This document shows, piece by piece, positions 1 to 64,000 of a stretch of 64,000 bases of DNA. This DNA comes from Sphaerolaimus hirsutus. Lineage: Eukaryota > Nematoda > Chromadorea > Monhysterida > Sphaerolaimidae. The stretch lies in contig OZ038455.1 in the NCBI GenBank assembly GCA_964036195.1, positions 8,759,855 to 8,823,854 on the forward strand, given 5' to 3'. Numbering within the stretch: the first letter of the stretch is position 1; each line of letters starts with the position of its first letter. Made by a program: the position numbers and the translations under genes. Under the pieces are notes generated by a model that saw only the letters and a program-made list of their open reading frames with translations, was not told the DNA's origin and did not search any database.

Positions 1-776
1 GTGAATAGTTGTTGTTTTTGTCGATGCTTCATGCTTTGTTTCAATGGACTTTTTTGGATTTGGATCAAGTTCTGAACATAATGTAGATAATCAAATAGGC
101 AAGGAAGTAGTTTACAGTGAGCTCACACAGTCTCCTAGATTATTTCTGATTGTTCTGATTGTTTTGGAAATGCCATATGACACGTTGTATTTATATATGA
201 CACCTATGAGGTAACGATGCTGAGGTGGATTTGGTGTCATATAGTCGAAACTCGGAAGGAATGAGAAATCGCTAAAAATAGGCTAAAAATAGTTTAAAAT
301 TAGCTTAAGAGCCATGTAAGTACATATATAGCCCATATGAAGGTGAAAATTGGCGAAATTGGACAAAAATTAGCAATTTTGTATGAAACTTTTGCCTTCG
401 GGATAGATAGATTAATAGCTGGCCGATTTGGGTTAGGTAGCCCTATATAAAGATACTAGAGTCGACAACGTTCAAGTTAAAAATCTTTACAAAGATGTAT
501 AAATATTGCCGGTGTGTTCAGTTCGCTTAATCTCAACCCAAATTGAAATTCAGCTATACTTCCTTAGCCGTATCTAGTCCCAATCCAACTTCCAATTTTT
601 GTATAATAGCCCATGCCACTCACTCAAAGGAAATATGTAAACCTCAGTAAAATAGCAAAGCGAGGAACTCCATAAACTTTGATTGCTCAGCATCTGTAAG
701 CATGACCTTTTGGTCCAATTTGCTCACCAAAATTGCATGCCATTCACATATATACACACAGACGGACTTCACATGC
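1..776. other. No gene seen; AT-rich, upstream intron or intergenic
   Basis: This is AT-rich sequence with short repeats of the kind GAAAATTGGCGAAATTGG near 340-400, also seen near 3240-3480, 38160-38340 and 47220-47340. I found no exon of the PDXDC1 N-terminus, RNA gene or long ORF. It is probably an intron of the host gene. Confidence 0.5.
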
Positions 777-786
777 GTACAGATTC

Positions 787-1220
787 AAGGATGTAGCCAG
801 GGGGGCGGGGGGGCCGCCCCCCCCTTCCCGGGCCGGTCAAAAAATACGCCAGGAATGGCACCTACTTGAAGCGATTTTGTCGCCAGTTTTGAAAAAAATT
901 TGCGCATTTTTAGTTCACGCAACAGGTATTTTCGGCTGACCTGTCGCAGCAGCCTTAAATCATGTGAAAATGTACTGAAAATAATGTGAAATTCCTGTCC
1001 ACGTCGCTGTATAGGTCTGTAAATACAGAAGTATACAGCGGTCTTTGGCGTCATTGCCAACGCCAGTGGCGCCATGGCGTGGTGCCTACGAATGGCGCCT
1101 GCGCCATGGCGCCATTCCCTTACTACAGAGCTTAAATTTTAGGGGGGGGGGCGCCATCCCCCCGTTCATCGGAGTCTGTATATAATCCGCCCCCCCCTCA
1201 AAAATCCTGGCTACGTCCCT
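787..1220. mobile_element. Foldback MITE with GTAGCCAGG ends
   Basis: The left end AAGGATGTAGCCAGG and right end CCTGGCTACGTCCCT are inverted repeats, followed inward by G-runs and C-runs. An exact copy of GTACAGATTC(AA) lies on both sides (777-788 and 1221-1232), a 10-12 bp target duplication. The interior contains repeated GGCGCCATGGCG words. It has no coding capacity. I cannot assign a superfamily. Confidence 0.7.
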
Positions 1221-1560
1221 GTACAGATTCAATGGGTTGCATGAAGTGGGCCATTTAAGAGAGCATGTCATCTTCAAAGTGCCCATTCCATCGGTGGAAT
1301 ACACATGTTTCTGTATGTTTTCTGGCTTTCGTACCTGTAGTACCTTCTTGTGTTTGAGTGCTGGGATTTTTGAGAGAGCTGTGATGGAACTCTGTATTAT
1401 TGTAAATATTTTTTATGGGCCCATGATTCTTTAGTTTATTCAACCATTTTTTCCTGTTGTTGCATATTTCTCGCCAAATATGCAGGTATGTATATTTGTA
1501 TTTGAATGGAAATAGGCAGTGTTAGCACGGCTGCCCAGTCTGCGACTGCCAGGAAAGCCC

Positions 1561-1675
1561 ATACGGTATTTCATCGAATTACCCCCCTTGAATTGACCAC
1601 CTCCCCTCGTAACTTGCTGGCGAAGTCATAAAACCCCTGGGCCTGGGGTATTTCGATGAAATACGGTATATTGAA
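1561..1675. mobile_element. Small MITE, ATACGGTATTT family
   Basis: ATACGGTATTTCATCGAA at the left and TTTCGATGAAATACGGTAT at the right form inverted ends around C-rich sequence. It belongs to the family at 6519, 37451, 48014 and others whose ends read TACCGTAtttcctcgaaata. Confidence 0.55.
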
Positions 1676-2956
1676 ACCCCGCCACACCGTCACCGAATTT
1701 TTTACAGCTTTTTGCACCTTCGTTGCATTGGTTATTCCCTAAGTGAACCCCCACAAATCGCAAACCCCTCCCCTGCGGTAGTGTTTCGATGGAAAATAGT
1801 GGTGGCGCTAAATGTGTTGTGTAGCCAAATTTTCCCAAAATATTTAGGCTTTCAGCGCAACGATACCCCTCAATTGACACAGAAAGTTTCAACACCCTTG
1901 AATACCTAGGTGCTGTGCAATTGCGACAAATGCAATTAAGACATAAACTAATTTTCTACAATTTTACCACTTGGATCAGTTCGATTTTTCCGCAATGGCC
2001 GAGCGGAAAAATTGCGACATTTGCGTGCGTGGAGTCGGGGGTCAATTTCTAACTTGACACAATGTTTGTCAACTACATTTTGTCATGTTCCCACGGCGAC
2101 CGCCTGTATGAAACGTGCGTTTCAATGGCGCTGCACACACTAATTTACTAACGGTAAACTAAGAATATGGTAAACTCATTTTTCGGCTTATGAGCGCATC
2201 TGAGTTTACCGAAATGAGCAGTTCGTCAACTACAGTTGACGAACATTGAAAATAACACATTCCGGTTAACTCAGATGCGCTAGGAAACTAAAAAATGAGT
2301 TTACCAAATTCTTAGTTTTCCGTTAGTAAACTAGTGTGTGCAGCGGCAATACGTTGAGATTACGGTAGGAAGCAAAGCGGCAAAATCAAATTTGGGGACT
2401 CAAATTTATGTTTTGAACATATTTAAGTTTCCCAGAATGAATGATTTTTGATCGTTTTCAATAGTCTTTGACAGACGTTGAATAGTCCGCGCCGAATAAA
2501 CAATTTGATTTGATTTGAGACTCCTCATTCTGGTCAACTCAAATGTGTTTAAATAGATTTATGAGTTTCACACATTTTGGTGGTGTATTTACTAGTGTGC
2601 GTGCTATAGACTTATTATTTATGAACACCGGGGATTTTTTCTCTCAATATTCTACCAGTGCAGCATGCCTCTGGAGATTGGGGACTGTACCAGTGAAAAA
2701 TTTGGGAACATTCGATGAAAATAGGATAGTTCTTGAATTTTTACGATATTTCATGTCACAAAAATGTACATAACTGTAATCCCAAAAGAATTTTTTGGAA
2801 AAATCCGCAAACTCGTTGCCGGAAAATGACTGCATTTTTCTTACCCTACACCGGTCCCCGCAGCGTCACACTTTACACAAATACTTAATAACCGGCTATC
2901 GCTGCAAGTCCTTCGCTACCCTCGAAAAATCCCCCCCCCCCCCCCCCCCTCCGCAG
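1676..2956. other. No gene seen apart from one foldback
   Basis: This is an intron of the host gene or upstream sequence. Apart from the foldback element at 2127-2346 and a run of C before the exon 1 acceptor (2930-2948), I see no coding sequence, RNA gene or long repeat. Confidence 0.5.
2127..2346. mobile_element. Foldback element, about 220 bp
   Basis: GGCGCTGCACACACTAA at the left pairs with TAGTGTGTGCAGCGGC at the right. The complementarity continues inward (TTTACTAACGGTAAACT and AGTTTTCCGTTAGTAAA). The centre holds a second small palindrome around AACTACAGTTGACG. Non-coding. Confidence 0.65.
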
Positions 2957-3125
2957 GCAATTGGACGGCGGCGACGTGACCAGTCCGAAGGCGGACTGCA
3001 ACGGGGCGCCCAAGTCGTCCGCGCTCGAGTCGGGCGCGGCCGCCAGCGCGGGCACCGACGACGGGTCCAGCGTGCCCGACGAGCCCAGCCCCAGCCCGCA
3101 GAGCAGACACAGGAGAAGCAATGAA
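2957..3125 (+). CDS. PDXDC1: PDXDC1-like exon 1 of window (linker)
   Basis: The exon follows a long C-run acceptor (CTCCGCAG) and ends AATGAA|GTGAGA. It has one leading base and then 56 codons reading QLDGGDVTSPK..., low complexity and rich in Ser, Pro, Gly and Asp. This fits the acidic/proline linker near the PDXDC1 N-terminus. GC content is far above the surrounding intron. Assignment rests on phase continuity with the next exon, since the linker itself is not conserved. Confidence 0.65.
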
Positions 3126-3505
3126 GTGAGACTGTTACGGGGGTTGGGGGTTCGATATATAGGCTTTTTAAGGTGTAGAAGGAAGAAAACCGCTTAAGTA
3201 TGTAGGTAAAAAAATAGGTACCTATATATTTTAGAACGTAGCTGTAATGGGTGAAGTACTAAAAATAGGTAAAAATAGGCAATAAGGAACTAGTGATTTT
3301 GGAGGTGAAAATCTGTAAAACGAAATGGCTTGCTGATTGGGGGGGGGGTCAGGGGAAATTACCTGAGCGGATAGTACCTGAGCGGCCTAAATTATAGATA
3401 TAGCTAGGCGATTGGGGGGACCCCAACCCCCCCCCCCCACCCCTCCCCCTTTCCTACCTCTGGGCTATTAATCTTAAAATTCAAGAACGGACCCAAAAAA
3501 TACAG

Positions 3506-3654
3506 ACACCTCCCTCTTCGATCGGCGGCGGTGCGGCAGTGCTGCGCCGTTTAGAATCCGTCTTGACTAAGGCCGCATCTGGAGTGGAAGTTTTGGATGA
3601 GTGCCAAAAGGAAGACTTTGAAAGTAAGGAGGAAAGTGCAGCGAAGAAAAGAAG
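3506..3654 (+). CDS. PDXDC1: PDXDC1-like exon 2
   Basis: Acceptor AATACAG|ACACC and donor AGAAG|GTGCGT. The frame set by exon 1 reads TPPSSIGGGAAVLRRLESVL and then a charged stretch ending AAKKRR. It is open only in that frame and ends in phase 2. The helix RRLESVL matches the start of the conserved region. The remainder is poorly conserved. Confidence 0.65.
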
Positions 3655-3679
3655 GTGCGTTTGAATCTGGGGCCACTCA

Positions 3680-3805
3680 TGGACCCTGTAAAATGGAAAA
3701 TATCAAAAGTATCAAAAGTCATGTATAATGCCATCTAATATGCTGACCAGTAAAAATAAAATAAATTTGCTATTTACGGGGCATTCTACATGACTTTTGA
3801 AACTT
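3680..3805. repeat. Degenerate foldback in intron 2
   Basis: CCCTGTAAAATGG...AAAAGTCATGTATAATGCC at the left is loosely complementary to GGGGCATTCTACATGACTTTT at the right. It resembles the CTGTAAAGTG foldback family at 4700, 37987, 47513 and 63797 but is more decayed. Confidence 0.45.
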
Positions 3806-3814
3806 TGCTTGCAG

Positions 3815-4009
3815 ATGTTCTAGCGCCCCAAATAAACCCCCTATAAACAAACACAGAGCTGCGCTACCAAAACTGAACGACATTTCCCGTGCAGTTATAA
3901 CAAGTTACAGTCTAAAAGCATACACGGAGGTGTTGGCTCCCAGACATAGGCATGCGGTCGCTAACTATTTGTTTAATAGTACCGCAGAAATGTTGGCTAC
4001 GTTGTTTAG
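3815..4009 (+). CDS. PDXDC1: PDXDC1-like exon 3
   Basis: Acceptor TTGCTTGCAG and donor TTTAG|GTGAGT. It completes the split codon from exon 2 and contains SRAVITSYSLKAYTEVL and ending MLATLFR. These match the helices before the PDXDC1 fold, where vertebrates have a similar HSLGAYISTL and CRIFR pattern. It ends in phase 2. Confidence 0.8.
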
Positions 4010-4253
4010 GTGAGTGCCTTTCTCTCCCCTTTTTGTACGGTTTCGTATTGAGTATGGAAATGTCAACTGGTTCCGATCCCAATTCCAAGCTTTCATTTGA
4101 ACGTCGTATTTTGAACATCGTACTAGCTTTGAATTGGTGTTGTATCCAGTTGACATTTGGTGTCGATGTCAACTAGTGTGTGTGGGGCCATTGGGCCCAC
4201 CCCCCCCCCCCCCCTCCCGCTGATCCACTGATCCCCCCCCCAATTTCTCACAG

Positions 4254-4500
4254 ATATCCAAAATGCGCCGTGCACGTAGAAGACGAAGGCTCTTACAAAT
4301 CGGGCATTTCATTCGCCATTCAGCTGGCATTGGATAGGCAATTTGCCAAAAATCAACCTTCACCCGCCAGCGACGGCACAAATCAAGCGGAGGTAGCGTT
4401 GAATAATTCGCGCGGCTACAAAACTTTGGCGCAGTGCCAACCCGTGGTTTATGTCAGCCCCGCGTTTCGCTACGACGTGCAAAAGTACATCGCGCAGCAG
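4254..4500 (+). CDS. PDXDC1: PDXDC1-like exon 4
   Basis: Acceptor TTTCTCACAG, preceded by a long C-rich tract at 4200-4240; donor CAGCAG|GTAAAC. The exon begins RYPKCAVHVEDE and ends VVYVSPAFRYDVQKYIAQQ. It corresponds to the PDXDC1 segment with KPVIYLSAAARPGLGQYL. There is an insertion of about 20 residues (NQPSPASDGTNQAEVALNNS) relative to what I recall of vertebrates. Confidence 0.85.
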
Positions 4501-4580
4501 GTAAACATTTAAAAAAGTGTTTTATTTTAATTTAGATTTAGTTTTAATTTAAAAAATAAAAGTTATTTGTTTTCTCGCAG

Positions 4581-4649
4581 ACTGGGGTGGAGGAGGTGCA
4601 TGTTGTGAGCAAATTTTCCGGCCCACTAGCTGATATTGAGGGCAGACTG
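4581..4649 (+). CDS. PDXDC1: PDXDC1-like exon 5 (small)
   Basis: Acceptor TTTCTCGCAG. It has 23 codons in phase 0 reading TGVEEVHVVSKFSGPLADIE and on to GRL. The donor I chose is CTG|GTTGGT, an unusual GT context. The same GTTGGT donor appears at exon 8, which supports both. It joins in frame to exon 6. Confidence 0.65.
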
Positions 4650-4699
4650 GTTGGTTCCTGTTGTCTTGTTAAAATGGTTTCGGTTTGCGACAGAGGTGT

Positions 4700-4874
4700 C
4701 AGTCCCAAGTCCTGTAAAGTGTAAAGTAAAGTGTCAAATGTCATGACAAATGTCAGTTAAAGTACCTGCGAATTGTCATGCGAAGTTCAGTAATAAAATA
4801 TTTTTTTTTTGTTTTGATTGACACTTTACATGACATTGGACACTTTACGTTACACGTTACAGAGCTTGGGATTG
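4700..4874. mobile_element. CAGTCCCAAG foldback MITE
   Basis: It starts CAGTCCCAAGTCCTGTAAAG and ends CGTTACAGAGCTTGGGATTG, with long complementary arms of TAAAGTGTCAAATGTCA type. It lies in intron 5 and is a diverged member of the family whose near-perfect copies are at 47513-47698 and 63797-63980. Confidence 0.7.
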
Positions 4875-4986
4875 TCTCTGATCTTTCAGCATTTCTGAGC
4901 ACTTTACAAAACTGCGAACTGAAGCGTGAATTCCTGTGGCCGCCAGTTTTATTCAACATGTAAATTACAACTCGTTCCATTTACAG

Positions 4987-5199
4987 GACCACCTAGCGTT
5001 GGGAAATCAGATCGAATCGGACAAATCGCAAGGGAAAACCCCGCTTCTAGTTGTGGCCGTAGTAGGATCCGCAGTTTTTGGCCAAAACGATTTGGTGTCG
5101 AAATTGTTGCAATTGCGAGCGGAGCACGGATTTTGGTTGCATGTAATCGGTGTGGGACTGGCTGCCATGGCGTCCCCAACTCCGAGTGAACACCTCGTG
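4987..5199 (+). CDS. PDXDC1: PDXDC1-like exon 6
   Basis: Acceptor TTTACAG|GACCAC and donor CTCGTG|GTGGGT. It has 71 codons in phase 0. TPLLVVAVVGSAVFGQND and FWLHVIGVGLAAMA match the Rossmann-like core of the decarboxylase fold, equivalent to PLLLVANAGTAAVGHTD and IWLHVEGVNLA as I recall them from vertebrates. This is one of the best-conserved exons. Confidence 0.9.
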
Positions 5200-5464
5200 G
5201 TGGGTGGCGCTTATTTGGGGGGTTACGATAGTTGTGACTGTATGTGTGTCGAGAGGTTTTGGACTCTGTCGGTTTTTTGGTTAATACGGATTTTGCTTGT
5301 TTTCTAGGTTTTCCTAATCAGAAATTTTTGGCTCAGGGAGGGGTTGGTATCACTTGGCTGAAGGGTTATTTTTGGGATCATTTTAACTTGTTTATTTTCC
5401 TGTCATATGCTTTATTGCTGTGACGCTTAAATATATATATATATATATATATTCTTTTTTTCAG

Positions 5465-5539
5465 AAAGTGTTGCAGCAAGTAGACAGCATGTCACTGGCG
5501 CTGGGCGCCTGGCTCGCAGTACCCCCTCTTGGCAATGTT
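5465..5539 (+). CDS. PDXDC1: PDXDC1-like exon 7 (PLP loop region)
   Basis: It follows a T-rich tract with acceptor TTTTTTTCAG and has 25 codons. It reads KVLQQVDSMSLALGAWLAVP. In active group II decarboxylases the PLP Schiff-base lysine sits in an HKW-like motif just before this tryptophan. Here the position is LGAW, with no lysine. The donor is AATGTT|GTGAGT. Confidence 0.85.
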
Positions 5540-5606
5540 GTGAGTTTTCTGCAATTTTCTAAAATTATGTTTTAGGGCAATAAAAACTGTGAATTACTAT
5601 GTGCAG

Positions 5607-5807
5607 ACCCTGTACCGCGGCACCGCTGACGATTCAAGCGTCACTACCCCCGACGCCAAGAACTCAACCGATTCGCAAAATGTGGCGTCAATAGTTGGCA
5701 CTAAGCCAAGTCTGGCTGACATGTCCGCCACGCTGCCATATTGGGTCGGGTTGAATGCGGTCACAACTGCAGCTGTTACCAAAATGGTACTGAATGCTCA
5801 GCAGTTG
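5607..5807 (+). CDS. PDXDC1: PDXDC1-like exon 8, before the giant intron
   Basis: Acceptor TATGTGCAG|ACC. TLYRGTADDSS, then KPSLADMSATLPYWVGLNAV, then TKMVLNAQQL match PDXDC1 (VTLYKHDD, LPLWLSLQYLG and the helix that follows). The donor is placed at CAGTTG|GTTGGT so that the helix is complete and exon 9 joins in phase 0. The next exon lies 31 kb away, beyond the giant retroelement. Confidence 0.8.
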
Positions 5808-7300
5808 GTTGGTGGGGGGCGTGAGACTTTCTGATTTCACTTCTGTAGGGTACATTGTTTCGATTGGCATAATGCTGTCCAATCGAATAAAACGTGCAGT
5901 ACATAGTTGTTAAAATGTATTTACGTTTACTAGAAAAATATGTATACTCGAGTATACTCGGCAGATGTGATATTCTACAAGTTTGTTCCACTGATGTTTC
6001 CTTTCGCTGAGCGCCCGCGAGGCGAAACTTATGTTCGCCGACTGCCTATTCAAAATAAAAATAAAAATAGAAAATTCGTCTGCCAGCCATGTGGAGTACG
6101 GCATTTCCGCAAAATGTGACGCTGATTTCGCTTGAGGAGAATATTCTTTTGCATTAACTTAATTGCAAATGACTACCTAATCTTCTTACAATTTCTAATA
6201 TTTAATCAAACCCTTATTTTTATCGGGCCAAGTGTTTAAAATCCTGAAAACGCTCAAATGTGACATCCAAGCGTTTTTATGGTCGCATTTCTGCTTTTTT
6301 AGGAGAAACATGCCCATTTTTTTGAAAGCTGAACCCGTTTTTGTCAAATATGCACAGTCCATCGGAACGGAACACGAAAAGAGATGGGTAAGTACGAATT
6401 TCGAATTACGGGAGTCGTCCTAAACACGCGCCAATAACATTTTTGGCACTGATCCAAAAAGAGATTTTCTCCCGTTAAAAGTTTGGATGGAATAAATTCA
6501 ACAAATAACTGAATGGAATACCGTATTTCCTCGAAATACCCCCGGGGGGGGTTATTGTTTCAGAGTGAGAATTTTGAGGGGGGGGCGGGTATTTCGAGGG
6601 GGGGTTTATTATTTCGCCAGAAATTTTTTGAAAACCAAGTACTAAATTGTCGTCTGAAACGTACGCAGACGTCGAAAATGCAACAAAAATCGCCATTTGT
6701 AAGACTCTAAAGACTTGTATAAGTGTGTAGACGTATAATCATTGTTCTCACATAACAGAGTCATCGTTTTTAACGTGTGTTTTGCATTACCCAGATGACA
6801 AACCGCAGCCTTTGTCATTTACGTTCTCTATACACTAAATTTGGGGGGGGGGGTATTTCGAGGAAATACGGTATATTCATTCAGTCAAAATGAATAAATA
6901 CATTATCAATCGTAGCTAAACAGAACAAAATTTTTATAGCGAAAGGTTCGTTAACTTAACAACATGCGAAAATTGTGTCATTTCAATTGCGTCATGCGTA
7001 TTTTATTGTTTACTATATTTTACATACTTTATTCTTGGCTGAATTCCAGCGAAATGACGTTAGTTGATAATTGTATGTCAAAAAGTCTGCCGAGTTTACT
7101 GAGTAAATAGGTCTACGTTTCCTTCAGAAAAATACCTGTACTCACCTTTACACGTACTTTTGAAAGTAGTGCGCGAGTACAGAAAACGCAAGATGAAAAA
7201 TTAATGGGGTACAAAAATGGGAAAATGACTCAAATGAATTGAAATGGCTGCGAAAGTGGCGGTGTAAATTATCAAAGTTGCGATGGGTAGCGGAACGTGA
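5808..7300 (+). other. 5' part of giant intron 8, no exon seen
   Basis: It contains a MITE at 6519-6873. The stretch at 6232-6420 is open but matches no part of PDXDC1, and exon 8 joins exon 9 in phase without it. The rest is AT-rich intron up to the retroelement insertion point. Confidence 0.6.
6519..6873. mobile_element. MITE, TACCGTA family
   Basis: TACCGTATTTCCTCGAAATA at the left and TATTTCGAGGAAATACGGTA at the right are perfect inverted ends, each followed inward by runs of C or G. A terminal TA on both sides suggests a TA target. Length 355 bp, non-coding. Confidence 0.8.
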
Positions 7301-7304
7301 CAAC
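7301..7304 (+). repeat. Target site duplication, left (CAAC)
   Basis: CAAC immediately precedes the 5' LTR and recurs at 36533-36536 directly after the 3' LTR. One more base (A) can be added if the LTR is ended one base earlier. Confidence 0.8.
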
Positions 7305-7390
7305 TGTAATGCGATAACTGACGGCGGGCCACCAAAGTGCCAGACCCATGTCTCTGGGACGGTGACCCAGCGTCAATTAACGCTTACTAA
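7305..7390 (+). repeat. Hairpin 1 (LTR terminus)
   Basis: Loop CCCATGTC (7345-7352) on closing stem CCAGA/TCTGG. Arms TGACGGCGGGCCACC and GGTGACCCAGCGTCA continue outward to the LTR end itself (TGTAATGCG with CGCTTAC). The LTR therefore begins at the foot of a long hairpin. Confidence 0.8.
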
Positions 7391-7517
7391 ACCCTAATTA
7401 TGGCGCTTTAGCCGCCGGGGACGCCATATTGACCCATTTTGGGCCAAGTGACGTCATCACGACGTCGCCCTATATGGAACCTAACTTATAGGAAACTTAC
7501 GGCGCAATGGACGCCGG

Positions 7518-7594
7518 CTATGGTAATTGGCGCCAGATCACCAAAGTGCCAGACCTACGCCTCTGGGACGGTGATTAAGCGCGAATTACCATAG
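7518..7594 (+). repeat. Hairpin 2
   Basis: Loop CCTACGCC on CCAGA/TCTGG. The outer arms CTATGGTAATT and AATTACCATAG are perfectly complementary, with GGCGCC/GCGC and ATCACC/GGTGAT inside. Confidence 0.85.
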
Positions 7595-8144
7595 AATTGT
7601 AGGTCGATGGCGCTATGTCGCCGGTCCTAATTAGTAAAACGGCCTGATTAGCCATGTTTACTTGTGAAAAAGCCCGAGTGACGTCATTTGAGACCCCCGG
7701 GAACGGAACCTAACTTTCACGAGAGTTACGGCGCTTCTCATTAAAAAGAAAAGCAGCGCCGAGCGGAAATCGATCCCCTCGGGCATGGAGGCCGAACGAG
7801 CGCCGGCAGACGGGTTCTACGGCCGCGACAGCGCCGCGCCGTCGCCATTCGATGACCGCTAACCGCCGGAGCCAGGAAAAGGGGGATTTTTGGTGTTTTG
7901 GGGATTTTTGTAAAGCGTCAAATCGGCCACTCTTGGCCGAGTGCCAACTTCCCAAAAATGGCACCAAGCGTATTTTTGAGGGGGGGGCTAAGCGCTGTCG
8001 TCGTATTTTGGCGACAGTTTATCGCTCAAAAACATGTAAATTCACCCCTACCCAGTCCCCGCGAGCGTCGACAGCGTGGGCCGCCGGAAACGTCCGTGGA
8101 GCGACAGAACTTCGGCCGCTCAGAGTTTTTGGTGGGAGTGGCCA

Positions 8145-8214
8145 CCGGAAGGGATGGCCCCGATAGCTCCTGAAGCCTACGTCCTTCGGAGTAGAGACGG
8201 GTCACCCCTTCTGG
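8145..8214 (+). repeat. Hairpin 3 (class B)
   Basis: Loop CCTACGTC on CTCCTGAAG/CTTCGGAG. Arms CCGGAAGGGATGGCCCCG pair with GGGTCACCCCTTCTGG. Confidence 0.8.
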
Positions 8215-8253
8215 AGGGGTATGTGCCTTAGGGAAAGTAGTAAGATAGGGAGC

Positions 8254-8300
8254 GGCCCGATAGCTCCTGAAGTCTACGTCCTTCGGAGTAGAGACGGGCC
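8254..8300 (+). repeat. Hairpin 4 (class B)
   Basis: Loop TCTACGTC on CTCCTGAAG/CTTCGGAG, arms GGCCCG/CGGGCC. The inner part repeats hairpin 3 while the arms differ. Confidence 0.8.
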
Positions 8301-9092
8301 AATCCCAGAGAAAATTGGAAGAGTGCCAAAAAGGTCATTTTTGTGTGTTTTGGCACATATCCCGCAGCCACTGCTGCCACAGGGAGGAGTTTTGTGATGT
8401 TTTAGGCTGTAGGTTGTAGGTTTAGGGAGTAGGTTCGCGGTAGGTGCCGCGGTGTGTGATTTACAGCGTATGTAATTGTATTTATGTGCACTTATTTACC
8501 CACCTAACCCCCTTAGTTTGTGATAATTGCATGTGTTTGTGATTGTATTTTTACGTTCACATTTGTTTCTGTGTTTCGCACGTATTTCTGTGTTCTGCAC
8601 TTATTTCTGTGGTTGCACTTTTGCACTTTGTGTTTACTTCGCGTCAGTCGATTGGTACGCTGGTTTGGACGAGCTCACGTTTGAGCAAACACGGTTATTT
8701 TTGTACTTTGGTCCTTTTGCTTGTGTTTGCAGCTTTCGAGTAGCCTGTGGATTTACCCGGCTTGTTTTTAATTGTATTAGGTTTAATTTGGAGAGTTTCG
8801 CTCAGTTGAGTCATTTTTAGCTGTTAGTTGTACGTTTACATTTGGTAGGTTACTGTAGGTGGTTATTTCTTAGTTTGGCACAGTTCCAAGTTTGGTTTTA
8901 TTAGCTGGCTGAGTGCCAGAAGAAAGGTGTTCCTGAATGTCAAGTCACCATTCCCTTGTTCCATTAAAAAGTAACCCTTGTAGTGTAGGGTTCTGTTCAG
9001 CTGGAGTCACTTATTTTTGGTACGGTTTTGAATGCACTTTCGTGATTGGTTGGCTCCGCCCAGCTGCAAACCAGTTTTGGGCACTTCAAACC

Positions 9093-9130
9093 CATAAAAG
9101 AGAGCCCCAATCTTGTGATCATCATCAGTC
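9093..9130 (+). promoter_or_regulatory. LTR core promoter, TATA and Inr
   Basis: CATAAAAG at 9093-9100 is followed 32 bases on by TCAGTC at 9125-9130, a match to the arthropod initiator. This marks the U3/R border and puts the ORF1 start about 670 bases into the transcript. The same elements recur in the 3' LTR near 34900-34937. Confidence 0.6.
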
Positions 9131-9797
9131 TATCCAATCCAATTCTAATTACTAAGTCAGTGATTTACCAGCTGAAATGAGCCTACCCTTGGTTATTCAT
9201 TCTCTGCTAACTCTGGCATAGGCCTTCTCTTCCCTCTGCACGGTGACATTTAGGTTCACAGGGGCAGGAGTGGCCACACGGAGCTGCCGGTATAGCTAAG
9301 ATAGGGTGTTGTATGGGGAGAACCCACCATCTGTGATGCTTACTGTACGTCTGGACCTCTGTGGACTTGTTTTAGGCGTAGTATAAGCTGAAGTAGGCTG
9401 TACACCTATTGACTCGCTCTAGGCTTTCGTAAGGGCCCAAACAGTTGTGCTACGTTGTCGTAGATTACTTTTGATAGTGGTGCTGTGCCAAGCTAGGACT
9501 TAAGTACCTGGTCTTGTGTGGTCTCTTACCAGTGCATTGCATTGCTATCCTCACCTATCTGGTTTAGCTTATATGACCCTGAGTGTTATTTAGTCATTTT
9601 TATGTTAATGTGTTGATTTGGAAAGTGGAAAGGTAAATTGGAAATATTTAAATACTTTGGAAAACTTTATTTGCAACGTTATTTGAGAAACCCAATTAGT
9701 GTAATTCAAGCTTACTCCGGTGCAACTATTCTCTACCCAAATCTATTGGCTCATTCCAGCTAGTGGATCTAATTATTTCTATTCTAATTTGTGAATT

Positions 9798-12700
9798 ATG
9801 ATGGAAGTCGTTTTTGTTTGCTTGCATTCAAATAAGGTTGAATTGTCGGTTTTTGAAGGGTGGGCGAATCTTGTTTCTGTTTCCGAAAGCGCGCCAAGTT
9901 CTGAAGGGTTCTGGGAGGTTGATGATTTGGAAATGGGCCCTGTTTTTGATAGTTTTGAACCCGTGTCGGAATTGTTTCAAATTCAGCGGAGGGCCACGTA
10001 TGCAGAAAAGGTTCAGGGCGCTGGCGATTTTGTTACTGATTCTGTTCTGCCCAATGGCGAAGTGATTTGTGGTGCTTCTCAGCAGTGGTTGCTTAATCAC
10101 TTGATCATGGAGCCAGCTTTTATTGAGCCCAGAATTTGTGGTGTTTCTGAGAAAACTGCTGAAAGGCTGAGGAAAGTTGTGCAGCCTAGAAACCTTCGGT
10201 ATTTGGTGGGTAAGAGAGGGAAATTACAGCCGCACGTTATCCGCCGCAAGCTTTTGCAATTTGCGCGACCGGACTTTGTTAGCTGTGGCAACCAAGTAGA
10301 CCGAAAAGTTCCGAAGCCTACGTCCTTCGGAATAGCTAGGTCGAAAGGCACCAAGCTAGTGAAGTTTGGCAGACAGGTTTCCCGCGCACGCGGCAAGCGT
10401 AGGGCTTGTAGGGCAATTGTTGATCGTCCGGTAGACATCATGTCGCTCGTTGAATTATCGGAGTTGTGCGATCATCTAGTTGGCGTGTTGCCATCGTTTG
10501 TCGTTCCACGCGTGCAGAATGTAACCAAGTCCCCTGTTAGGTGCTGTAGATTTGGTGTAATTAGGCAGGATGGACTGCATGAGCGCATCGTTGAGAGTTC
10601 TGACGGAAATGGACATTGTCCAAGGTGTTGCTATTTGGCCCATAATGATGAAGATGTAGTACCCGGGGGTGTATTATATTATATTAGAGGCAAGGTTGCA
10701 AGACCCGGGGGGTTATATCATTATATTGGAGGTCCCACCTCGGGTCACGGCACCGTGTTGCACCCCCCTTTCACCCCCCCTTCACACCGCACACATAGCC
10801 ACCCTCCATGCGTACAGGGCGTAGTGTTTCAGCTTAGCCCTATGCTACCGTGCACATACTGGAACCACAAATGCTGGCTTTTGCGTAAGCGTTTTGAACG
10901 TTTGAAATGTGTGTCACGCGCCTATTACCGTTCGATTTCTTGGCATACTGCCCCATCCATGCTGCAACAGAGTCAAATTTCCAAATTCGAGAGACTACGA
11001 TACACCATGCCCTGGCGGCGATTTTTGATGCGAATTCTGAAATTTCCGAAATCTTTTTCATGTCCCGCGTCAGTCAATAGTCAGTTCAAGACTTTCGAAG
11101 CTACTGATATCGAGCCAGAGCTATGTCAATCATGTGAAAAATACGTGACCACTGACTACTCTTTTGACTCGTTTGATTATCAATATTTATATTTGTCAGC
11201 TGACGATGGTGCATCATGGTCCTTTGATGACCTTGAGCAATCAACTGAACTGAGCTCGTCACCATGTGCTTCAATTGATAGTGACTCACTAAAATGCCAG
11301 ACCTACGTCTCTGGGATTGTGGGTCAGGGTCAATTCAAGCGTGATGTGGACTTGGCAGCTGGCCAGTACTCGTATTTGCCAGCCGATGATGGTGCATCAG
11401 GGTCTTCTGATGACTTTGAGTTTTCAACTGAATGGAGCTTGTCATCGCATGCTTCAATTGACAGTGACTCACTAAAATGCCAGACCGACGTCTCTGGGAT
11501 TGTGAGTCACGGTCAATTCGAGCACAGTGTTGACTTGGCAGCTAGCCAGCCTAGTACTCTAGATGACTCTACTTGTGACACGGATGTGGCTCTGGAACGC
11601 GTATGCTCCACTACTTTGTCCGCAGCCCAATCGTTTCAAACAGTATTTATTGAGGACTCGCTCAATTCTTTCGAAATTATTGACGATTATATGGCCGACC
11701 CCGCTGCACTGAGTGGAGCACACACGACGCCAGATGCCAATGATAATTACATGGTGCACGCCGCGGATATTAATATGTTGCAGTATAATTCATCTTTGGG
11801 TGTGGTTAATCGCCGCCGCGGCAATTCTAACCAGCAAAGCTTCTTTGAGCTAGACGGTAGGGAACGCACGCGCCCTGTCGGTCAATGGGCCAGTACTAGC
11901 CACCACGGTGTTACGTGTAGTGATGTTGGCGACTCTGTGGGTTCTCGGGACCGGATGTCTGACCTAGCCACCCCAGCATATACCGCTGAGCCAGGGATGT
12001 CATATGTCAACGAGTCTCGGGATACAGTGTTAAGACGACCCCATGAAGAATTCCCTCACGCTACTAGTTCCCCATGCCTGAGCATTCAATCTCCTAGTAG
12101 ACCCCCCACCTCTGTCTGTGACCTAAGTACCCCCGTGAAACCACCACCATCCAACCCTACTAATAGCCCCCAACTCCAACCTCCCACTGGGTCGGTGAGA
12201 CAACATCGAGAATTACTGACGAATAACCAATCAGAGATTGATACTATGATTTCCCCCTTGCAACAAGCATGTGAACCTACTAAATTATGGGATCACCTGA
12301 GACCCTCAGATCAGTGCATTGGGGATGTGTTACAACCCTTCGAACAACTTCTAAGCGAACTGGATCCCGAGATAAATAAGTTAGACCAGCTATTGTTTGA
12401 CCTTGCTACTGTGACACCTTCTGATCCATCCCAGCAAACCACCCTGGATAATGTTACCTCGGCCCTGATGACCCTTCGAACGTGGTCACAGGCAATGTTG
12501 CCATTCCGTGGATCCCTGCAAGACTCTATTGACCGCACCCTAAGTGTTCACTTGAAACCCCGGGTTGATTCCCTAGCGGGTGATTTACAGTCCCTACTGA
12601 GTAACTTTTGTACTGATGTGAATGCCCGGACTAAGCCCCCCGTTGATGTGACTACGCCGGCTCAGAGACAAGCAAACCAGCAGGTACTGGCAGCCTCAAA

Positions 12701-13574
12701 CCCTGGCCCCGCGCGCCCACAGTCACGCGCTTACCCCGTTCAGTGCGCGCTTGCGTTTATGCAATCCGTTTTGCTAGTTTCTGCACAGTCAGCAAGGGAT
12801 TGGACTACTCTTCGTTCTCAGATTCAGTCAAAATCAACGGCTGGTGTCTTTGGCCTAGAAAATAAGGGCGTATCCCAAACAGTGCACGCTGCAGCATTGC
12901 GTAGCCTGACAGAGGCCTGGGTTTACCTCGATGTGCACCGGACCGGATTTAATACGTACATGCCATTGCTTGGCACTTTGCCAGAAACAGCTCGGTATGC
13001 TATGGCGCAATTTCACAGATGCATAGCTGAAGGCATTCGCCTCAACCATGCGTTTGCGGATATATTACCTGAGATTAAGCGCCAAGTTAATGGTCCTGTC
13101 GCTCGTAAGACAAGGAAAGAATTGCTTGCACACCTTGGTAATACCCTGGACTCTGCCCGGGACCTTTTGTGCCGCCTAGAGGATCTGGACTTTGCGCAGT
13201 ACAATGCCCTTTGTGCGATGCATATCGGTCGGGTCTCAGACAGGTGTACCCCTCAGAAATGCCGGTTGGTGTGTCAGAATTTGCTGAACAATATCGGTTT
13301 TGGATTAGACTGGCTACACCAGTTGCGTGGAAAAACTCCTGTTTCGACACCCAAACCGCAACCTTCGCGAGTACTCGAGCCACACCAGAACACGCATCAA
13401 CCATCCATGTATACCACTCCGTTGAGCCGTAGCATTTCGACCTTACCCCCCGCTTGGAATAATGTCTTAATAGCCCACCTAATGAGTCCCGACCCTATGC
13501 GGCGCTTGGCAGCGCATCAGTGGCCGCCTGATCCGTCTATCAAAGTGCAAACCGACCTCCGCACATTGTACTGA
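9798..13574 (+). CDS. ORF1, 1258 aa, starts in LTR and crosses PBS
   Basis: A single open frame begins at ATGATGG inside R/U5, crosses the LTR end at 10725 and the primer site, and continues for 950 more codons. The first 309 codons are also open in the 3' LTR copy. I recognise no family. The LTR-encoded part is mixed, with a basic stretch (SRARGKRRACRAIVD). Residues about 461-582 are two tandem 61-residue repeats (183-bp units) with the motif ADDGAS...KCQT.VSGIV, each carrying one hairpin. Proline-rich and Gln-rich sequence follows. The C-terminal 300 residues look helical and ordered. The position before Gag suggests a matrix-like or leader extension of Gag, but that is inference. The next ORF is in the -1 frame and overlaps the end. 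Confidence 0.7.
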   Translation: MMEVVFVCLHSNKVELSVFEGWANLVSVSESAPSSEGFWEVDDLEMGPVFDSFEPVSELFQIQRRATYAEKVQGAGDFVTDSVLPNGEVICGASQQWLLNHLIMEPAFIEPRICGVSEKTAERLRKVVQPRNLRYLVGKRGKLQPHVIRRKLLQFARPDFVSCGNQVDRKVPKPTSFGIARSKGTKLVKFGRQVSRARGKRRACRAIVDRPVDIMSLVELSELCDHLVGVLPSFVVPRVQNVTKSPVRCCRFGVIRQDGLHERIVESSDGNGHCPRCCYLAHNDEDVVPGGVLYYIRGKVARPGGLYHYIGGPTSGHGTVLHPPFTPPSHRTHSHPPCVQGVVFQLSPMLPCTYWNHKCWLLRKRFERLKCVSRAYYRSISWHTAPSMLQQSQISKFERLRYTMPWRRFLMRILKFPKSFSCPASVNSQFKTFEATDIEPELCQSCEKYVTTDYSFDSFDYQYLYLSADDGASWSFDDLEQSTELSSSPCASIDSDSLKCQTYVSGIVGQGQFKRDVDLAAGQYSYLPADDGASGSSDDFEFSTEWSLSSHASIDSDSLKCQTDVSGIVSHGQFEHSVDLAASQPSTLDDSTCDTDVALERVCSTTLSAAQSFQTVFIEDSLNSFEIIDDYMADPAALSGAHTTPDANDNYMVHAADINMLQYNSSLGVVNRRRGNSNQQSFFELDGRERTRPVGQWASTSHHGVTCSDVGDSVGSRDRMSDLATPAYTAEPGMSYVNESRDTVLRRPHEEFPHATSSPCLSIQSPSRPPTSVCDLSTPVKPPPSNPTNSPQLQPPTGSVRQHRELLTNNQSEIDTMISPLQQACEPTKLWDHLRPSDQCIGDVLQPFEQLLSELDPEINKLDQLLFDLATVTPSDPSQQTTLDNVTSALMTLRTWSQAMLPFRGSLQDSIDRTLSVHLKPRVDSLAGDLQSLLSNFCTDVNARTKPPVDVTTPAQRQANQQVLAASNPGPARPQSRAYPVQCALAFMQSVLLVSAQSARDWTTLRSQIQSKSTAGVFGLENKGVSQTVHAAALRSLTEAWVYLDVHRTGFNTYMPLLGTLPETARYAMAQFHRCIAEGIRLNHAFADILPEIKRQVNGPVARKTRKELLAHLGNTLDSARDLLCRLEDLDFAQYNALCAMHIGRVSDRCTPQKCRLVCQNLLNNIGFGLDWLHQLRGKTPVSTPKPQPSRVLEPHQNTHQPSMYTTPLSRSISTLPPAWNNVLIAHLMSPDPMRRLAAHQWPPDPSIKVQTDLRTLY
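10298..10342 (+). repeat. Hairpin 5 (class B, inside ORF1)
   Basis: Loop CCTACGTC (10317-10324) on a perfect CCGAAG/CTTCGG stem, extended by GTT.../AAT and GACC/GGTC. It is translated as KPTSFG. Confidence 0.75.
10727..10739 (+). promoter_or_regulatory. Primer binding site, tRNA-Gln
   Basis: TGGAGGTCCCACC lies one base after the LTR. It is the complement of the 3' end of animal tRNA-Gln (ending GGTGGGACCTCCA), recalled from known tRNA sequence. The match is 13 bases and then stops. It lies within ORF1. Confidence 0.75.
11270..11339 (+). repeat. Hairpin 6 (inside ORF1)
   Basis: Loop CCTACGTC (11302-11309) on CCAGA/TCTGG. Arms TTCAATTGATAGTGACTCAC and GTGGGTCAGGGTCAATTCAA are complementary with few mismatches. 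Translated KCQTYVSGIV. Confidence 0.85.
11451..11524 (+). repeat. Hairpin 7 (inside ORF1)
   Basis: Loop CCGACGTC (11485-11492) on CCAGA/TCTGG. Arms CTTCAATTGACAGTGACTCA and TGAGTCACGGTCAATTCGAG pair almost throughout. It is the tandem copy of hairpin 6 with changes on both arms. Confidence 0.85.
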
Positions 13575-16500
13575 CTGACTTATCTACGCACGCTTGGGTA
13601 GAACCTGTAGGCCCGGAGTTCTCTGTTGGCCCAGTGGCTGAACTGGATGTCAAAACCACTTGGGTTGGTCGTATTTTGCCTACAGTTGGTATTATGGACA
13701 CACCCTGGGCCATCATTGATCCACGGAACACCGATCTCGTGCGCGCTTATTCAAAGTTGTTGATCGCCGCGTATTTCGAGTCTGAATACATTTTCCAACT
13801 CGTGTTCCGTTATGGCTGGTTCCCAGATAGCTTACTCACTGCATTTCAGCGCTGTGCCTTCCTTGTGCAAAAGCTTGTTGATACGCTTGACCGCTCTATT
13901 AAGCATGGCGAAACGGTAGGCATAACGGACACCTATCCATTACCCGAACAGTACCATATTAATGGTCGCTTTTTGTATAAGTTGGCTAGTGATGCTCGTC
14001 GCGACTATAAGCAAGTTGGGGCCAGCTACACTAAGTTGGCACGACGATATGCGGCGGTACCTGTGCACACTACTCCGATGCTTCCAATTGACCGGAATAA
14101 TTGCTTCGAGCACTCTCGCCGTCGCTTACAGCTGCCTACCGCTCAAAACGCGCACTCACAGATGGTTCGGGTAACGAATAGTGTCAGCTGCGATGCTATT
14201 GTAGATATGATTCAGCCGGACGATGTAGGAACACGGGACAACCAATACGACTTTTTGTTGTCGCACCAGGGTTACCAGCAGCCGGACTCGGCTGGTGGAG
14301 CTCCTGCACCCGCCGCTGTGCAGGCGCCCCAGAGATTATATCATACGGGACATCAGCACACCTGTAGGCTCTCAGTTCCACCAGCACATCCCAGTTCTTC
14401 TGTAGCACCCACTTCGGCTTTAGATCAACTTAAGTCAGAAATGGACCAAAAATATGCTAATATGCGTGACCAGATGGAGGCTATGAACGCTAACATGCGA
14501 GCCCTATTAGACCAAAGGCGTGCTCAATCACGAGCTCAGCCTCAAGTTTCGCAACCAAATGTATCAAATGACCCGCCTAGCACCACAACTAGTTCGGACG
14601 AGGATTTGGCTAAGCGTATTAAGAAGCTAAAAATGCTTGGTTGTCCCATGTTCTCAGGTAAAGCGTCTGTTGATGTCGGTCAGTGGCTAGCACAGTTTAC
14701 CGCAAAATGTAGAATCTGCAAAATAGCCTCTGACGAAGAAATGGCTTTGACTCTGGCTGCTGTGTTGGAACATGATGCAGCTACGCTGTGTTATGGTCAA
14801 CCACAGGAAGTCCAGACCTCTTTTACGAAACTAGAGTCAGCTCTTAAAGCTCACTTTGGTCAGGCAAAACATGTGCTAGCTACATGCCGAGCGATTACAC
14901 TTATGAATTGGAAACCGAATGATACGATTGATACTGTGCGACGCCGTTTGATGACCGAATCCGCGCAGTTGAAAGATGTGAATCACGGCGAGCGCGAATT
15001 GCGTATGATTGAGGGATTTTTGCATGCCCTGGGTCAGCATAATTCCGAGTTGCGTCAACTAGTCGAGTTAAACTCTGCTTCACTTGAGTCTTTCGACAAG
15101 CTGATCCAGCATGCTAAAGTTGCTCAACAGTCTTTGGAAAACCGTAAGCTTGAGCAAGACCGCTCAGCTAAGGACACAGAGTTTAAGCGCATGCGCGATG
15201 AACTCTCGCAACTGCGGCAGCAAATGTCTGGTGCACGCATGGGTGATAACCGTCAGCAGTTGGGCGGTGGTATGTTAGCTGGCCAACGGCCAATGTTTCG
15301 ACCACCGATGGATATGCGCCAAAACCCGCGATTTGCCTTTCCCGCGCCACCAGCGCAGTCTAGTGCTCAACCTCCGTTCAATGCACAGCGCATGCCAATT
15401 AGACCGCAACGGGATATTCCGCCTATGCGCCTACCACCTGCCGTACAAGGTCCGCGTTTTGCTCCGCGTCCAGCAGTGGATGTAGGGCCACCTGTAGTAG
15501 CTATTGACAAGCCTGGTCGACAACCCCCCAATGCTTACAAGAGTTATTTTTGTGACAAATGTAAAATGTCCGGCCATACCACCGAAGAGTGTGGTCGCCG
15601 TGCAACCGGTCCTACCTCATCTGGCCCCGCACCAGCCCAAGCGCCGCGTGAGCCACTTAAGTGTTTTAAGTGCAATAAGCCTGGCCACTTCTCGCGCAAG
15701 TGCCCCGAAAACACGCCTGCGCGGAATGTCAATGAACTGTACGCACAGTATGATATCATACCCGACGATCAAATTGGTTACACTGATCTGCAAAATGATT
15801 TAGTTGATGGGGTAGCAGATCCTAATGACCTGCAAGGTTATTACAACGAATACCCGGCGGAAACCATGCATCAGTACCAATATGATTACTCGGATATGGT
15901 ACCACCAGAAACAGACGCATTAGCCGAAGAGGAGAACGATGTGCGTGTGAACTTTCTGGGTTCCTGCCCAGAACTTTATAACCATTCTGACCCAACTCCA
16001 ATAAGTTATTTTGATGTTTGTGTTACGCAGTGGGTGGACACGTCTACTACTGAGCCAAAGGGCGCCGCGCCAAAGTGCCAAGCCTACGTCCCTGGGACGG
16101 CACGCGCGCTCAGTGACTCAGTGGTTGGCAAGAGGCCCACTGCAAGTTTCTGTAAAACCTTGACTGGTGTCCCCCAGGTTGATCATGTTTGTGACTCGAC
16201 CCCACACCCAAGTATTCCGGAAATTCGCATCCAATCTTGCGAACCTGACCAGACCTCAGCCCTCGCGGTAACCACGCAAAAGTCCCAAGCCTACGTCCCT
16301 GGGATTCGTGATACCACGGGCACTGATGACCTGGAGCATGTACTGTTGGGTAGCCCAAAAACTGTGCAAGTACCAACACAAACATCTACCTGGACACCCT
16401 CTATTAATATGTTTCGCCCTATCAACCCCGCGACACACACGTCTGTAGTTGCTGCTCTAGATCTCAGTACTTCCGATGCTGGCCGAGAAACCTGTCGTGA

Positions 16501-16651
16501 CCGTAGGAAATATTATTGGGAACAACTTTCCCCAGATTTAGGTGTTAAACGCGTGGAATACCAATGTAATGCCACACAAGTTGTAGTAACCGAACCATTG
16601 GGTGCTCGCTTGCAAAGTGGTAAAATGACGCGTCCAAAGCACACTGCGTGA
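13574..16651 (+). CDS. gag: ORF2, Gag with two zinc knuckles
   Basis: The frame is open from about 13520, overlapping the end of ORF1 in the -1 frame. The first ATG is at 13694, so translation may come by a -1 shift, by restart, or from a spliced RNA. A coiled-coil segment (LKSEMDQKYANMRDQMEAMN) lies near 14430-14500. A capsid-like region (CPMFSGKASVDVGQWLAQFT, then LKAHFGQ and HALGQHN) covers about 14630-15130. A second coiled coil is near 15110-15230. Two CX2CX4HX4C knuckles follow at 15550-15591 and 15661-15702 (KCFKCNKPGHFSRKCPEN). The C-terminal part is acidic with a tyrosine-rich stretch and holds two hairpins, both translated as QAYVPG. The protein would coat and package the element RNA. 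Confidence 0.85.
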   Translation, partial: TDLSTHAWVEPVGPEFSVGPVAELDVKTTWVGRILPTVGIMDTPWAIIDPRNTDLVRAYSKLLIAAYFESEYIFQLVFRYGWFPDSLLTAFQRCAFLVQKLVDTLDRSIKHGETVGITDTYPLPEQYHINGRFLYKLASDARRDYKQVGASYTKLARRYAAVPVHTTPMLPIDRNNCFEHSRRRLQLPTAQNAHSQMVRVTNSVSCDAIVDMIQPDDVGTRDNQYDFLLSHQGYQQPDSAGGAPAPAAVQAPQRLYHTGHQHTCRLSVPPAHPSSSVAPTSALDQLKSEMDQKYANMRDQMEAMNANMRALLDQRRAQSRAQPQVSQPNVSNDPPSTTTSSDEDLAKRIKKLKMLGCPMFSGKASVDVGQWLAQFTAKCRICKIASDEEMALTLAAVLEHDAATLCYGQPQEVQTSFTKLESALKAHFGQAKHVLATCRAITLMNWKPNDTIDTVRRRLMTESAQLKDVNHGERELRMIEGFLHALGQHNSELRQLVELNSASLESFDKLIQHAKVAQQSLENRKLEQDRSAKDTEFKRMRDELSQLRQQMSGARMGDNRQQLGGGMLAGQRPMFRPPMDMRQNPRFAFPAPPAQSSAQPPFNAQRMPIRPQRDIPPMRLPPAVQGPRFAPRPAVDVGPPVVAIDKPGRQPPNAYKSYFCDKCKMSGHTTEECGRRATGPTSSGPAPAQAPREPLKCFKCNKPGHFSRKCPENTPARNVNELYAQYDIIPDDQIGYTDLQNDLVDGVADPNDLQGYYNEYPAETMHQYQYDYSDMVPPETDALAEEENDVRVNFLGSCPELYNHSDPTPISYFDVCVTQWVDTSTTEPKGAAPKCQAYVPGTARALSDSVVGKRPTASFCKTLTGVPQVDHVCDSTPHPSIPEIRIQSCEPDQTSALAVTTQKSQAYVPGIRDTTGTDDLEHVLLGSPKTVQVPTQTSTWTPSINMFRPINPATHTSVVAALDLSTSDAGRETCRDRRKYYWEQLSPDLGVKRVEYQCNATQVVVTEPLGARLQSGKMTRPKHTA
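16047..16123 (+). repeat. Hairpin 8 (inside gag)
   Basis: Loop CCTACGTC (16083-16090) on GCCAAG/CCTGGG. Arms ACTGAGCCAAAGGGCGCCGC and GCGCGCTCAGTGACTCAGT pair in blocks. Translated KCQAYVPG. Confidence 0.75.
16254..16328 (+). repeat. Hairpin 9 (inside gag)
   Basis: Loop CCTACGTC (16290-16297) on TCCCAAG/CCTGGGA. Arms TCAGCCCTCGCGGTAACCAC and GTGATACCACGGGCACTGA pair. Translated KSQAYVPG. Confidence 0.8.
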
Positions 16652-16652
16652 T
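16646..16652 (+). promoter_or_regulatory. Candidate +1 frameshift site GCG-TGA-T
   Basis: Gag ends GCG TGA and the protease frame continues in +1 as GAT TTA ATT. GCG is the shift codon of Ty3, and a stop codon read as NNN-UGA-U is the antizyme-type +1 site, so a shift here would give Gag-Pol. The +1 frame is open only from 16631, so the window for the shift is 20 bases. Confidence 0.5.
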
Positions 16653-17924
16653 TTAATTACACCTAGTATTTACCACCGCGCCGTAATCCAAGGTGTAGGA
16701 CCCTATCTAGTATTAGCTGATACTGGCGCGGAATTAAGTGCCATTCCCGTGTCCTTATTAGAGCAAATTGAGAGTCTTTCAGGGAAATGTCTAGACCGTC
16801 AAATCTTTCAATTGGAAAAACCTCTTGTTTGTAAAGGCTATACAGGACATAAACATACGTTACTTTACTCGATCCAATTGACAGTCTCGATCGGTACGGA
16901 GACACGACGTATAAACTTCGCAATTTCCTTTGAAGGCACTCAGTGCATTATAGGTATTGGGGATTATGCTAAATTTTGGTTCCTACCTATTTGTCCTGGC
17001 GCCTGTATGACACGACCAGTTATGCACAGCAATAAACGGTATCTCATCCCGGGTGATGAACCTTGCTTGCTCTATGAAGGGGAAATTCCCTACGTAGACA
17101 CCGGGTTACGTACAGGCGCCATTGCAAAAACAGGCGAAAATATCCCAGAAGCAATTGAACGAGTTCAATCTAGCAATATCTACACCGTAGGATCACTTTT
17201 AGAGCTGTATTTGACCCCGAAAACAGATGTAAATAGGCTTTGCTCTTCGTCACCGGTTCCCTATTTTTCGCCAAGTAAGGGCACCGGTGCTGTTGGGGTT
17301 GTTGCGGAAAACTGGGTGTGCCCACCGCGCTCTGTGTCTTATGTGCCGGCTGAGTTGGCGGATGCTCCCCAGGAGATACTCACCATGGTTCTCTTCAGCC
17401 CACATGCACACTTTTCTGAAAATTTCGAGAACACCTTGTTACCATTAGAGAACGGAAATGAACTCTTTGTCCCGTTTGCAAATCACTCGGATAAGGAGAT
17501 GGTCTTATTTGCCTGTCAGTCTCTTGGCTGGGCTGAAGAGGTAGTGGTTGAACCAACTAACGACTTTCATATGAATGAATTGGCAGTTGAATTCGCCGAT
17601 GTATGGTGGCAAACAGTGCAGATACCTCTGTGTAAGGCTCTCTGTGAAGCCAACTTGGCTTCCACACAGGTAGAACCCCCTGAGGATCCTGTAATTACCG
17701 CCCAATCACCCCCTGAGACTCGATTGCATCAACTTGGGAAAATTCTAGACGAAGGAGTACTTAGTCACCTCCCCTTGGAAAAGCAACAGGTGTTGCGTGA
17801 CTGGCTATTAGAACGCCACCACATCTTTTCACTGTCCGACTTTGATATGGGAGATACAGGCGATATAATCTACCACCCGATCGAAACCGGAAATTCCCCC
17901 CCCGATTCAACAGAAAGTCCGTAG
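16650..17924 (+). CDS. pro: ORF3, aspartic protease and linker to RT
   Basis: LVLADTGAELSAIP (16705-16746) is the retropepsin active site, with DTG at 16719-16727. IGIGDYAKFW, about 80 residues on, probably corresponds to the second conserved block (ILG-D). The remaining 300 residues form a long linker ending in the HPIETGN motif that normally leads straight into the RT fingers. The frame then stops because of an extra base in a run of eight C (17896-17903). There is no suitable ATG at its start, which agrees with expression by frameshift from Gag. Confidence 0.8.
   Translation, partial: DLITPSIYHRAVIQGVGPYLVLADTGAELSAIPVSLLEQIESLSGKCLDRQIFQLEKPLVCKGYTGHKHTLLYSIQLTVSIGTETRRINFAISFEGTQCIIGIGDYAKFWFLPICPGACMTRPVMHSNKRYLIPGDEPCLLYEGEIPYVDTGLRTGAIAKTGENIPEAIERVQSSNIYTVGSLLELYLTPKTDVNRLCSSSPVPYFSPSKGTGAVGVVAENWVCPPRSVSYVPAELADAPQEILTMVLFSPHAHFSENFENTLLPLENGNELFVPFANHSDKEMVLFACQSLGWAEEVVVEPTNDFHMNELAVEFADVWWQTVQIPLCKALCEANLASTQVEPPEDPVITAQSPPETRLHQLGKILDEGVLSHLPLEKQQVLRDWLLERHHIFSLSDFDMGDTGDIIYHPIETGNSPPDSTESP
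17896..17903 (+). other. Eight-C run that separates protease and RT frames
   Basis: ORF3 and ORF4 would be one frame if this run were one base different. The reading frame needed after it is +1. It may be a sequencing or assembly error, a disabling mutation, or a +1 slip site. Confidence 0.7.
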
Positions 17925-20900
17925 GCTAGCTATTGGGTTACGTAAAGAAGTTGAACGTCAAGTGCAGTTGTGGCTGAAATTAGGGATAATTGAACCGTCA
18001 GTGTCCCCTTGGGCATCCCCAATTGTTCCGGTGCGTAAGAAAAATGGCGCGCTGCGATTATGCGTCGATTACCGCCGTGTGAACTTGGTGACCAAGCGTG
18101 ACTGTTTTGCATTGCCAAACTGTGCTGATCTGATTGACATGGCTGGCCTTGTGCATCCCCAGTACTTTTCCTCACTCGATCTAGCGTCTGGGTATCTGCA
18201 GATGCGCATTGACCCTCGGGATATTCCAAAAACTGCATTTACTAGCCATGTCGGTCTGTTTCAGTATAAATTTATGCCGTTCGGCCTAGTTAACGCGCCA
18301 GCCTCATTTAGTCGGCTTATTGCTAATGTATTGGCGGGCTTAGACCCAGACCGTGTGCATTTTTACCTGGACGATGTTTTGGTTTGCACCGAAACCGAGG
18401 AACGTATGTACTCACTTTTGGATGATGTTTTCGCTCGTTTCGACCGATACACCCTCAAAGTCGGTATTAAGAAATGTGAATTCTTTAAAGAACGTGTCAA
18501 CTTTCTGGGTTGCGTCCTAACGAGGGAAGGCATCGAAATGCAACAGTCGAAAATCACCACTATCCAAAATTACCCAGTCCCAGTAACCACTAAGGAAATC
18601 CGTCGATTCCTGGGCATGTGTTCTTTTTACCGTCGCTGGGTTGAGGGTTTCTCCTTTATTACACGACCGTTGCATTTAAAAATTCAGGGTGCTAAGACTA
18701 TTTGGGATGACGAATGTCAGGCTGCCTTTGAAGAACTTAAGAAAGGTTTAGTAGAAGGCCCAATTTTAGCCTACCCTAAAGAGGGTCGCCCATTTATTTT
18801 GCACACGGACGCTTCGCGCAGTGGCTTAGGTGCGGTTTTGAGTCAAATGGACGATGCGGGCCGCCACCGCGTGGTCGCTTATGGTAGTTGCGCGTTAAAA
18901 GGTGCCGAGAAACATTACAATACCACGGAATTGGAATGTTTAGCTATTGTCTGGTCGTTGAAATACTGGAAACATTATTTGACACAGCAAGAAGTTATTA
19001 TTGTAACGGATCACCGCACGCTTACATGGGCACTGGAAAATCGCTCTGAGAACCCTCGACTAGACAAGTGGTATGTGTTTCTAATGGCTTACCAACCTAA
19101 GATCATTTTTAAACGCGGTAGTGAGAATAGTGTGGCAGACGCGTTGTCACGTATTGCCGAGTCGGTTAATTTCCATAAGTGGACTGAGGATCACTTACAA
19201 GGTAAATTCGACCCCGAAGAGGTACCCGCTGGTATCTGCCCCCTGTCCACTTTTACTGATAAGTGGCAAGCGCACCCGTTGAACCAACCTGAGCCCGACT
19301 TGTCTGAATACTCTGCCATTGAGATTACGAAAATTTCTGATGAAATTCACTATGAATGGCACCCCCCGCTCGGTGTAGGTCACATTCAATCTTTGGACAA
19401 CATACCTCACCCAGCTAATCAGGATAGAACACCAAAAGCGAACAACCCCTCAATTTTTGAAGCTAAGTCCACCCCCGTTGAAAGATTTAACATGACCGGT
19501 AAGGATGTCGACGTAATCCGCGATGCGGGCCTCGCGATAGACGGTATCGTGGGCCTTACGCTAGAATCTGTCGCTGAGGAAACTCAAAAGTTTTGGCAGC
19601 GGATTATAAAAGGTCAGGAAGCCGACCCCGATACTCAGTCCATTAAGCTGTTTTTGACCACTAGGCAATACACAAAACACGCGCGCTTCAATACTTGGTT
19701 AGATCGTAACTATACTGGGTTTTGTGTGGCGCATGACGTATTGTGGTTTATGGGAAATGCTAGTCGTCGTGCGTGTCTGGTGGTTCCAATAGAAAATACT
19801 TCGGAGCTTTGTGAAAGATTTCATTCCTGGGGACACCCAGCTGGTCTCAAGTTGTCTATGTGGCTAAGGATTTACTTTTGGTGGTTCACACTGACCATGG
19901 ATGCTCATCGTGCTGTGGATAAATGTCTGGAGTGCGCCACTAGGACAGGACAGGGTCGTAAACGTCTCAACCCGCTCACTCCTATTTCAGTGGTGGCAGA
20001 GCCATTTTTCCGTATCCACATGGACGTTCTAAAAATGCCAATGTCGCAAAATGGTTTTCAGTACGTATTGGTCTTGCAAGATGCATTTACAAAATACCCT
20101 TGTGCATATGCTCTCCGGTTAAAAGACGCGGAAACAGTGGCATACCATTTTATGCAATTCGTTTCAGATCATGGTGTCCCGCGAGTACTTGTTACTGACA
20201 ACGGTTCGGAATTTTGCAATGCAATTTTACACGGGTTGACACAATTCTGGGGAACAGATCACCGCAAGACCACTGTGTACCGACCACAAGCAAACGCATT
20301 AGTGGAGCGTTTCAACCGTACCTTATTAGACATGCTGGCGAAAATGTGCACTCTGCGCCCCACTGACTGGGATGAGTGGCTTGCCCCTGCCTTGTACTGG
20401 TATAGAGCCATACCTCATGCGAGTACTGGTGAATCTCTGCACTTTTTGGCAACAGGTCGCGACATGCCGCTTCCGGGCGACACGTCGTTTTTGGAAACGT
20501 CGCAACTTGGGTATAATGAACATCCAAAATACCATGAGCGGATTGTCCAGTATACGCGTGAGGCTTGGAAAATTGCCAAAGAGTTGATCGATTTGGCGCA
20601 AGCACAACAAAAAGCTCAGTATGATAAGAAATGTAAGCCTCTGACTTTTGAAGTAGGGCAGCGTGTGTGGTACCTAGCAGAAGGTGTCGTGACTGGTCCC
20701 GCTTATAAACTTGCCCGTCCGTATATCGGTCCTTATCGCATTTTAGAGCTTAAAGGGAAGACAGCCAAAATTAAATGCATCGATCAATGTGATGCGGCAG
20801 CAATTCGTGTCAATCTGGATAAACTGCTTCCGGTAAAGGATTCTGTAGCTTCTGGTGCGATTTGGACCGGTCGCGCACTGCGCAAGGTGCGTGAGGTTCC

Positions 20901-21036
20901 GTTGGAGAGTGAACTGCCGACACATGATGTTTCTGGTGAGAAAGCTGACACTGGTGTGACGCCTGGCAACAAGCCACTGTCAGGTGATGGCATGGTACTC
21001 AGAAGTGGTAAACGTGTGCGTTCTAATTCAAAGTAA
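17902..21036 (+). CDS. pol: ORF4, reverse transcriptase, RNase H, integrase
   Basis: The frame resumes directly after the C run. RT motifs include WASPIVPVRKKNG, FSSLDLASGYLQM, MPFGLVNAPASF and the catalytic YLDD at 18364-18375. RNase H follows with HTDASRSGLGAVLSQ near 18800 and ELECLAIVW and TDHRTL further on. Integrase has an H-H-C-C finger (FHSWGHPAG, CLEC), catalytic Asp in IHMDVLK and VTDNGSEF, and Glu in ANALVERFN exactly 35 residues after the second Asp. A GPY module (PYIGPYRILE) is near 20720-20750. There is no chromodomain. No start codon suits this frame, so it is the continuation of ORF3. The C-run frameshift between them is the only break I see. Confidence 0.9.
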   Translation, partial: PIQQKVRRLAIGLRKEVERQVQLWLKLGIIEPSVSPWASPIVPVRKKNGALRLCVDYRRVNLVTKRDCFALPNCADLIDMAGLVHPQYFSSLDLASGYLQMRIDPRDIPKTAFTSHVGLFQYKFMPFGLVNAPASFSRLIANVLAGLDPDRVHFYLDDVLVCTETEERMYSLLDDVFARFDRYTLKVGIKKCEFFKERVNFLGCVLTREGIEMQQSKITTIQNYPVPVTTKEIRRFLGMCSFYRRWVEGFSFITRPLHLKIQGAKTIWDDECQAAFEELKKGLVEGPILAYPKEGRPFILHTDASRSGLGAVLSQMDDAGRHRVVAYGSCALKGAEKHYNTTELECLAIVWSLKYWKHYLTQQEVIIVTDHRTLTWALENRSENPRLDKWYVFLMAYQPKIIFKRGSENSVADALSRIAESVNFHKWTEDHLQGKFDPEEVPAGICPLSTFTDKWQAHPLNQPEPDLSEYSAIEITKISDEIHYEWHPPLGVGHIQSLDNIPHPANQDRTPKANNPSIFEAKSTPVERFNMTGKDVDVIRDAGLAIDGIVGLTLESVAEETQKFWQRIIKGQEADPDTQSIKLFLTTRQYTKHARFNTWLDRNYTGFCVAHDVLWFMGNASRRACLVVPIENTSELCERFHSWGHPAGLKLSMWLRIYFWWFTLTMDAHRAVDKCLECATRTGQGRKRLNPLTPISVVAEPFFRIHMDVLKMPMSQNGFQYVLVLQDAFTKYPCAYALRLKDAETVAYHFMQFVSDHGVPRVLVTDNGSEFCNAILHGLTQFWGTDHRKTTVYRPQANALVERFNRTLLDMLAKMCTLRPTDWDEWLAPALYWYRAIPHASTGESLHFLATGRDMPLPGDTSFLETSQLGYNEHPKYHERIVQYTREAWKIAKELIDLAQAQQKAQYDKKCKPLTFEVGQRVWYLAEGVVTGPAYKLARPYIGPYRILELKGKTAKIKCIDQCDAAAIRVNLDKLLPVKDSVASGAIWTGRALRKVREVPLESELPTHDVSGEKADTGVTPGNKPLSGDGMVLRSGKRVRSNSK

Positions 21037-21152
21037 GACCCCCTGGAAGTTATAATTTTGAGTAATAAGTAATATATGTGAGACCGTAGTTTAAGTTTCT
21101 CTCTTGTCTAAGTTTCGTTTTAGTTTCCAAACAACCTGTGGTTAGGCCACGC

Positions 21153-21165
21153 AAGGGGGGAGGAG
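21153..21165 (+). promoter_or_regulatory. Internal polypurine tract
   Basis: AAGGGGGGAGGAG followed at once by TGTGATGCC. It is nearly the same as the tract before the 3' LTR (33048-33063), which is followed by TGTAATGCC. It is probably either a central polypurine tract or the relic 3' end of a shorter ancestor. Confidence 0.65.
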
Positions 21166-21210
21166 TGTGATGCCAAAGGTCCGGTATAGTATGTAACTTG
21201 CGTAATTGTT
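21166..21210 (+). repeat. Echo of the LTR start
   Basis: TGTGATGCC, then AAAGGTCCGGTATAGTATGT. The same words follow the terminal tract at 33064 (TGTAATGCC, then AAAAGGTCGGTATAGTATGT). Between them the terminal copy has 20 extra bases that form their own small hairpin. Confidence 0.7.
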
Positions 21211-21397
21211 AATTTGATGTAATTCGATGTAACTGGATGTAATCTTGCGCAATAGTATGTAATCGTTTTTTATGTAAATTCTTTATGCAATTTCTCTCAG
21301 CATCTTTTTAAATAATTTTCTTGAATTTTTTATGATACCATTGGCATCATAACCCAACCATTGAGCATGTTGATAACACCCATGTATGGACATGTCT

Positions 21398-21432
21398 CTA
21401 TAAATTTTGATAGTCAGGTTGGAAGTAACGTG
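21398..21432 (+). promoter_or_regulatory. Candidate internal promoter
   Basis: CTATAAAT at 21398-21405 lies about 230 bases after the internal LTR-start echo. Possible starts are GTCAGG (21413) or GTGTCC (21429). It could serve ORFs 5-7. The evidence is a TATA match and position only. Confidence 0.35.
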
Positions 21433-22022
21433 TCCTAGGTGTCGACCACAGGCACTGGGAAACGTCTTGCTACTGCACCTTTATATATTCTACCTCGATC
21501 GTGTGGGTTATCTTGTTGTGTGATATAGGACACCTTGTAGATCATTACGGGTGAGTAAAAGAAAAGTTGCACCTCCTCAAAAGATTGTGAGGCCCAGCTA
21601 AAAAGATTGTTGCTCTCACATTTAGGCTGTGTGAGTGGTATATTTAAGTTGTTGGGAACACGGTAGTGATGCAAAAGTGAGAGCATGTTTTTGTGAGGTC
21701 GCTTGGGTGCTGCGGTGTCCTCAATGCGCGAGAGACAAGTGCTTGCTCATGTCTCTCACCCATCGAGGACAGACGTGGTCATTGGCAATTTGAGAAGTGA
21801 CCGTCTGAGTGAGACTCTCCATGCATGTTGATTGTCCGTACCCACGGCTATTATTCGCCACTGTCCGTTTATTGTCTGAGAGCGCTCAGCTGGTAGTGCA
21901 CTAACACCACCCTACTCACTCTTGTGATTCCTGTGTCCTTTTAACCACTGTCCAACTCGCATGTTATTATAACCTTGTCTTTTAACAGTATGAAGACGTG
22001 CCATGTGGGGCGTGCGTTATGA

Positions 22023-22080
22023 GTTGCTGATGACCCTAAAGTCCCAAGCCTACGTCCCTGGGATTGGGTTCATCAGCCAC
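22023..22080 (+). repeat. Hairpin 10
   Basis: Loop CCTACGTC (22049-22056) on TCCCAAG/CCTGGGA. Arms GCTGATGACCC and GGGTTCATCAGC. Confidence 0.85.
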
Positions 22081-23016
22081 TTTGCGCCGTTGTGTTAGTT
22101 TTGGCTCTGATGCTTTGGGTAGAAGATATGCACCCACATTATGGAGAAAAGATCATCTCCGTCTTGATTGAGCCACACTGTTTTGTTCGCCTTAGACCGC
22201 GCCCCATAGGTCTCCACCGCGGACTCGTTAGACAACCTGACACCTAAATTTTTTTACTAAATTGACAACCTTCCCAAGCGCGGTAGTTCGCTCTGGCCTG
22301 CTGCATTTAGTGAGATAAGCGCTGCCTTCCTGCTACTTTTTGTACTTTTTATTGCATACGCTTTCTGACAAAAGACCCCTCTCAATGCAGACTTGGGTAC
22401 TAAACTTTCCCGCCCCCGCACCCGGCCCGTAAATTCTATTTTTCTCGGAGGGCGATTTCGCCTATTACCAGCTTCCCCCCGCTTTATCATATTTCGTGGC
22501 CATTCGGGCGTGCTAGTCACTGTTCTGTTGCCTTTTTGGTGAGTGGACACAGTTGCCCTTGTGAAGACCTGTCATGTTGTGAGGCGTACTGATGTTAGCC
22601 CTTTGATTACAGATTGTGTCGGCAGTGGCTGGTTGAGCGCCCTTCATTCCGCTGCCCTCCAGTTCTGTTGTTAAGGTGACTCATTCACTTTTTGTTGTGC
22701 AATAATTCAGTTGCGATGTAGCCAATTAGTGGGAACAGTGTGAACCACCAGTTTTGAACACCGCAGTGTTTTCTCGATCGTGCAACGTGCGCACGTTTGC
22801 GATCGACGCGCGGCCGTTTCTGCCGTGCTTCGGTCGAGTTGGGACCACTGGTTGCGTCCCCTGGAAGTTGTTGTGTGATTATATTTGTTACGTGTTCTTT
22901 GTTTGAACTTAATTCTTCTGTACATTCCTTGTTTTTCGCGTGAATCTTTAATGTCGTAACCTTTTTCGTTGAAATTTTTGATCCCGGTAGAAAACTCGTT
23001 TTGTTGGCATGTTACA

Positions 23017-26000
23017 ATGGCACAAGCGCACGCTTCTACTTCCGTATATGATGACGACGGTGTGTTGTGGGACGTACCTCACAGGGACGGCGTAATTCGC
23101 CGCAATCTGGGCGTGTTAGACACCCCTGATTCGGTGAATGTGTCGTCAATACCGTTCGAATTGGGGAACCACTTCGCCAGCTTTTCACCAATGGCCTTTG
23201 GGGAGGCTTTAAGCAATGGTAACCACCAGCTGCTTGATCAGGCTCTCCTTAGAGACGGAAATATGCTGTTGCGAAACTGCAACCTGCCCACTCTTGGCGA
23301 TGCGCCCGACCGGCTCTGTGAGGTGCTGACCTTCAGCGCGAGTAACGGCTTGCCTCCAAAGTTGTTTCTGACGCCGCGGCGCAACGATGACGGGTGTTTG
23401 GTAGACATTGCGGGACTTCAATTAGCCGAGCGAATGCTTTTTGCCGTGCAGAGCCATGTGCCAACCATCAAAAATCCCAGCAAAGAGGTCGTGCAAGCTA
23501 TCGCGACTCTCACACCGGAAATGTTTTTGTACCCTGTGAAGGCACCGGGTGACCGGCGGTTCGGATTTCGAAGCCTTTTGGATTACGTTCCGGAGGACCC
23601 TTTTGATGGTTGGATGCATACGCGCGCCGCGTTCGTACGCAAGTTCAGACAAATTTGGGCGTGCCGACCTGGCGACCCCATTGTGCAGTTGTTCATCCAG
23701 AATGCCTGTCAATTGGACAACCTGGGTGGACGGTTGCCCGCCGTGGGCGAGGGCCAGCCGGACGCCATCTCGATTTCACTTGGCTATAAGAAGTTCCGTA
23801 GTGGGTGTGAAAAGCGTCCCTTTCTGGTCTCGTTTTGTTTCCCGAATCGCGTAGTGGTTCACTGTCCCATCGCATTGTTGCGCGACTCTGTGGGTAGTTG
23901 GACCCCCCTCGCTAGGAAACTATTGTTTGCGCATGATAACGCAAACTCTGTCCGATTGTATGCGTCTGAAGCGGAGCGGGCAACTATAGCCGAAATGACC
24001 AGTGCATCGTTTCCCCATTGTAACACCACTGGGGTCACCACGACCACTACGCAATGGTTGAGCGCTATCCCAGTGTTGGAAAATGTGCTTTTGAGCGTTG
24101 ATGAATTCCGTGTGGATTACGGAGACGATTGTACGGACATTTCGGTTGAAGCGCTCGTTGCCGCTGCGTGGCAACTATTTTCGGGACAGATGCTCAGATG
24201 CCCCATCGGTTCGAGGCATACCCCTTTTGGGACCGTGACTATGCCGGTAGACGATGCCTGGTCCGTGGGGGCATCGAGCCCCGTTCCCAAGGATCTCCAG
24301 TTTGCCTTGGAGCTCCAAGGGTATCGTGCGCAAACAATCTTGGACTTGTTTATTTTTGCCTGTTGGAACCCCATTCGGTCCCCGGTCGCCCGGCCTATTG
24401 CCGCGGTTGATCATTTCCGCGCTATCGGTGACGACGGGGGTACAGGATTTATGCCCACACACGACATGGATTTAGCCGGTCATAGGCTTTCGCAGAGGTA
24501 CCCGCCGAAACAGTTGCGCCAGTCGGCGCTCATTTTTGGCGAGGGTAATCAAAGACCGGCCCCGTCAAACCCTCGCCTGAGTTGGCTAGAGGACGTGGTC
24601 GTGACGTATTTGGGCAAGATCCTGTATCGACTTTTAGCAACCGGGTCACCCATGGAGCAGAAATGGTGTCTGTCGGCTTTTGATAGGTCGCCAGCGAACG
24701 GCGCTGAGTGGTGCGACTGGTTAACGCGCATGCGAGAGGCCCTCAGATTTTTGGATACGACGCTGCGTGTTCTGCAGCGCCTGCGCGAAATTGTGCCGTG
24801 TGTGCTGACTTCCACCTTGGCAAGTTATTTGGCCGCGGGGAATCGGGCATCAGTCAAGACGCTGGTGGTGCTCTTACCTCGGGTTTTCCAATACGCCAAC
24901 TGGTTCTTTTTGATGTTGACTAGGTCCGACGAACCCTCAATGGATACCATGATGAGTGTATGCATGCGCACCCTGTGGCGCAAACTGAAGATCGCTAGGC
25001 AGGTGACACCAGGTGATGGTAGTCCCCCTAGGTTAGTCATATCGCTGGACTTGAACCAGGACGGCATTTTTGTAACAACCGATGCCCCCATGAGCACCCT
25101 CCGGTGGAAGTTGGCAGCACCACTTTCGCGCGTGCTCCTGGATTACACGCAGTGCTTTTTGGAATGGATGAATTACACGCGCTCTCAGCAGCTCGCAAAC
25201 ATTGAGTATAAGCTGCAGCCGTTCCCTTTGCTGAAGGCGTACGTGTATACGCGCGCCACGTTTCTGCTCTGGCAAGGCCCCCCTCCCTACCGCTACGATG
25301 AGCCGGAGCTGAAACTGAAAAGAAAACTGTCGGACAACGGGCCTCGCGGTATACCGCGCATCGACTATGTGGCGTTCTACGGTGATGTTCGCGCTCATCT
25401 CGAGGCGGTAGGGACCGGCAGGCTCTGCAAGACTACGCCGCTTTTGGACGCGCTAGAACAGTCCTCTAGGGCCAGTGTATACGGGCCAGTGCCACTCGCA
25501 AATATCGAGGACACGGCCAAGCACCCGCTTCTGCGCTGGCAATTGCCGAATATCCCTTGGTTTAGGCCACCTTCCGACTTCGGAATAATGCACGTCGGAG
25601 TCCCACCCAAGCGGGTGTTGGACAGCAATTATTGGGCATTCATGAATCACGGTCGCGGCGCGTGGGACACGGTCGCCGCCTCGGAAGGGGTGTTCTATTT
25701 ATTGCCGCTGTGTGCCGGCACCCTCTCCCCGCTGTTGGCCTGCATGCATATCCTGCGACAGGCGCATGCGCCCTCCGCGGACTTTCCGGCCCGCCTCGTG
25801 GCCACGGTGAGCGCCATGGCAAAGGTCGAATGGCTCGATGTCGTTATGGGTAAAGCCGAGATTCCCCGCAGGTGCTGGCTTAGCGCCCTGGTGGTGCACT
25901 ATGGCATCCCGACTGTGATGCTGTATTCCGAAAATAGCACCCCCCCAAACGCTTTCAGCATCTACGGGCATGGCACCCAAACTGCCTTGCATTGCCAGTG

Positions 26001-26379
26001 CGCCGTGGTTGTGGTGGTGGGTGATGATTGGTACCTGCACGACATCGAGTTTGGACAAGTCCGTTGTGTCTCGCCGCGCGGCCGCTGCACAGGCCTGGTT
26101 GAAACGCACATCCTCGACGAGGCTAACTTGTCTGAGGAGGCCCTCACGCGCACCTACGCTAACTACAGTTCGATCTCGCGCCACGGTCGCGGTCAACCCC
26201 AGGGGGCTACTGTCGAGTGGACGGTGTGGGCACTGGTGTGCGAATTGAATGGAATTCATTACGGATGGGTAGCACCACCGGATAACGCACTGTTGCCCAC
26301 GCTGGCCACCAAGGCGTGCCCCCTGGAGAGGGCCCTGCGTGACTCGCAAGTACAGGGAGCGTCTCCCGCCGAAATTTGA
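23017..26379 (+). CDS. ORF5, 1120 aa, unknown
   Basis: The ATG at 23017 (TTACAATGG) is the first in frame, and 16 open codons precede it. The frame is uninterrupted to 26379, with high codon-level GC compared with flanking sequence. I recognise no family with confidence. There is no signal peptide or membrane segment. The N-terminal two thirds look globular with many Trp, Phe and Pro. Near the C-terminus PRRCWLSALVVHYG (about residue 950) is followed about 40 residues later by HCQCAVVVVVGDDWYLHD. A Cys, then a His before a hydrophobic strand, then an Asp is the order in papain/transglutaminase-like folds (OTU, NTAQ1-like). This is suggestive only. ORF6 starts 27 bases after the stop. Confidence 0.7.
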   Translation: MAQAHASTSVYDDDGVLWDVPHRDGVIRRNLGVLDTPDSVNVSSIPFELGNHFASFSPMAFGEALSNGNHQLLDQALLRDGNMLLRNCNLPTLGDAPDRLCEVLTFSASNGLPPKLFLTPRRNDDGCLVDIAGLQLAERMLFAVQSHVPTIKNPSKEVVQAIATLTPEMFLYPVKAPGDRRFGFRSLLDYVPEDPFDGWMHTRAAFVRKFRQIWACRPGDPIVQLFIQNACQLDNLGGRLPAVGEGQPDAISISLGYKKFRSGCEKRPFLVSFCFPNRVVVHCPIALLRDSVGSWTPLARKLLFAHDNANSVRLYASEAERATIAEMTSASFPHCNTTGVTTTTTQWLSAIPVLENVLLSVDEFRVDYGDDCTDISVEALVAAAWQLFSGQMLRCPIGSRHTPFGTVTMPVDDAWSVGASSPVPKDLQFALELQGYRAQTILDLFIFACWNPIRSPVARPIAAVDHFRAIGDDGGTGFMPTHDMDLAGHRLSQRYPPKQLRQSALIFGEGNQRPAPSNPRLSWLEDVVVTYLGKILYRLLATGSPMEQKWCLSAFDRSPANGAEWCDWLTRMREALRFLDTTLRVLQRLREIVPCVLTSTLASYLAAGNRASVKTLVVLLPRVFQYANWFFLMLTRSDEPSMDTMMSVCMRTLWRKLKIARQVTPGDGSPPRLVISLDLNQDGIFVTTDAPMSTLRWKLAAPLSRVLLDYTQCFLEWMNYTRSQQLANIEYKLQPFPLLKAYVYTRATFLLWQGPPPYRYDEPELKLKRKLSDNGPRGIPRIDYVAFYGDVRAHLEAVGTGRLCKTTPLLDALEQSSRASVYGPVPLANIEDTAKHPLLRWQLPNIPWFRPPSDFGIMHVGVPPKRVLDSNYWAFMNHGRGAWDTVAASEGVFYLLPLCAGTLSPLLACMHILRQAHAPSADFPARLVATVSAMAKVEWLDVVMGKAEIPRRCWLSALVVHYGIPTVMLYSENSTPPNAFSIYGHGTQTALHCQCAVVVVVGDDWYLHDIEFGQVRCVSPRGRCTGLVETHILDEANLSEEALTRTYANYSSISRHGRGQPQGATVEWTVWALVCELNGIHYGWVAPPDNALLPTLATKACPLERALRDSQVQGASPAEI

Positions 26380-26406
26380 GCGCTGAATTATTTCCAAGCG
26401 CTGATC

Positions 26407-28641
26407 ATGCATGTCGGGCTGGTAGGACCGCGAATCGCGCGGCCGGAACAACCGGCGAACATCGGTGCAGTGCCGCTCGGCTCGCCGTTGTGTAATTTCG
26501 CAGATGAGACGAGCCGATTGGCGGTGCTCCTGGTTACCGATTGGTGTCCGCGCGATTTGACGTCCCGCTCGATTGAAAGGAACATGCGCATCTTTCAACC
26601 CTATGGCGAGTGCCCGCTGCCCTCCGGAGTCCCGGCTAAGTCCACCCTTGATAGAATACTTTTTAGCCAACAGCAGGCATGGGACCTTCGCCAGCAGTAT
26701 TTTGCGATACTACTAAGGGCCCCCGCATGCGAGTCCGACGTCCAAGTTCGGTTTGGCGCCTCGGTGCCCTACCAGCTGTCCCGCGCATCGCCGACGCTCT
26801 CGTTCGATGATGTGTGGGGTATGCTGAACGCCGTGAGGGCTCAAATTGCCCCCGCAGAATTGGAACAGCCCTCTCTTGAGGCTTGCCCCGTACCATCGAG
26901 GTTTGACGTGATCCACAACGCGGATCAGTGGGTTCAGCGCCTGCGCACCTATGGGGACGAAACTGCGGCGCCCCATGAGGAAATCCAGTCACAAGGGACT
27001 GCCGACCCTAACCCCATCCGCGCTTGGCTTAATGGCTGCTTCGATGAGAACGCCAAAGTGGAGGACGTTGAGGGGTTTCGAGGCGCACGATACTCTTCGG
27101 CGCCCAACCGCCTCGTTGACCCTTTCTTTGACCCGCACACGCGCCCCGTCAAGCAATTAGAGTCGGGTGTGTGCACCTGGGATGTCGGTTTGGTCGAACC
27201 CCGTGCTCTGCCGGGTCCGGATGATCCCCGCCGGCGCATCCTCGGCCCTAATGAGTCGGTAGACGAAGGAATGTCCTCGACCGCCGCTAGCGAAGCGGGA
27301 CCATTAGAGATTGCACTCCCAATGGAGATCGCTGCCGAGGAGGGGGTGTCCGACGCGGGTGTCTCGGCCGACCACGTCCCGGATAGCTGGCTCCAAGAGG
27401 TGGAGGCAGCGAACCGGGCCGAGGGCGCCTATAGACTCCGCATCGTACCCCTCCAACCGGTATGCAACCAGCTCGCGAAAGAAGTGTCCGAACACGAAAT
27501 TGATGAGACGATTCGTGTTACGGCGAGGACATTGCTTGGCCCCGACTACTCAAAGGGGAAGGAGAGATTGCAGGCGTTGGGGTTCTCCGACACGGCAGTG
27601 TGGTCCTCTTTTGGGTTAGTTGAGCCCCTCGAGCCGGAGGCGTATTTGGTCCCTGAGTTAGGGGAGGGCCCCTTTGACAACCTCGGCTCGATTCCGGCAC
27701 GCGACGATCATGTTCCCCCGGCCGCCTTCGTCCAACCCGGCGGAGAGATCCAAGTCGCCTCGATTAGACTACCCGATAACAGTTTTCCCACCTGTGAACA
27801 GGCGCTGCGTTGGTTCCGCGACCACCATGCGAAATATATCACTTTTGACACGGACTTGGTGCTGGGTATCGAGAATAGCATCCCTTATTTCTACTACAAT
27901 AGGCCCGTTGAGGGTCGTGCGATCCACGTTTGGCGCCGGGAGGCTTGGCAGCCAATGGCACAGCGTTATGATGACCTGACACCGTCACATGTTGACGTAT
28001 TGCTAGATTTGTTTCGCCAGTACATCACGGCGACGGTTCGAGGAGTAGATGTCCGGCCGTTTTTCAATGTAGAAGAGGAGGAATTGCAACTGGTGAACAA
28101 TGTGGGCGTCCCAGTCGCTGGGCCCCTGGACGACCAGCCGGACCACTGGCTGAGAAATGCCTTTGGGGAGGCTGAGCTCGCCCGGCTGCAGGCTATCGCG
28201 AGGGGACGCGGGCACTATGACCCCGGTTGGTCCCCGCAGCACCCGTTGAGACGGCCCATGAGCGAGTGGCTCCGGCCGGAAGAAACTTACGCACCCGGCT
28301 GGGAACGGGTACACGTGCAGAACGTGCCCCTTCCGCTCCGCCCTCTCTATACTGAGATGTTGATGAGTCTCAGTTTGGACGAATCCAACTATGTTCCGAC
28401 GGTGGGGCGCAGCTTGATCCACTTTCTCGATGAGTTTGAGGACAAACCGGACAAGACATTTGAAGTGCCGGTTCCGTCGAGTGTTTTTCCCGATCGAGGC
28501 AGAAGTACGTCCCACCCTGCCGATAGGCTACAAGTACTTCAGCAGTGGTGCAAATTCGTCGCTAACCAGGGACATTCTCAACTGGTTGACTTCTTGGCGC
28601 AACCAAGGGGAACTCCTGCGGGTCCTCGTACTTTCGAATGA
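26407..28641 (+). CDS. ORF6, 744 aa, unknown
   Basis: ATG at 26407, 27 bases after the ORF5 stop. An AGCGCT...AGCGCT inverted pair brackets the gap. The protein begins MHVGLVGPRIARPEQPANIG and contains an acidic middle region (about residues 190-370) between two more ordered parts. PCEQAL-like helices and IPYFYYNRPVEG near residue 500 look structured. I recognise no family. The last 70 codons overlap ORF7 in the +1 frame. The closely packed arrangement with ORF5 and ORF7 looks like a single polycistronic RNA with restart or frameshift. Confidence 0.7.
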   Translation: MHVGLVGPRIARPEQPANIGAVPLGSPLCNFADETSRLAVLLVTDWCPRDLTSRSIERNMRIFQPYGECPLPSGVPAKSTLDRILFSQQQAWDLRQQYFAILLRAPACESDVQVRFGASVPYQLSRASPTLSFDDVWGMLNAVRAQIAPAELEQPSLEACPVPSRFDVIHNADQWVQRLRTYGDETAAPHEEIQSQGTADPNPIRAWLNGCFDENAKVEDVEGFRGARYSSAPNRLVDPFFDPHTRPVKQLESGVCTWDVGLVEPRALPGPDDPRRRILGPNESVDEGMSSTAASEAGPLEIALPMEIAAEEGVSDAGVSADHVPDSWLQEVEAANRAEGAYRLRIVPLQPVCNQLAKEVSEHEIDETIRVTARTLLGPDYSKGKERLQALGFSDTAVWSSFGLVEPLEPEAYLVPELGEGPFDNLGSIPARDDHVPPAAFVQPGGEIQVASIRLPDNSFPTCEQALRWFRDHHAKYITFDTDLVLGIENSIPYFYYNRPVEGRAIHVWRREAWQPMAQRYDDLTPSHVDVLLDLFRQYITATVRGVDVRPFFNVEEEELQLVNNVGVPVAGPLDDQPDHWLRNAFGEAELARLQAIARGRGHYDPGWSPQHPLRRPMSEWLRPEETYAPGWERVHVQNVPLPLRPLYTEMLMSLSLDESNYVPTVGRSLIHFLDEFEDKPDKTFEVPVPSSVFPDRGRSTSHPADRLQVLQQWCKFVANQGHSQLVDFLAQPRGTPAGPRTFE

Positions 28642-29836
28642 AGAATGGGCAGAGTATCGCGTACGCTTCCCTGATTCACCAGCAACCTGGACTAGGTGGC
28701 AGGATCAGCTCCGCCATGAGTCCCCGGAACAGCTGCGGGTGAGGCTACGCGGGACTCGGGACGTGTTCACCAAATTCTTGTTGCGTGCCAAAATTTTGTG
28801 CGCCACCAGTAAGGGACCCTCTGACCTGGTTCTGCAGTCCACCTTGCACATGGCGCTAGGCCGTTGGCTCGATTTTCGGTTGAATATCCTTCGCCTGCTT
28901 GCATTGGACGATAGTCGCGGTCTGGTAAGGCCGAGAGTGCGCGCGGGCATGGGTACGATATCGATCGATCGCCACCACGTGTATCTATTCTTCTCCGGAG
29001 AGAGCCCGCTGGGGAATTTCTTTCGCGCACAAATTCCGTTGATGGGTGATTTGCACGTGCCGTCATCTGAGCACTTGTATCACGTGTTACAATTGATTTT
29101 TAGCGGGGATCACGACTTAATCGTACCCCTCCTTCAACACCCCGACCCCGCTTGCTGCAAGGGTCAGATGACGGCTTGGCGTAAGGCGGGCACGATCGCC
29201 GGTTGGAAAGTGAAGCAGCGGGAGTGGCACGGCTGCGGCCTCGCCGTCGCCGCCATGCACGCTGTTTTGCGACTCAAATTGGCCACTTGCCCAGACTACC
29301 GAGACGCGCTGGCCAATAACCTGGATACGGTATTTATTGAGGCAAGCCCGTACGACCCGTTTTGGGGTATTCAAGAACGTATGACCAGCCCGACTCTCTG
29401 GACGAGCGTAGAATCGTGGGGTGCCAACTGGTTAGGCCGTTTGCATATGGCAATGGCGGGACAACTGGCCCGTGGGGCTGCCCAACGCCCGTGGCCCGTC
29501 CTGAGTCTGAACGAATTGGCGGTGTCAATCCTGGCAAAGTGCAAGGGTGTCGTTCGGCGTCCAGGGCCACTCCGGCCGCTGCCCACTGCGCTGTTGAATG
29601 AAATTGCCCGGTGCAGTGCGGTTGGGCGTTACGCCCCTGGCGCCGCTCCGGTGACCATTTTGACCGTCCCCTTTGCTGAAGGCCAAGACCCAAGTATACT
29701 AACTAGGCAGCAAGTGGCGTTGGGCCAGCGCCCCATTCCGCAGCTCGCAATAATCGAGCGTGAACCCAATGTGCCGCGAGGCGCAAACAAGGCCAGTCGC
29801 AGGGTGCATCGCCTGCGCCAGGCTCGCACTAAGTAG
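28430..29836 (+). CDS. ORF7, NADAR (YbiA-like) domain protein, 468 aa
   Basis: Residues about 178-330 match the NADAR/DUF1768 family. The motifs are VYLFFSGESPLGNFF at the start, PSSEHLYH (the SEH..Q-like signature), a MHAVLRLKL helix, FIEASPYDPFWGI (the EAS..D..WG signature), and NWLGRLHMAM (the N.LG.LLM helix). Known NADAR proteins act on N-glycosidic bonds of riboflavin intermediates or remove ADP-ribose from guanine bases. The activity here is unknown. The first 170 residues are unrecognised. The first ATG (28430) lies inside ORF6. Alternatively ORF7 continues ORF6 by a +1 shift near GTT-TTT-CCC (about 28481-28489). After it the region is non-coding and hairpin-rich. Confidence 0.85.
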   Translation: MSLRTNRTRHLKCRFRRVFFPIEAEVRPTLPIGYKYFSSGANSSLTRDILNWLTSWRNQGELLRVLVLSNEEWAEYRVRFPDSPATWTRWQDQLRHESPEQLRVRLRGTRDVFTKFLLRAKILCATSKGPSDLVLQSTLHMALGRWLDFRLNILRLLALDDSRGLVRPRVRAGMGTISIDRHHVYLFFSGESPLGNFFRAQIPLMGDLHVPSSEHLYHVLQLIFSGDHDLIVPLLQHPDPACCKGQMTAWRKAGTIAGWKVKQREWHGCGLAVAAMHAVLRLKLATCPDYRDALANNLDTVFIEASPYDPFWGIQERMTSPTLWTSVESWGANWLGRLHMAMAGQLARGAAQRPWPVLSLNELAVSILAKCKGVVRRPGPLRPLPTALLNEIARCSAVGRYAPGAAPVTILTVPFAEGQDPSILTRQQVALGQRPIPQLAIIEREPNVPRGANKASRRVHRLRQARTK

Positions 29837-29858
29837 CATCTACCAGATATAGAGGAGC

Positions 29859-29928
29859 GCGGTGTATGGGTGTCGGGACTAAAGTGCCAAGCCTACGTCC
29901 TTGGGATTGTCTCGGCGCAAATACACCC
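29859..29928 (+). repeat. Hairpin 11
   Basis: Loop CCTACGTC (29892-29899) on a perfect CCAAG/CTTGG. Arms GGTGTATGGGTGTCGGGAC and GTCTCGGCGCAAATACACC. Confidence 0.8.
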
Positions 29929-30002
29929 AACTCAGTGATTTCTGACTGTTTTATTTGACAACTGTGTTGATGGCTATACTCTTATATGAGCTAATTAAGC
30001 CG

Positions 30003-30043
30003 GAGGATTAAAGTCCCAAGCCTACGTCCCTGGGATTATCCAA
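30003..30043 (+). repeat. Hairpin 12 (short arms)
   Basis: Loop CCTACGTC (30021-30028) on TCCCAAG/CCTGGGA, arms GGATTA/TTATCC. More distant pairing is weak. Confidence 0.7.
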
Positions 30044-30094
30044 TGGCGATGCCAGATTTATTGAAATTTAACTATGCAGTTATCCTTGCCATAA

Positions 30095-30167
30095 CGGCGC
30101 AATGCGGTGTTGAGGTCTAAAGTGCCAGACCTACGTCTCTGGGATTGCCCCCAGCACTGCACGGCGG
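30095..30167 (+). repeat. Hairpin 13
   Basis: Loop CCTACGTC (30130-30137) on CCAGA/TCTGG. Arms CGCAATGCGGTGTTGAGGTC and GCCCCCAGCACTGCACGGCG. Confidence 0.75.
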
Positions 30168-30269
30168 CGTACTGACGAGGTCACTGTTGTAAAGCCTCAC
30201 ACAGCTGCGCAATCTTCAAACGCTACTTGTCTTCGAAATAAAAGAGCTCTTTTTCTGTAGTGCACGTGC

Positions 30270-30343
30270 ACTATGATAGCTGACTGGCGAATTAAAGTCC
30301 CAAGCCTACGTCCCTGGGATTATTCTAAGGCCAGCCACATAGT
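30270..30343 (+). repeat. Hairpin 14
   Basis: Loop CCTACGTC (30305-30312) on TCCCAAG/CCTGGGA. Arms CTATGATAGCTGACTGGCG and AAGGCCAGCCACATAG. Confidence 0.75.
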
Positions 30344-30384
30344 CGCCAGAATATCATACCCTTATCAACAGCCTTATCGTGTAA

Positions 30385-30444
30385 TGTGCCATCGGTGGCT
30401 AAAGTGCCAAGCCTACGTCCCTGGGACTGTCGCTGGTGGCACAC
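30385..30444 (+). repeat. Hairpin 15
   Basis: Loop CCTACGTC (30412-30419) on GCCAAG/CCTGGG. Arms GTGCCATCGGTGGC and GTCGCTGGTGGCAC. Confidence 0.75.
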
Positions 30445-30575
30445 GGCATGATATTGCTGGTCTGTTCAAATCGAGAATCAATTGTTTCGCCCTTCAACCC
30501 CATCGGATTTCGCAATTCAACCAAACGCTTTGAAACCAACAACTGTAATCATTTATCTTTCGGAAACAGTGTCAC

Positions 30576-30649
30576 TCCGCAATGCGGTCTGGTGCCTAAA
30601 GTGCCAAGCCTACGTCCTTGGGATTGTCACCAGCTGTGTAGCGTTGTGG
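30576..30649 (+). repeat. Hairpin 16
   Basis: Loop CCTACGTC (30609-30616) on a perfect CCAAG/CTTGG. Arms CCGCAATGCGGTCTGGTGCC and GTCACCAGCTGTGTAGCG pair in blocks. Confidence 0.75.
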
Positions 30650-30862
30650 TGCGTAAAATGGGTTCAAATAATCTCAGGAAACAAACTAAATGGTCTCAGG
30701 ATTTAATAGTCACGCCGTTTGCCTCATTTGCGATTTTGTATTCTTCATTTTTGCGCATTTTCCGTCATCTCCCTCGCATTTTTGGGACTTTTTCCCTTAT
30801 TCTTGTCACTTCTGAGTTGCCATTCTTATTTTGGTGTGGTGAGTAGTAATTTATAGGGGCGC

Positions 30863-30929
30863 GGTGTGTGTGCGTAGGAACCTAAAGCGCCAAGCCTACG
30901 TCCCTGGGGTTGGTATCGACACACACACA
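30863..30929 (+). repeat. Hairpin 17
   Basis: Loop CCTACGTC (30895-30902) on GCCAAG/CCTGGG. Arms GGTGTGTGTGCGTAGGAACC and GGTTGGTATCGACACACAC are strongly complementary. Confidence 0.85.
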
Positions 30930-31004
30930 CCTGCCTCTCTCTTTTAAACAAAAGGAAATCTTCCTATTTTTGACTGCAACTTTGTACATATTTTTGGTAT
31001 CACG

Positions 31005-31080
31005 TCTCTGAGGGCCAGGTCGAGGGACTAAAGTGCCAAGCCTACGTCCCTGGGACTGCCCCGTGGCCTGGACCCAGAGG
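31005..31080 (+). repeat. Hairpin 18
   Basis: Loop CCTACGTC (31041-31048) on GCCAAG/CCTGGG. Arms CTCTGAGGGCCAGG and CCTGGACCCAGAG. Confidence 0.8.
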
Positions 31081-31627
31081 CAAGGTAAAAATTTGTGTTT
31101 CTTTACATCGCATATTTTTGAGTTGTTTAAATATTTCTACCTCAAACATATTGAGTATTGCTGCGAATAATTATCCCTAGTGTCCTATGCCGCCTTCGCA
31201 TTGTATTGAATCTGTGCTTAACAAAACCGCGTGGTCACATTAAGGAGGGCCCCTGGCTTTACATGTGCATTTAGAATCGTCAGGACGGTCCCCGGTCATT
31301 GTGTAACTATTTGGACTGGACTCATGGAATTTTGTGCACACAGTTTCCCTTTAAAACTCCAGTGACCTTGAACACTTTCTTTTAAACAGCCACCTGGATA
31401 AAGATTTTTGCTTCCCACATTTAAAGTAATCACCAATAATTTTTGCTGGTTATGGCTGGGAACAAATTTTTGCAGCCACACAATGGCCATATTAGTGGAA
31501 AATAGTTTAGTTCAGTTTCACTTCAATCTTCATGTTTTTCCAAAATTTCCTCATGTTTTCCTTGAAACTTTAACGGAATATTTTTTTTTGCACAGGAAAC
31601 ACTTTTCTGCAGCTATCTTTCTTGACC

Positions 31628-31821
31628 ATGGATCAAAATCTAAATGCTGGCCATACTCATTGCTTGACAATGTCTGTCATGACTGGTTCACCAAATGTAA
31701 ATTTCCATGAATTTATGTACCAAGGAGACAATGAAATTGTCATGCGTGTGACCGCTGGGGAAATGCAGCTCACACAGCCACTTCAACGTGAGCTTGTCTG
31801 GCAAGATCCCCGTCGCGAAAA
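31628..31821 (+). CDS. Candidate small gene, exon 1
   Basis: GACCATGG is a strong start context, 34 bases after a T-rich acceptor-like TTTGCACAG (31594). It reads MDQNLNAGHTHCLTMSVMTG and on to a donor AAA|GTGAGA. Together with exon 2 it gives 168 residues. I recognise no family. The composition, rich in Thr, Val and Gln with alternating hydrophobics, suggests a beta-sandwich. Confidence 0.45.
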
Positions 31822-31880
31822 GTGAGAATTTTCATGGGTTCAGTGTAAAAATTGTATGCAATGACCAAAATTCCTTTCAG

Positions 31881-32193
31881 CTTGAGTGAATCTGTCCTCT
31901 TGTGGGGAAGCACGGCTTTTGGGAATGACCAGCCACTGTTGGCAGTAACTGGCCATGTGGCACCGATCCAACAATGTCAAATCCATGGCGCTGGCACCCC
32001 AATGCAAGTACCGGCCCACTGCCTACCGAATAGGGAGCCGTCGATGTCACCAACTGATTTCACTTATGACCCGCACCTTCTTGTCGGCCCTCCTATGCAT
32101 GTGACCACGCGAGTTATTAATCCAACTAGTATTCCTATCACTATTACCCTGGAACAAACTGGCAATTTTGTAGATATTAAGTTACAATTTTAA
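31881..32193 (+). CDS. Candidate small gene, exon 2
   Basis: The 59-base interval 31822-31880 has GTGAGA at the left and TTCCTTTCAG at the right, and removing it keeps the frame open. The exon begins LSESVLLWGSTAFGND and ends ITITLEQTGNFVDIKLQF and TAA. Its position just before the 3' LTR is where env or accessory genes sit in retroelements. There is no signal peptide or membrane segment, so it is not an envelope protein. Confidence 0.45.
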
Positions 32194-33047
32194 ATGCCAA
32201 TGGCTACAATGCTGCGCTGAGTATTATTTTTCTGCTTTAGGCCAACCGTAGTAATTCCAACACAATATTTGTTAAAGGTTATTTTTGTATTTGCTATCAT
32301 GCTTTTACTATGGTACAGGTGAACCACGACGTGTATTAATTTAGTTTCTAGTGTAAATTGGGTGCAGCGGTCTAAAGTGCCAAGCCTACGTCCCTGGGAC
32401 TGACCAAAGCACCCATTGTGTACGTTTTGATATCGCTTTTCTGAAATTTTCTTCTAGTAAGCGCAGTCAATCAGTTGCACGCGGCGATTTTTGATAACTG
32501 TGTGGAGGTAAGCTGCTTGAGCCATGTGTTTTGTGAAGTTAGCCGCGGATTTGATTAGAGTTGCGCTTGTGCCACCAAGATTAAGTGTCATTGTTTTGTG
32601 CTTGCGATTAGGCTGAGAATTGTTAGTCGAATGTTTTCTACCAGGATCCCTTTTGTGAATTGTTGTATTTTGTGCTGTTGTGAATATTTTCTAGCCTTGT
32701 AGTTGGTTTCACTTAGTCGCGTTTAGTTTATATTTTTAGTGGCATTCCACTTGTCTTACGGTCTCATTTACGGTTCTCATGATTCTTGCCTTAAAAAATT
32801 CTTTCTTGCCATATTTACAGATTCTGTTATGATGCTTTATTAGGGTGCTTCCAGTGCACATGTTTGCATAATTTCCAGGGCTCCACTTGCGATCTCGTAG
32901 TAGTTGTAATTCACCTCAAACATTTAACTGCAATACACCGCAACACTTTAAATACATGAAAAATATCAATATCAGTTCGACAGTTCCTTAAAAACAGTAG
33001 ATAACACCCTCTTTGCCACTGCTGCGCTGACCAGCCCGCGCTTTTAG
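32194..33047 (+). other. 3' untranslated region of the giant element
   Basis: AT-rich with one hairpin (32353-32421). I see no ORF or other repeat. Confidence 0.5.
32353..32421 (+). repeat. Hairpin 19
   Basis: Loop CCTACGTC (32385-32392) on GCCAAG/CCTGGG. Arms TAAATTGGGTGCAGCGGTC and GACCAAAGCACCCATTGTG. Confidence 0.8.
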
Positions 33048-33063
33048 AAAAGGGGGGAGGAAG
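33048..33063 (+). promoter_or_regulatory. Terminal polypurine tract
   Basis: AAAAGGGGGGAGGAAG, the expected plus-strand primer. It is followed by TGTAATGCC at 33064, 48 bases before the sequence that matches the 5' LTR start. Confidence 0.75.
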
Positions 33064-33111
33064 TGTAATGCCTGTTCGCGCTGGGCCAGCGCTCAAAAGG
33101 TCGGTATAGTA

Positions 33112-33197
33112 TGTAATGCGATAACTGACGGCGGGCCACCAAAGTGCCAGACCCATGTCTCTGGGACGGTGACCCAGCGTCAATTAACACTTACTAA
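33112..33197 (+). repeat. Hairpin 1, 3' LTR copy
   Basis: Copy of 7305-7390. One substitution lies in the outer arm (CGCTTAC to CACTTAC). Confidence 0.8.
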
Positions 33198-33324
33198 ACC
33201 CTAATTATGGCGCTTTAGCCGCCGGGGACGCCATATTGACCCATTTTGGGCCAAGTGACGTCATCACGACGTCGCCCTATATGGAACCTAACTTATAGGA
33301 AACTTACGGCGCAATGGAAGCCGG

Positions 33325-33401
33325 CTATGGTAATTGGCGCCAGATCACCAAAGTGCCAGACCTACGCCTCTGGGACGGTGATTAAGCGCGAATTACCATA
33401 G
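33325..33401 (+). repeat. Hairpin 2, 3' LTR copy
   Basis: Copy of 7518-7594, identical across the stem as far as I can see. Confidence 0.8.
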
Positions 33402-33951
33402 AATTGTAGGTCGATGGCGCTATGTCGCCGGTCCTAATTAGTAAAACGGCCTGATTAGCCGTGTTTACTTGTGAAAAAGCCCGAGTGACGTCATTTGAGA
33501 CCCCCGGGAACGGAACCTAACTTTCACGAGAGTTACGGTGCTTCTCATTAAAAAGAAAAGCAGCGCCGAGCGGAAATCGATCCCCTCGGGCATGGAGGCC
33601 GAACGAGCGCCGGCAGACGGGTTCTACAGCCGCGACAGCGCCGCGCCGTCGCCATTCGACGACCGCTAACCGCCGGAGCCAGGAAAAGGGGGATTTTTGG
33701 TGTTTTGGGGATTTTTGTAAAGCGTCAAATCGGCCACTCTTGGCCGAGTGCCAACTTCCCAAAAATGGCACCAAGCGTATTTTTGAGGGGGGGGCTAAGC
33801 GCTGTCGCCGTATTTTGGCGACAGTTTATCGCTCAAAAACTTGTAAATTCACCCCTACCCAGTCCCCGCGAGCGTCGACAGCGTGGGCCGCCGGAAACGT
33901 CCGCGGAGCGACAGAACTTCGGCCGCTCAGAGTTTTTGGTGGGAGTGGCCA

Positions 33952-34021
33952 CCGGAAGGGATGGCCCCGATAGCTCCTGAAGCTTACGTCCTTCGGAGTA
34001 GAGACGGGTCACCCCTTCTGG
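33952..34021 (+). repeat. Hairpin 3, 3' LTR copy
   Basis: Copy of 8145-8214 with the loop changed from CCTACGTC to CTTACGTC. Confidence 0.8.
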
Positions 34022-34060
34022 AGGGGTATGTGCCTTAGGGAAAGTAGTAAGATAGGGAGC

Positions 34061-34107
34061 GGCCCGATAGCTCCTGAAGTCTACGTCCTTCGGAGTAGAG
34101 ACGGGCC
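34061..34107 (+). repeat. Hairpin 4, 3' LTR copy
   Basis: Copy of 8254-8300, identical. Confidence 0.8.
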
Positions 34108-36104
34108 AATCCCAGAGAAAATTGGAAGAGTGCCAAAAAGGCCGTTTTTGTGTGTTTTGGCACATATCCCGCAGCCACTGCTGCCACAGGGAGGAGTTTT
34201 GTGATGTTTTAGGCTGTAGGTTGTAGGTTTAGGGAGTAGGTTCGCGGTAGGTGCCGCGGTGTGTGATTTACAGCGTATGTAATTGTATTTATGTGCACTT
34301 ATTTACCCACCTAACCCCCTTAGTTTGTGATAATTGCATGTGTTTGTGATTGTATTTTTACGTTCGCATTTGTTTCTGTGTTTCGCACGTATTTCTGTGT
34401 TCTGCACTTATTTCTGTGGTTGCACTTTTGCACTTTGTGTTTACTTCGCGTCAGTCGATTGGTACGCTGGTTTGGACGAGCTCACGTTTGAGCAAACACA
34501 GTTATTTTTGTACTTTGGTCCTTTTGCTTGTGTTTGCAGCTTTCGAGTAGCCTGTGGATTTACCCGGCTTGTTTTTAATTGTATTAGGTTTAATTTGGAG
34601 AGTTTCGCTCAGTTGAGTCATTTTTAGCTGTTAGTTGTACGTTTACATTTGGTAGGTTACTGTAGGTGGTTATTTCTTAGTTTGGCACAGTTCCAAGTTT
34701 GGTTTTATTAGCTGGCTGAGTGCCAGAAGAAAGGTGTTCCTGAATGTCAAGTCACCATTCCCTTGTTCCATTAAAAAGTAACCCTTGTAGTGTAGGGTTC
34801 TGTTCAGCTGGAGTCACTTATTTTTGGTACGGTTTTGAATGCACTTTCGTGATTGGTTGGCTCCGCCCAGCTGCAAACCAGTTTTGGGCACTTCAAACCC
34901 ATAAAAGAGAGCCCCAATCTTGTGATCATCATCAGTCTATCCAATCCAATTCTAATTACTAAGTCAGTGATTTACCAGCTGAAATGAGCCTACCCTTGGT
35001 TATTCATTCTCTGCTAACTCTGGCATAGGCCTTCTCTTCCCTCTGCACGGTGACATTTAGGTTCACAGGGGCAGGAGTGGCCACACAGAGCTGCCGGTAT
35101 AGCTAAGATAGGGTGTTGTATGGGGAGAACCCACCATCTGTGATGCTTACTGTACGTCTGGACCTCTGTGGACTTGTTTTAGGCGTAGTATAAGCTGAAG
35201 TAGGCTGTACACCTATTGACTCGCTCTAGGCTTTCGTAAGGGCCCAAACAGTTGTGCTACGTTGTCGTAGATTACTTTTGATAGTGGTGCTGTGCCAAGC
35301 TAGGACTTAAGTACCTGGTCTTGTGTGGTCTCTTACCAGTGCATTGCATTGCTATCCTCACCTATCTGGTTTAGCTTATATGACCCTGAGTGTTATTTAG
35401 TCATTTTTATGTTAATGTGTTGATTTGGAAAGTGGAAAGGTAAATTGGAAATATTTAAATACTTTGGAAAACTTTATTTGCAACGTTATTCGAGAAACCC
35501 AATTAGTGTAATTCAAGCTTACTCCAGTGCAACTATTCTCTACCCAAATCTATTGGCTCATTCCAGCTAGTGGATCTAATTATTTCTATTCTAATTTGTG
35601 AATTATGATGGAAGTCGTTTTTGTTTGCTTGCATTCAAATAAGGTTGAATTGTCGGTTTTTGAAGCGTGGGCGAATCTTGTTTCTGTTTCCGAAAGCGCG
35701 CCAAGTTCTGAAGGGTTCTGGGAGGTTGATGATTTGGAAATGGGCCCTGTTTTTGATAGTTTTGAACCCGTGTCGGAATTGTTTCAAATTCAGCGGAGGG
35801 CCACGTATGCGGAAAAGGTTCAGGGCGCTGGCGATTTTGTTACTGATTCTGTTCTGCCCAATGGCGAAGTGATTTGTGGTGCTTCTCAGCAGTGGTTGCT
35901 TAATCACTTGATCATGGAGCCAGCTTTTATTGAGCCCGGAATTTGTGGTGTTTCTGAGAAAACTGCTGAAAGGCTGAGGAAAGTTGTGCAGCCTAGAAAC
36001 CTTTGGTATTTGGTGGGTAAGAGAGGGAAATTACAGCCGCACGTTATCCGCCGCAAGCTTTTGCAATTTGCGCGACCGGACTTTGTTAGCTGTGGCAACC
36101 AAGT

Positions 36105-36149
36105 AGACCGAAAAGTTCTGAAGCCTACGTCCTTCGGAATAGCTAGGTC
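36105..36149 (+). repeat. Hairpin 5, 3' LTR copy
   Basis: Copy of 10298-10342. The stem is CTGAAG/CTTCGG because of one C to T change, converting the C-G pair to a mismatch or wobble. Confidence 0.8.
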
Positions 36150-36532
36150 GAAAGGCACCAAGCTAGTGAAGTTTGGCAGACAGGTTTCCCGCGCATGCGG
36201 CAAGCGTAGGGCTTGTAGGGCAATTGTTGATTGTCCGGTAGACATCATGTCGCTCGTTGAATTATCGGAGTTGTGCGATCATCTAGTTGGCGTGTTGCCA
36301 TCGTTTGTCGTTCCACACGTGCAGAAGGTAACCAAGTCCCCCGTTAGGCGCTGTAGATTTGGTGTAATTAGGCAGGATGGACTGCATGAGCGCATCGTTG
36401 AGAGTTCTGACGGAAATGGACATTGTCCAAGGTGTTGCTATTTGGCCCATAATGATGAAGATGTAGTACCCGGGGGTGTATTATATTATATTAGAGGCAA
36501 GGTTGCAAGACCCGGGGGGTTATATCATTATA

Positions 36533-36536
36533 CAAC
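36533..36536 (+). repeat. Target site duplication, right (CAAC)
   Basis: CAAC directly after the 3' LTR, matching 7301-7304. Confidence 0.8.
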
Positions 36537-36782
36537 ACTCACTTTTACTTGTACTCACTTTATAATTACCTGGGTACAAAATCGAAAAATACTGACTTTC
36601 ACGATTTCCATGAGTAAAAATACGGGTCACGTTTACTCACCATTTACGCAGTGTAAAAGTAAAAAAATTCACTTTACGTTTTCCGCAGTCAGTTGTAAGT
36701 AGAAAATACTTTACGTTCACTTTGAAAAACTTCAGTACTGTCAACAACTCTGCTTCCAATTAACCCCCCCCCCCCCCCTCAG

Positions 36783-36989
36783 ATGACGCAAACAATCTCC
36801 GGTCTGGCCCGCTTCGAGAACGTCCAAATGATGGGCGTCAGCGAGCCGACCGACTACGCGGCCAAGATGGCCTCGGGCAACGTGTCCGTGCCGTTCGTGC
36901 TCACGTTCGCGTACAAGCCGCGTAACGTGGACGCGCGCAAGGGCGACGGACCCGTGGACACGGAGTATGTGGATAGTTTGAATTCGTGG
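36783..36989 (+). CDS. PDXDC1: PDXDC1-like exon 9, after the giant intron
   Basis: Acceptor is a 17-base C run followed by TCAG. It has 69 codons in phase 0 beginning MTQTISGLARFENVQMMG, with SVPFVLTFAYKP (equivalent to PVVVFRF) and DSLNSW at the end (equivalent to DALNRW). Donor TCGTGG|GTGAGT. It continues exon 8 in frame. Confidence 0.85.
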
Positions 36990-37450
36990 GTGAGTGTTTA
37001 GTTGTTGAGAGTTGAGGGCTTTGATTTGGATGTGGGGTTTGGGGGGGTGACTTTTGAGGCGGTGATATGTGCAGTTACTTTGATAGTAAGTCTCGTTTCT
37101 GGTGGTGGTGGTGGTGCCGATCTGTGTCACCCCTTACAAACCCCTGACGATGAATGGCTGCCCGCCTACTGTCGGAGTATTTTTCAAAGTACATCTCTTG
37201 CGTAAATATTTTTGCGGTGTCAAATTTTTTTTTTTCCGCACATTCGTTTTACCGTATTACTCCTAATTAAATTCTCCCTTGAATAAATTCAGTCGGAATA
37301 TCCTCTAGTGTTGATATTCTTCATAAATTGGTATGTTAACGCAAGAATTTGTTGTGGAATTTCACGAAAAACCTGACGAAATAATAATCCCCCTCAACTT
37401 TTGCCAGCGAAAAAAAAAAAACCCACTGCCCCCTGGGAATATTTCGAGGA

Positions 37451-37551
37451 TACCGTATTTCCTAGAAATACCCCCAGGGGGTTTATTTCTTTTAGAGTGA
37501 GAATTTTGAGGGGAGGGTTTAAACGCAGGGGTATTTCGAGAATATACGGTA
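37451..37551. mobile_element. MITE, TACCGTA family, 101 bp
   Basis: TACCGTATTTCCTAGAAATA at the left and GGGTATTTCGAGAATATACG with terminal GTA at the right. It lies in intron 9. The interior GTTTATTTCTTTTAGAGTGA resembles the 6519 copy. Confidence 0.7.
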
Positions 37552-37695
37552 CATGCTTTTCATAAAACATCAAGATAACAAAATACTTATGAAAGGCAAA
37601 TTCAGTCTGTTTTATGTCTTTGCCATCCAGTGGTGAATTAAATATATAAATAAAAACTCTATTTAAAGCACTAACAAACATTATTTTCACTGCAG

Positions 37696-37804
37696 ATTGG
37701 CCAGGGTCTGGTGGCGGATTGTCCCAATTTCGGCCTGCAATTCATCGATTTAGGTGCGGATCAGTCAACTGCCTTCCGTTTTTGCCCCATGGAGACCGCT
37801 GCAG
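37696..37804 (+). CDS. PDXDC1: PDXDC1-like exon 10
   Basis: Acceptor TTTTCACTGCAG and donor GCTGCAG|GTGCTT. It reads IGQGLVADCPNFGLQFIDLG and then STAFRFCPMETAA. This matches the PDXDC1 strand pair GLTVMDLE...CLRFSPLMTAA. It ends in phase 1. Confidence 0.85.
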
Positions 37805-37884
37805 GTGCTTTCTTTTTTGGTATTTTCCAACGTTGATTTAACGTTGAAACAGTATGAAACTCCGCCTTGTTTTGCACATGGCAG

Positions 37885-37943
37885 CTCTGAATACGACCGC
37901 GCAACATGTGGCCGACTTCATGAAGCACCTTGAAGATGTTTTG
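37885..37943 (+). CDS. PDXDC1: PDXDC1-like exon 11 (small)
   Basis: Acceptor CACATGGCAG and donor GTTTTG|GTACGT. It completes the split Ala codon and reads LNTTAQHVADFMKHLEDVL, equivalent to the amphipathic helix after TAAVLGT in PDXDC1. Confidence 0.8.
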
Positions 37944-37986
37944 GTACGTTTCATTGTTGATTCTGATTCTCTGTGACGCCTGGTTC

Positions 37987-38106
37987 CAATCCCAGGATCT
38001 GTAAAATGTCAAATGTCATGTAAAATGCCCTACAAAATAGCAAATTGGTTGCCATTTTGCAGGTTATCTTACATGACATTTGACATTTTACAGGGTCTGG
38101 GACGGC
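37987..38106. mobile_element. Foldback MITE in intron 11
   Basis: CAATCCCAGGATCTGTAAAA at the left and TTTTACAGGGTCTGGGACGG at the right, arms TGTCAAATGTCATGTAAAAT and its complement. A member of the CAGTCCCAAG family. Confidence 0.7.
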
Positions 38107-38553
38107 ACTGCACCATTCCGCATGTAAACCCATCCCGCATGTTGACCCGGAACACAATTAATTATACCCGGCATGCTGAAAATGGGCTATAAACACCTGA
38201 CTTAGTGATTTTGAAGGTGAAAAGCTATAAGAAGTATGAAAATCAGCGATTTTGGGTGAAAATTAGGGTAAATTGCTCAAAAGCGCTCTAGATAGCTAGA
38301 TAGCTAGGAATTTGCGGGGGGGGGGTGTTCAAGGGAAAGTAGTCAAAAAATTTGCGCCAGGGATATGAAGATAGCTGCTGGGCGGTTTGGGGTGGGTTTA
38401 CCTGCCCCTCTTCCTTCCCCTGCGGGTATAATGGGTCTAGATGCGTGCTGGGTTTAGATGCGGAATAGGCTTGACCCGTCTGGGACTGCCCCGTGGTGAT
38501 GTCAGTACCGAAACACCAAAAAAACCCGCTAACCTCCCTACAAACACGCATAG

Positions 38554-38672
38554 ACAATAGTGGAGGCGACTGTGCGCGCGCGCGTCGAGTTGACGTCTAT
38601 TCTGTCCGAACCTGACTGTGCCAGACTCAGGAGGGTGCCCGTGCTCAAGTGGGCCGGCGCCGGCGCTGTCAG
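38554..38672 (+). CDS. PDXDC1: PDXDC1-like exon 12
   Basis: Acceptor CGCATAG|ACA was chosen to keep phase 0. It reads TIVEATVRARVELTSILSEP and then VPVLKWAGAGAV. This matches PDXDC1 EVEATAGLLYVDD...NWSGIGVV. The donor CAG|GTTGAT leaves phase 2, which does not match the frame of exon 13. The true donor may lie slightly upstream (GCT|GTCAGG), or a base may be wrong. Confidence 0.7.
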
Positions 38673-39159
38673 GTTGATTTTTATTCAATTTAATTTGATA
38701 TGGGGGATTAATTGAGGGTTGTGAGTTTTTTCGCTCTGTCGGATGGCAAAATATGCTTAGAGATAAATGTGTGTTTTTTAGATTGAATGCACCTCTATCC
38801 CAATCTTGAATAACTCCCCCATTATTCAAGACTATACTATGACAAATCAGATGTATAGAAGACGATGCGTTTAAAATATACTGAACCCAAACCCAAAAGT
38901 TATATCTGATAGTGTTTACATTGTGGTTCATCAGGTTCAGTTTTTCAGATGTTTTGAACTTTAATTCATAGTTTATCATGCAAATTTGCCACGCATTTCT
39001 GAAAACATCCTAACGGTTTACTCACCGCTACTCATGTCGGTTTTTTCTGACGAAAAAACTTCCCATGGCATTTATTCAAGAAAATACGGTATTTAGGCAC
39101 TTAAACCATAGTATTCACTGCAACTGAACGTTGGCAAAGTCGATGAATTATTCCACTAG
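38673..39159 (+). other. Intron 12, no exon found
   Basis: AT-rich. I looked here for a micro-exon that would repair the phase between exons 12 and 13 and saw none. A partial TACCGTA-family end (AGAAAATACGGTATT) is at 39081. Confidence 0.5.
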
Positions 39160-39360
39160 TTCGTGTATTGCGCTACACTCCAACACCCCAAACACAAGGA
39201 CAAAATCGCAGCTACCTTCCATCGATAGTCGGCGATCTATCTTCGAATGAAACCGACTGGTCGACGCAACAAAAACAGCAAATATCGCACGTGAATATCG
39301 AGTTGGTGCACGCGCTTAGGTCCGCAGACTCCGCCTTTAGCACTGGGCACTCGGCTATTG
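39160..39360 (+). CDS. PDXDC1: PDXDC1-like exon 13
   Basis: Acceptor TTCCACTAG. The only open frame reads VRVLRYTPTPQTQGQ and on to SHVNIELVHALRSAD, ending STGHSAI. It matches VVRYEHAND...LLKKLNELES of PDXDC1. It needs one base from the preceding exon, which conflicts with exon 12 as drawn. Donor ATTG|GTCAGT in phase 1. Confidence 0.7.
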
Positions 39361-39779
39361 GTCAGTTTTTTTGTAACGATTTGAGTTGACAGCTGATTCG
39401 TTTTTTGGGCCCACACAGTGTTTAGTTGACATCATAATTTGTGTCACTTCGGCGTCATCACGCCTTCCATAAGTTTTCGGCTGGCCGTCTGCCAGTCGAA
39501 GACATAACTCCTGTATCTGTTTGTAGAGTATCGTGTCTGCAGAGTATAGTGCATACCGTGATATTTTATATCGTGACACTTTATTTTCATTATTTCAGGT
39601 AAGAGTGATGCTTTAAAAAAATTATGTTATTTAGTTGACATGCAGTTGACATGGTGACATTTATTTGCGATGTCGTCAACTACTGTGTGTGGGCCCATTG
39701 TTAGCAAATTTCCGCGGATACTGAACGTTCATCTTCAAAGTAAATTTCTGCTCAAAATTCAAAAAAGTGCAACTTTCAG

Positions 39780-39886
39780 ATGGTGTGGCGTGCGTAAAGT
39801 TCGGCATGCTGGCAGATGAAAGAGATTTGGCAGATTTGGTTAAAATGGTCGTGCAGAAGGGCAAGCAAATCGAACAGAGCAGCAAG
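39780..39886 (+). CDS. PDXDC1: PDXDC1-like exon 14
   Basis: Acceptor ACTTTCAG and donor AGCAAG|GTAGGG. It reads DGVACVKFGMLADERDLADL and then VKMVVQKGKQIEQSSK. This is equivalent to SCLYVGMASDNVDAAELVE and the helix that follows in PDXDC1. The phases fit both neighbours. Confidence 0.85.
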
Positions 39887-40286
39887 GTAGGGTGGTGAAA
39901 TTTTCATGGAAGTTCGCGTTTCTCCTGTAGAATGACAGTTGTTATTGACGACATCTCTGGGAGAGTTTTTTTCATATAAGAAAATATAAAAATATAGGTT
40001 TTTCATATTTATTTTTTGCCAGGATTTTCCCGAGAAATTTTATAATTATTTTCTTTGAGAGATTTTCTGAGATTTTTAAAAATATCAGAAATTCTCTCAA
40101 AAATATTTATTTTTTCAAGAGAGATTTAATTATATTTTCTTTATGAACGATTTTCTGATATCTATTCAGTCCCATTTTCTCAAAATCACCCGTTTTTCAA
40201 CACTAATCACAATGTTCCTTTAAGTTTAAATATACATTTACACCACACCACCTCAAATCACTAAATTCCACCCCCCCCCCCCGCAG
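39887..40286 (+). other. Intron 14, nothing recognised
   Basis: AT-rich with short GAGATTTTCTGA repeats, ending in a C run before the exon 15 acceptor. Confidence 0.5.
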
Positions 40287-40446
40287 TATCTGGAATCTCT
40301 GGCCTCTCTAGTGCGCCAGGGCATAGAAGCCGCATCAATGGATCTACAGCGGGAAAATGAACAGCGTCTGGCGTCAGAGGGGGTCATGCGCCAGCTCCCC
40401 ATGGTGGGCAGTCTGCTCAACTGGTGGGCGCCCCTACCTGAGGAGG
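40287..40446 (+). CDS. PDXDC1: PDXDC1-like exon 15
   Basis: Acceptor is a 12-base C run followed by GCAG; donor GAGGAGG|GTAAGG. It reads YLESLASLVRQGIEAASMDL and then GVMRQLPMVGSLLNWWAP. The second block is the most diagnostic match, equivalent to GVLRQIPVVGSVLNWFSP. It ends in phase 1. Confidence 0.9.
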
Positions 40447-40679
40447 GTAAGGTCATCAAGGGGAGGAGCTTTGATTTGAAGACTGGTTGGTTTTGGGTTG
40501 GGTGGCGTTTTTGGGTGCGTGTAAAGAGCCCTGTGAAGTGTGTAGTTAAGTGTCAAGTGACATTTAAGTTGTCACACAAGTTTGTCAATTGTCATCCAAA
40601 GTGTCAATTTTTCAGTAAAAAATTAGTACTTTTTCAGTAATAACATTCTGTGTTTATATTTTGACTCATACTGCATTTC

Positions 40680-41144
40680 TTCTAATAGAAGGGTGCCGTT
40701 CTATACATTTCGTCACATTTTTACCTGCCGTTCTATTGGAGACTGCCGTTCTATTTTTTCGCCAATTGTTCACACACTTCATTTGAACACAGTTCTATTT
40801 TTATGAAACTTCAGCAACATTTTAATATCAGAGCATCAATTTGTAATTTAATGTCAATATTTTAATGCTTTGAACGTTCTCGCCATCCATGTTTGTGTGT
40901 GTGTATGTTCTGGCACCCTTCCAATGTAATATCTACCTGCTGTTCTCTTGGAGGTGCCGTTCTATTGGAGGCTGCCGTTCTATTGTTTTCGTGAGTGCTA
41001 AATTGAGCCAGAACCTGCCGTTTTATTGGAGTCTGCCGTTATATTGTTTTCGTGAGTGCAAAATTGAGCCAAAACCTGCCGTTCTCTTGTAGGTGCCGTT
41101 CTATTGGAGGTATGCCGTTCTATTAGAATAAATACGGTAACCAT
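40680..41144. mobile_element. GCCGTTCTATTGGAG repeat element
   Basis: It is bounded by TTCTTCTAATAGAAGGGTGC and GCCGTTCTATTAGAATAAAT followed by ACGGTA. It contains many GCCGTTCTATTGGAG words. Within 40960-41120 a unit of about 75 bp with GTTTTCGTGAGTGC.AAATTG is repeated twice. It lies in intron 15 and is probably a relative of the TACCGTA family. Confidence 0.55.
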
Positions 41145-41247
41145 ATTTGGGAGCTTTAAAAGACCATTTATTTATTTAAAAACGTTCGTTTTTAGAAAAC
41201 GTGCACTTTAAAAAACACGTTTCTCCATCCACCCCCCCCCCCCGCAG

Positions 41248-41438
41248 GCCTAGTAGCTGCCACCTTCTACAAGCACCGGGCCGGACGGGTGTCCGAGTCG
41301 GACAACAGCGACTCGCGGCTGCAGCACAACGGCATGACGCCGGTGACGCCCGTGTCCACCCCTCAGCAGCCCCATCAGAAGATCGAGGAGGAAGTGGGCG
41401 GGGAGGAGGGGGGGAAGGAGGGGCAGGAGCAGGGGTAG
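41248..41438 (+). CDS. PDXDC1: PDXDC1-like terminal exon 16
   Basis: Acceptor CCCCGCAG. It completes a Gly codon, then reads GLVAATFYKHRAGRVSESDN and a low-complexity acidic tail ending EGQEQG and TAG at 41436-41438. The tail is much shorter than the long C-terminal tail I recall from vertebrate PDXDC1. No AATAAA occurs before 41694, inside the neighbouring MITE. Confidence 0.7.
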
Positions 41439-41658
41439 ATTGGGTAGTGTTGTGGCAGTGGATTGGTGTAGTGCTGATCAGAGTGGGTGGGACTGGGTTG
41501 GGAAAGTGTGAGTTTTTGATGTCTGATTTGGATAGGATGCGTCGATAAAAAGAGTTTGGATAGTGTTTCAAATTTTTCAAATGTTTTTTTTGTACTTATT
41601 GCACGTTTCAATCAGGTTGTCAGTGTAGCGGCTGAACAAGCCCGCTTTTCAAACAACA

Positions 41659-42119
41659 TACCGTAAATGCTCTATTAGGACGACCCCCCTCCAATAAAGC
41701 GACCTCTCCAATAGTACAACCCCCTTTGGCACGTTGTGTAAATATAAAGCGACCCTCTCCAATAATGTGACCCCCTCCAATGATGCGCCCCCAAAGAAAA
41801 ACATTTAAAAAAACAAAAAATGGACTTAAGAAAATGATGTCGCAATCTTCTTGCATCGCGACGCTAATTCGGCGGACAAGGTGGCAGTTCGCCAGCGCCA
41901 GCGGGCAATTCACAAGGGTATACATATTGCTATATTGCAAGGGCAATATTTCTCTACAATGCCATGCTCATACTAGAGTTACATGAACAGTTGAGTTGTT
42001 GAGGTGTCGAAAAATACAATGCGACCCTCTCCAATAAAGTGACCCCTCCAATAATGCGACCCCCAAAAGTGTGCTGAAAACAATAAACCGACAGTCGCCT
42101 TATTGGAGCATTTACGGTA
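41659..42119. mobile_element. MITE, TACCGTAAATGCTC type, 461 bp
   Basis: TACCGTAAATGCTCTATTAG at the left and CTTATTGGAGCATTTACGGT with final A at the right. The interior has multiple CCTCCAATAA(A) words. It begins 221 bases after the host stop codon and supplies AATAAA at 41694. Confidence 0.8.
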
Positions 42120-43390
42120 TTTAAGTGGTCATAAATGCAAATTCACCGGAAAATATGGTATTGGCACCACAGCGGTATTGTTGTCATTTTTTTTTAAAGT
42201 GCAGACTCACTTGTAATTACACTTGATGTCACCACCTTTTTGAACAGCACTGTGCTAATTCCCACATTTGCATGTTTCCGTGTTTTAGGTGGCGTGTGTT
42301 TACTTAGCATGTGATATATATTTACTCGCGATAAAAATTGCCCTTCCAGTACAACGTCTGTGTAGCGTTTTCGGTGTGCCGTTTTCTCTGCCTCTGCCCT
42401 GTGTGGTTTGGACACGGTATACTCAAAGTTGAGTGCTTATAAATGAGCTCTGAACGTATTCAATTGAATGTTGAGTTTGCTTTTTAATATACAGTTGACG
42501 GAGATAAACAAGTAAACTCAAAATTAAACTCAGCTACTTTCAAAACTGATTTATGAGTAAATGCTCAAGTTTGAGTCTGCTGGTTTAGTGAACTAGCCTG
42601 CTCAGTACCATTGCCAAATTTTTCTGGCACGTATATTTTGTCTCAACCACACTTAACAGTACTATGCCATTATGCCAAGTAAACTTTGCAAGCATATTGC
42701 ACGTGTTTATAAATGGTTTGACTCACAGTGATACTATATACGTGTGAAGGCAGGTAGAACGGTATCTCTATACGATAAATATTCCTTTTTGCAAACTTAG
42801 CCGTGATTACCGGTGCGGTACGGTATTTATTTTCTCACACCCTGGCACTGAATCGTGCTTTTTCTTTTGTCTTTTTGATGGAAATTTTGGATTTTCGAGT
42901 TTTGAGGGTTTTTGAGCATTTTCATTGGTCAATTCAATATTTGCGTTTGTTGGTGGTTTTTCAATTCGATTACGCCCTTTAAACGTGATGATTGTACTAG
43001 ATAGCAATAATACTTTTATGGTGTACAATTTGATTTTTGAAGCTTACTCGTTCATATATAATGGAATTCGCTTTATTATTTACTTATTGTCCCAGAAATC
43101 GTTATTTTCAATTTACAGCGAAATGTATGTCCTCTACATTTTAGGCTGTTGCAGAAGTTTTAATAGCTGTTTTTTTGCGAAAATGGCAGCTGTCTGACGC
43201 TACTTCTATTGTGAGGCGTCAGAAATGAGCTGTAATTTTGCAACAAACGGTGTGTGCGGTGTCAAATACCAATTCCACAGTACGTCGCAAGCTGCTGACA
43301 CAAATCGATTTGCATTTAAATTGGGAGTGAGAACTGGGAAATTTATTTAAATATTTCAAATATTATCTTTTTATTTTTCCTGCATAAATA
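42120..43390. other. Intergenic, no gene seen
   Basis: AT-rich with short ORFs of 70-90 codons that lack coding character. Confidence 0.5.
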
Positions 43391-43949
43391 CAGGGATGGG
43401 CATTTTCAGTTACCGCTGGAAAAACGCGATAGCTAGAGCTACGGTTGAGCTATCACAGTGAAATTTAACACAATGGAGTAGACTCCATAGGACACCTATT
43501 CTGAAGTTTGCAACCCAAACGGCCACATTTTGGGTGAGTTGTGGAACACACAGTTTTTAGTGTAATTTCGTGACTTGGCGTCACCCATAGGATAAATCGA
43601 GGGTGGCATTTGAGATGGGGGGGTCACCGCACCGGTGGTGTCGTCCCATTCTGTCGTACATTGGCCGATTTTGATGCCCTTTGTTAGGGTTTGGGGTCGG
43701 GGCTATGACCAAATTATTTTTTCTCTCGAACAGTCCCCCAGTCACGAGATAAGGGGGGGGTCAAGTCACAAAATTACACTCAAAACTGTGTGTTCCACAA
43801 CTCACCCAAAATGTGGCCGTTTGGGTTGCAAACTTCAGAATAGGTGTCCTATGGAGTCTACTCCATTGTGTTAAATTTCACTGTGATAGCTCAACCGTAG
43901 CTCAAGCTATCGCGTTTTTTCCAGCGGTAACTGAAAATGCCCACCCCTG
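43391..43949. mobile_element. Foldback hAT-like MITE, 559 bp
   Basis: CAGGGATGGGCATTTTCAG at the left and CTGAAAATGCCCACCCCTG at the right. The arms are about 190 bp and nearly perfect (to 43579 and from 43758). CAGGG-type ends suggest hAT, but I see no 8-bp target duplication. Confidence 0.75.
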
Positions 43950-45285
43950 TATGTCAGTGTGATATCGGGTTATCTGCTTTGGGTATAAAACCGAATCTTA
44001 CTGAACTGAAACTTAAGGTAAATATATTGTTCAAATGGTAGTGTGGCACTTCCCAGGTGCCAGTTCCTCAAATTGAGTAGTGAGAAGTAAAACGGCAAAT
44101 GCGAAGTGAATTGAGAAGAAAATTGGCAAAAGCGAAGTGAAATGGCGAGTAACTTGGCAAAAGTTAAGTAAAAAAATAAAAAATAATTTCCCTTCGCAGT
44201 TGCCAATTTCCTTCTCAATTCACTTCTCATTTCACTTCGCGTTTGCCATTTTACTTAGCAATTTGCGGAACTGGCCCCAGATCTGCCATTTGCACATGCA
44301 GATCGATTTGCACGGAGAGCTTGCGGACTCGCTAAAATTTCACAGCCAATCAGCCAACTGGATTACTGTTACTGTGGCCTGGCACCCATGTGGTTGTGGT
44401 GAAAACGTGGAATTTTTATCGACATTTGGCACCACTTTTTCCTGATAAGTTGCGTCTGGTCCAGTGATGAAAATGCGTCACGGTGCTTTTTTTAGCGCTA
44501 AAAGCGGCGCGGTGCCATTCATAGTCGATTTGCACCGAGCACCAATAGCATCGTAGCGAAATAACGCAAAGCGCCGTGACACATTCTGCCTGTGGCGCTT
44601 TTTCATTACTGGTCTTGTCTCTGTGATCGATTTTCGACGTATTTTTGCAATTAAAATTCCAAGGGTGACACAAGTTTTCCAAAAGTCTGACACCAAAAGT
44701 GCCCTTTCGTTGTGATCCTTTCTTGCAATGGTTTTGTGTATTTACTACAGCAATGCGTAAAAAACTAGGTATATATTTATTTTATTTTCTCCACGATTTT
44801 TATGCAATTCCGTGCAAAGTTTAGTTTCGATTTTTTTTTTGTCTGGTGAAGTGATTTTATGAGCTTGTTTCTGTTTCGTTAGGTTTGTGCCCTGCAAAAA
44901 TGTGACTATTGAAACATCTTACTTGGCGACCACTGAGAGGGAAAACGCCAGAAAAATTGCACCAAAAACTGCCCGAAAATGGCGCAGCACCATGGCGCGT
45001 TTCCATCACTGTTGGTTGCTTATCAAACTGGATGTGTTTTTCACATAGAAGTATAAAAATGTTTGTGATATGTATTTATCCCTTTTTCTGTCTATTGCAA
45101 AGTTTATGTCATTGGAGTTTTTTTCTGGTGGGTTGCTATCTTCGACAGTATATTTATTGTTTACAGATACACGGTTTATGTTCCACTATATTTTGTCTGA
45201 CAACTGGGTGAAACAAATAAACTATTAAATGTCTCATTTCGATGTTGCACTCGGAGGTGGCAAGAGTTTGCATGACATTTGAGGG
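43950..45285. other. Intergenic, no gene seen
   Basis: It includes a short inverted repeat of AAGTGAAATGGCGAGTAA type at 44050-44270 and simple AT-rich sequence. Confidence 0.45.
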
Positions 45286-45309
45286 GTCTATTTTTTTCCC
45301 AGCTCGAAA

Positions 45310-45385
45310 ACACCTGGGGGTATTTCGACCCCCTCGAAATTCAAGGGGGCCGGGGGGGGGGGGGGTATTTCGAGGGAATACGGTG
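45310..45385. mobile_element. Partial MITE, TACCGTA family
   Basis: GGGGGTATTTCGACCCCCTC, then GGGGGGTATTTCGAGGGAAT and ACGGTG. Truncated at the left. Confidence 0.45.
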
Positions 45386-46026
45386 GTAAGATTATCAAAA
45401 GTAATAAAGACAGTTGAAATAACTGGAGATAAATATGAGCTATTGCAAGGTTTGAAGCAGGGATTGCCAGGATTCTGACTCCATTGGTTCAGATCAGCAG
45501 ATTTGCTTCGCTGAAGGATTAAGGGCTTGAATATAAATATTCTAGGCTATTCTAAAAAATCGCTGAAGCTTAGGTTACGTAAATTCTAAATATTTTATAA
45601 CTGCATATACAGCTAAAAATCGTTGTAACATTTAGTAATTGTGGATCTGAAAGGTGTAAATCAGCAAAGAATACTAGAAATTTTCCCAACATCACCAAAA
45701 ATTTCCCCGACAGGGACAGCATGAGGACTTTTTACGCTTGATATATTGCTAGACAGACAGCTGAGTAGCTGAACAAATCTTTTTGGGGTTAACGCAAACT
45801 GTGTGCGGAAAATAAAAACCTGATGTTTCCGCTGGAGTGGGTGGCGGGGGTCTACCCTCCAGGGGGTTGGATAGATAGCAAATCGCTTCTCCGGGGGGAT
45901 AGATAGCTGAAAACTTTTTGGGGGTTCAATATATTTATGGTTTTTTCAAGGCGCAGAAGGAAAGGGGAGAAAATGCTGAAAGTAGGTGAAAATAGCTGAA
46001 AAATTAGGTCGGCATATAAGCACATG

Positions 46027-47177
46027 TACACTACCGTGCATAAAAGTGCGGAATCTGGTAGCATGCATTGTTTTGGTGATGTTCCAACGCATAGAAGCAT
46101 GGCTGACAAGTATATAGCCATCTGTTTGATGCACAGTAGTGTTAATAATATGCATGCAAAAAATTTTTTTCTAATTTTACTCATATGCCATTCTATGATA
46201 AGAAATATGAAAACACCTCACTTTGTTCATCGTTCATAATAGTCCGGAAAATGTCACTTAAGCTATTCTAAACTTCAGAATGCCCTGAAAAATATGAATG
46301 GTTAAATAAAGGGCATGATCGATAACACAAAAAGCAAGAAAAAATTCCCACATATATATTCCATCTTTAAAGATATAGCGATATGAACGTGACGCTGCTC
46401 TTTCTGTGTTTTCACCAGGTCGACATGAAAACTGACATACAGATCAAGTACAATCACACACAGTTGAGATTAGATTGGTGCATAACCTAGAGCACTCTTG
46501 AGGGTATTTACATAACCATATAGCTTGTAAAATACATTGCAGTCTGGTTAAATCATGTTCTTAGGCCAAATGATTATTTATAAATTTTCATCATTTTCAG
46601 GAACAAATTTGGCCAAATGAAATCATCAACATTTTTGGCCTAAGAACAATTTTTTTCAGATGATCAGGGTTCACTGTAGGTAGTGTACCTAGGTACCCTG
46701 AGGTGTCTTCTGTATGATAAAGAGTTCAAAACACCACTGTGCAGCTTGAAGGTGTAATCCAGCTTGCATATTTTTGACTCATACCATGGGATACACAGAA
46801 CGAGCAGTGTCACGTTCAATCAAATCGCTATATCTTTTAAAAATGGAATATATATGATAATTTTTTCTTGCATTTTGTGCTGTCGATCATGCCCTCTATC
46901 TAACCATCCGTTTTTTCAGGGGTTTCTTAACCTTAGAATAGCTTAAGTGACGTTTTCCGGACTATTATGAACGATGAACAAAGTGAGGCGTTTACATATT
47001 TCTTGTCCTAGAATGGCATATGGGTAAGATTGAAAAATAATTTTTTGCATGCATATTATTAACACTACTGCGAATCAAACAGATGACAATATACCTGGCA
47101 ACAATGTATCTCTGCGTTGGAACATCGCCAGAACTGTGCATGCTACCAGATTCCGCACTTTTATGCACGGTAGTGTA
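46027..47177. mobile_element. Long-TIR Tc1/mariner-like foldback, 1151 bp
   Basis: TACACTACCGTGCATAAAAG at the left and CTTTTATGCACGGTAGTGTA at the right. Arms are about 390 bp, extending to 46415 and from 46790. Ends on TA fit the Tc1/mariner TA target. No transposase frame. Confidence 0.75.
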
Positions 47178-47512
47178 CTACAAGAAAACAACAACTAAAA
47201 ATAGGCAATCAAACACATGATTAGTAATTTTGAAGGCGAAAGACAAATATATAGGTAGGTATGAAAATTAGTGATTTGAGTGCAAATTTGTGTAAGATGG
47301 CTGGACGATTTGGGGGGGTGTTCAGGGAATAATAGCCGAACAATTTGCCTCTGGGAAAGCTAGGCGGTACGGGGGGCGAGGGGTTACCTCCCCCCATTCG
47401 AAATCGCTGGTGTGTGGGGTTGCAGTGTTGGCACTATAAATTGGTTTCAGTTGCAATTGTCAATGGAAACAGCGCTCGTCGAAAGTAGGGTGCATAGTGC
47501 CGGGAGCAGGTG

Positions 47513-47698
47513 GCAGTCCCAAGCCCTGTAAAGTGTAAAGTAAAGTGTCAAATGTAAAGTCAAATGCAAAGTAAACTGTCAATCAAAACAAAAAAGAAAA
47601 GATTTTATTACTGGAATTTGCATGACAATTGACAGTTTACTTTGCATTTGACTTTACATTTGACACTTTACTTTACACTTTACAGGGCTTGGGACTGC
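47513..47698. mobile_element. Near-perfect palindromic foldback MITE
   Basis: GCAGTCCCAAGCCCTGTAAA at the left and TTTACAGGGCTTGGGACTGC at the right, with the arms of about 85 bases almost perfectly complementary around a short A/T spacer. It is the best-preserved member of its family in the window. Confidence 0.85.
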
Positions 47699-47837
47699 CC
47701 CCAGTAGTGTAATGGTGGAAGTTATTTATGGTGCTAGACTTCACTGAGTCTAGCACCATTAATAAATTCCACCATTACGTTTACGAAAATGCGGCCATTT
47801 TCGAATAGCGTCACTCCATAACAAAAGTGAACCAAGC

Positions 47838-47936
47838 GGATACCGTATATCCTCGATAAAGTCCCCCTCGAAAAAAGACCCAGTTAAAAAGTCTGACGAA
47901 AAAACTACCCTGGGGGACTAATTCGAGGATATATTT
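47838..47936. mobile_element. Small MITE, TACCGTATATCCTCG type
   Basis: TACCGTATATCCTCGATAAA at the left and CTAATTCGAGGATATATTTA at the right. The right terminus has decayed. Confidence 0.5.
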
Positions 47937-48013
47937 ACACTAAGTTATTCCACTTAATATTCCAGTAATCCACTTGTTCAAAGAGAACGGTTTTTGTGAT
48001 ATTATCACTAACC

Positions 48014-48445
48014 TACCGTATTACCTCGTATTATCCCCCACCCCCTTGAATTAACCCCCCTCGAATTAACCCCCCTCAAAATGGGCGGAGGAAATAATAA
48101 ACTCCCCTCGAAATACCCCCCCCCTTCGGAATGATGTACGTCATGTACATAATAAATACGTCATGTATGCAATGTACATGATGAATATTACTGTTTATTT
48201 GCATTGCAGCTACACATAGAGTAGTTTGTGTGGCTATCTACGTTTTTATGTCCAAATATATCCTGTTTGGACACATTTATTACCTGTTTTGGGTATGCAA
48301 TTGCCTACTATTTACTACGATCCTTACGAAAATTTCTGACGAAAAAAAAAAATCCTCGAATAAATCCCCCCTCGAATTAACTCCCCCTCAAATTGTTCTG
48401 GCGAAATAATAAACCCCCATGGGGGTATTTCGAGGTAATACGGTA
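48014..48445. mobile_element. MITE, TACCGTA family, 432 bp
   Basis: TACCGTATTACCTCGTATTA at the left and GTATTTCGAGGTAATACGGT with final A at the right, with inner CCCC/GGGG runs and CTCGAATTAACCCCC words. Confidence 0.75.
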
Positions 48446-49994
48446 TGTTTATTCGATTAACGCATCATTGGTGTTCTAATTCTGGTTTATATACGACTAC
48501 CATTTGTCTTCTAATATATAGAACTGCATACCTACATCAAATTAGCACCTCCAATAGAACAACAGGTTTTGGCTGTTTTTCCACGCACGAAATAATAGAA
48601 CGGGATCCTCCGATAGAGTTACAGGTAGAAATTATGTTGGAAGAGTGCCAAAACATAAAAAAGGGGGAAACGATGAAAATTTGACAACGAAAATGTCCGA
48701 AACGTTGGAAAAATTCTGAAGTTTTACCTATTTGTTTTCATATTTTGTGTTGTTTGAATTGATGCGCTGATATTACAGTGCTCAAAAAAAACGTGTGAAA
48801 AAATTGAAGGTAAAGAAGTTGACGAAAAAAATGGCACTTCTATTAGAAAAAATACGATATTTTCAAAAATCACTTCTCGGGAAGATCTTTTCCCGTCGCG
48901 CTGGGCATTGTCATCTCATCACTTCACTACTTACCGCAAAATTACCAAATTAAACTATTTAAATGATCACGCGTTTGCTGTGCGTTAATTTCCAAATACT
49001 TGCGCACAAAAAACTTTCTTGCTGCCGTGGGAAAATGCTGATTATCAAACACGTAAAACGATTAATTTGCGAGAATTTTAGACGGCCATTTTGGCAGATT
49101 GTTTTTTGGTGAAAATGAATACATCATCGCACTTTGGGGTCGAGATGAGTGATGATCATTGCGCTGTTAAAATAGTAAGAAAAACATTTTTAGTGGAGCT
49201 TTGTGAAGCGTGACTGCTTCACAAGTCTAACGGTTTACAAGTGCGGTAAACAAGTATACATGTCATCAGTGTTTCATTAATGTTTCATCATAGTTTTAAA
49301 GAGCCACTGTTCTGGATTACAAGCAAATTTTAACTGATATTATACTTCTTTTTACATGATGCAGCTAAGGTCCAGTCAAATGACTTTTAGAGGTGAAACC
49401 CATGCACTTTATGAGTAAGGACAGGCACTGTAGACTGTACTTTTCATCCATACAAACATGTCAAAATCATACTTCATAACTTACCAGCATTCAATAATTG
49501 AATTCAAAGCATCAAATCAAATACTTAAGAATAATACCAAAGTACAATACCACATGTAAATTAATGAACAAATTTTTTAGGCCACAGGAATAACCACTAT
49601 TCAATATTAGCATGATTCTGCTTCAAACCTTTTTTGTGGATATCAATTATGGATACAAAGGATTGGTGTTGGCTGTGTATCCACCCCTGTGTTATCTATT
49701 CATGGCACATCACTATTTAGGGGGATAATGATTCACTGATTCTGATTGTAAAAAAATAAGTTTAAATGCAGATTGGAATGTTGTTTTCTACTGGGTGTTA
49801 CTAAATTTGGGTTGTGCTTGTTTTTACTTCTAAGGTGAATCAATGGATCAATGATCAATGTTTGGATCAATGAACATTCCTAGGTTGTTAAAATTTACTT
49901 GTGAACTAATGCAGTACCACTTGTAAAATATCATACTGTATTACCTCCAATTGTAGGTATACATGCAATAGATTTTATCAGCTTTTTCTGCACC
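48446..49994. other. Intergenic, no gene seen
   Basis: It includes a possible repeat of TTCTATTAGAAAAAATACGA type ending near 48860. The rest is AT-rich without ORFs. Confidence 0.45.
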
Positions 49995-50803
49995 TACAGT
50001 CAAGAGTACCTTATATTTGGTCTGGCCAGGTCACAGGTCTGGACACAGGTCTGGCCCCCACTGATTTCTGAGCTGCGGGAGGTTTATAAATCTAAAATTC
50101 TGGGGATGTGTTACCAACACCCCTCCCCTACTATACACTATTCAAAAATGTCAGATTATTGTGAAAAATTTCTTAAAATTTCACTTATTCTTTAAAAAAA
50201 CACCACCCCCCCAATAAATGGATGACAAAAAATTCACATTTTGGAACTTTTTTGTTATACACTTGAAGAGCTGGTTTAGGATACTTTAAAGGGTAGGTTT
50301 TGATGTTCAAAGTTATGTAAACAACCATACCTCTAAAATGTCTGCATTGCAAAATTTACTTGGGGGAATTTCAAAGTGTACATTTTGTAAATTTTTGTTC
50401 CTCTAATGACGTCATTATGATGTCATAAAATTCCCCCCAAGTAAATTTTGCAATGCCGGCATTTTAGATGTATGGTTGTTTACAAAACGTCAAACATCAA
50501 ACCCTTCCCTTTAAAGTATCCTAAACCATCTCTTCAAGTGTATAACAAAGAAGTTCAAAAACGTGAATTTTTTGTCATCCATTTATTGGGGGTGGGTTTT
50601 TTTTAGAGAATAAGTGAAATTTTAAGGATGTTTTCACAATAATCTGACATTTTTGAATAGTGTATAGTAGGGGAGGGGTCTTGGTAACACATCCCCAGAA
50701 TTTTAGATTTATAAACCTCCCGCAGCTCAGAAATCAGTGGGGGCCAGACCTGTGTCCAGACCTGTGACCTGGCCAGACCAAATATAAGGTACTCTTGACT
50801 GTA
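49995..50803. mobile_element. Foldback element, about 385-bp arms
   Basis: TACAGTCAAGAGTACCTTAT at the left and ATAAGGTACTCTTGACTGTA at the right. The two arms (to about 50385 and from 50415) are complementary nearly throughout, so almost the whole 809 bp is one palindrome. TA ends fit Tc1/mariner. Confidence 0.8.
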
Positions 50804-51011
50804 ATCCACCACGTTTTGCCATTGTTTTGTGATTTTGAACATTTTGGCAAACAGCCAGATGTGCCTTTTATTGAAGATATACCTATTATTGGAAGTATAT
50901 CTTCTAGGTTTCTATTGGAGCTATGCTTACTTCTTATTTTGTCAGGCTCAAAAAGGCCAAAATTTCACCTTTTATTAGAGGGTATTTTTATTGAATGTAT
51001 TTTTACAGGAG

Positions 51012-51016
51012 GCAAT
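51012..51016. repeat. BEL target duplication, left (GCAAT)
   Basis: GCAAT abuts the LTR and recurs at 63301-63305. Confidence 0.85.
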
Positions 51017-52117
51017 TGTAAAATAATACGGAACTTGTTGAAGTGACTTGTGAACCAGCTCCTATTCCTAACCGAGGAAGAGGACAAATGTGAACAAGTG
51101 AAAGTTGACGTGAAGCGTCGTCTCTAGTTGACGTTCCGTTATTTTATCAAATGTGATTAGTTGAGTTGAAGTGAATTGACGTGAGTTAGTGTGAAGCAAA
51201 TTTAGATTGTTTACCAAAGGTTTTGACGAACGTTTTTATTTAGGCGATTAAATACAAAGAATTAAATGTAAATAAAATATATATAAAAATATACGTAAAC
51301 AAAGGAATTAATTTACAACTAAAATTAATTACTTAAATAAAACGTAAAAGAAGCTCTAATTACCGGAGAAATAAGGCAATTTAAAGAAGGCACTTAATTA
51401 CGACAAAAGGCGAGAATTAAGTGGCGCGGTTGTGAAATAAAGCACCTCAAACAGCGCTGATGTGAAACAAAGCACTGAGGTGACTTAAAGCACCAAGCGT
51501 TAAACTTAGCACCAAAAACAAGCGACTTAATAAGGTGACTACGGCGCTTATTTAGATCCTAGGAAGAGATTCGTGTGAAGTTGACGAGGTTGCAAACACT
51601 GCCGATTCTAGCTGTGAAATCGGCTTTTAAGGGCCAGACCGATGGCGATTTGTTTGGCGCCAATCGGTCGGCTCTAATCTCCGATTTTTACCCAACATTT
51701 CCAATTGTGAAAGTTCAATCCTTGCCCGCTCGCTTCTCCGATGAAAAGCGAGCTAAACTGGCAAGATAGTGAAAATGTGAGACAAGCCAGACAGCATTTG
51801 AAATGGCGCGCGGGCCCGGCGCCCCGCTCGGGGCGGGCCCGCCGCTTAACATAAACATGACGGCGTATTTGCGTGCTGCTTGTCAAGGAAATGTGGCGGA
51901 ATGTGAGCAATGACTAAGATCTAAATATGTGAACGATGTGAAGCGCACGTTGTAAACAACATCGCTTGAGATATTAATTGGTGAAGGTGAAGATGTTAAA
52001 ATGGGAATGTAAATATGAATGAAATCTTGACGAGTTGAATTAATTGAATATAAAAGAGAACATAAGAAAGTTAACTTAAATATTATAGGTTTTTACATTT
52101 TACGATAATGTTACACA
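51017..52117 (-). repeat. BEL 3' LTR
   Basis: On the minus strand it runs TGTGTAACATT to AATACAAT-like ends (plus strand TGTAAAATAAT...GTTACACA). Collinear with 62200-63300. The polypurine tract before it is weak (minus-strand TTTCGGGAG at 52118-52126). Confidence 0.9.
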
Positions 52118-52200
52118 CTCCCGAAACTAGAATAAAAATTAAATTTAATTTAATTTTATCTCAGCCAATCTCGGCAAATTGATGTGAAACATAATCAAAA

Positions 52201-55200
52201 TCAAACGCCTGTGATACTCTCATCACTCCTGTGGTAGCAGATCGTCGGCGTCTTCGACGCCGGCATTTTCCCGGCCCTCCTCATGATGCTCGTCCATGGG
52301 TTCGACGGCATCCTCCTCAGGCTGGTTGCCTTCCCCGTGTCCGGGCGCCTGGTCTTCTGGGGCCCCCGCTGGTCGTCCCGGCCAGTTGGGGAGCTTCTCA
52401 GATTCCTCGGCGAGCCTCTCGAAGGCTTGTCGGAGCGCGTCGGTCTCGTCGACGATCGCCCTCGACGGCTCGGTGGGCTGCCATTGCTCCGATGCTGCAA
52501 GCGGTTGGCTTGATAGCAAGGGGACATGGGAGGTTGTGAATGAGGTCGTACACTGTGAAGTGATTGAGTTGAATTGGTCAAATGGTACGGTGGGGGATCT
52601 AGTTCTTGATCGTGACTTTCTTCCATCTCTCCGAGCTCTATGTCGGACTGTGAAGGTGTTTGTCTGAGGAAGGTCACAGATCTTTTTAGATCGTTTAACT
52701 TTTGATTTGACCAGTTTTTGATTGATGTTATTGAATTTGTGAAAAGTTTGGGGTATAAAGGAAAATGTTTTGTGTGACAATTTCTGCTCACCTGGGAGCC
52801 CTGCGACTCCAGCGAATCTCTTGAGTCGCTTTTGCAAGGGCTCGCGGTCAGGGATCGCGTCTTCCATTGTGACTTCCGTTGTGACAGGCTCGGTGACTGT
52901 GAATCTGGCGTTTGGTGACGAGCTCTGCGGTTGTGACTCGCAGGAGGGTGCAGGTTTTGTGACCCGGCGCGCCCCCGTCTCCATTTCGATTTCTTCGGCG
53001 CGTTCGGTACTATAACCGATCGGGGGATCCGATCTAGGCTGTACCGTGCGTCCTGAAAGCCGTTTGAATGGAGAAACTCGTTTGAGGGGTGTGACAAACT
53101 TTGAAGGTAACTGTGACGAACTTGATGATTGTGACGATTGTGTGACGATTTGGTTTGACAAAGCGGGTTTGTTGAAACCGCTTGCCGGCTTCTTCTGGCG
53201 GTTACGTCGCCGTCGCTTACCGATTTTTCCTTGTTGAACGGGCGGGGGCCCCTGTTGTTTGGGCTTCTGTCCCTTCTGCCCTTTCTTCGGAAAAAGCCCT
53301 TGATGTCTGGCAGCATACCCCTGCCGGTTACGAGCCGCCACTGCATGTAAACATAACCAATATACCCAATATAAGCAATTGTGATAATAATGAGTATGAT
53401 GTTCACAGTTGTTTGAAGTGGCCCAGTAAGTAACGTATCTAATGCTGACGCACCACCTGTGACACTACCGTGAATGATGTGACCCAATTCTTTTCCTACA
53501 CCTTCAAAATATGCACCAACCCCTTGGCCAATGCCTGCAATATATGCTTGCACTGCTTTAGGATCGTTGGATTTTGTTGCAATATAATCGACTGAACGTG
53601 TGACTTGTTGTTCTAGTCGTTGCAAATTTTGAAAGTGATGATGTGCAGCCATGATACTGAATGCAATATCAGTCATGCTTACACCTGGTGACCCGGAAAC
53701 ATTTAGTGTGAATGGTTTCCACGAGCCAGCCCAAATTAATTCGATTGGGAGTTTTGTGACGTGTAAATTCGTTGGTCCATTTTCGTTGGCCCATGAATTA
53801 TCATTTAATTGATAATATTTGTGATCTTTCATGAGACAATGATCTATTGGTGAATGTGTGATCAGATCATTGGTGCCGGGAGCAACGAACATAATATGTG
53901 GGTGATTTGTGACCTTGACCGGCAGAAATTTATAACATGTATTGTTATATTCATGTTGAAAATAAATAATTTCTGCTGTGACTGGTTTACAATCCCAGAA
54001 CATTAATATATCTCCATGCCATTCAGCATAGAGATTTTGACGTCCTAGCAATGCTCGTAAGCCAAGTGTGGGATTGAATGTGACAATTGCATGAATTATA
54101 TCTAGTTGGGTCTGACGGATGTGACATAATTGTTGCCAGATAGATCCAAATTGTTTTTGTTCTAGATGTGCAATTTTGTCAACTTCGTATTGTTGACGGG
54201 CTGTGAGCAAGTGAAACACACCAACATCAAGATTTGGTGCGAGTTTGAAATGAAGAGGAGCTTTTTCGGTTGGAGGCTTTTTCAATTTCTTGAGTTGATA
54301 TCGAAGAAATTGAATGAATGCCGAGCCCTGGTCAATATATTTTGCGTCTTTTGGCACGCATTCTGCATTATTTGGGAATTGTTGTGATCTCCATGTGACA
54401 GAAAATGCAGCTTGCAATTTTTCCACTATGTAATGATTTTGTGAATATTGCGCATCAAATTGACCAATCTCTTGGAATGCACACTGCTTGTTGAATGCGG
54501 TAGCATTCCATAAAGAGACGCCATTGTCGCTGTCATAACAATAGCCGGCTTGTGGGTTGCAATGTGACAGATCTTGAATTTCGGAAACTATTTTCTTTCC
54601 GTCAAGACTTGCGACCACACCTTCCTCTATGTGAAAGTTCATTACTGTGTTACTCAGATTGTGACAAAAGTAACAATAATCGATGTGAAGTGATTTGTTA
54701 GTGCTCCACAATGCATGACTGATTTTTATTAAGGGTTCGCCTTTCCAAGTTTTATTTTGGTAGGCGATCATGCAATCGTAGGTTGTGACTCTGTGATTTT
54801 TAATGATTTCTGGTGGCAGCATAGCTTTTCCGCCCACCAGGCTCATATACGTGACTATAGTATGCTCTTGTTGAAAGCATCTATAAATTGGTGTTGTTTG
54901 CGGCTGAACACGCAACGTCCATATGGATACCACAATATCCTCTATGGCTGTGACTTGAGGAAAGTGACATGTTACTTTTTCCGGAAGTTGTATTGCGTGC
55001 CCAGTGCGTGTTTTATGGCACAGATTAAAAGTTTTGTGATATTGATCTGTCCATGTGAGCGCGTTGGCTAATTTTGATTGTATTAGCAACGAAAGTGCCA
55101 TTAAATGCGACACGTTTCCCCAGAACGAATATGTGCCAGTGTAGCGACATGTTCGACGTGGGTTTGCGCGTCTTGCATCTTGCTGTGAAGATTGTGATTG

Positions 55201-58200
55201 TTGTTGTGATTTATCAGTTTGTGAATCATCACCCTTATCAGGTGAAGGCTGTGAATTATCATCATCCTTTACCTCAGTGTCGATTTTATATTCAACACCG
55301 TCCTCTGTGTCGATTTCAAGAGGTACTAGGTTAGATGGAGATCTACGTGTGCGACGACCGTTACTTGACAATACTGTGACTGCACGTATTTTGCCATCGC
55401 TTGACACGTGTATTTCGTGAACACGGCCCATTTGCCACATGCCGCGTGGTTGTTTATCGTCTGTGATTAACACCACTTGGCCACGTTTGGGAGCTTCGTT
55501 GATTGTGCCTCTTTTCAAGCGTTGATTTTTAGCTCGATCTTTGAGTAGGTCAATGTATTGACGTGACCACTCGTACCAAAGCACTTCACGATTGTGACGA
55601 ATTTGGTCCCAAAGTAATGTGATGTCATCTCTGTCCTTTTCAGGCACAGAATTGAGTGCAATTTCGTCGATGCAGTTGACGTCATTGACACGTGGGGGTG
55701 TGAGTGTGTAGGTTTTTTCGATTTGTGAGGGTGTGAGGTTGAAAGATCCATCCGTCATTCTTTCCCATTCCTCTTTTGGAATTTTTCGCATGGGTTCAAT
55801 CGTGGTGGAATCGAGTTCCAACTCACGTTTTTCATCCATGTAACATGGTGGTGGGGTGCCCCAAAGAAAATGTATTGGGCGCAGTATCGCTGCACCAATG
55901 TCTGTGTTTGACAAGTATGACAATGGTCGCGTATTGACGGAGAATTCGACGTCAAGCATGACTGTGAGAAATTCATGCCATGTGAGACAACGTCGTCCGC
56001 ATGCTTTTTTGAGCAAGCGTTTGACTAAACCTACCATGCGTTCATACACGCCGCCCTGCCAAGGACTATTGGCTGTGATAAAATGCCATTTTACGTCCGG
56101 TAGCATTTTGACACAATTTTTGAATGCTGGGGCATTGTCGGACCAAATTGTGTCCGGCATGCCTCGACGTGAAATAAAACGATTTAGAGCCATAATAGTG
56201 TCGGCTGTCGAGACACTATTAGTTGACTCTAAATGGATGGCGCGTGTACTGAAGCATGTTAGCAACAAAATGTGTTGACTGTGACGGGTTCCGTTCTGTG
56301 AATAAACTAACGGTCCCATATAATCAATGCCAATATGTTGAAATGGCTTGATTTGTGATTGAGTTCGAGTGACAGGTAATGTGTGAAAATCAGGTAATGT
56401 GAATGGACCTCCTTCCGCTTTGCGGCATGTGACACATTTTCGCAAAATTTTTGCAACTACCTGCTTGGCACTTGACAACCAGCAGTGTTCGCGTAAATCT
56501 GCTAAAGTGTGAAGCATGCCACTGTGACCAGCAAGCTCATGAAAATGAGTAACCACTAGCGTTGTTAACCACCCTGTCTTTGGCAGGTAGTAAAACAACG
56601 AAGGGTTTCGATGTTCTTTGTGAGACACACGCGTGACACAATATAATAAATTATTCCACGCGTCCCATTTGAGCATGTGGTGTTTGCCAAGTTGCGCTTG
56701 TGAAATGCAACTGGCACATTCCTCTGCCTGTGAAATGCGCAATACATGTCGAAATGCTTCGTTCAAATCAGCTTGTGTGATGGGTTTTGATAAATATTCG
56801 CTTTCGCGCTTTGCAGCTTTGTGCATGGAGCGATTTAGCCAATATGTTTTGACACGAAGCAGATATACGACAGTACGCAACAATTTTGACAGTGTTGAAA
56901 ATCGTCGAATGTCGATTTCGAATGGATTTGACGGGATGTGACGTTGTCGACTTTCGACAAACGGATTTTGAGGAGTGACATTTTGTGACAAATTGGGGTC
57001 CAAGTTGACGGGTACTTGCTGTGCAAGAGCATTAGCTGGCTGTGAATCAGGCTGTGAAACGGGCTGTGAAGTTACTGCTCCCGCATATAAAGGTCGACTG
57101 ATGTGAATGTCGCCTTTCGCAAGCTCTTCGGTGACAGGTTGCGCTTGATATTGTGAAATGTCAAGCATGGTTGATGTGAGAGGTTCAGCTAAAAATGTAG
57201 GTCCGGTGAACCACATTGTTTCGATCATCAGTTGATCAAAAGTGCAACCCCGTGACGCGATGTCGGCTGGGTTATCTTTTGTAGCAACCTTGCAAATTTG
57301 AATGCAATGTTTTGACATTAGTGAGTGGATTTTTGTGACCCGATTGTTGACAAAAGTAGCCAGCGGCTTTGCTGTATACAGCCAGCCGATGACAACGGTA
57401 CTATCGGTCCAGAGGAAATTACTGTGAATTTTCCATCCACCCAGCTCAACGAGTTCATGATGTAAATAATCGATGAGCTGTGCACCAATTGTGACACCTA
57501 GCAATTCCAAGCGTGTGATTGTGAGGGGTTGACCTTGTTTTGACGGAAGTGGGGCTAGTTTTGTGCGAGCTGTGAGAAAACCACTAAAATATCGGTCATC
57601 CTCATAGCCGTATTCATCAGGTGAAATCGCTTTTTGACGCAAATAAGCGCAAACGGCGTATCCATCTTTTGAGGCATCGCAAAACACATGTAATTCTAAT
57701 GGTCTTGTGACGGCTTTGACATCGATGCCAAAAGAGTGAAATGATCGCGGGAATTTGATTTGACTTATGGACGAAAGATGTCGTTTTAAATCGTCCAGTA
57801 AGTCATCCGCCTCTGGGTCTTCAATGAGTTCATCCCAGGTTGTGATATTGCACCTTTGAATTATTTGTGACACACGAAATTTCAACCGAAATAACGCGGG
57901 TGCTGTGACGCCAATAGGATCGTATGTTGAAGCCAGCAATTTATTTAAATTGCGGCGAGTGGCTGTGACAATGAGCGTGAAATCTTTTTTGGGAGCTGGC
58001 ACTGCAATGGTGTCTTCAATGTGATCGTAAACGAGACCCATTACTTTGATGTATTGTGACTTTTTCGGGTTGAGGTCATCGGGTTTGATTTTTTCCGAGA
58101 CCATAGGCGAATTTGTCATCCATTCGCGCATGTTGAAATTTGCTCTGGCAAAAACAGCTTTAATTAAACGATAGAGCTGTATTGCATATTTGTCATCATC

Positions 58201-61200
58201 TACGCTGATAACTAAATTATCAACGTAAATGCTGTTGAGCAACAGCTCCAGTTTCATTCGTTCATTGGTTTCAGCGGGATGCATGTGAGCTAATTCCTCT
58301 TCTAGGTGATATTTGATGACAGTTGACAAAATGGATGGACTGCATGTGAGGCCAAACAGCACCCTTGTGAATTGCATCATTTGAATATTGTCTTCATGTG
58401 ACGGAATGGTGTCATCACGCAGCCAGTAAAATTTTGTGAAAGCGCGTGATTTTGGGTGAAGAGCAATTTGTAAAAATGCTTTTTCAATATCTGCTAATAA
58501 CACCACTTTTCCGGCTCTGAAGCGAAGCATTAATCCGAGCGCCAGGGGTGTGAGAACTGGGCCTCGAAATAAGCAATTATTGAGACTTGGCTTGCCTGCA
58601 GAACCATCATACACTATTCGACATGTTGTCGATCTGCCAGGTGTGAGGACAGGTTGGTGAGGTAGGATGTGTTCTTGCAGACCATCTTGTGAACCATAGA
58701 CGGGTTCGATGACCCCTTTGTGAAGCTGATCTGAGATGACTTTCGCGTATGTAGCGAATAAATCGGGATCTTTTCGAAACCGTTTCAACAGTGACAGAAA
58801 GCGACGAAATGCTTCTGCATTGTTAGTTGGCAATTCTTGAATGGTTGATTTGAATGGCCAATCCACGCTATAGCGACCAGTTTCTGGATCAAGAGTAATT
58901 GATTCCAGAATTAACTGTTCAGCTATGTCGTCATCATGTGATAAGGGATCATCTGTGATACCTATTGACTCGAGACTGTGAAATTGAAATAATGTCTCTT
59001 GGCCAACAGCAACAGCTGATGAAGCATGTGAACTGCATGAAACCATGAATTGATGTGGGGAAATGTCGGGTGTTGTGACGAATGATTGTGAGGACGCATT
59101 TCCGCCTAACATCAACCCAAGTATTGATTCGACTATGATCAAGCCAGATGGGAGTTCGATTTCTGTTGGTCGAATATCGAACTTCCAATAATAGTCTTGA
59201 CCAATGACTACATCTGGTTGACATAGTTTGTGACAAAACTCATCAGTCATTTCGGTCAATTCAAGCGGTTCCGCGAATTGTTCTTGTGCATGTTCACCGT
59301 ACACAATATAAATGACTGTTTTGTCGTCTTGTGACAAAGGAGGTGGGCATGCATATGTTGCTAAATTATCCACTGCACGTAAGGTGAGCGGAATTTGTAA
59401 CATATTGCCCTTATTGTCGACGTGTTTGTAAATAGGCATGACAGCCTCGACCAAAAACGTATTGACTGTGACAGGCGTTTTTGTCGCAAACACGTTCATT
59501 TGAAGAACAACATCTCCTTTGTTTTCAAAGTTATACTCATTTGCCACGGATGCTTTAATGTATGAATATTCGCATCCAGTGTCAAAGAATATTAACAAAG
59601 GGTCTGTGACTCGATTTAATTCAGCGTCTTTATTAATTAATGAAGCCTGGGCCACTTGCAAACGAACAATAGGTGCAAAATCGAACTCACATTCTTGTTC
59701 GGCCTGCTGCCTGGTAGCGGGGTTGGGGTTACCGTAACCCGCCTGTGCGCTCAGCACCTCCACCGTGGGCCTGTGACTAGGTTGAAGTGGCACCGACGAT
59801 GACATTTGATTCGGGTTGAGGTGTGGGTACACCTCGTACCGTTTCTGCTGGAAGCCGCGGATTTTGGCCTCGACGGTCTCCATATCTGTGCCTTCCTGGA
59901 TGAGGTTGGCACGGAGCGTCGTCCACAGCTCGTTTTCGCTGTGATATTTGCGAGCTTCCTCTTGAGCTTTCGCCTGTTGCGCGTTAGCGGGCCTCGGCCA
60001 TTCGCCCATGTCGAGCGGGCCGTCCATGTCCAGCTGGTACAGCATACTCTGTCTCCACCGGAAATCGTTTTCATCCGGTGGGATGACACACACGCTCATC
60101 GGTTCCGTTTGTGAAGGCGGATACGATGGCGGTGCATGTGACGACGCCGCGCCCGTTGTGATTACCTGAGCGTTGACAAAATTAGCGCTCGTTGCTTTGA
60201 CAAAGGCTTTATTTTGTGAATTGTTTACCTGACGCCTGGCGGGTGCCTGTCGGGTAGGACAGAACGCCCCGTGATGCTGACCAATCTGGCGACAATAGTA
60301 GCAACTCAATTGTTGAGTGCACTGTGCCGCTTGATGGCCTCTGCGCGTGCAGCGCGTGCACACGTCGCCCAAAGCTCGCAACCGTTCAGTGCGCTCTCTC
60401 GGTGTGACGTATTGAGGGCAATCGGTTGTGTAGTGCTCTTTGACGCCGCAGAACAAACACTCGAATTTCGGCTGGCGATAGTTAGCAGCAGGTTGTGAGG
60501 GCTGCTTTTGACTAATCGCTCCGATCGCCGGAGTTCTGGGAGGTTGAGTGGAATTTTTATTTTTTCCTTGTGATTTACCAGCGTTGGTACCAGCAAAAGC
60601 AACCGTATTGTGAATAGGTTTTGGTTTTGAAAAGGTATTTTGTGATTTATTTCCTTTTTTCTTTTGCTGTTGCCAACCACCTCCATTTTGTGGCTTTTTG
60701 ATCGATGAATTCTGTGATTTCTGAACAGCAGTTGAAGATTGTGAACTCTGTTGTTCAGTTTTCATCGCATCTAACCGAGCACGAGCAATGGTAGTTAATG
60801 CATCAACAAACCTGACGACTGTGAGTTCGGTGTCGCCGGTTACAGCGGTGCACATCGAATTCCGGTGTTCTTCTGTGACGGCAAGAACAATATTATCGGG
60901 AAGATAACCACGAATTATTCTTAACACTGCACCAGAATCGACACTTTCACCCCTTTCTTTAAGTTGATTGAGAGTTGACAAAAGGGTTCGTGTGAAATTT
61001 GTGAGAGAGTCTCCTCTTGACGAAGGTTTTTCAAGTGAATACAATTTATCCCAAAGGGCGGCTTGTACCCGATGCGTTTCACCGAAGTTTGATTGTAACA
61101 TGGTGACCGCTGTGATGTAATCTCGACCATCACCTTTTAATCCGGCCAGCAGTTCTGCTGCTGGACCGGTAAGGCTGAGCTTGAGGTATGTATATTTCAT

Positions 61201-61920
61201 ACCCATTGACAAATTAGCTCGGTCGTGAATTTGAGCTCGAAAAATCTCCCACCAAGCTGCCCATTCTAACGGATCACCGTTATATTTAGCAAGCTCGATT
61301 TTAGGTAACTTTAACAAAGTTTCCGGTTGTGAAGGTTGAGAACTACTTCCCATATTGACATTGTTGTAAGGGGGTTGTGAAAGGGGTTGAGTAGTTAAAT
61401 CAACAGTGGACTGACCTTTCAAGGAAAGTATCAACCTTTCCGCGGATTTGATGTGCGCTTGGGCGGACGCAATCCTCGATTCCAGCTCATCCATGAGCAT
61501 CATCGCGTTGTTCGAGCCAGAGTAGAGCGCGCGATCCAATTTTGCGTTGGCGCTCTTTATCTCCTCGGCCGCTCCATCTTCGTCTCTGTCTAGGCTTATG
61601 ATGTAATCTTGGACAGTGGTTGTGAATTTGTCCATAGCCGTAGACAGGTCCGAGCGTTTCATCTCGGCCTGGTAGCCGTAGGCCTGAAGTAGTTCTAATA
61701 CTTCCTCCGCCGCCCGTATGTTGACGGCGGCGGGTTGTGACTCGTCTTTGACGATTTTAGGAATCGGTTTGGATGTGAATCGCAGCACTCCGTTGCGCAC
61801 TCCGGTCAGCGCCCGGCTATGCTGAGTCAACGGATGAGCTGTGTCGAACTCCTCAACGTTGCTCGCAGGCATAGCTGCGGCGGCGGCAGCGCGCTGAGCG
61901 CGTATGCGTTCGTCGGCCAT
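52201..61920 (-). CDS. gag-pol-env: BEL Gag-Pol-Env-like polyprotein, 3239 aa
   Basis: ATG at 61920 and one uninterrupted frame. Gag occupies about residues 1-560 and ends in three Cys/His knuckles (CLFCGVKEHYTTDC, CTRCTRRGHQAAQC, CYYCRQIGQHHGAFC). The protease has FFDTGCEYSY near 777. RT has LADIEKAFLQI and the catalytic YVDN near 1232. RNase H has VFCDASKDGYAV near 1410. Integrase has an HHCC finger near 1787-1833 and catalytic residues in IDYMGP, WSDNAPAF and PWQGGVYERM (about 1865-1957). A DUF5641-like domain follows (about 2140-2197). From about 2270 comes a hydrophobic signal-like segment, a Cys-rich ectodomain, a membrane span near 2837-2859 and a 380-residue basic tail with DPPPY near 3107. 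The env-like part resembles captured viral glycoproteins, but I cannot name the source. Fusion of all parts in one frame implies processing. Confidence 0.9.
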   Translation of the reverse strand: MADERIRAQRAAAAAAMPASNVEEFDTAHPLTQHSRALTGVRNGVLRFTSKPIPKIVKDESQPAAVNIRAAEEVLELLQAYGYQAEMKRSDLSTAMDKFTTTVQDYIISLDRDEDGAAEEIKSANAKLDRALYSGSNNAMMLMDELESRIASAQAHIKSAERLILSLKGQSTVDLTTQPLSQPPYNNVNMGSSSQPSQPETLLKLPKIELAKYNGDPLEWAAWWEIFRAQIHDRANLSMGMKYTYLKLSLTGPAAELLAGLKGDGRDYITAVTMLQSNFGETHRVQAALWDKLYSLEKPSSRGDSLTNFTRTLLSTLNQLKERGESVDSGAVLRIIRGYLPDNIVLAVTEEHRNSMCTAVTGDTELTVVRFVDALTTIARARLDAMKTEQQSSQSSTAVQKSQNSSIKKPQNGGGWQQQKKKGNKSQNTFSKPKPIHNTVAFAGTNAGKSQGKNKNSTQPPRTPAIGAISQKQPSQPAANYRQPKFECLFCGVKEHYTTDCPQYVTPRERTERLRALGDVCTRCTRRGHQAAQCTQQLSCYYCRQIGQHHGAFCPTRQAPARRQVNNSQNKAFVKATSANFVNAQVITTGAASSHAPPSYPPSQTEPMSVCVIPPDENDFRWRQSMLYQLDMDGPLDMGEWPRPANAQQAKAQEEARKYHSENELWTTLRANLIQEGTDMETVEAKIRGFQQKRYEVYPHLNPNQMSSSVPLQPSHRPTVEVLSAQAGYGNPNPATRQQAEQECEFDFAPIVRLQVAQASLINKDAELNRVTDPLLIFFDTGCEYSYIKASVANEYNFENKGDVVLQMNVFATKTPVTVNTFLVEAVMPIYKHVDNKGNMLQIPLTLRAVDNLATYACPPPLSQDDKTVIYIVYGEHAQEQFAEPLELTEMTDEFCHKLCQPDVVIGQDYYWKFDIRPTEIELPSGLIIVESILGLMLGGNASSQSFVTTPDISPHQFMVSCSSHASSAVAVGQETLFQFHSLESIGITDDPLSHDDDIAEQLILESITLDPETGRYSVDWPFKSTIQELPTNNAEAFRRFLSLLKRFRKDPDLFATYAKVISDQLHKGVIEPVYGSQDGLQEHILPHQPVLTPGRSTTCRIVYDGSAGKPSLNNCLFRGPVLTPLALGLMLRFRAGKVVLLADIEKAFLQIALHPKSRAFTKFYWLRDDTIPSHEDNIQMMQFTRVLFGLTCSPSILSTVIKYHLEEELAHMHPAETNERMKLELLLNSIYVDNLVISVDDDKYAIQLYRLIKAVFARANFNMREWMTNSPMVSEKIKPDDLNPKKSQYIKVMGLVYDHIEDTIAVPAPKKDFTLIVTATRRNLNKLLASTYDPIGVTAPALFRLKFRVSQIIQRCNITTWDELIEDPEADDLLDDLKRHLSSISQIKFPRSFHSFGIDVKAVTRPLELHVFCDASKDGYAVCAYLRQKAISPDEYGYEDDRYFSGFLTARTKLAPLPSKQGQPLTITRLELLGVTIGAQLIDYLHHELVELGGWKIHSNFLWTDSTVVIGWLYTAKPLATFVNNRVTKIHSLMSKHCIQICKVATKDNPADIASRGCTFDQLMIETMWFTGPTFLAEPLTSTMLDISQYQAQPVTEELAKGDIHISRPLYAGAVTSQPVSQPDSQPANALAQQVPVNLDPNLSQNVTPQNPFVESRQRHIPSNPFEIDIRRFSTLSKLLRTVVYLLRVKTYWLNRSMHKAAKRESEYLSKPITQADLNEAFRHVLRISQAEECASCISQAQLGKHHMLKWDAWNNLLYCVTRVSHKEHRNPSLFYYLPKTGWLTTLVVTHFHELAGHSGMLHTLADLREHCWLSSAKQVVAKILRKCVTCRKAEGGPFTLPDFHTLPVTRTQSQIKPFQHIGIDYMGPLVYSQNGTRHSQHILLLTCFSTRAIHLESTNSVSTADTIMALNRFISRRGMPDTIWSDNAPAFKNCVKMLPDVKWHFITANSPWQGGVYERMVGLVKRLLKKACGRRCLTWHEFLTVMLDVEFSVNTRPLSYLSNTDIGAAILRPIHFLWGTPPPCYMDEKRELELDSTTIEPMRKIPKEEWERMTDGSFNLTPSQIEKTYTLTPPRVNDVNCIDEIALNSVPEKDRDDITLLWDQIRHNREVLWYEWSRQYIDLLKDRAKNQRLKRGTINEAPKRGQVVLITDDKQPRGMWQMGRVHEIHVSSDGKIRAVTVLSSNGRRTRRSPSNLVPLEIDTEDGVEYKIDTEVKDDDNSQPSPDKGDDSQTDKSQQQSQSSQQDARRANPRRTCRYTGTYSFWGNVSHLMALSLLIQSKLANALTWTDQYHKTFNLCHKTRTGHAIQLPEKVTCHFPQVTAIEDIVVSIWTLRVQPQTTPIYRCFQQEHTIVTYMSLVGGKAMLPPEIIKNHRVTTYDCMIAYQNKTWKGEPLIKISHALWSTNKSLHIDYCYFCHNLSNTVMNFHIEEGVVASLDGKKIVSEIQDLSHCNPQAGYCYDSDNGVSLWNATAFNKQCAFQEIGQFDAQYSQNHYIVEKLQAAFSVTWRSQQFPNNAECVPKDAKYIDQGSAFIQFLRYQLKKLKKPPTEKAPLHFKLAPNLDVGVFHLLTARQQYEVDKIAHLEQKQFGSIWQQLCHIRQTQLDIIHAIVTFNPTLGLRALLGRQNLYAEWHGDILMFWDCKPVTAEIIYFQHEYNNTCYKFLPVKVTNHPHIMFVAPGTNDLITHSPIDHCLMKDHKYYQLNDNSWANENGPTNLHVTKLPIELIWAGSWKPFTLNVSGSPGVSMTDIAFSIMAAHHHFQNLQRLEQQVTRSVDYIATKSNDPKAVQAYIAGIGQGVGAYFEGVGKELGHIIHGSVTGGASALDTLLTGPLQTTVNIILIIITIAYIGYIGYVYMQWRLVTGRGMLPDIKGFFRRKGRRDRSPNNRGPRPFNKEKSVSDGDVTARRSRQAVSTNPLCQTKSSHNRHNHQVRHSYLQSLSHPSNEFLHSNGFQDARYSLDRIPRSVIVPNAPKKSKWRRGRAGSQNLHPPASHNRRARHQTPDSQSPSLSQRKSQWKTRSLTASPCKSDSRDSLESQGSQVSRNCHTKHFPLYPKLFTNSITSIKNWSNQKLNDLKRSVTFLRQTPSQSDIELGEMEESHDQELDPPPYHLTNSTQSLHSVRPHSQPPMSPCYQANRLQHRSNGSPPSRRGRSSTRPTRSDKPSRGSPRNLRSSPTGRDDQRGPQKTRRPDTGKATSLRRMPSNPWTSIMRRAGKMPASKTPTICYHRSDESITGV
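52223..53341 (-). CDS. Overlapping frame, 372 codons, basic protein
   Basis: A second minus-strand frame is open for 372 codons under the env-like tail, starting right after the membrane span. It has no ATG at its beginning (first triplet GTG, first Met about residue 137), so it would need splicing or a frameshift. It contains KRRRRNRQKKP near its start, an arginine-rich motif like those of Rev/Tat-type RNA-binding proteins, then a Ser/Thr/Pro-rich part and an acidic C-terminus ending DLLPQE. The overlapping main frame here is low-complexity Arg/Ser/Pro. Either frame could be the conserved one. Confidence 0.4.
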   Translation of the reverse strand: MAARNRQGYAARHQGLFPKKGQKGQKPKQQGPPPVQQGKIGKRRRRNRQKKPASGFNKPALSNQIVTQSSQSSSSSQLPSKFVTPLKRVSPFKRLSGRTVQPRSDPPIGYSTERAEEIEMETGARRVTKPAPSCESQPQSSSPNARFTVTEPVTTEVTMEDAIPDREPLQKRLKRFAGVAGLPGEQKLSHKTFSFIPQTFHKFNNINQKLVKSKVKRSKKICDLPQTNTFTVRHRARRDGRKSRSRTRSPTVPFDQFNSITSQCTTSFTTSHVPLLSSQPLAASEQWQPTEPSRAIVDETDALRQAFERLAEESEKLPNWPGRPAGAPEDQAPGHGEGNQPEEDAVEPMDEHHEEGRENAGVEDADDLLPQE

Positions 61921-62181
61921 AGCAAAGTTTGATCAATTTATTGCTTATTAGCAAAGTGGTAGCTAGCTGTGAACGAAATAAAATAATAAAAATAAATATT
62001 TCGTTAATTGTGACTTGTACTTGTAAAATCGTAAGTATTTATGCACGTGCTACTAACGATTTTGCGTCCAAAACCGTATTACCGTAACCTCGTGCGTGTG
62101 ACTCAGGCTGTGAAAAGCAATTTCCAATGAAATTTCGCGCGAGACGACTTAATTAGAGTGACCAATTAGTTTTAATTAGTC
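61921..62181 (-). other. BEL leader
   Basis: 261 bases between the primer site and the polyprotein start, with no ORF. It would carry packaging signals. Confidence 0.5.
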
Positions 62182-62199
62182 ACCCTGCTCGCTGCGCCA
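62182..62199 (-). promoter_or_regulatory. BEL primer binding site, tRNA-Ser(UGA)
   Basis: The minus strand reads TGGCGCAGCGAGCAGGGT directly after the LTR. It is an 18-base complement to the 3' end of animal tRNA-Ser(UGA) (CCTGCTCGCTGCGCCA), as recalled. Confidence 0.8.
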
Positions 62200-63300
62200 T
62201 GTAAAATAATACGGAACTTGTTGAAGTGACTTGTGAACCAGCTCCTATTCCTAACCGAGGAAGAGGACAAATGTGAACAAGTGAAAGTTGACGTGAAGCG
62301 TCGTCTCTAGTTGACGTTCCGTTATTTTATCAAATGTGATTAGTTGAGTTGAAGTGAATTGACGTGAGTTAGTGTGAAGCAAATTTAGATTGTTTACCAA
62401 AGGTTTTGACGAACGTTTTTATTTAGGCGATTAAATACAAAGAATTAAATGTAAATAAAATATATATAAAAATATACGTAAACAAAGGAATTAATTTACA
62501 ACTAAAATTAATTACTTAAATAAAACGTAAAAGAAGCTCTAATTACCGGAGAAATAAGGCAATTTAAAGAAGGCACTTAATTACGACAAAAGGCGAGAAT
62601 TAAGTGGCGCGGTTGTGAAATAAAGCACCTCAAACAGCGCTGATGTGAAACAAAGCACTGAGGTGACTTAAAGCACCAAGCGTTAAACTTAGCACCAAAA
62701 ACAAGCGACTTAATAAGGTGACTACGGCGCTTATTTAGATCCTAGGAAGAGATTCGTGTGAAGTTGACGAGGTTGCAAACACTGCCGATTCTAGCTGTGA
62801 AATCGGCTTTTAAGGGCCAGACCGATGGCGATTTGTTTGGCGCCAATCGGTCGGCTCTAATCTCCGATTTTTACCCAACATTTCCAATTGTGAAAGTTCA
62901 ATCCTTGCCCGCTCGCTTCTCCGATGAAAAGCGAGCTAAACTGGCAAGATAGTGAAAATGTGAGACAAGCCAGACAGCATTTGAAATGGCGCGCGGGCCC
63001 GGCGCCCCGCTCGGGGCGGGCCCGCCGCTTAACATAAACATGACGGCGTATTTGCGTGCTGCTTGTCAAGGAAATGTGGCGGAATGTGAGCAATGACTAA
63101 GATCTAAATATGTGAACGATGTGAAGCGCATGTTGTAAACAACATCGCTTGAGATATTAATTGGTGAAGGTGAAGATGTTAAAATGGGAATGTAAATATG
63201 AATGAAATCTTGACGAGTTGAATTAATTGAATATAAAAGAGAACATAAGAAAGTTAACTTAAATATTATAGGTTTTTACATTTTACGATAATGTTACACA
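62200..63300 (-). repeat. BEL 5' LTR
   Basis: Collinear with 51017-52117 with one difference seen. Followed on the minus strand at once by the primer site. Confidence 0.9.
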
Positions 63301-63305
63301 GCAAT
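63301..63305. repeat. BEL target duplication, right (GCAAT)
   Basis: GCAAT directly after the 5' LTR, matching 51012-51016. Confidence 0.85.
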
Positions 63306-63307
63306 TT

Positions 63308-63622
63308 GGTATACTGTATATCCTTGAATAAGTTCCCCAGGGAGTTATTTTTTCGTCAGAAGTTTTTGAGTGGGGAGTTATTCGAGGGGGGGGGGTATTT
63401 TTTCATCGGAATTTTCAGTAAAACGTATGATTAATTTACTGCACGAATTTGGTAACAACGTGTTTTGTTAATGTGAAATGTTGTGGAAATGTTATCTACC
63501 CATCAAAGTGGGGGGAGTTATTTGAGAGGGGAGTTATTCTTTCCTCACACTCACAAAAGGGTGGACTTATTCGAGATGGGGGAGGTATTCAAGAGTTGGG
63601 ACTTATTTGAGGATATACGGTA
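63308..63622. mobile_element. MITE, TACCGTA family, diverged
   Basis: TATACTGTATATCCTTGAAT at the left and TTATTTGAGGATATACGGTA at the right, with GGGGAGTTATT words inside. Confidence 0.6.
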
Positions 63623-63796
63623 TCCACTTTAAACTGCTTGGTTTAGCTCACTTTCAGTGTGATCATTTTGTAAAGTGATGCGTGGTGTGCAGTGTGTGTG
63701 GTCCACGGAACTTTTTGCATCTCTTCCGTTTTGAATTGCCGTTTCTTTCGCTTTCTCTTACTGCTGCTTTTCTTGATCTTGTCAATTGACCAGGTG

Positions 63797-63980
63797 GCAG
63801 TCCCAAGCCCTGTAAAGTGCAAAGTAAAGTGTCAAATGTAAAGTCAAATGCAAAGTAAACTGTCAATTGTCATGCAAAGTTCTGTAATAAAATCTTTTCT
63901 TTTTGTTTTGATTGACACTTTACTTCGCATTTGACTTTACATTTGACACTTTACTTTACACTTACAGGGCTTGGGACTGC
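63797..63980. mobile_element. CAGTCCCAAG palindromic MITE
   Basis: GCAGTCCCAAGCCCTGTAAA at the left and TTACAGGGCTTGGGACTGC at the right. It is almost the same sequence as 47513-47698 with a slightly different central spacer. Confidence 0.85.
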
Positions 63981-64000
63981 CCCCTGATGTTGAAATTGGA

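Follow-up and report, generated by a model that had tools for sequence, protein, structure and literature searches.

The element and its genes

The window, a 64,000-nucleotide stretch of the Sphaerolaimus hirsutus contig OZ038455.1, contains a 29.2-kb gypsy-type LTR element (7305-36532) that carries all the hairpins of the family found in this window. Its two LTRs are nearly identical, CAAC flanks both outer ends as a target-site duplication, and Pfam searches on the ORFs found a single Pol with the order reverse transcriptase, RNase H, integrase, as well as a CCHC Gag, all of which agree with Ty3/gypsy membership. The main features are as follows.

7305..10725 (+), 5′ LTR, 3421 bp, with five hairpins inside; 99.2% identical to 33112-36532
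9798..13574 (+), ORF1, 1258 aa; its start lies upstream of the 5′ LTR end
13634..16651 (+), ORF2, 1005 aa, Gag-like, CCHC zinc knuckle
16749..17924 (+), ORF3, 391 aa; the open frame includes DTGAE, which we take to be a retropepsin motif
17962..21036 (+), ORF4, reverse transcriptase, RNase H and integrase
22969..26379 (+), ORF5, 1136 aa
26407..28641 (+), ORF6, 744 aa
28430..29836 (+), ORF7, 468 aa, NADAR domain
33112..36532 (+), 3′ LTR, with second copies of the five LTR hairpins

ORF1 matched no Pfam family at E ≤ 0.01, ORF3, ORF5 and ORF6 gave no Pfam match either, and neither ORF1 nor ORF5 had a relative at E ≤ 1e-3. The 5′ LTR also contains the start of ORF1, which is unusual for an LTR. 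ORF4 is 97-98% identical in the 44 other genomic places scored, 32 of which lie in one open frame of 3,734-3,790 aa. Because the LTRs are 99.2% identical here and the ORF4 copies are so similar, with many frames open, we infer that the family was recently alive.

A family of hairpins with a common loop

An earlier note on this DNA reported 24 hairpins at 19 distinct sites, in a single orientation and with an invariant loop at most of them. Our recount gave the same figures: there are 19 sites, or 24 hairpins counting the second LTR, all on the + strand, which is the orientation of the element, and the octaloop is exactly CCTACGTC at 15 of the 19 sites. The closing stems that had been quoted as differing yet staying paired were also right. 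A loop search allowing at most one change recovered 22 of the 24, while the site at 7345 and its LTR copy were found by other searches.

7306..7387 (+), hairpin 1, type A, loop CCCATGTC at 7345
7518..7594 (+), hairpin 2, type A, loop CCTACGCC at 7554
8142..8217 (+), hairpin 3, type B, loop at 8176
8248..8306 (+), hairpin 4, type B, loop TCTACGTC at 8273
10269..10369 (+), hairpin 5, type B, loop at 10317; within both ORF1 and the LTR; basal arms weak
11258..11351 (+), hairpin 6, type A, loop at 11302, in ORF1
11441..11534 (+), hairpin 7, type A, loop CCGACGTC at 11485; within a 183-bp tandem copy of the hairpin 6 segment
16042..16129 (+), hairpin 8, type A, loop at 16083, in ORF2
16249..16334 (+), hairpin 9, type A, loop at 16290, in ORF2
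22022..22081 (+), hairpin 10, type A, loop at 22049, between ORF4 and ORF5
29844..29944 (+), hairpin 11, type A, loop at 29892
30005..30041 (+), hairpin 12, type A, loop at 30021; basal arm short
30084..30180 (+), hairpin 13, type A, loop at 30130
30270..30343 (+), hairpin 14, type A, loop at 30305
30369..30459 (+), hairpin 15, type A, loop at 30412
30573..30648 (+), hairpin 16, type A, loop at 30609
30855..30938 (+), hairpin 17, type A, loop at 30895
30993..31090 (+), hairpin 18, type A, loop at 31041
32351..32423 (+), hairpin 19, type A, loop at 32385
33113..33194 (+), hairpin 1, 3′-LTR copy
33325..33401 (+), hairpin 2, 3′-LTR copy
33949..34024 (+), hairpin 3, 3′-LTR copy, loop CTTACGTC
34055..34113 (+), hairpin 4, 3′-LTR copy
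36076..36176 (+), hairpin 5, 3′-LTR copy

The general architecture is a variable basal stem, a 3-nt 5′ bulge, a 9-layer apical stem and the 8-nt loop, with basal arms of 4-36 layers carrying the apical stem. Sixteen sites follow this plan (type A); the three type B sites (8176, 8273 and 10317) have an 8-bp apical stem with GAAG/CTTC adjoining the loop, then an internal loop. In type A, the second layer from the loop is an unpaired A·C at 9 of the 16 sites, and G·T occurs at one core layer at 8 of the 16. In L032, L035, L037 and L038, a second hairpin of the hairpin-16 kind lies ~250 bp further on.

We trained a covariance model on 16 of these 19 sites and ran it on both strands of the whole window. 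It returned type-A hairpins at 18 places with E ≤ 3.7e-13, plus three weaker places at E < 0.1 (10295, 8173 and 36121), all inside 7305-36532. The next match had E = 0.37 (at 47726), so outside the element, in the BEL element too, the window shows no credible copy, in agreement with the earlier note.

The sites occur in the LTR as well as in coding and non-coding DNA of a single element. Ten of the 19 follow ORF4 and precede the 3′ LTR, and nine of these ten are consecutive hairpins in 29.8-32.4 kb, spaced 107-1344 bp; four lie within the first kilobase of the LTR and five in coding sequence. The coding sites use two reading frames (K-C/S-Q-A/T-Y/D-V at four, P-T-S at 10317), and it is therefore the nucleotides that are conserved, not a peptide. 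The element thus has several stem-loops with a common loop motif along its length, as expected of dispersed packaging signals.

Genome-wide, 749 exact hairpin cores were found, against 0 in the control. Among 100 listed of the 1054 hairpin places, 99 were examined: 98 fall, by eye, in clusters spaced like element copies, and one is a partial copy (L041); the hundredth is C1:12834506. The proposed restriction to one element family is supported in the window and fits these 98 places.

Selection on the hairpin structure

The arms had been described as unrelated between sites and complementary within each. The complementarity is real: the total for own partners is 207.4, whereas none of 20,000 permutations over the 19 sites exceeded 118.4, and the own partner arm ranks first at 15 of the 19, with weak basal arms at 30021 and 10317. 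The lack of relation is not general, as the arms are alike at 29892/30895, at 30130/30609 and among 7345/7554/11302/11485, and some hairpins were multiplied with larger segments (11302/11485, 7345/7554 and 29892/30895). Covariation among the sites reached 0.450, compared to 0.190 ± 0.022 in shuffled and 0.093-0.158 in slid controls.

Other copies of the element carry hairpins at matching positions. Compared with the window, these copies differ at 49/2574 apical (1.9%) and 33/1144 loop positions (2.9%) but at 576/7248 positions of the basal arms (8.0%) and 1749/16191 of the flanks (10.8%), so that the apical stem varies 5.7 times less than the flanks. The 32-base core of hairpin 19 was unchanged in 10 of 10 other copies compared. 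In a second set of loci, fetched solely by similarity to 32200-32480 and compared at four sites, the differences were 38/1692 (apical), 51/752 (loop), 8/282 (bulge), 445/5044 (basal) and 1226/10442 (flank), the basal arms being as variable as the flanks at two of the four sites (7345 and 30895).

In arm pairs, repair (31/67) exceeded breaking (39/292, p = 1.6e-8), a ratio of 3.46 (bootstrap over 16 sites, 1.99-6.47), whereas random flank pairs gave 0.93. Because arm pairs are repaired more than they are broken, unlike random flank pairs, the data support selection on the hairpin structure, as the earlier note had proposed from paired change alongside a fixed loop. With singletons alone the contrast was weak (15/67 repair against 40/292 breaking, p = 0.09), and no excess of matched double changes was found between copies. 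The tip, made of an octaloop near CCUACGYC, the apical stem and the 5′ bulge, is almost fixed, and the basal arms change but tend to stay paired.

These results bear on the idea of a functionless old hairpin repeat multiplied within the element, its arms alike through polymerase template switching and not selection. The hairpins that arose with duplicated segments and the four of seven matched double changes without a seen intermediate fit it, but the low divergence of the apical stem does not, and under template switching roughly one in two of the single changes that are missing should appear as a matched double instead (~30 shared by our estimate), where four shared ones were seen and ~5.6 are expected from the control rate. 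This explanation is already disfavoured and appears very unlikely.

Kissing between loops through the ACGT palindrome, giving dimerisation or compaction, had also been suggested, and 15 of the 19 window loops do read CCTACGTC. However, 8 of 18 sites (7554, 8176, 8273, 11485, 16290, 30021, 30130 and 30609) have C in place of T at loop position 7, either throughout or in part of their copies, and once more copies were read the same change appeared in some copies at 7345 and 30895. A conserved self-complementary loop, as in a kissing-loop dimerisation signal, is therefore not what these sites have: the palindrome is broken while most of the loop is kept, which argues against kissing. We hold it for very improbable indeed, and reviving it would take gel dimerisation by a CCUACGUC hairpin that is absent with a CCUACGCC hairpin.

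RNA or DNA as the folded molecule

The single orientation had been taken to favour RNA or single-stranded DNA; for RNA the data do not show this, and direct duplication would also leave all copies facing one way. In the basal arms, G·U was tolerated no better than A·C (39 Watson-Crick to G·U and 40 to A·C, against 1304:1345 in the control; tolerance ratio 1.05, 0.62-1.82), and therefore the folded molecule need not be RNA. Standing G·U and A·C pairs number 44:23 (p = 0.05), which leans to sense RNA; G·U pairs are the most labile class, A·C pairs varying about like Watson-Crick ones, and the minor states per pair (0.91 for G·U, 0.52 for A·C, p = 0.11) lean away from it. Relative to the control, Watson-Crick loss is about equally depleted toward G·U (0.49), A·C (0.47) and other mismatches (0.43). 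As the core has G·T at one layer and A·C at another, neither RNA strand would be mismatch-free. The difference in folding energy between + and − strands did not separate the hairpins from control stretches (mean −2.1 vs −1.6, sd 5.9).

Possible function of the array

The best reading is a multivalent protein-docking array, maintained because selection acts on the single-stranded genome of the element, and most likely consisting of sites where Gag binds this very long genome to package or condense it; we put its probability at about 40%. One sequence-and-structure-specific hairpin would be dispersed along the element, each copy docking the same protein, probably the element's own Gag through its zinc-knuckle region. 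Gag would read the tip and the bulge, the basal stem merely presenting both, and ~19-20 sites over a 29-kb transcript could serve selective packaging and condensation of an unusually long RNA into the particle. MS2 packaging sites are described as recognised by a loop motif and a 5′ bulge A, and for several RNA viruses it is proposed that dispersed stem-loops, alike in their recognition motif, act as packaging signals (PMC6281560). A review of Ty1 and Ty3 presents packaging sites as not clearly defined, with a possible contribution of scattered ones (PMC4974528).

Against packaging we counted the lack of a G·U advantage, which we would have expected of an ordinary RNA helix, the greater lability of G·U pairs, the missing excess of matched double changes with the weak singleton contrast, the flank-like variability of the basal arms at 7345 and 30895, and the position of 13 of the 19 sites, which fall in 29.8-32.4 kb or in the LTR's first kilobase and not close to the 5′ end, the usual place of packaging signals in retroviruses.

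The main rival, less probable, is a hairpin acting at the DNA level, either while reverse transcription leaves the cDNA single-stranded or as a cruciform in the double-stranded element, with a bound element protein organising the copying or the later handling of so long a DNA. The even depletion of G·U, A·C and other mismatches, the core's tolerance of both G·T and A·C, each at its own layer, and the undistinguished strand folding energies favour it; the confidence intervals are wide, however, the standing G·U:A·C count leans to sense RNA, and we know of no LTR element with such DNA hairpins. A version in which an element protein reads the ~twenty tips along the nascent cDNA of the 29-kb retrotransposon, guiding or protecting its copying, with selection in single-stranded DNA and not RNA, seems rather unlikely; the literature searched yielded no cis-acting hairpin array acting in single-stranded DNA for LTR elements. 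It is unlikely that a host protein reads the hairpins as an RNA export, stability or localisation element moving the 29-kb unspliced RNA. The crowding of sites downstream of ORF4 and in the first LTR kilobase would suit such a role, but five sites lie in upstream coding sequence, CTEs and direct repeats come in one or two copies each, and Rfam gave no family at the gathering score in the window, with three chance-level matches in 29700-33300. The RSV direct repeats and the MPMV CTE, which this role would resemble, recruit NXF1 (PMC7551171). The least probable explanation is a double-stranded RNA source or decoy that feeds or blocks small-RNA pathways or mimics microRNA precursors: the long basal arms and the row of nine hairpins speak for it, but apical stem and loop are the most conserved parts and the arms less so, the reverse of the pattern in microRNA precursors.

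The means by which LTR retrotransposons mark their RNA as their own are described as poorly defined, even for Ty1 and Ty3 (PMC4974528), and the size of a retrotransposon is said to be limited, among other things, by the capacity of the particle (PMC6431247). This ~29-kb family offers about twenty copies of a small, precisely defined module that has a clear core and naturally occurring variants and so lends itself to study in isolation, as either an RNA or a DNA hairpin. Should the module prove to be a Gag site, multi-site recognition of a genome would be seen here in an unusually clean form, and the packing of giant elements might be explained; a role in DNA would make it a cis element of a new kind.

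Comparison with known systems

Mobile GC clusters and double-hairpin elements of fungal mitochondria, named earlier as the nearest analogues, are repeated hairpins with a common core inserted in many places. They fit poorly: the array belongs to one element family, in one orientation and at fixed places, matching between copies, with some hairpins multiplied along with larger segments. Dispersal outside one element in both orientations was seen neither in the window nor among the 100 listed of 1054 places, C1:12834506 excepted. In Drosophila gypsy the Su(Hw) sites, some twelve clustered copies, likewise repeat one motif within a retrotransposon but, unlike the array, are double-stranded DNA sites without paired arms.

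The array, without an Rfam match at the gathering score, also differs from the CTE and direct repeats in having 19-20 copies instead of one or two. The MPMV CTE and RSV direct repeats are likewise structured cis elements of retroelement RNA that recruit protein (PMC7551171). The planarian Burro elements resemble the carrier in being gypsy-type and >30 kb, with one huge polyprotein and CCHC knuckles; their accessory MATH, BIR, BCL2 and ankyrin domains are absent from the carrier's seven ORFs (Pfam, E ≤ 0.01), and the parts of their description consulted mention no hairpin array (PMC6431247). The packaging signals of MS2, the hepatitis B pregenome (PMC6281560) and parechovirus (PMC5431903) are like the array in that many stem-loops per genome have a common recognition motif. 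The MS2 motif is described as a few bases, of which other MS2 sites share aspects only (PMC6281560), whereas the array has its 8-nt loop, its 9-layer stem and its bulge, putatively bound by Gag, nearly fixed at 19 sites.

A single-orientation hairpin array on one LTR element

Listing the loop CCTACGTC with at most one change on both strands of the window gave 22 hairpins, all on the + strand; site 7345 (sites are named by the position of their loop) and its LTR copy, with two loop changes each, complete the set. The 24 hairpins at 19 sites described in the earlier note were thus recovered, all in the single orientation claimed for them and all within a gypsy-type LTR element at 7305-36532, hereafter the carrier. 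A covariance model run over both strands of the window picked up the type-A sites (see below) at E ≤ 3.7e-13, and no credible match lay beyond the carrier, in agreement with the proposed absence from host DNA and from the BEL element. The features concerned are as follows.

7305-36532, + strand: carrier LTR element, ~29.2 kb
7305-10725 and 33112-36532: LTRs of the carrier, 99.2% identical
28430-29836: ORF7 of the carrier, NADAR domain (E = 2.8e-11)
51017-63300, - strand: BEL/Pao element, LTRs 99.9%, 3239-aa frame
4690-4874, 47504-47702 and 63788-63984: palindromic TGTAAAGTGTAAAG-rich foldback repeat family in host DNA

The carrier, with CAAC at both outer sides of its LTRs, has a Gag region of the CCHC type, the gypsy-order series RT, RNase H and integrase, and three further frames downstream, one with the NADAR domain, to our knowledge an unusual cargo for a retrotransposon. 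A search of 5.8 billion proteins gave no relative of ORF1 or ORF5 at E ≤ 1e-3, and viral contigs yielded none of ORF4 or ORF6. The BEL/Pao element carries a fusion-glycoprotein-like domain (Monjiviricetes_fusion, E = 2.5e-10).

Several details of the carrier were also recorded. ORF1 begins within the 5' LTR (9798-10725), upstream of the primer-binding-site-like TGGAGGTCCCACC (~10727), so that its frame runs across the LTR end and this site, and a truncated 365-aa repeat of it lies in the 3' LTR. After ORF4, at ~21140-21210, a purine tract and an LTR-start-like stretch (GGTATAGTATGTAA) resemble the genuine ones at 33050-33116 before the 3' LTR, as if this had been the end of an older element, with the G+C-rich ORF5-ORF7 block added downstream of it. 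Plus-strand priming normally begins right at the LTR; here, the 3' LTR starts only ~47 bases beyond the purine tract (33052-33112). In the LTR tandem repeat (7440-7700), both hairpins are followed by a CRE-like TGACGTCA.

Anatomy and pairing of the hairpins

From the base upward, type A (16 sites) consists of a variable stem, a 3-nt 5' bulge (mostly TAA, with CAA or AAA also occurring), three layers, a G.G layer (12/16 sites, otherwise C-G), five layers reading CCARR/YYTGG and the octaloop. In type B (8176, 8273 and 10317), the loop sits on an 8-bp GAAG/CTTC stem above an internal loop.

With each left arm scored against the right arm of its own site, the total was 207.4, where the best of 20,000 permutations reached 118.4, and the own partner ranked first at 15 of the 19 sites. 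The 16-site alignment has a covariation score of 0.450 against 0.190 ± 0.022 for shuffled and 0.093-0.158 for slid pairings, and all 12 of its basal pairs vary on both sides. The arms had also been described as complementary within a site and unrelated between sites. The former holds, but the latter fails for 29892/30895, 30130/30609 and 7345/7554/11302/11485, which points to duplication as at least one source of the hairpin family's growth; the arms would then have diverged yet stayed paired.

Other copies in the same genome

The same genome (348 Mb) contains 749 exact cores, where a reversed control pattern gave none, and a looser pattern with three bases open per side matched 1054 places versus 33 for the control. 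Each of the 100 matches listed of these 1054 belonged, judged by eye, to one of four stem types (CAGA/TCTG, CAAG/CTTG, CAAG/CCTG and CAGG/CCTG), and every cluster lay on one strand. Genome-wide statements rest on such parts, including 40 of 141 candidates scored and 45 of 2329 scored for ORF4.

Among the latter, ORF4 is 97-98% identical in 44 other places, 32 of which have an open frame of 3,734-3,790 aa around it. Ten places on contig 1, where pieces align to the window at 84-92%, carry the hairpins (116 matches at E ≤ 0.1). From these figures, the family was probably active while its non-coding DNA diverged. The frame length, from which coverage was judged, fits a single frame spanning the window's ORF1-ORF4 (9798-21036); the window copy would be an interrupted one, its ORF1-ORF4 looking like pieces of one frame. 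In a shortened copy on contig 1 (6246232-6266832; 14 hairpins listed), the 22049- and 29892-type hairpins stand ~2.7 kb apart instead of ~7.8 kb (~5.1 kb less than in others), and hairpins are kept on both sides.

Outside this genome, the core pattern had no match in prokaryote genome contigs and one in viral contigs. The latter lies within an open frame on a contig of 4.5 kb, lacks the AAAG bulge by eye and is read as chance. The type-B pattern had none in viral contigs.

A conserved tip on a freely varying stem

Between copies and window, 10.8% of flank positions (1749/16191), 8.0% of basal arms (576/7248), 2.9% of the loop (33/1144) and 1.9% of the apical stem (49/2574) differ, in a count where site 7345 has no usable rows and where many loci were obtained through an exact core, biasing the core towards no change, above all at 11302, 16083 and 22049. 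Because of this bias, the count was redone at four sites (7345, 7554, 30895 and 31041) in loci that had been picked for their resemblance to a different stretch, giving 11.7% for the flank (1226/10442), 8.8% for the basal arms (445/5044), 2.8% for the bulge (8/282), 2.2% for the apical stem (38/1692, 25 of the 38 at 30895) and 6.8% for the loop (51/752), the last figure being high since the window itself has an odd loop at 7345, the source of 38 of the 51. The order of apical stem, arms and flanks was unchanged; arm variation equalled the flank at 7345 and 30895 and stayed below it at 7554 and 31041.

Shared variants per position numbered 0.207 in the flank, 0.126 in basal arms, 0.042 in the bulge, 0.016 in the apical stem and 0.103 in the loop, and singletons 0.191, 0.131, 0.104, 0.033 and 0.037, respectively. 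Loop variation is chiefly T/C at position 7, which disfavours kissing loops between hairpins and with them the loop-loop contacts suggested in the earlier note.

Pair repair and breakage were counted at 16 of the 19 sites (8273, 10317 and 11302, with <5 distinct copy rows, were left out, as was the window's own locus), each row being a distinct sequence drawn from partly related copies, with pairs defined on the window copy. In basal arms, with the copies alone counted, transitions among the shared changes broke 39 of the 292 Watson-Crick pairs, and of the 67 transition mispairs 31 were repaired (p = 1.6e-8), where random flank pairs gave a repair/break ratio of 0.93; singletons went in the same direction more weakly (15/67 repaired, 40/292 broken, p = 0.09). 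Among the coordinated core changes are those at 30130 in one copy (CCAGA..TCTGG to CCAAG..CTTGG) and at 10317 (T-A to C-G). At this shallow depth, matched double changes were not in excess, either between copies and window (5 matched versus 3 unmatched) or among changes from Watson-Crick pairs (7 versus 6); the compensation signal lies in how often pairs are repaired or broken. Also counting against selection on pairing, the window shows A.C at 16083 and 30895, where other copies have a pair (7/7 and 9/9, respectively).

Which molecule folds

An RNA helix should tolerate G.U but not A.C. At the same 16 sites, changes from Watson-Crick pairs led to G.U 39 times and to A.C 40 times (control 1304:1345), a tolerance ratio of 1.05 (0.62-1.82). 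Standing mispairs comprised 44 G.U versus 23 A.C (p = 0.05), but minor states per pair were 0.91 for G.U, the most labile, 0.52 for A.C and 0.42 for Watson-Crick pairs (G.U versus A.C, p = 0.11). Strand folding energies did not separate the hairpins from controls. With the strand and molecule evidence this mixed, the step from single orientation to RNA taken in the earlier note is weakened.

Proposed function and comparison with known systems

A tip and bulge fixed on a free stem and repeated ~20 times have the look of a protein-docking array. Its candidate reader would be the element's own Gag, the obvious choice because it is element-encoded, because it carries a zinc knuckle, and because this one long nucleic acid is what it has to locate and condense. 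The hairpins may instead have a role in the cDNA, or may serve export of the element RNA via a host factor.

Other explanations fared less well. Correction by template switching is disfavoured by the change counts in the basal arms of copies, and a passive hairpin repeat is likewise disfavoured. Conservation of an encoded peptide was rejected, as two reading frames are used at the coding sites. A Twister-like ribozyme and a microRNA precursor were dropped for want of an Rfam match at the gathering score and for a conservation pattern that does not fit.

In the accessible portions of the literature, reviews included, we found no LTR element with such a hairpin array, which is no proof given the thin coverage of subscription papers. 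A protein-docking array would have a parallel in the MS2 coat protein, which, according to PMC6281560, recognises a motif in the loop together with a bulged A on the 5' side. We file the array with the dispersed structured cis sites already known, its distinctive traits being its precision and copy number.
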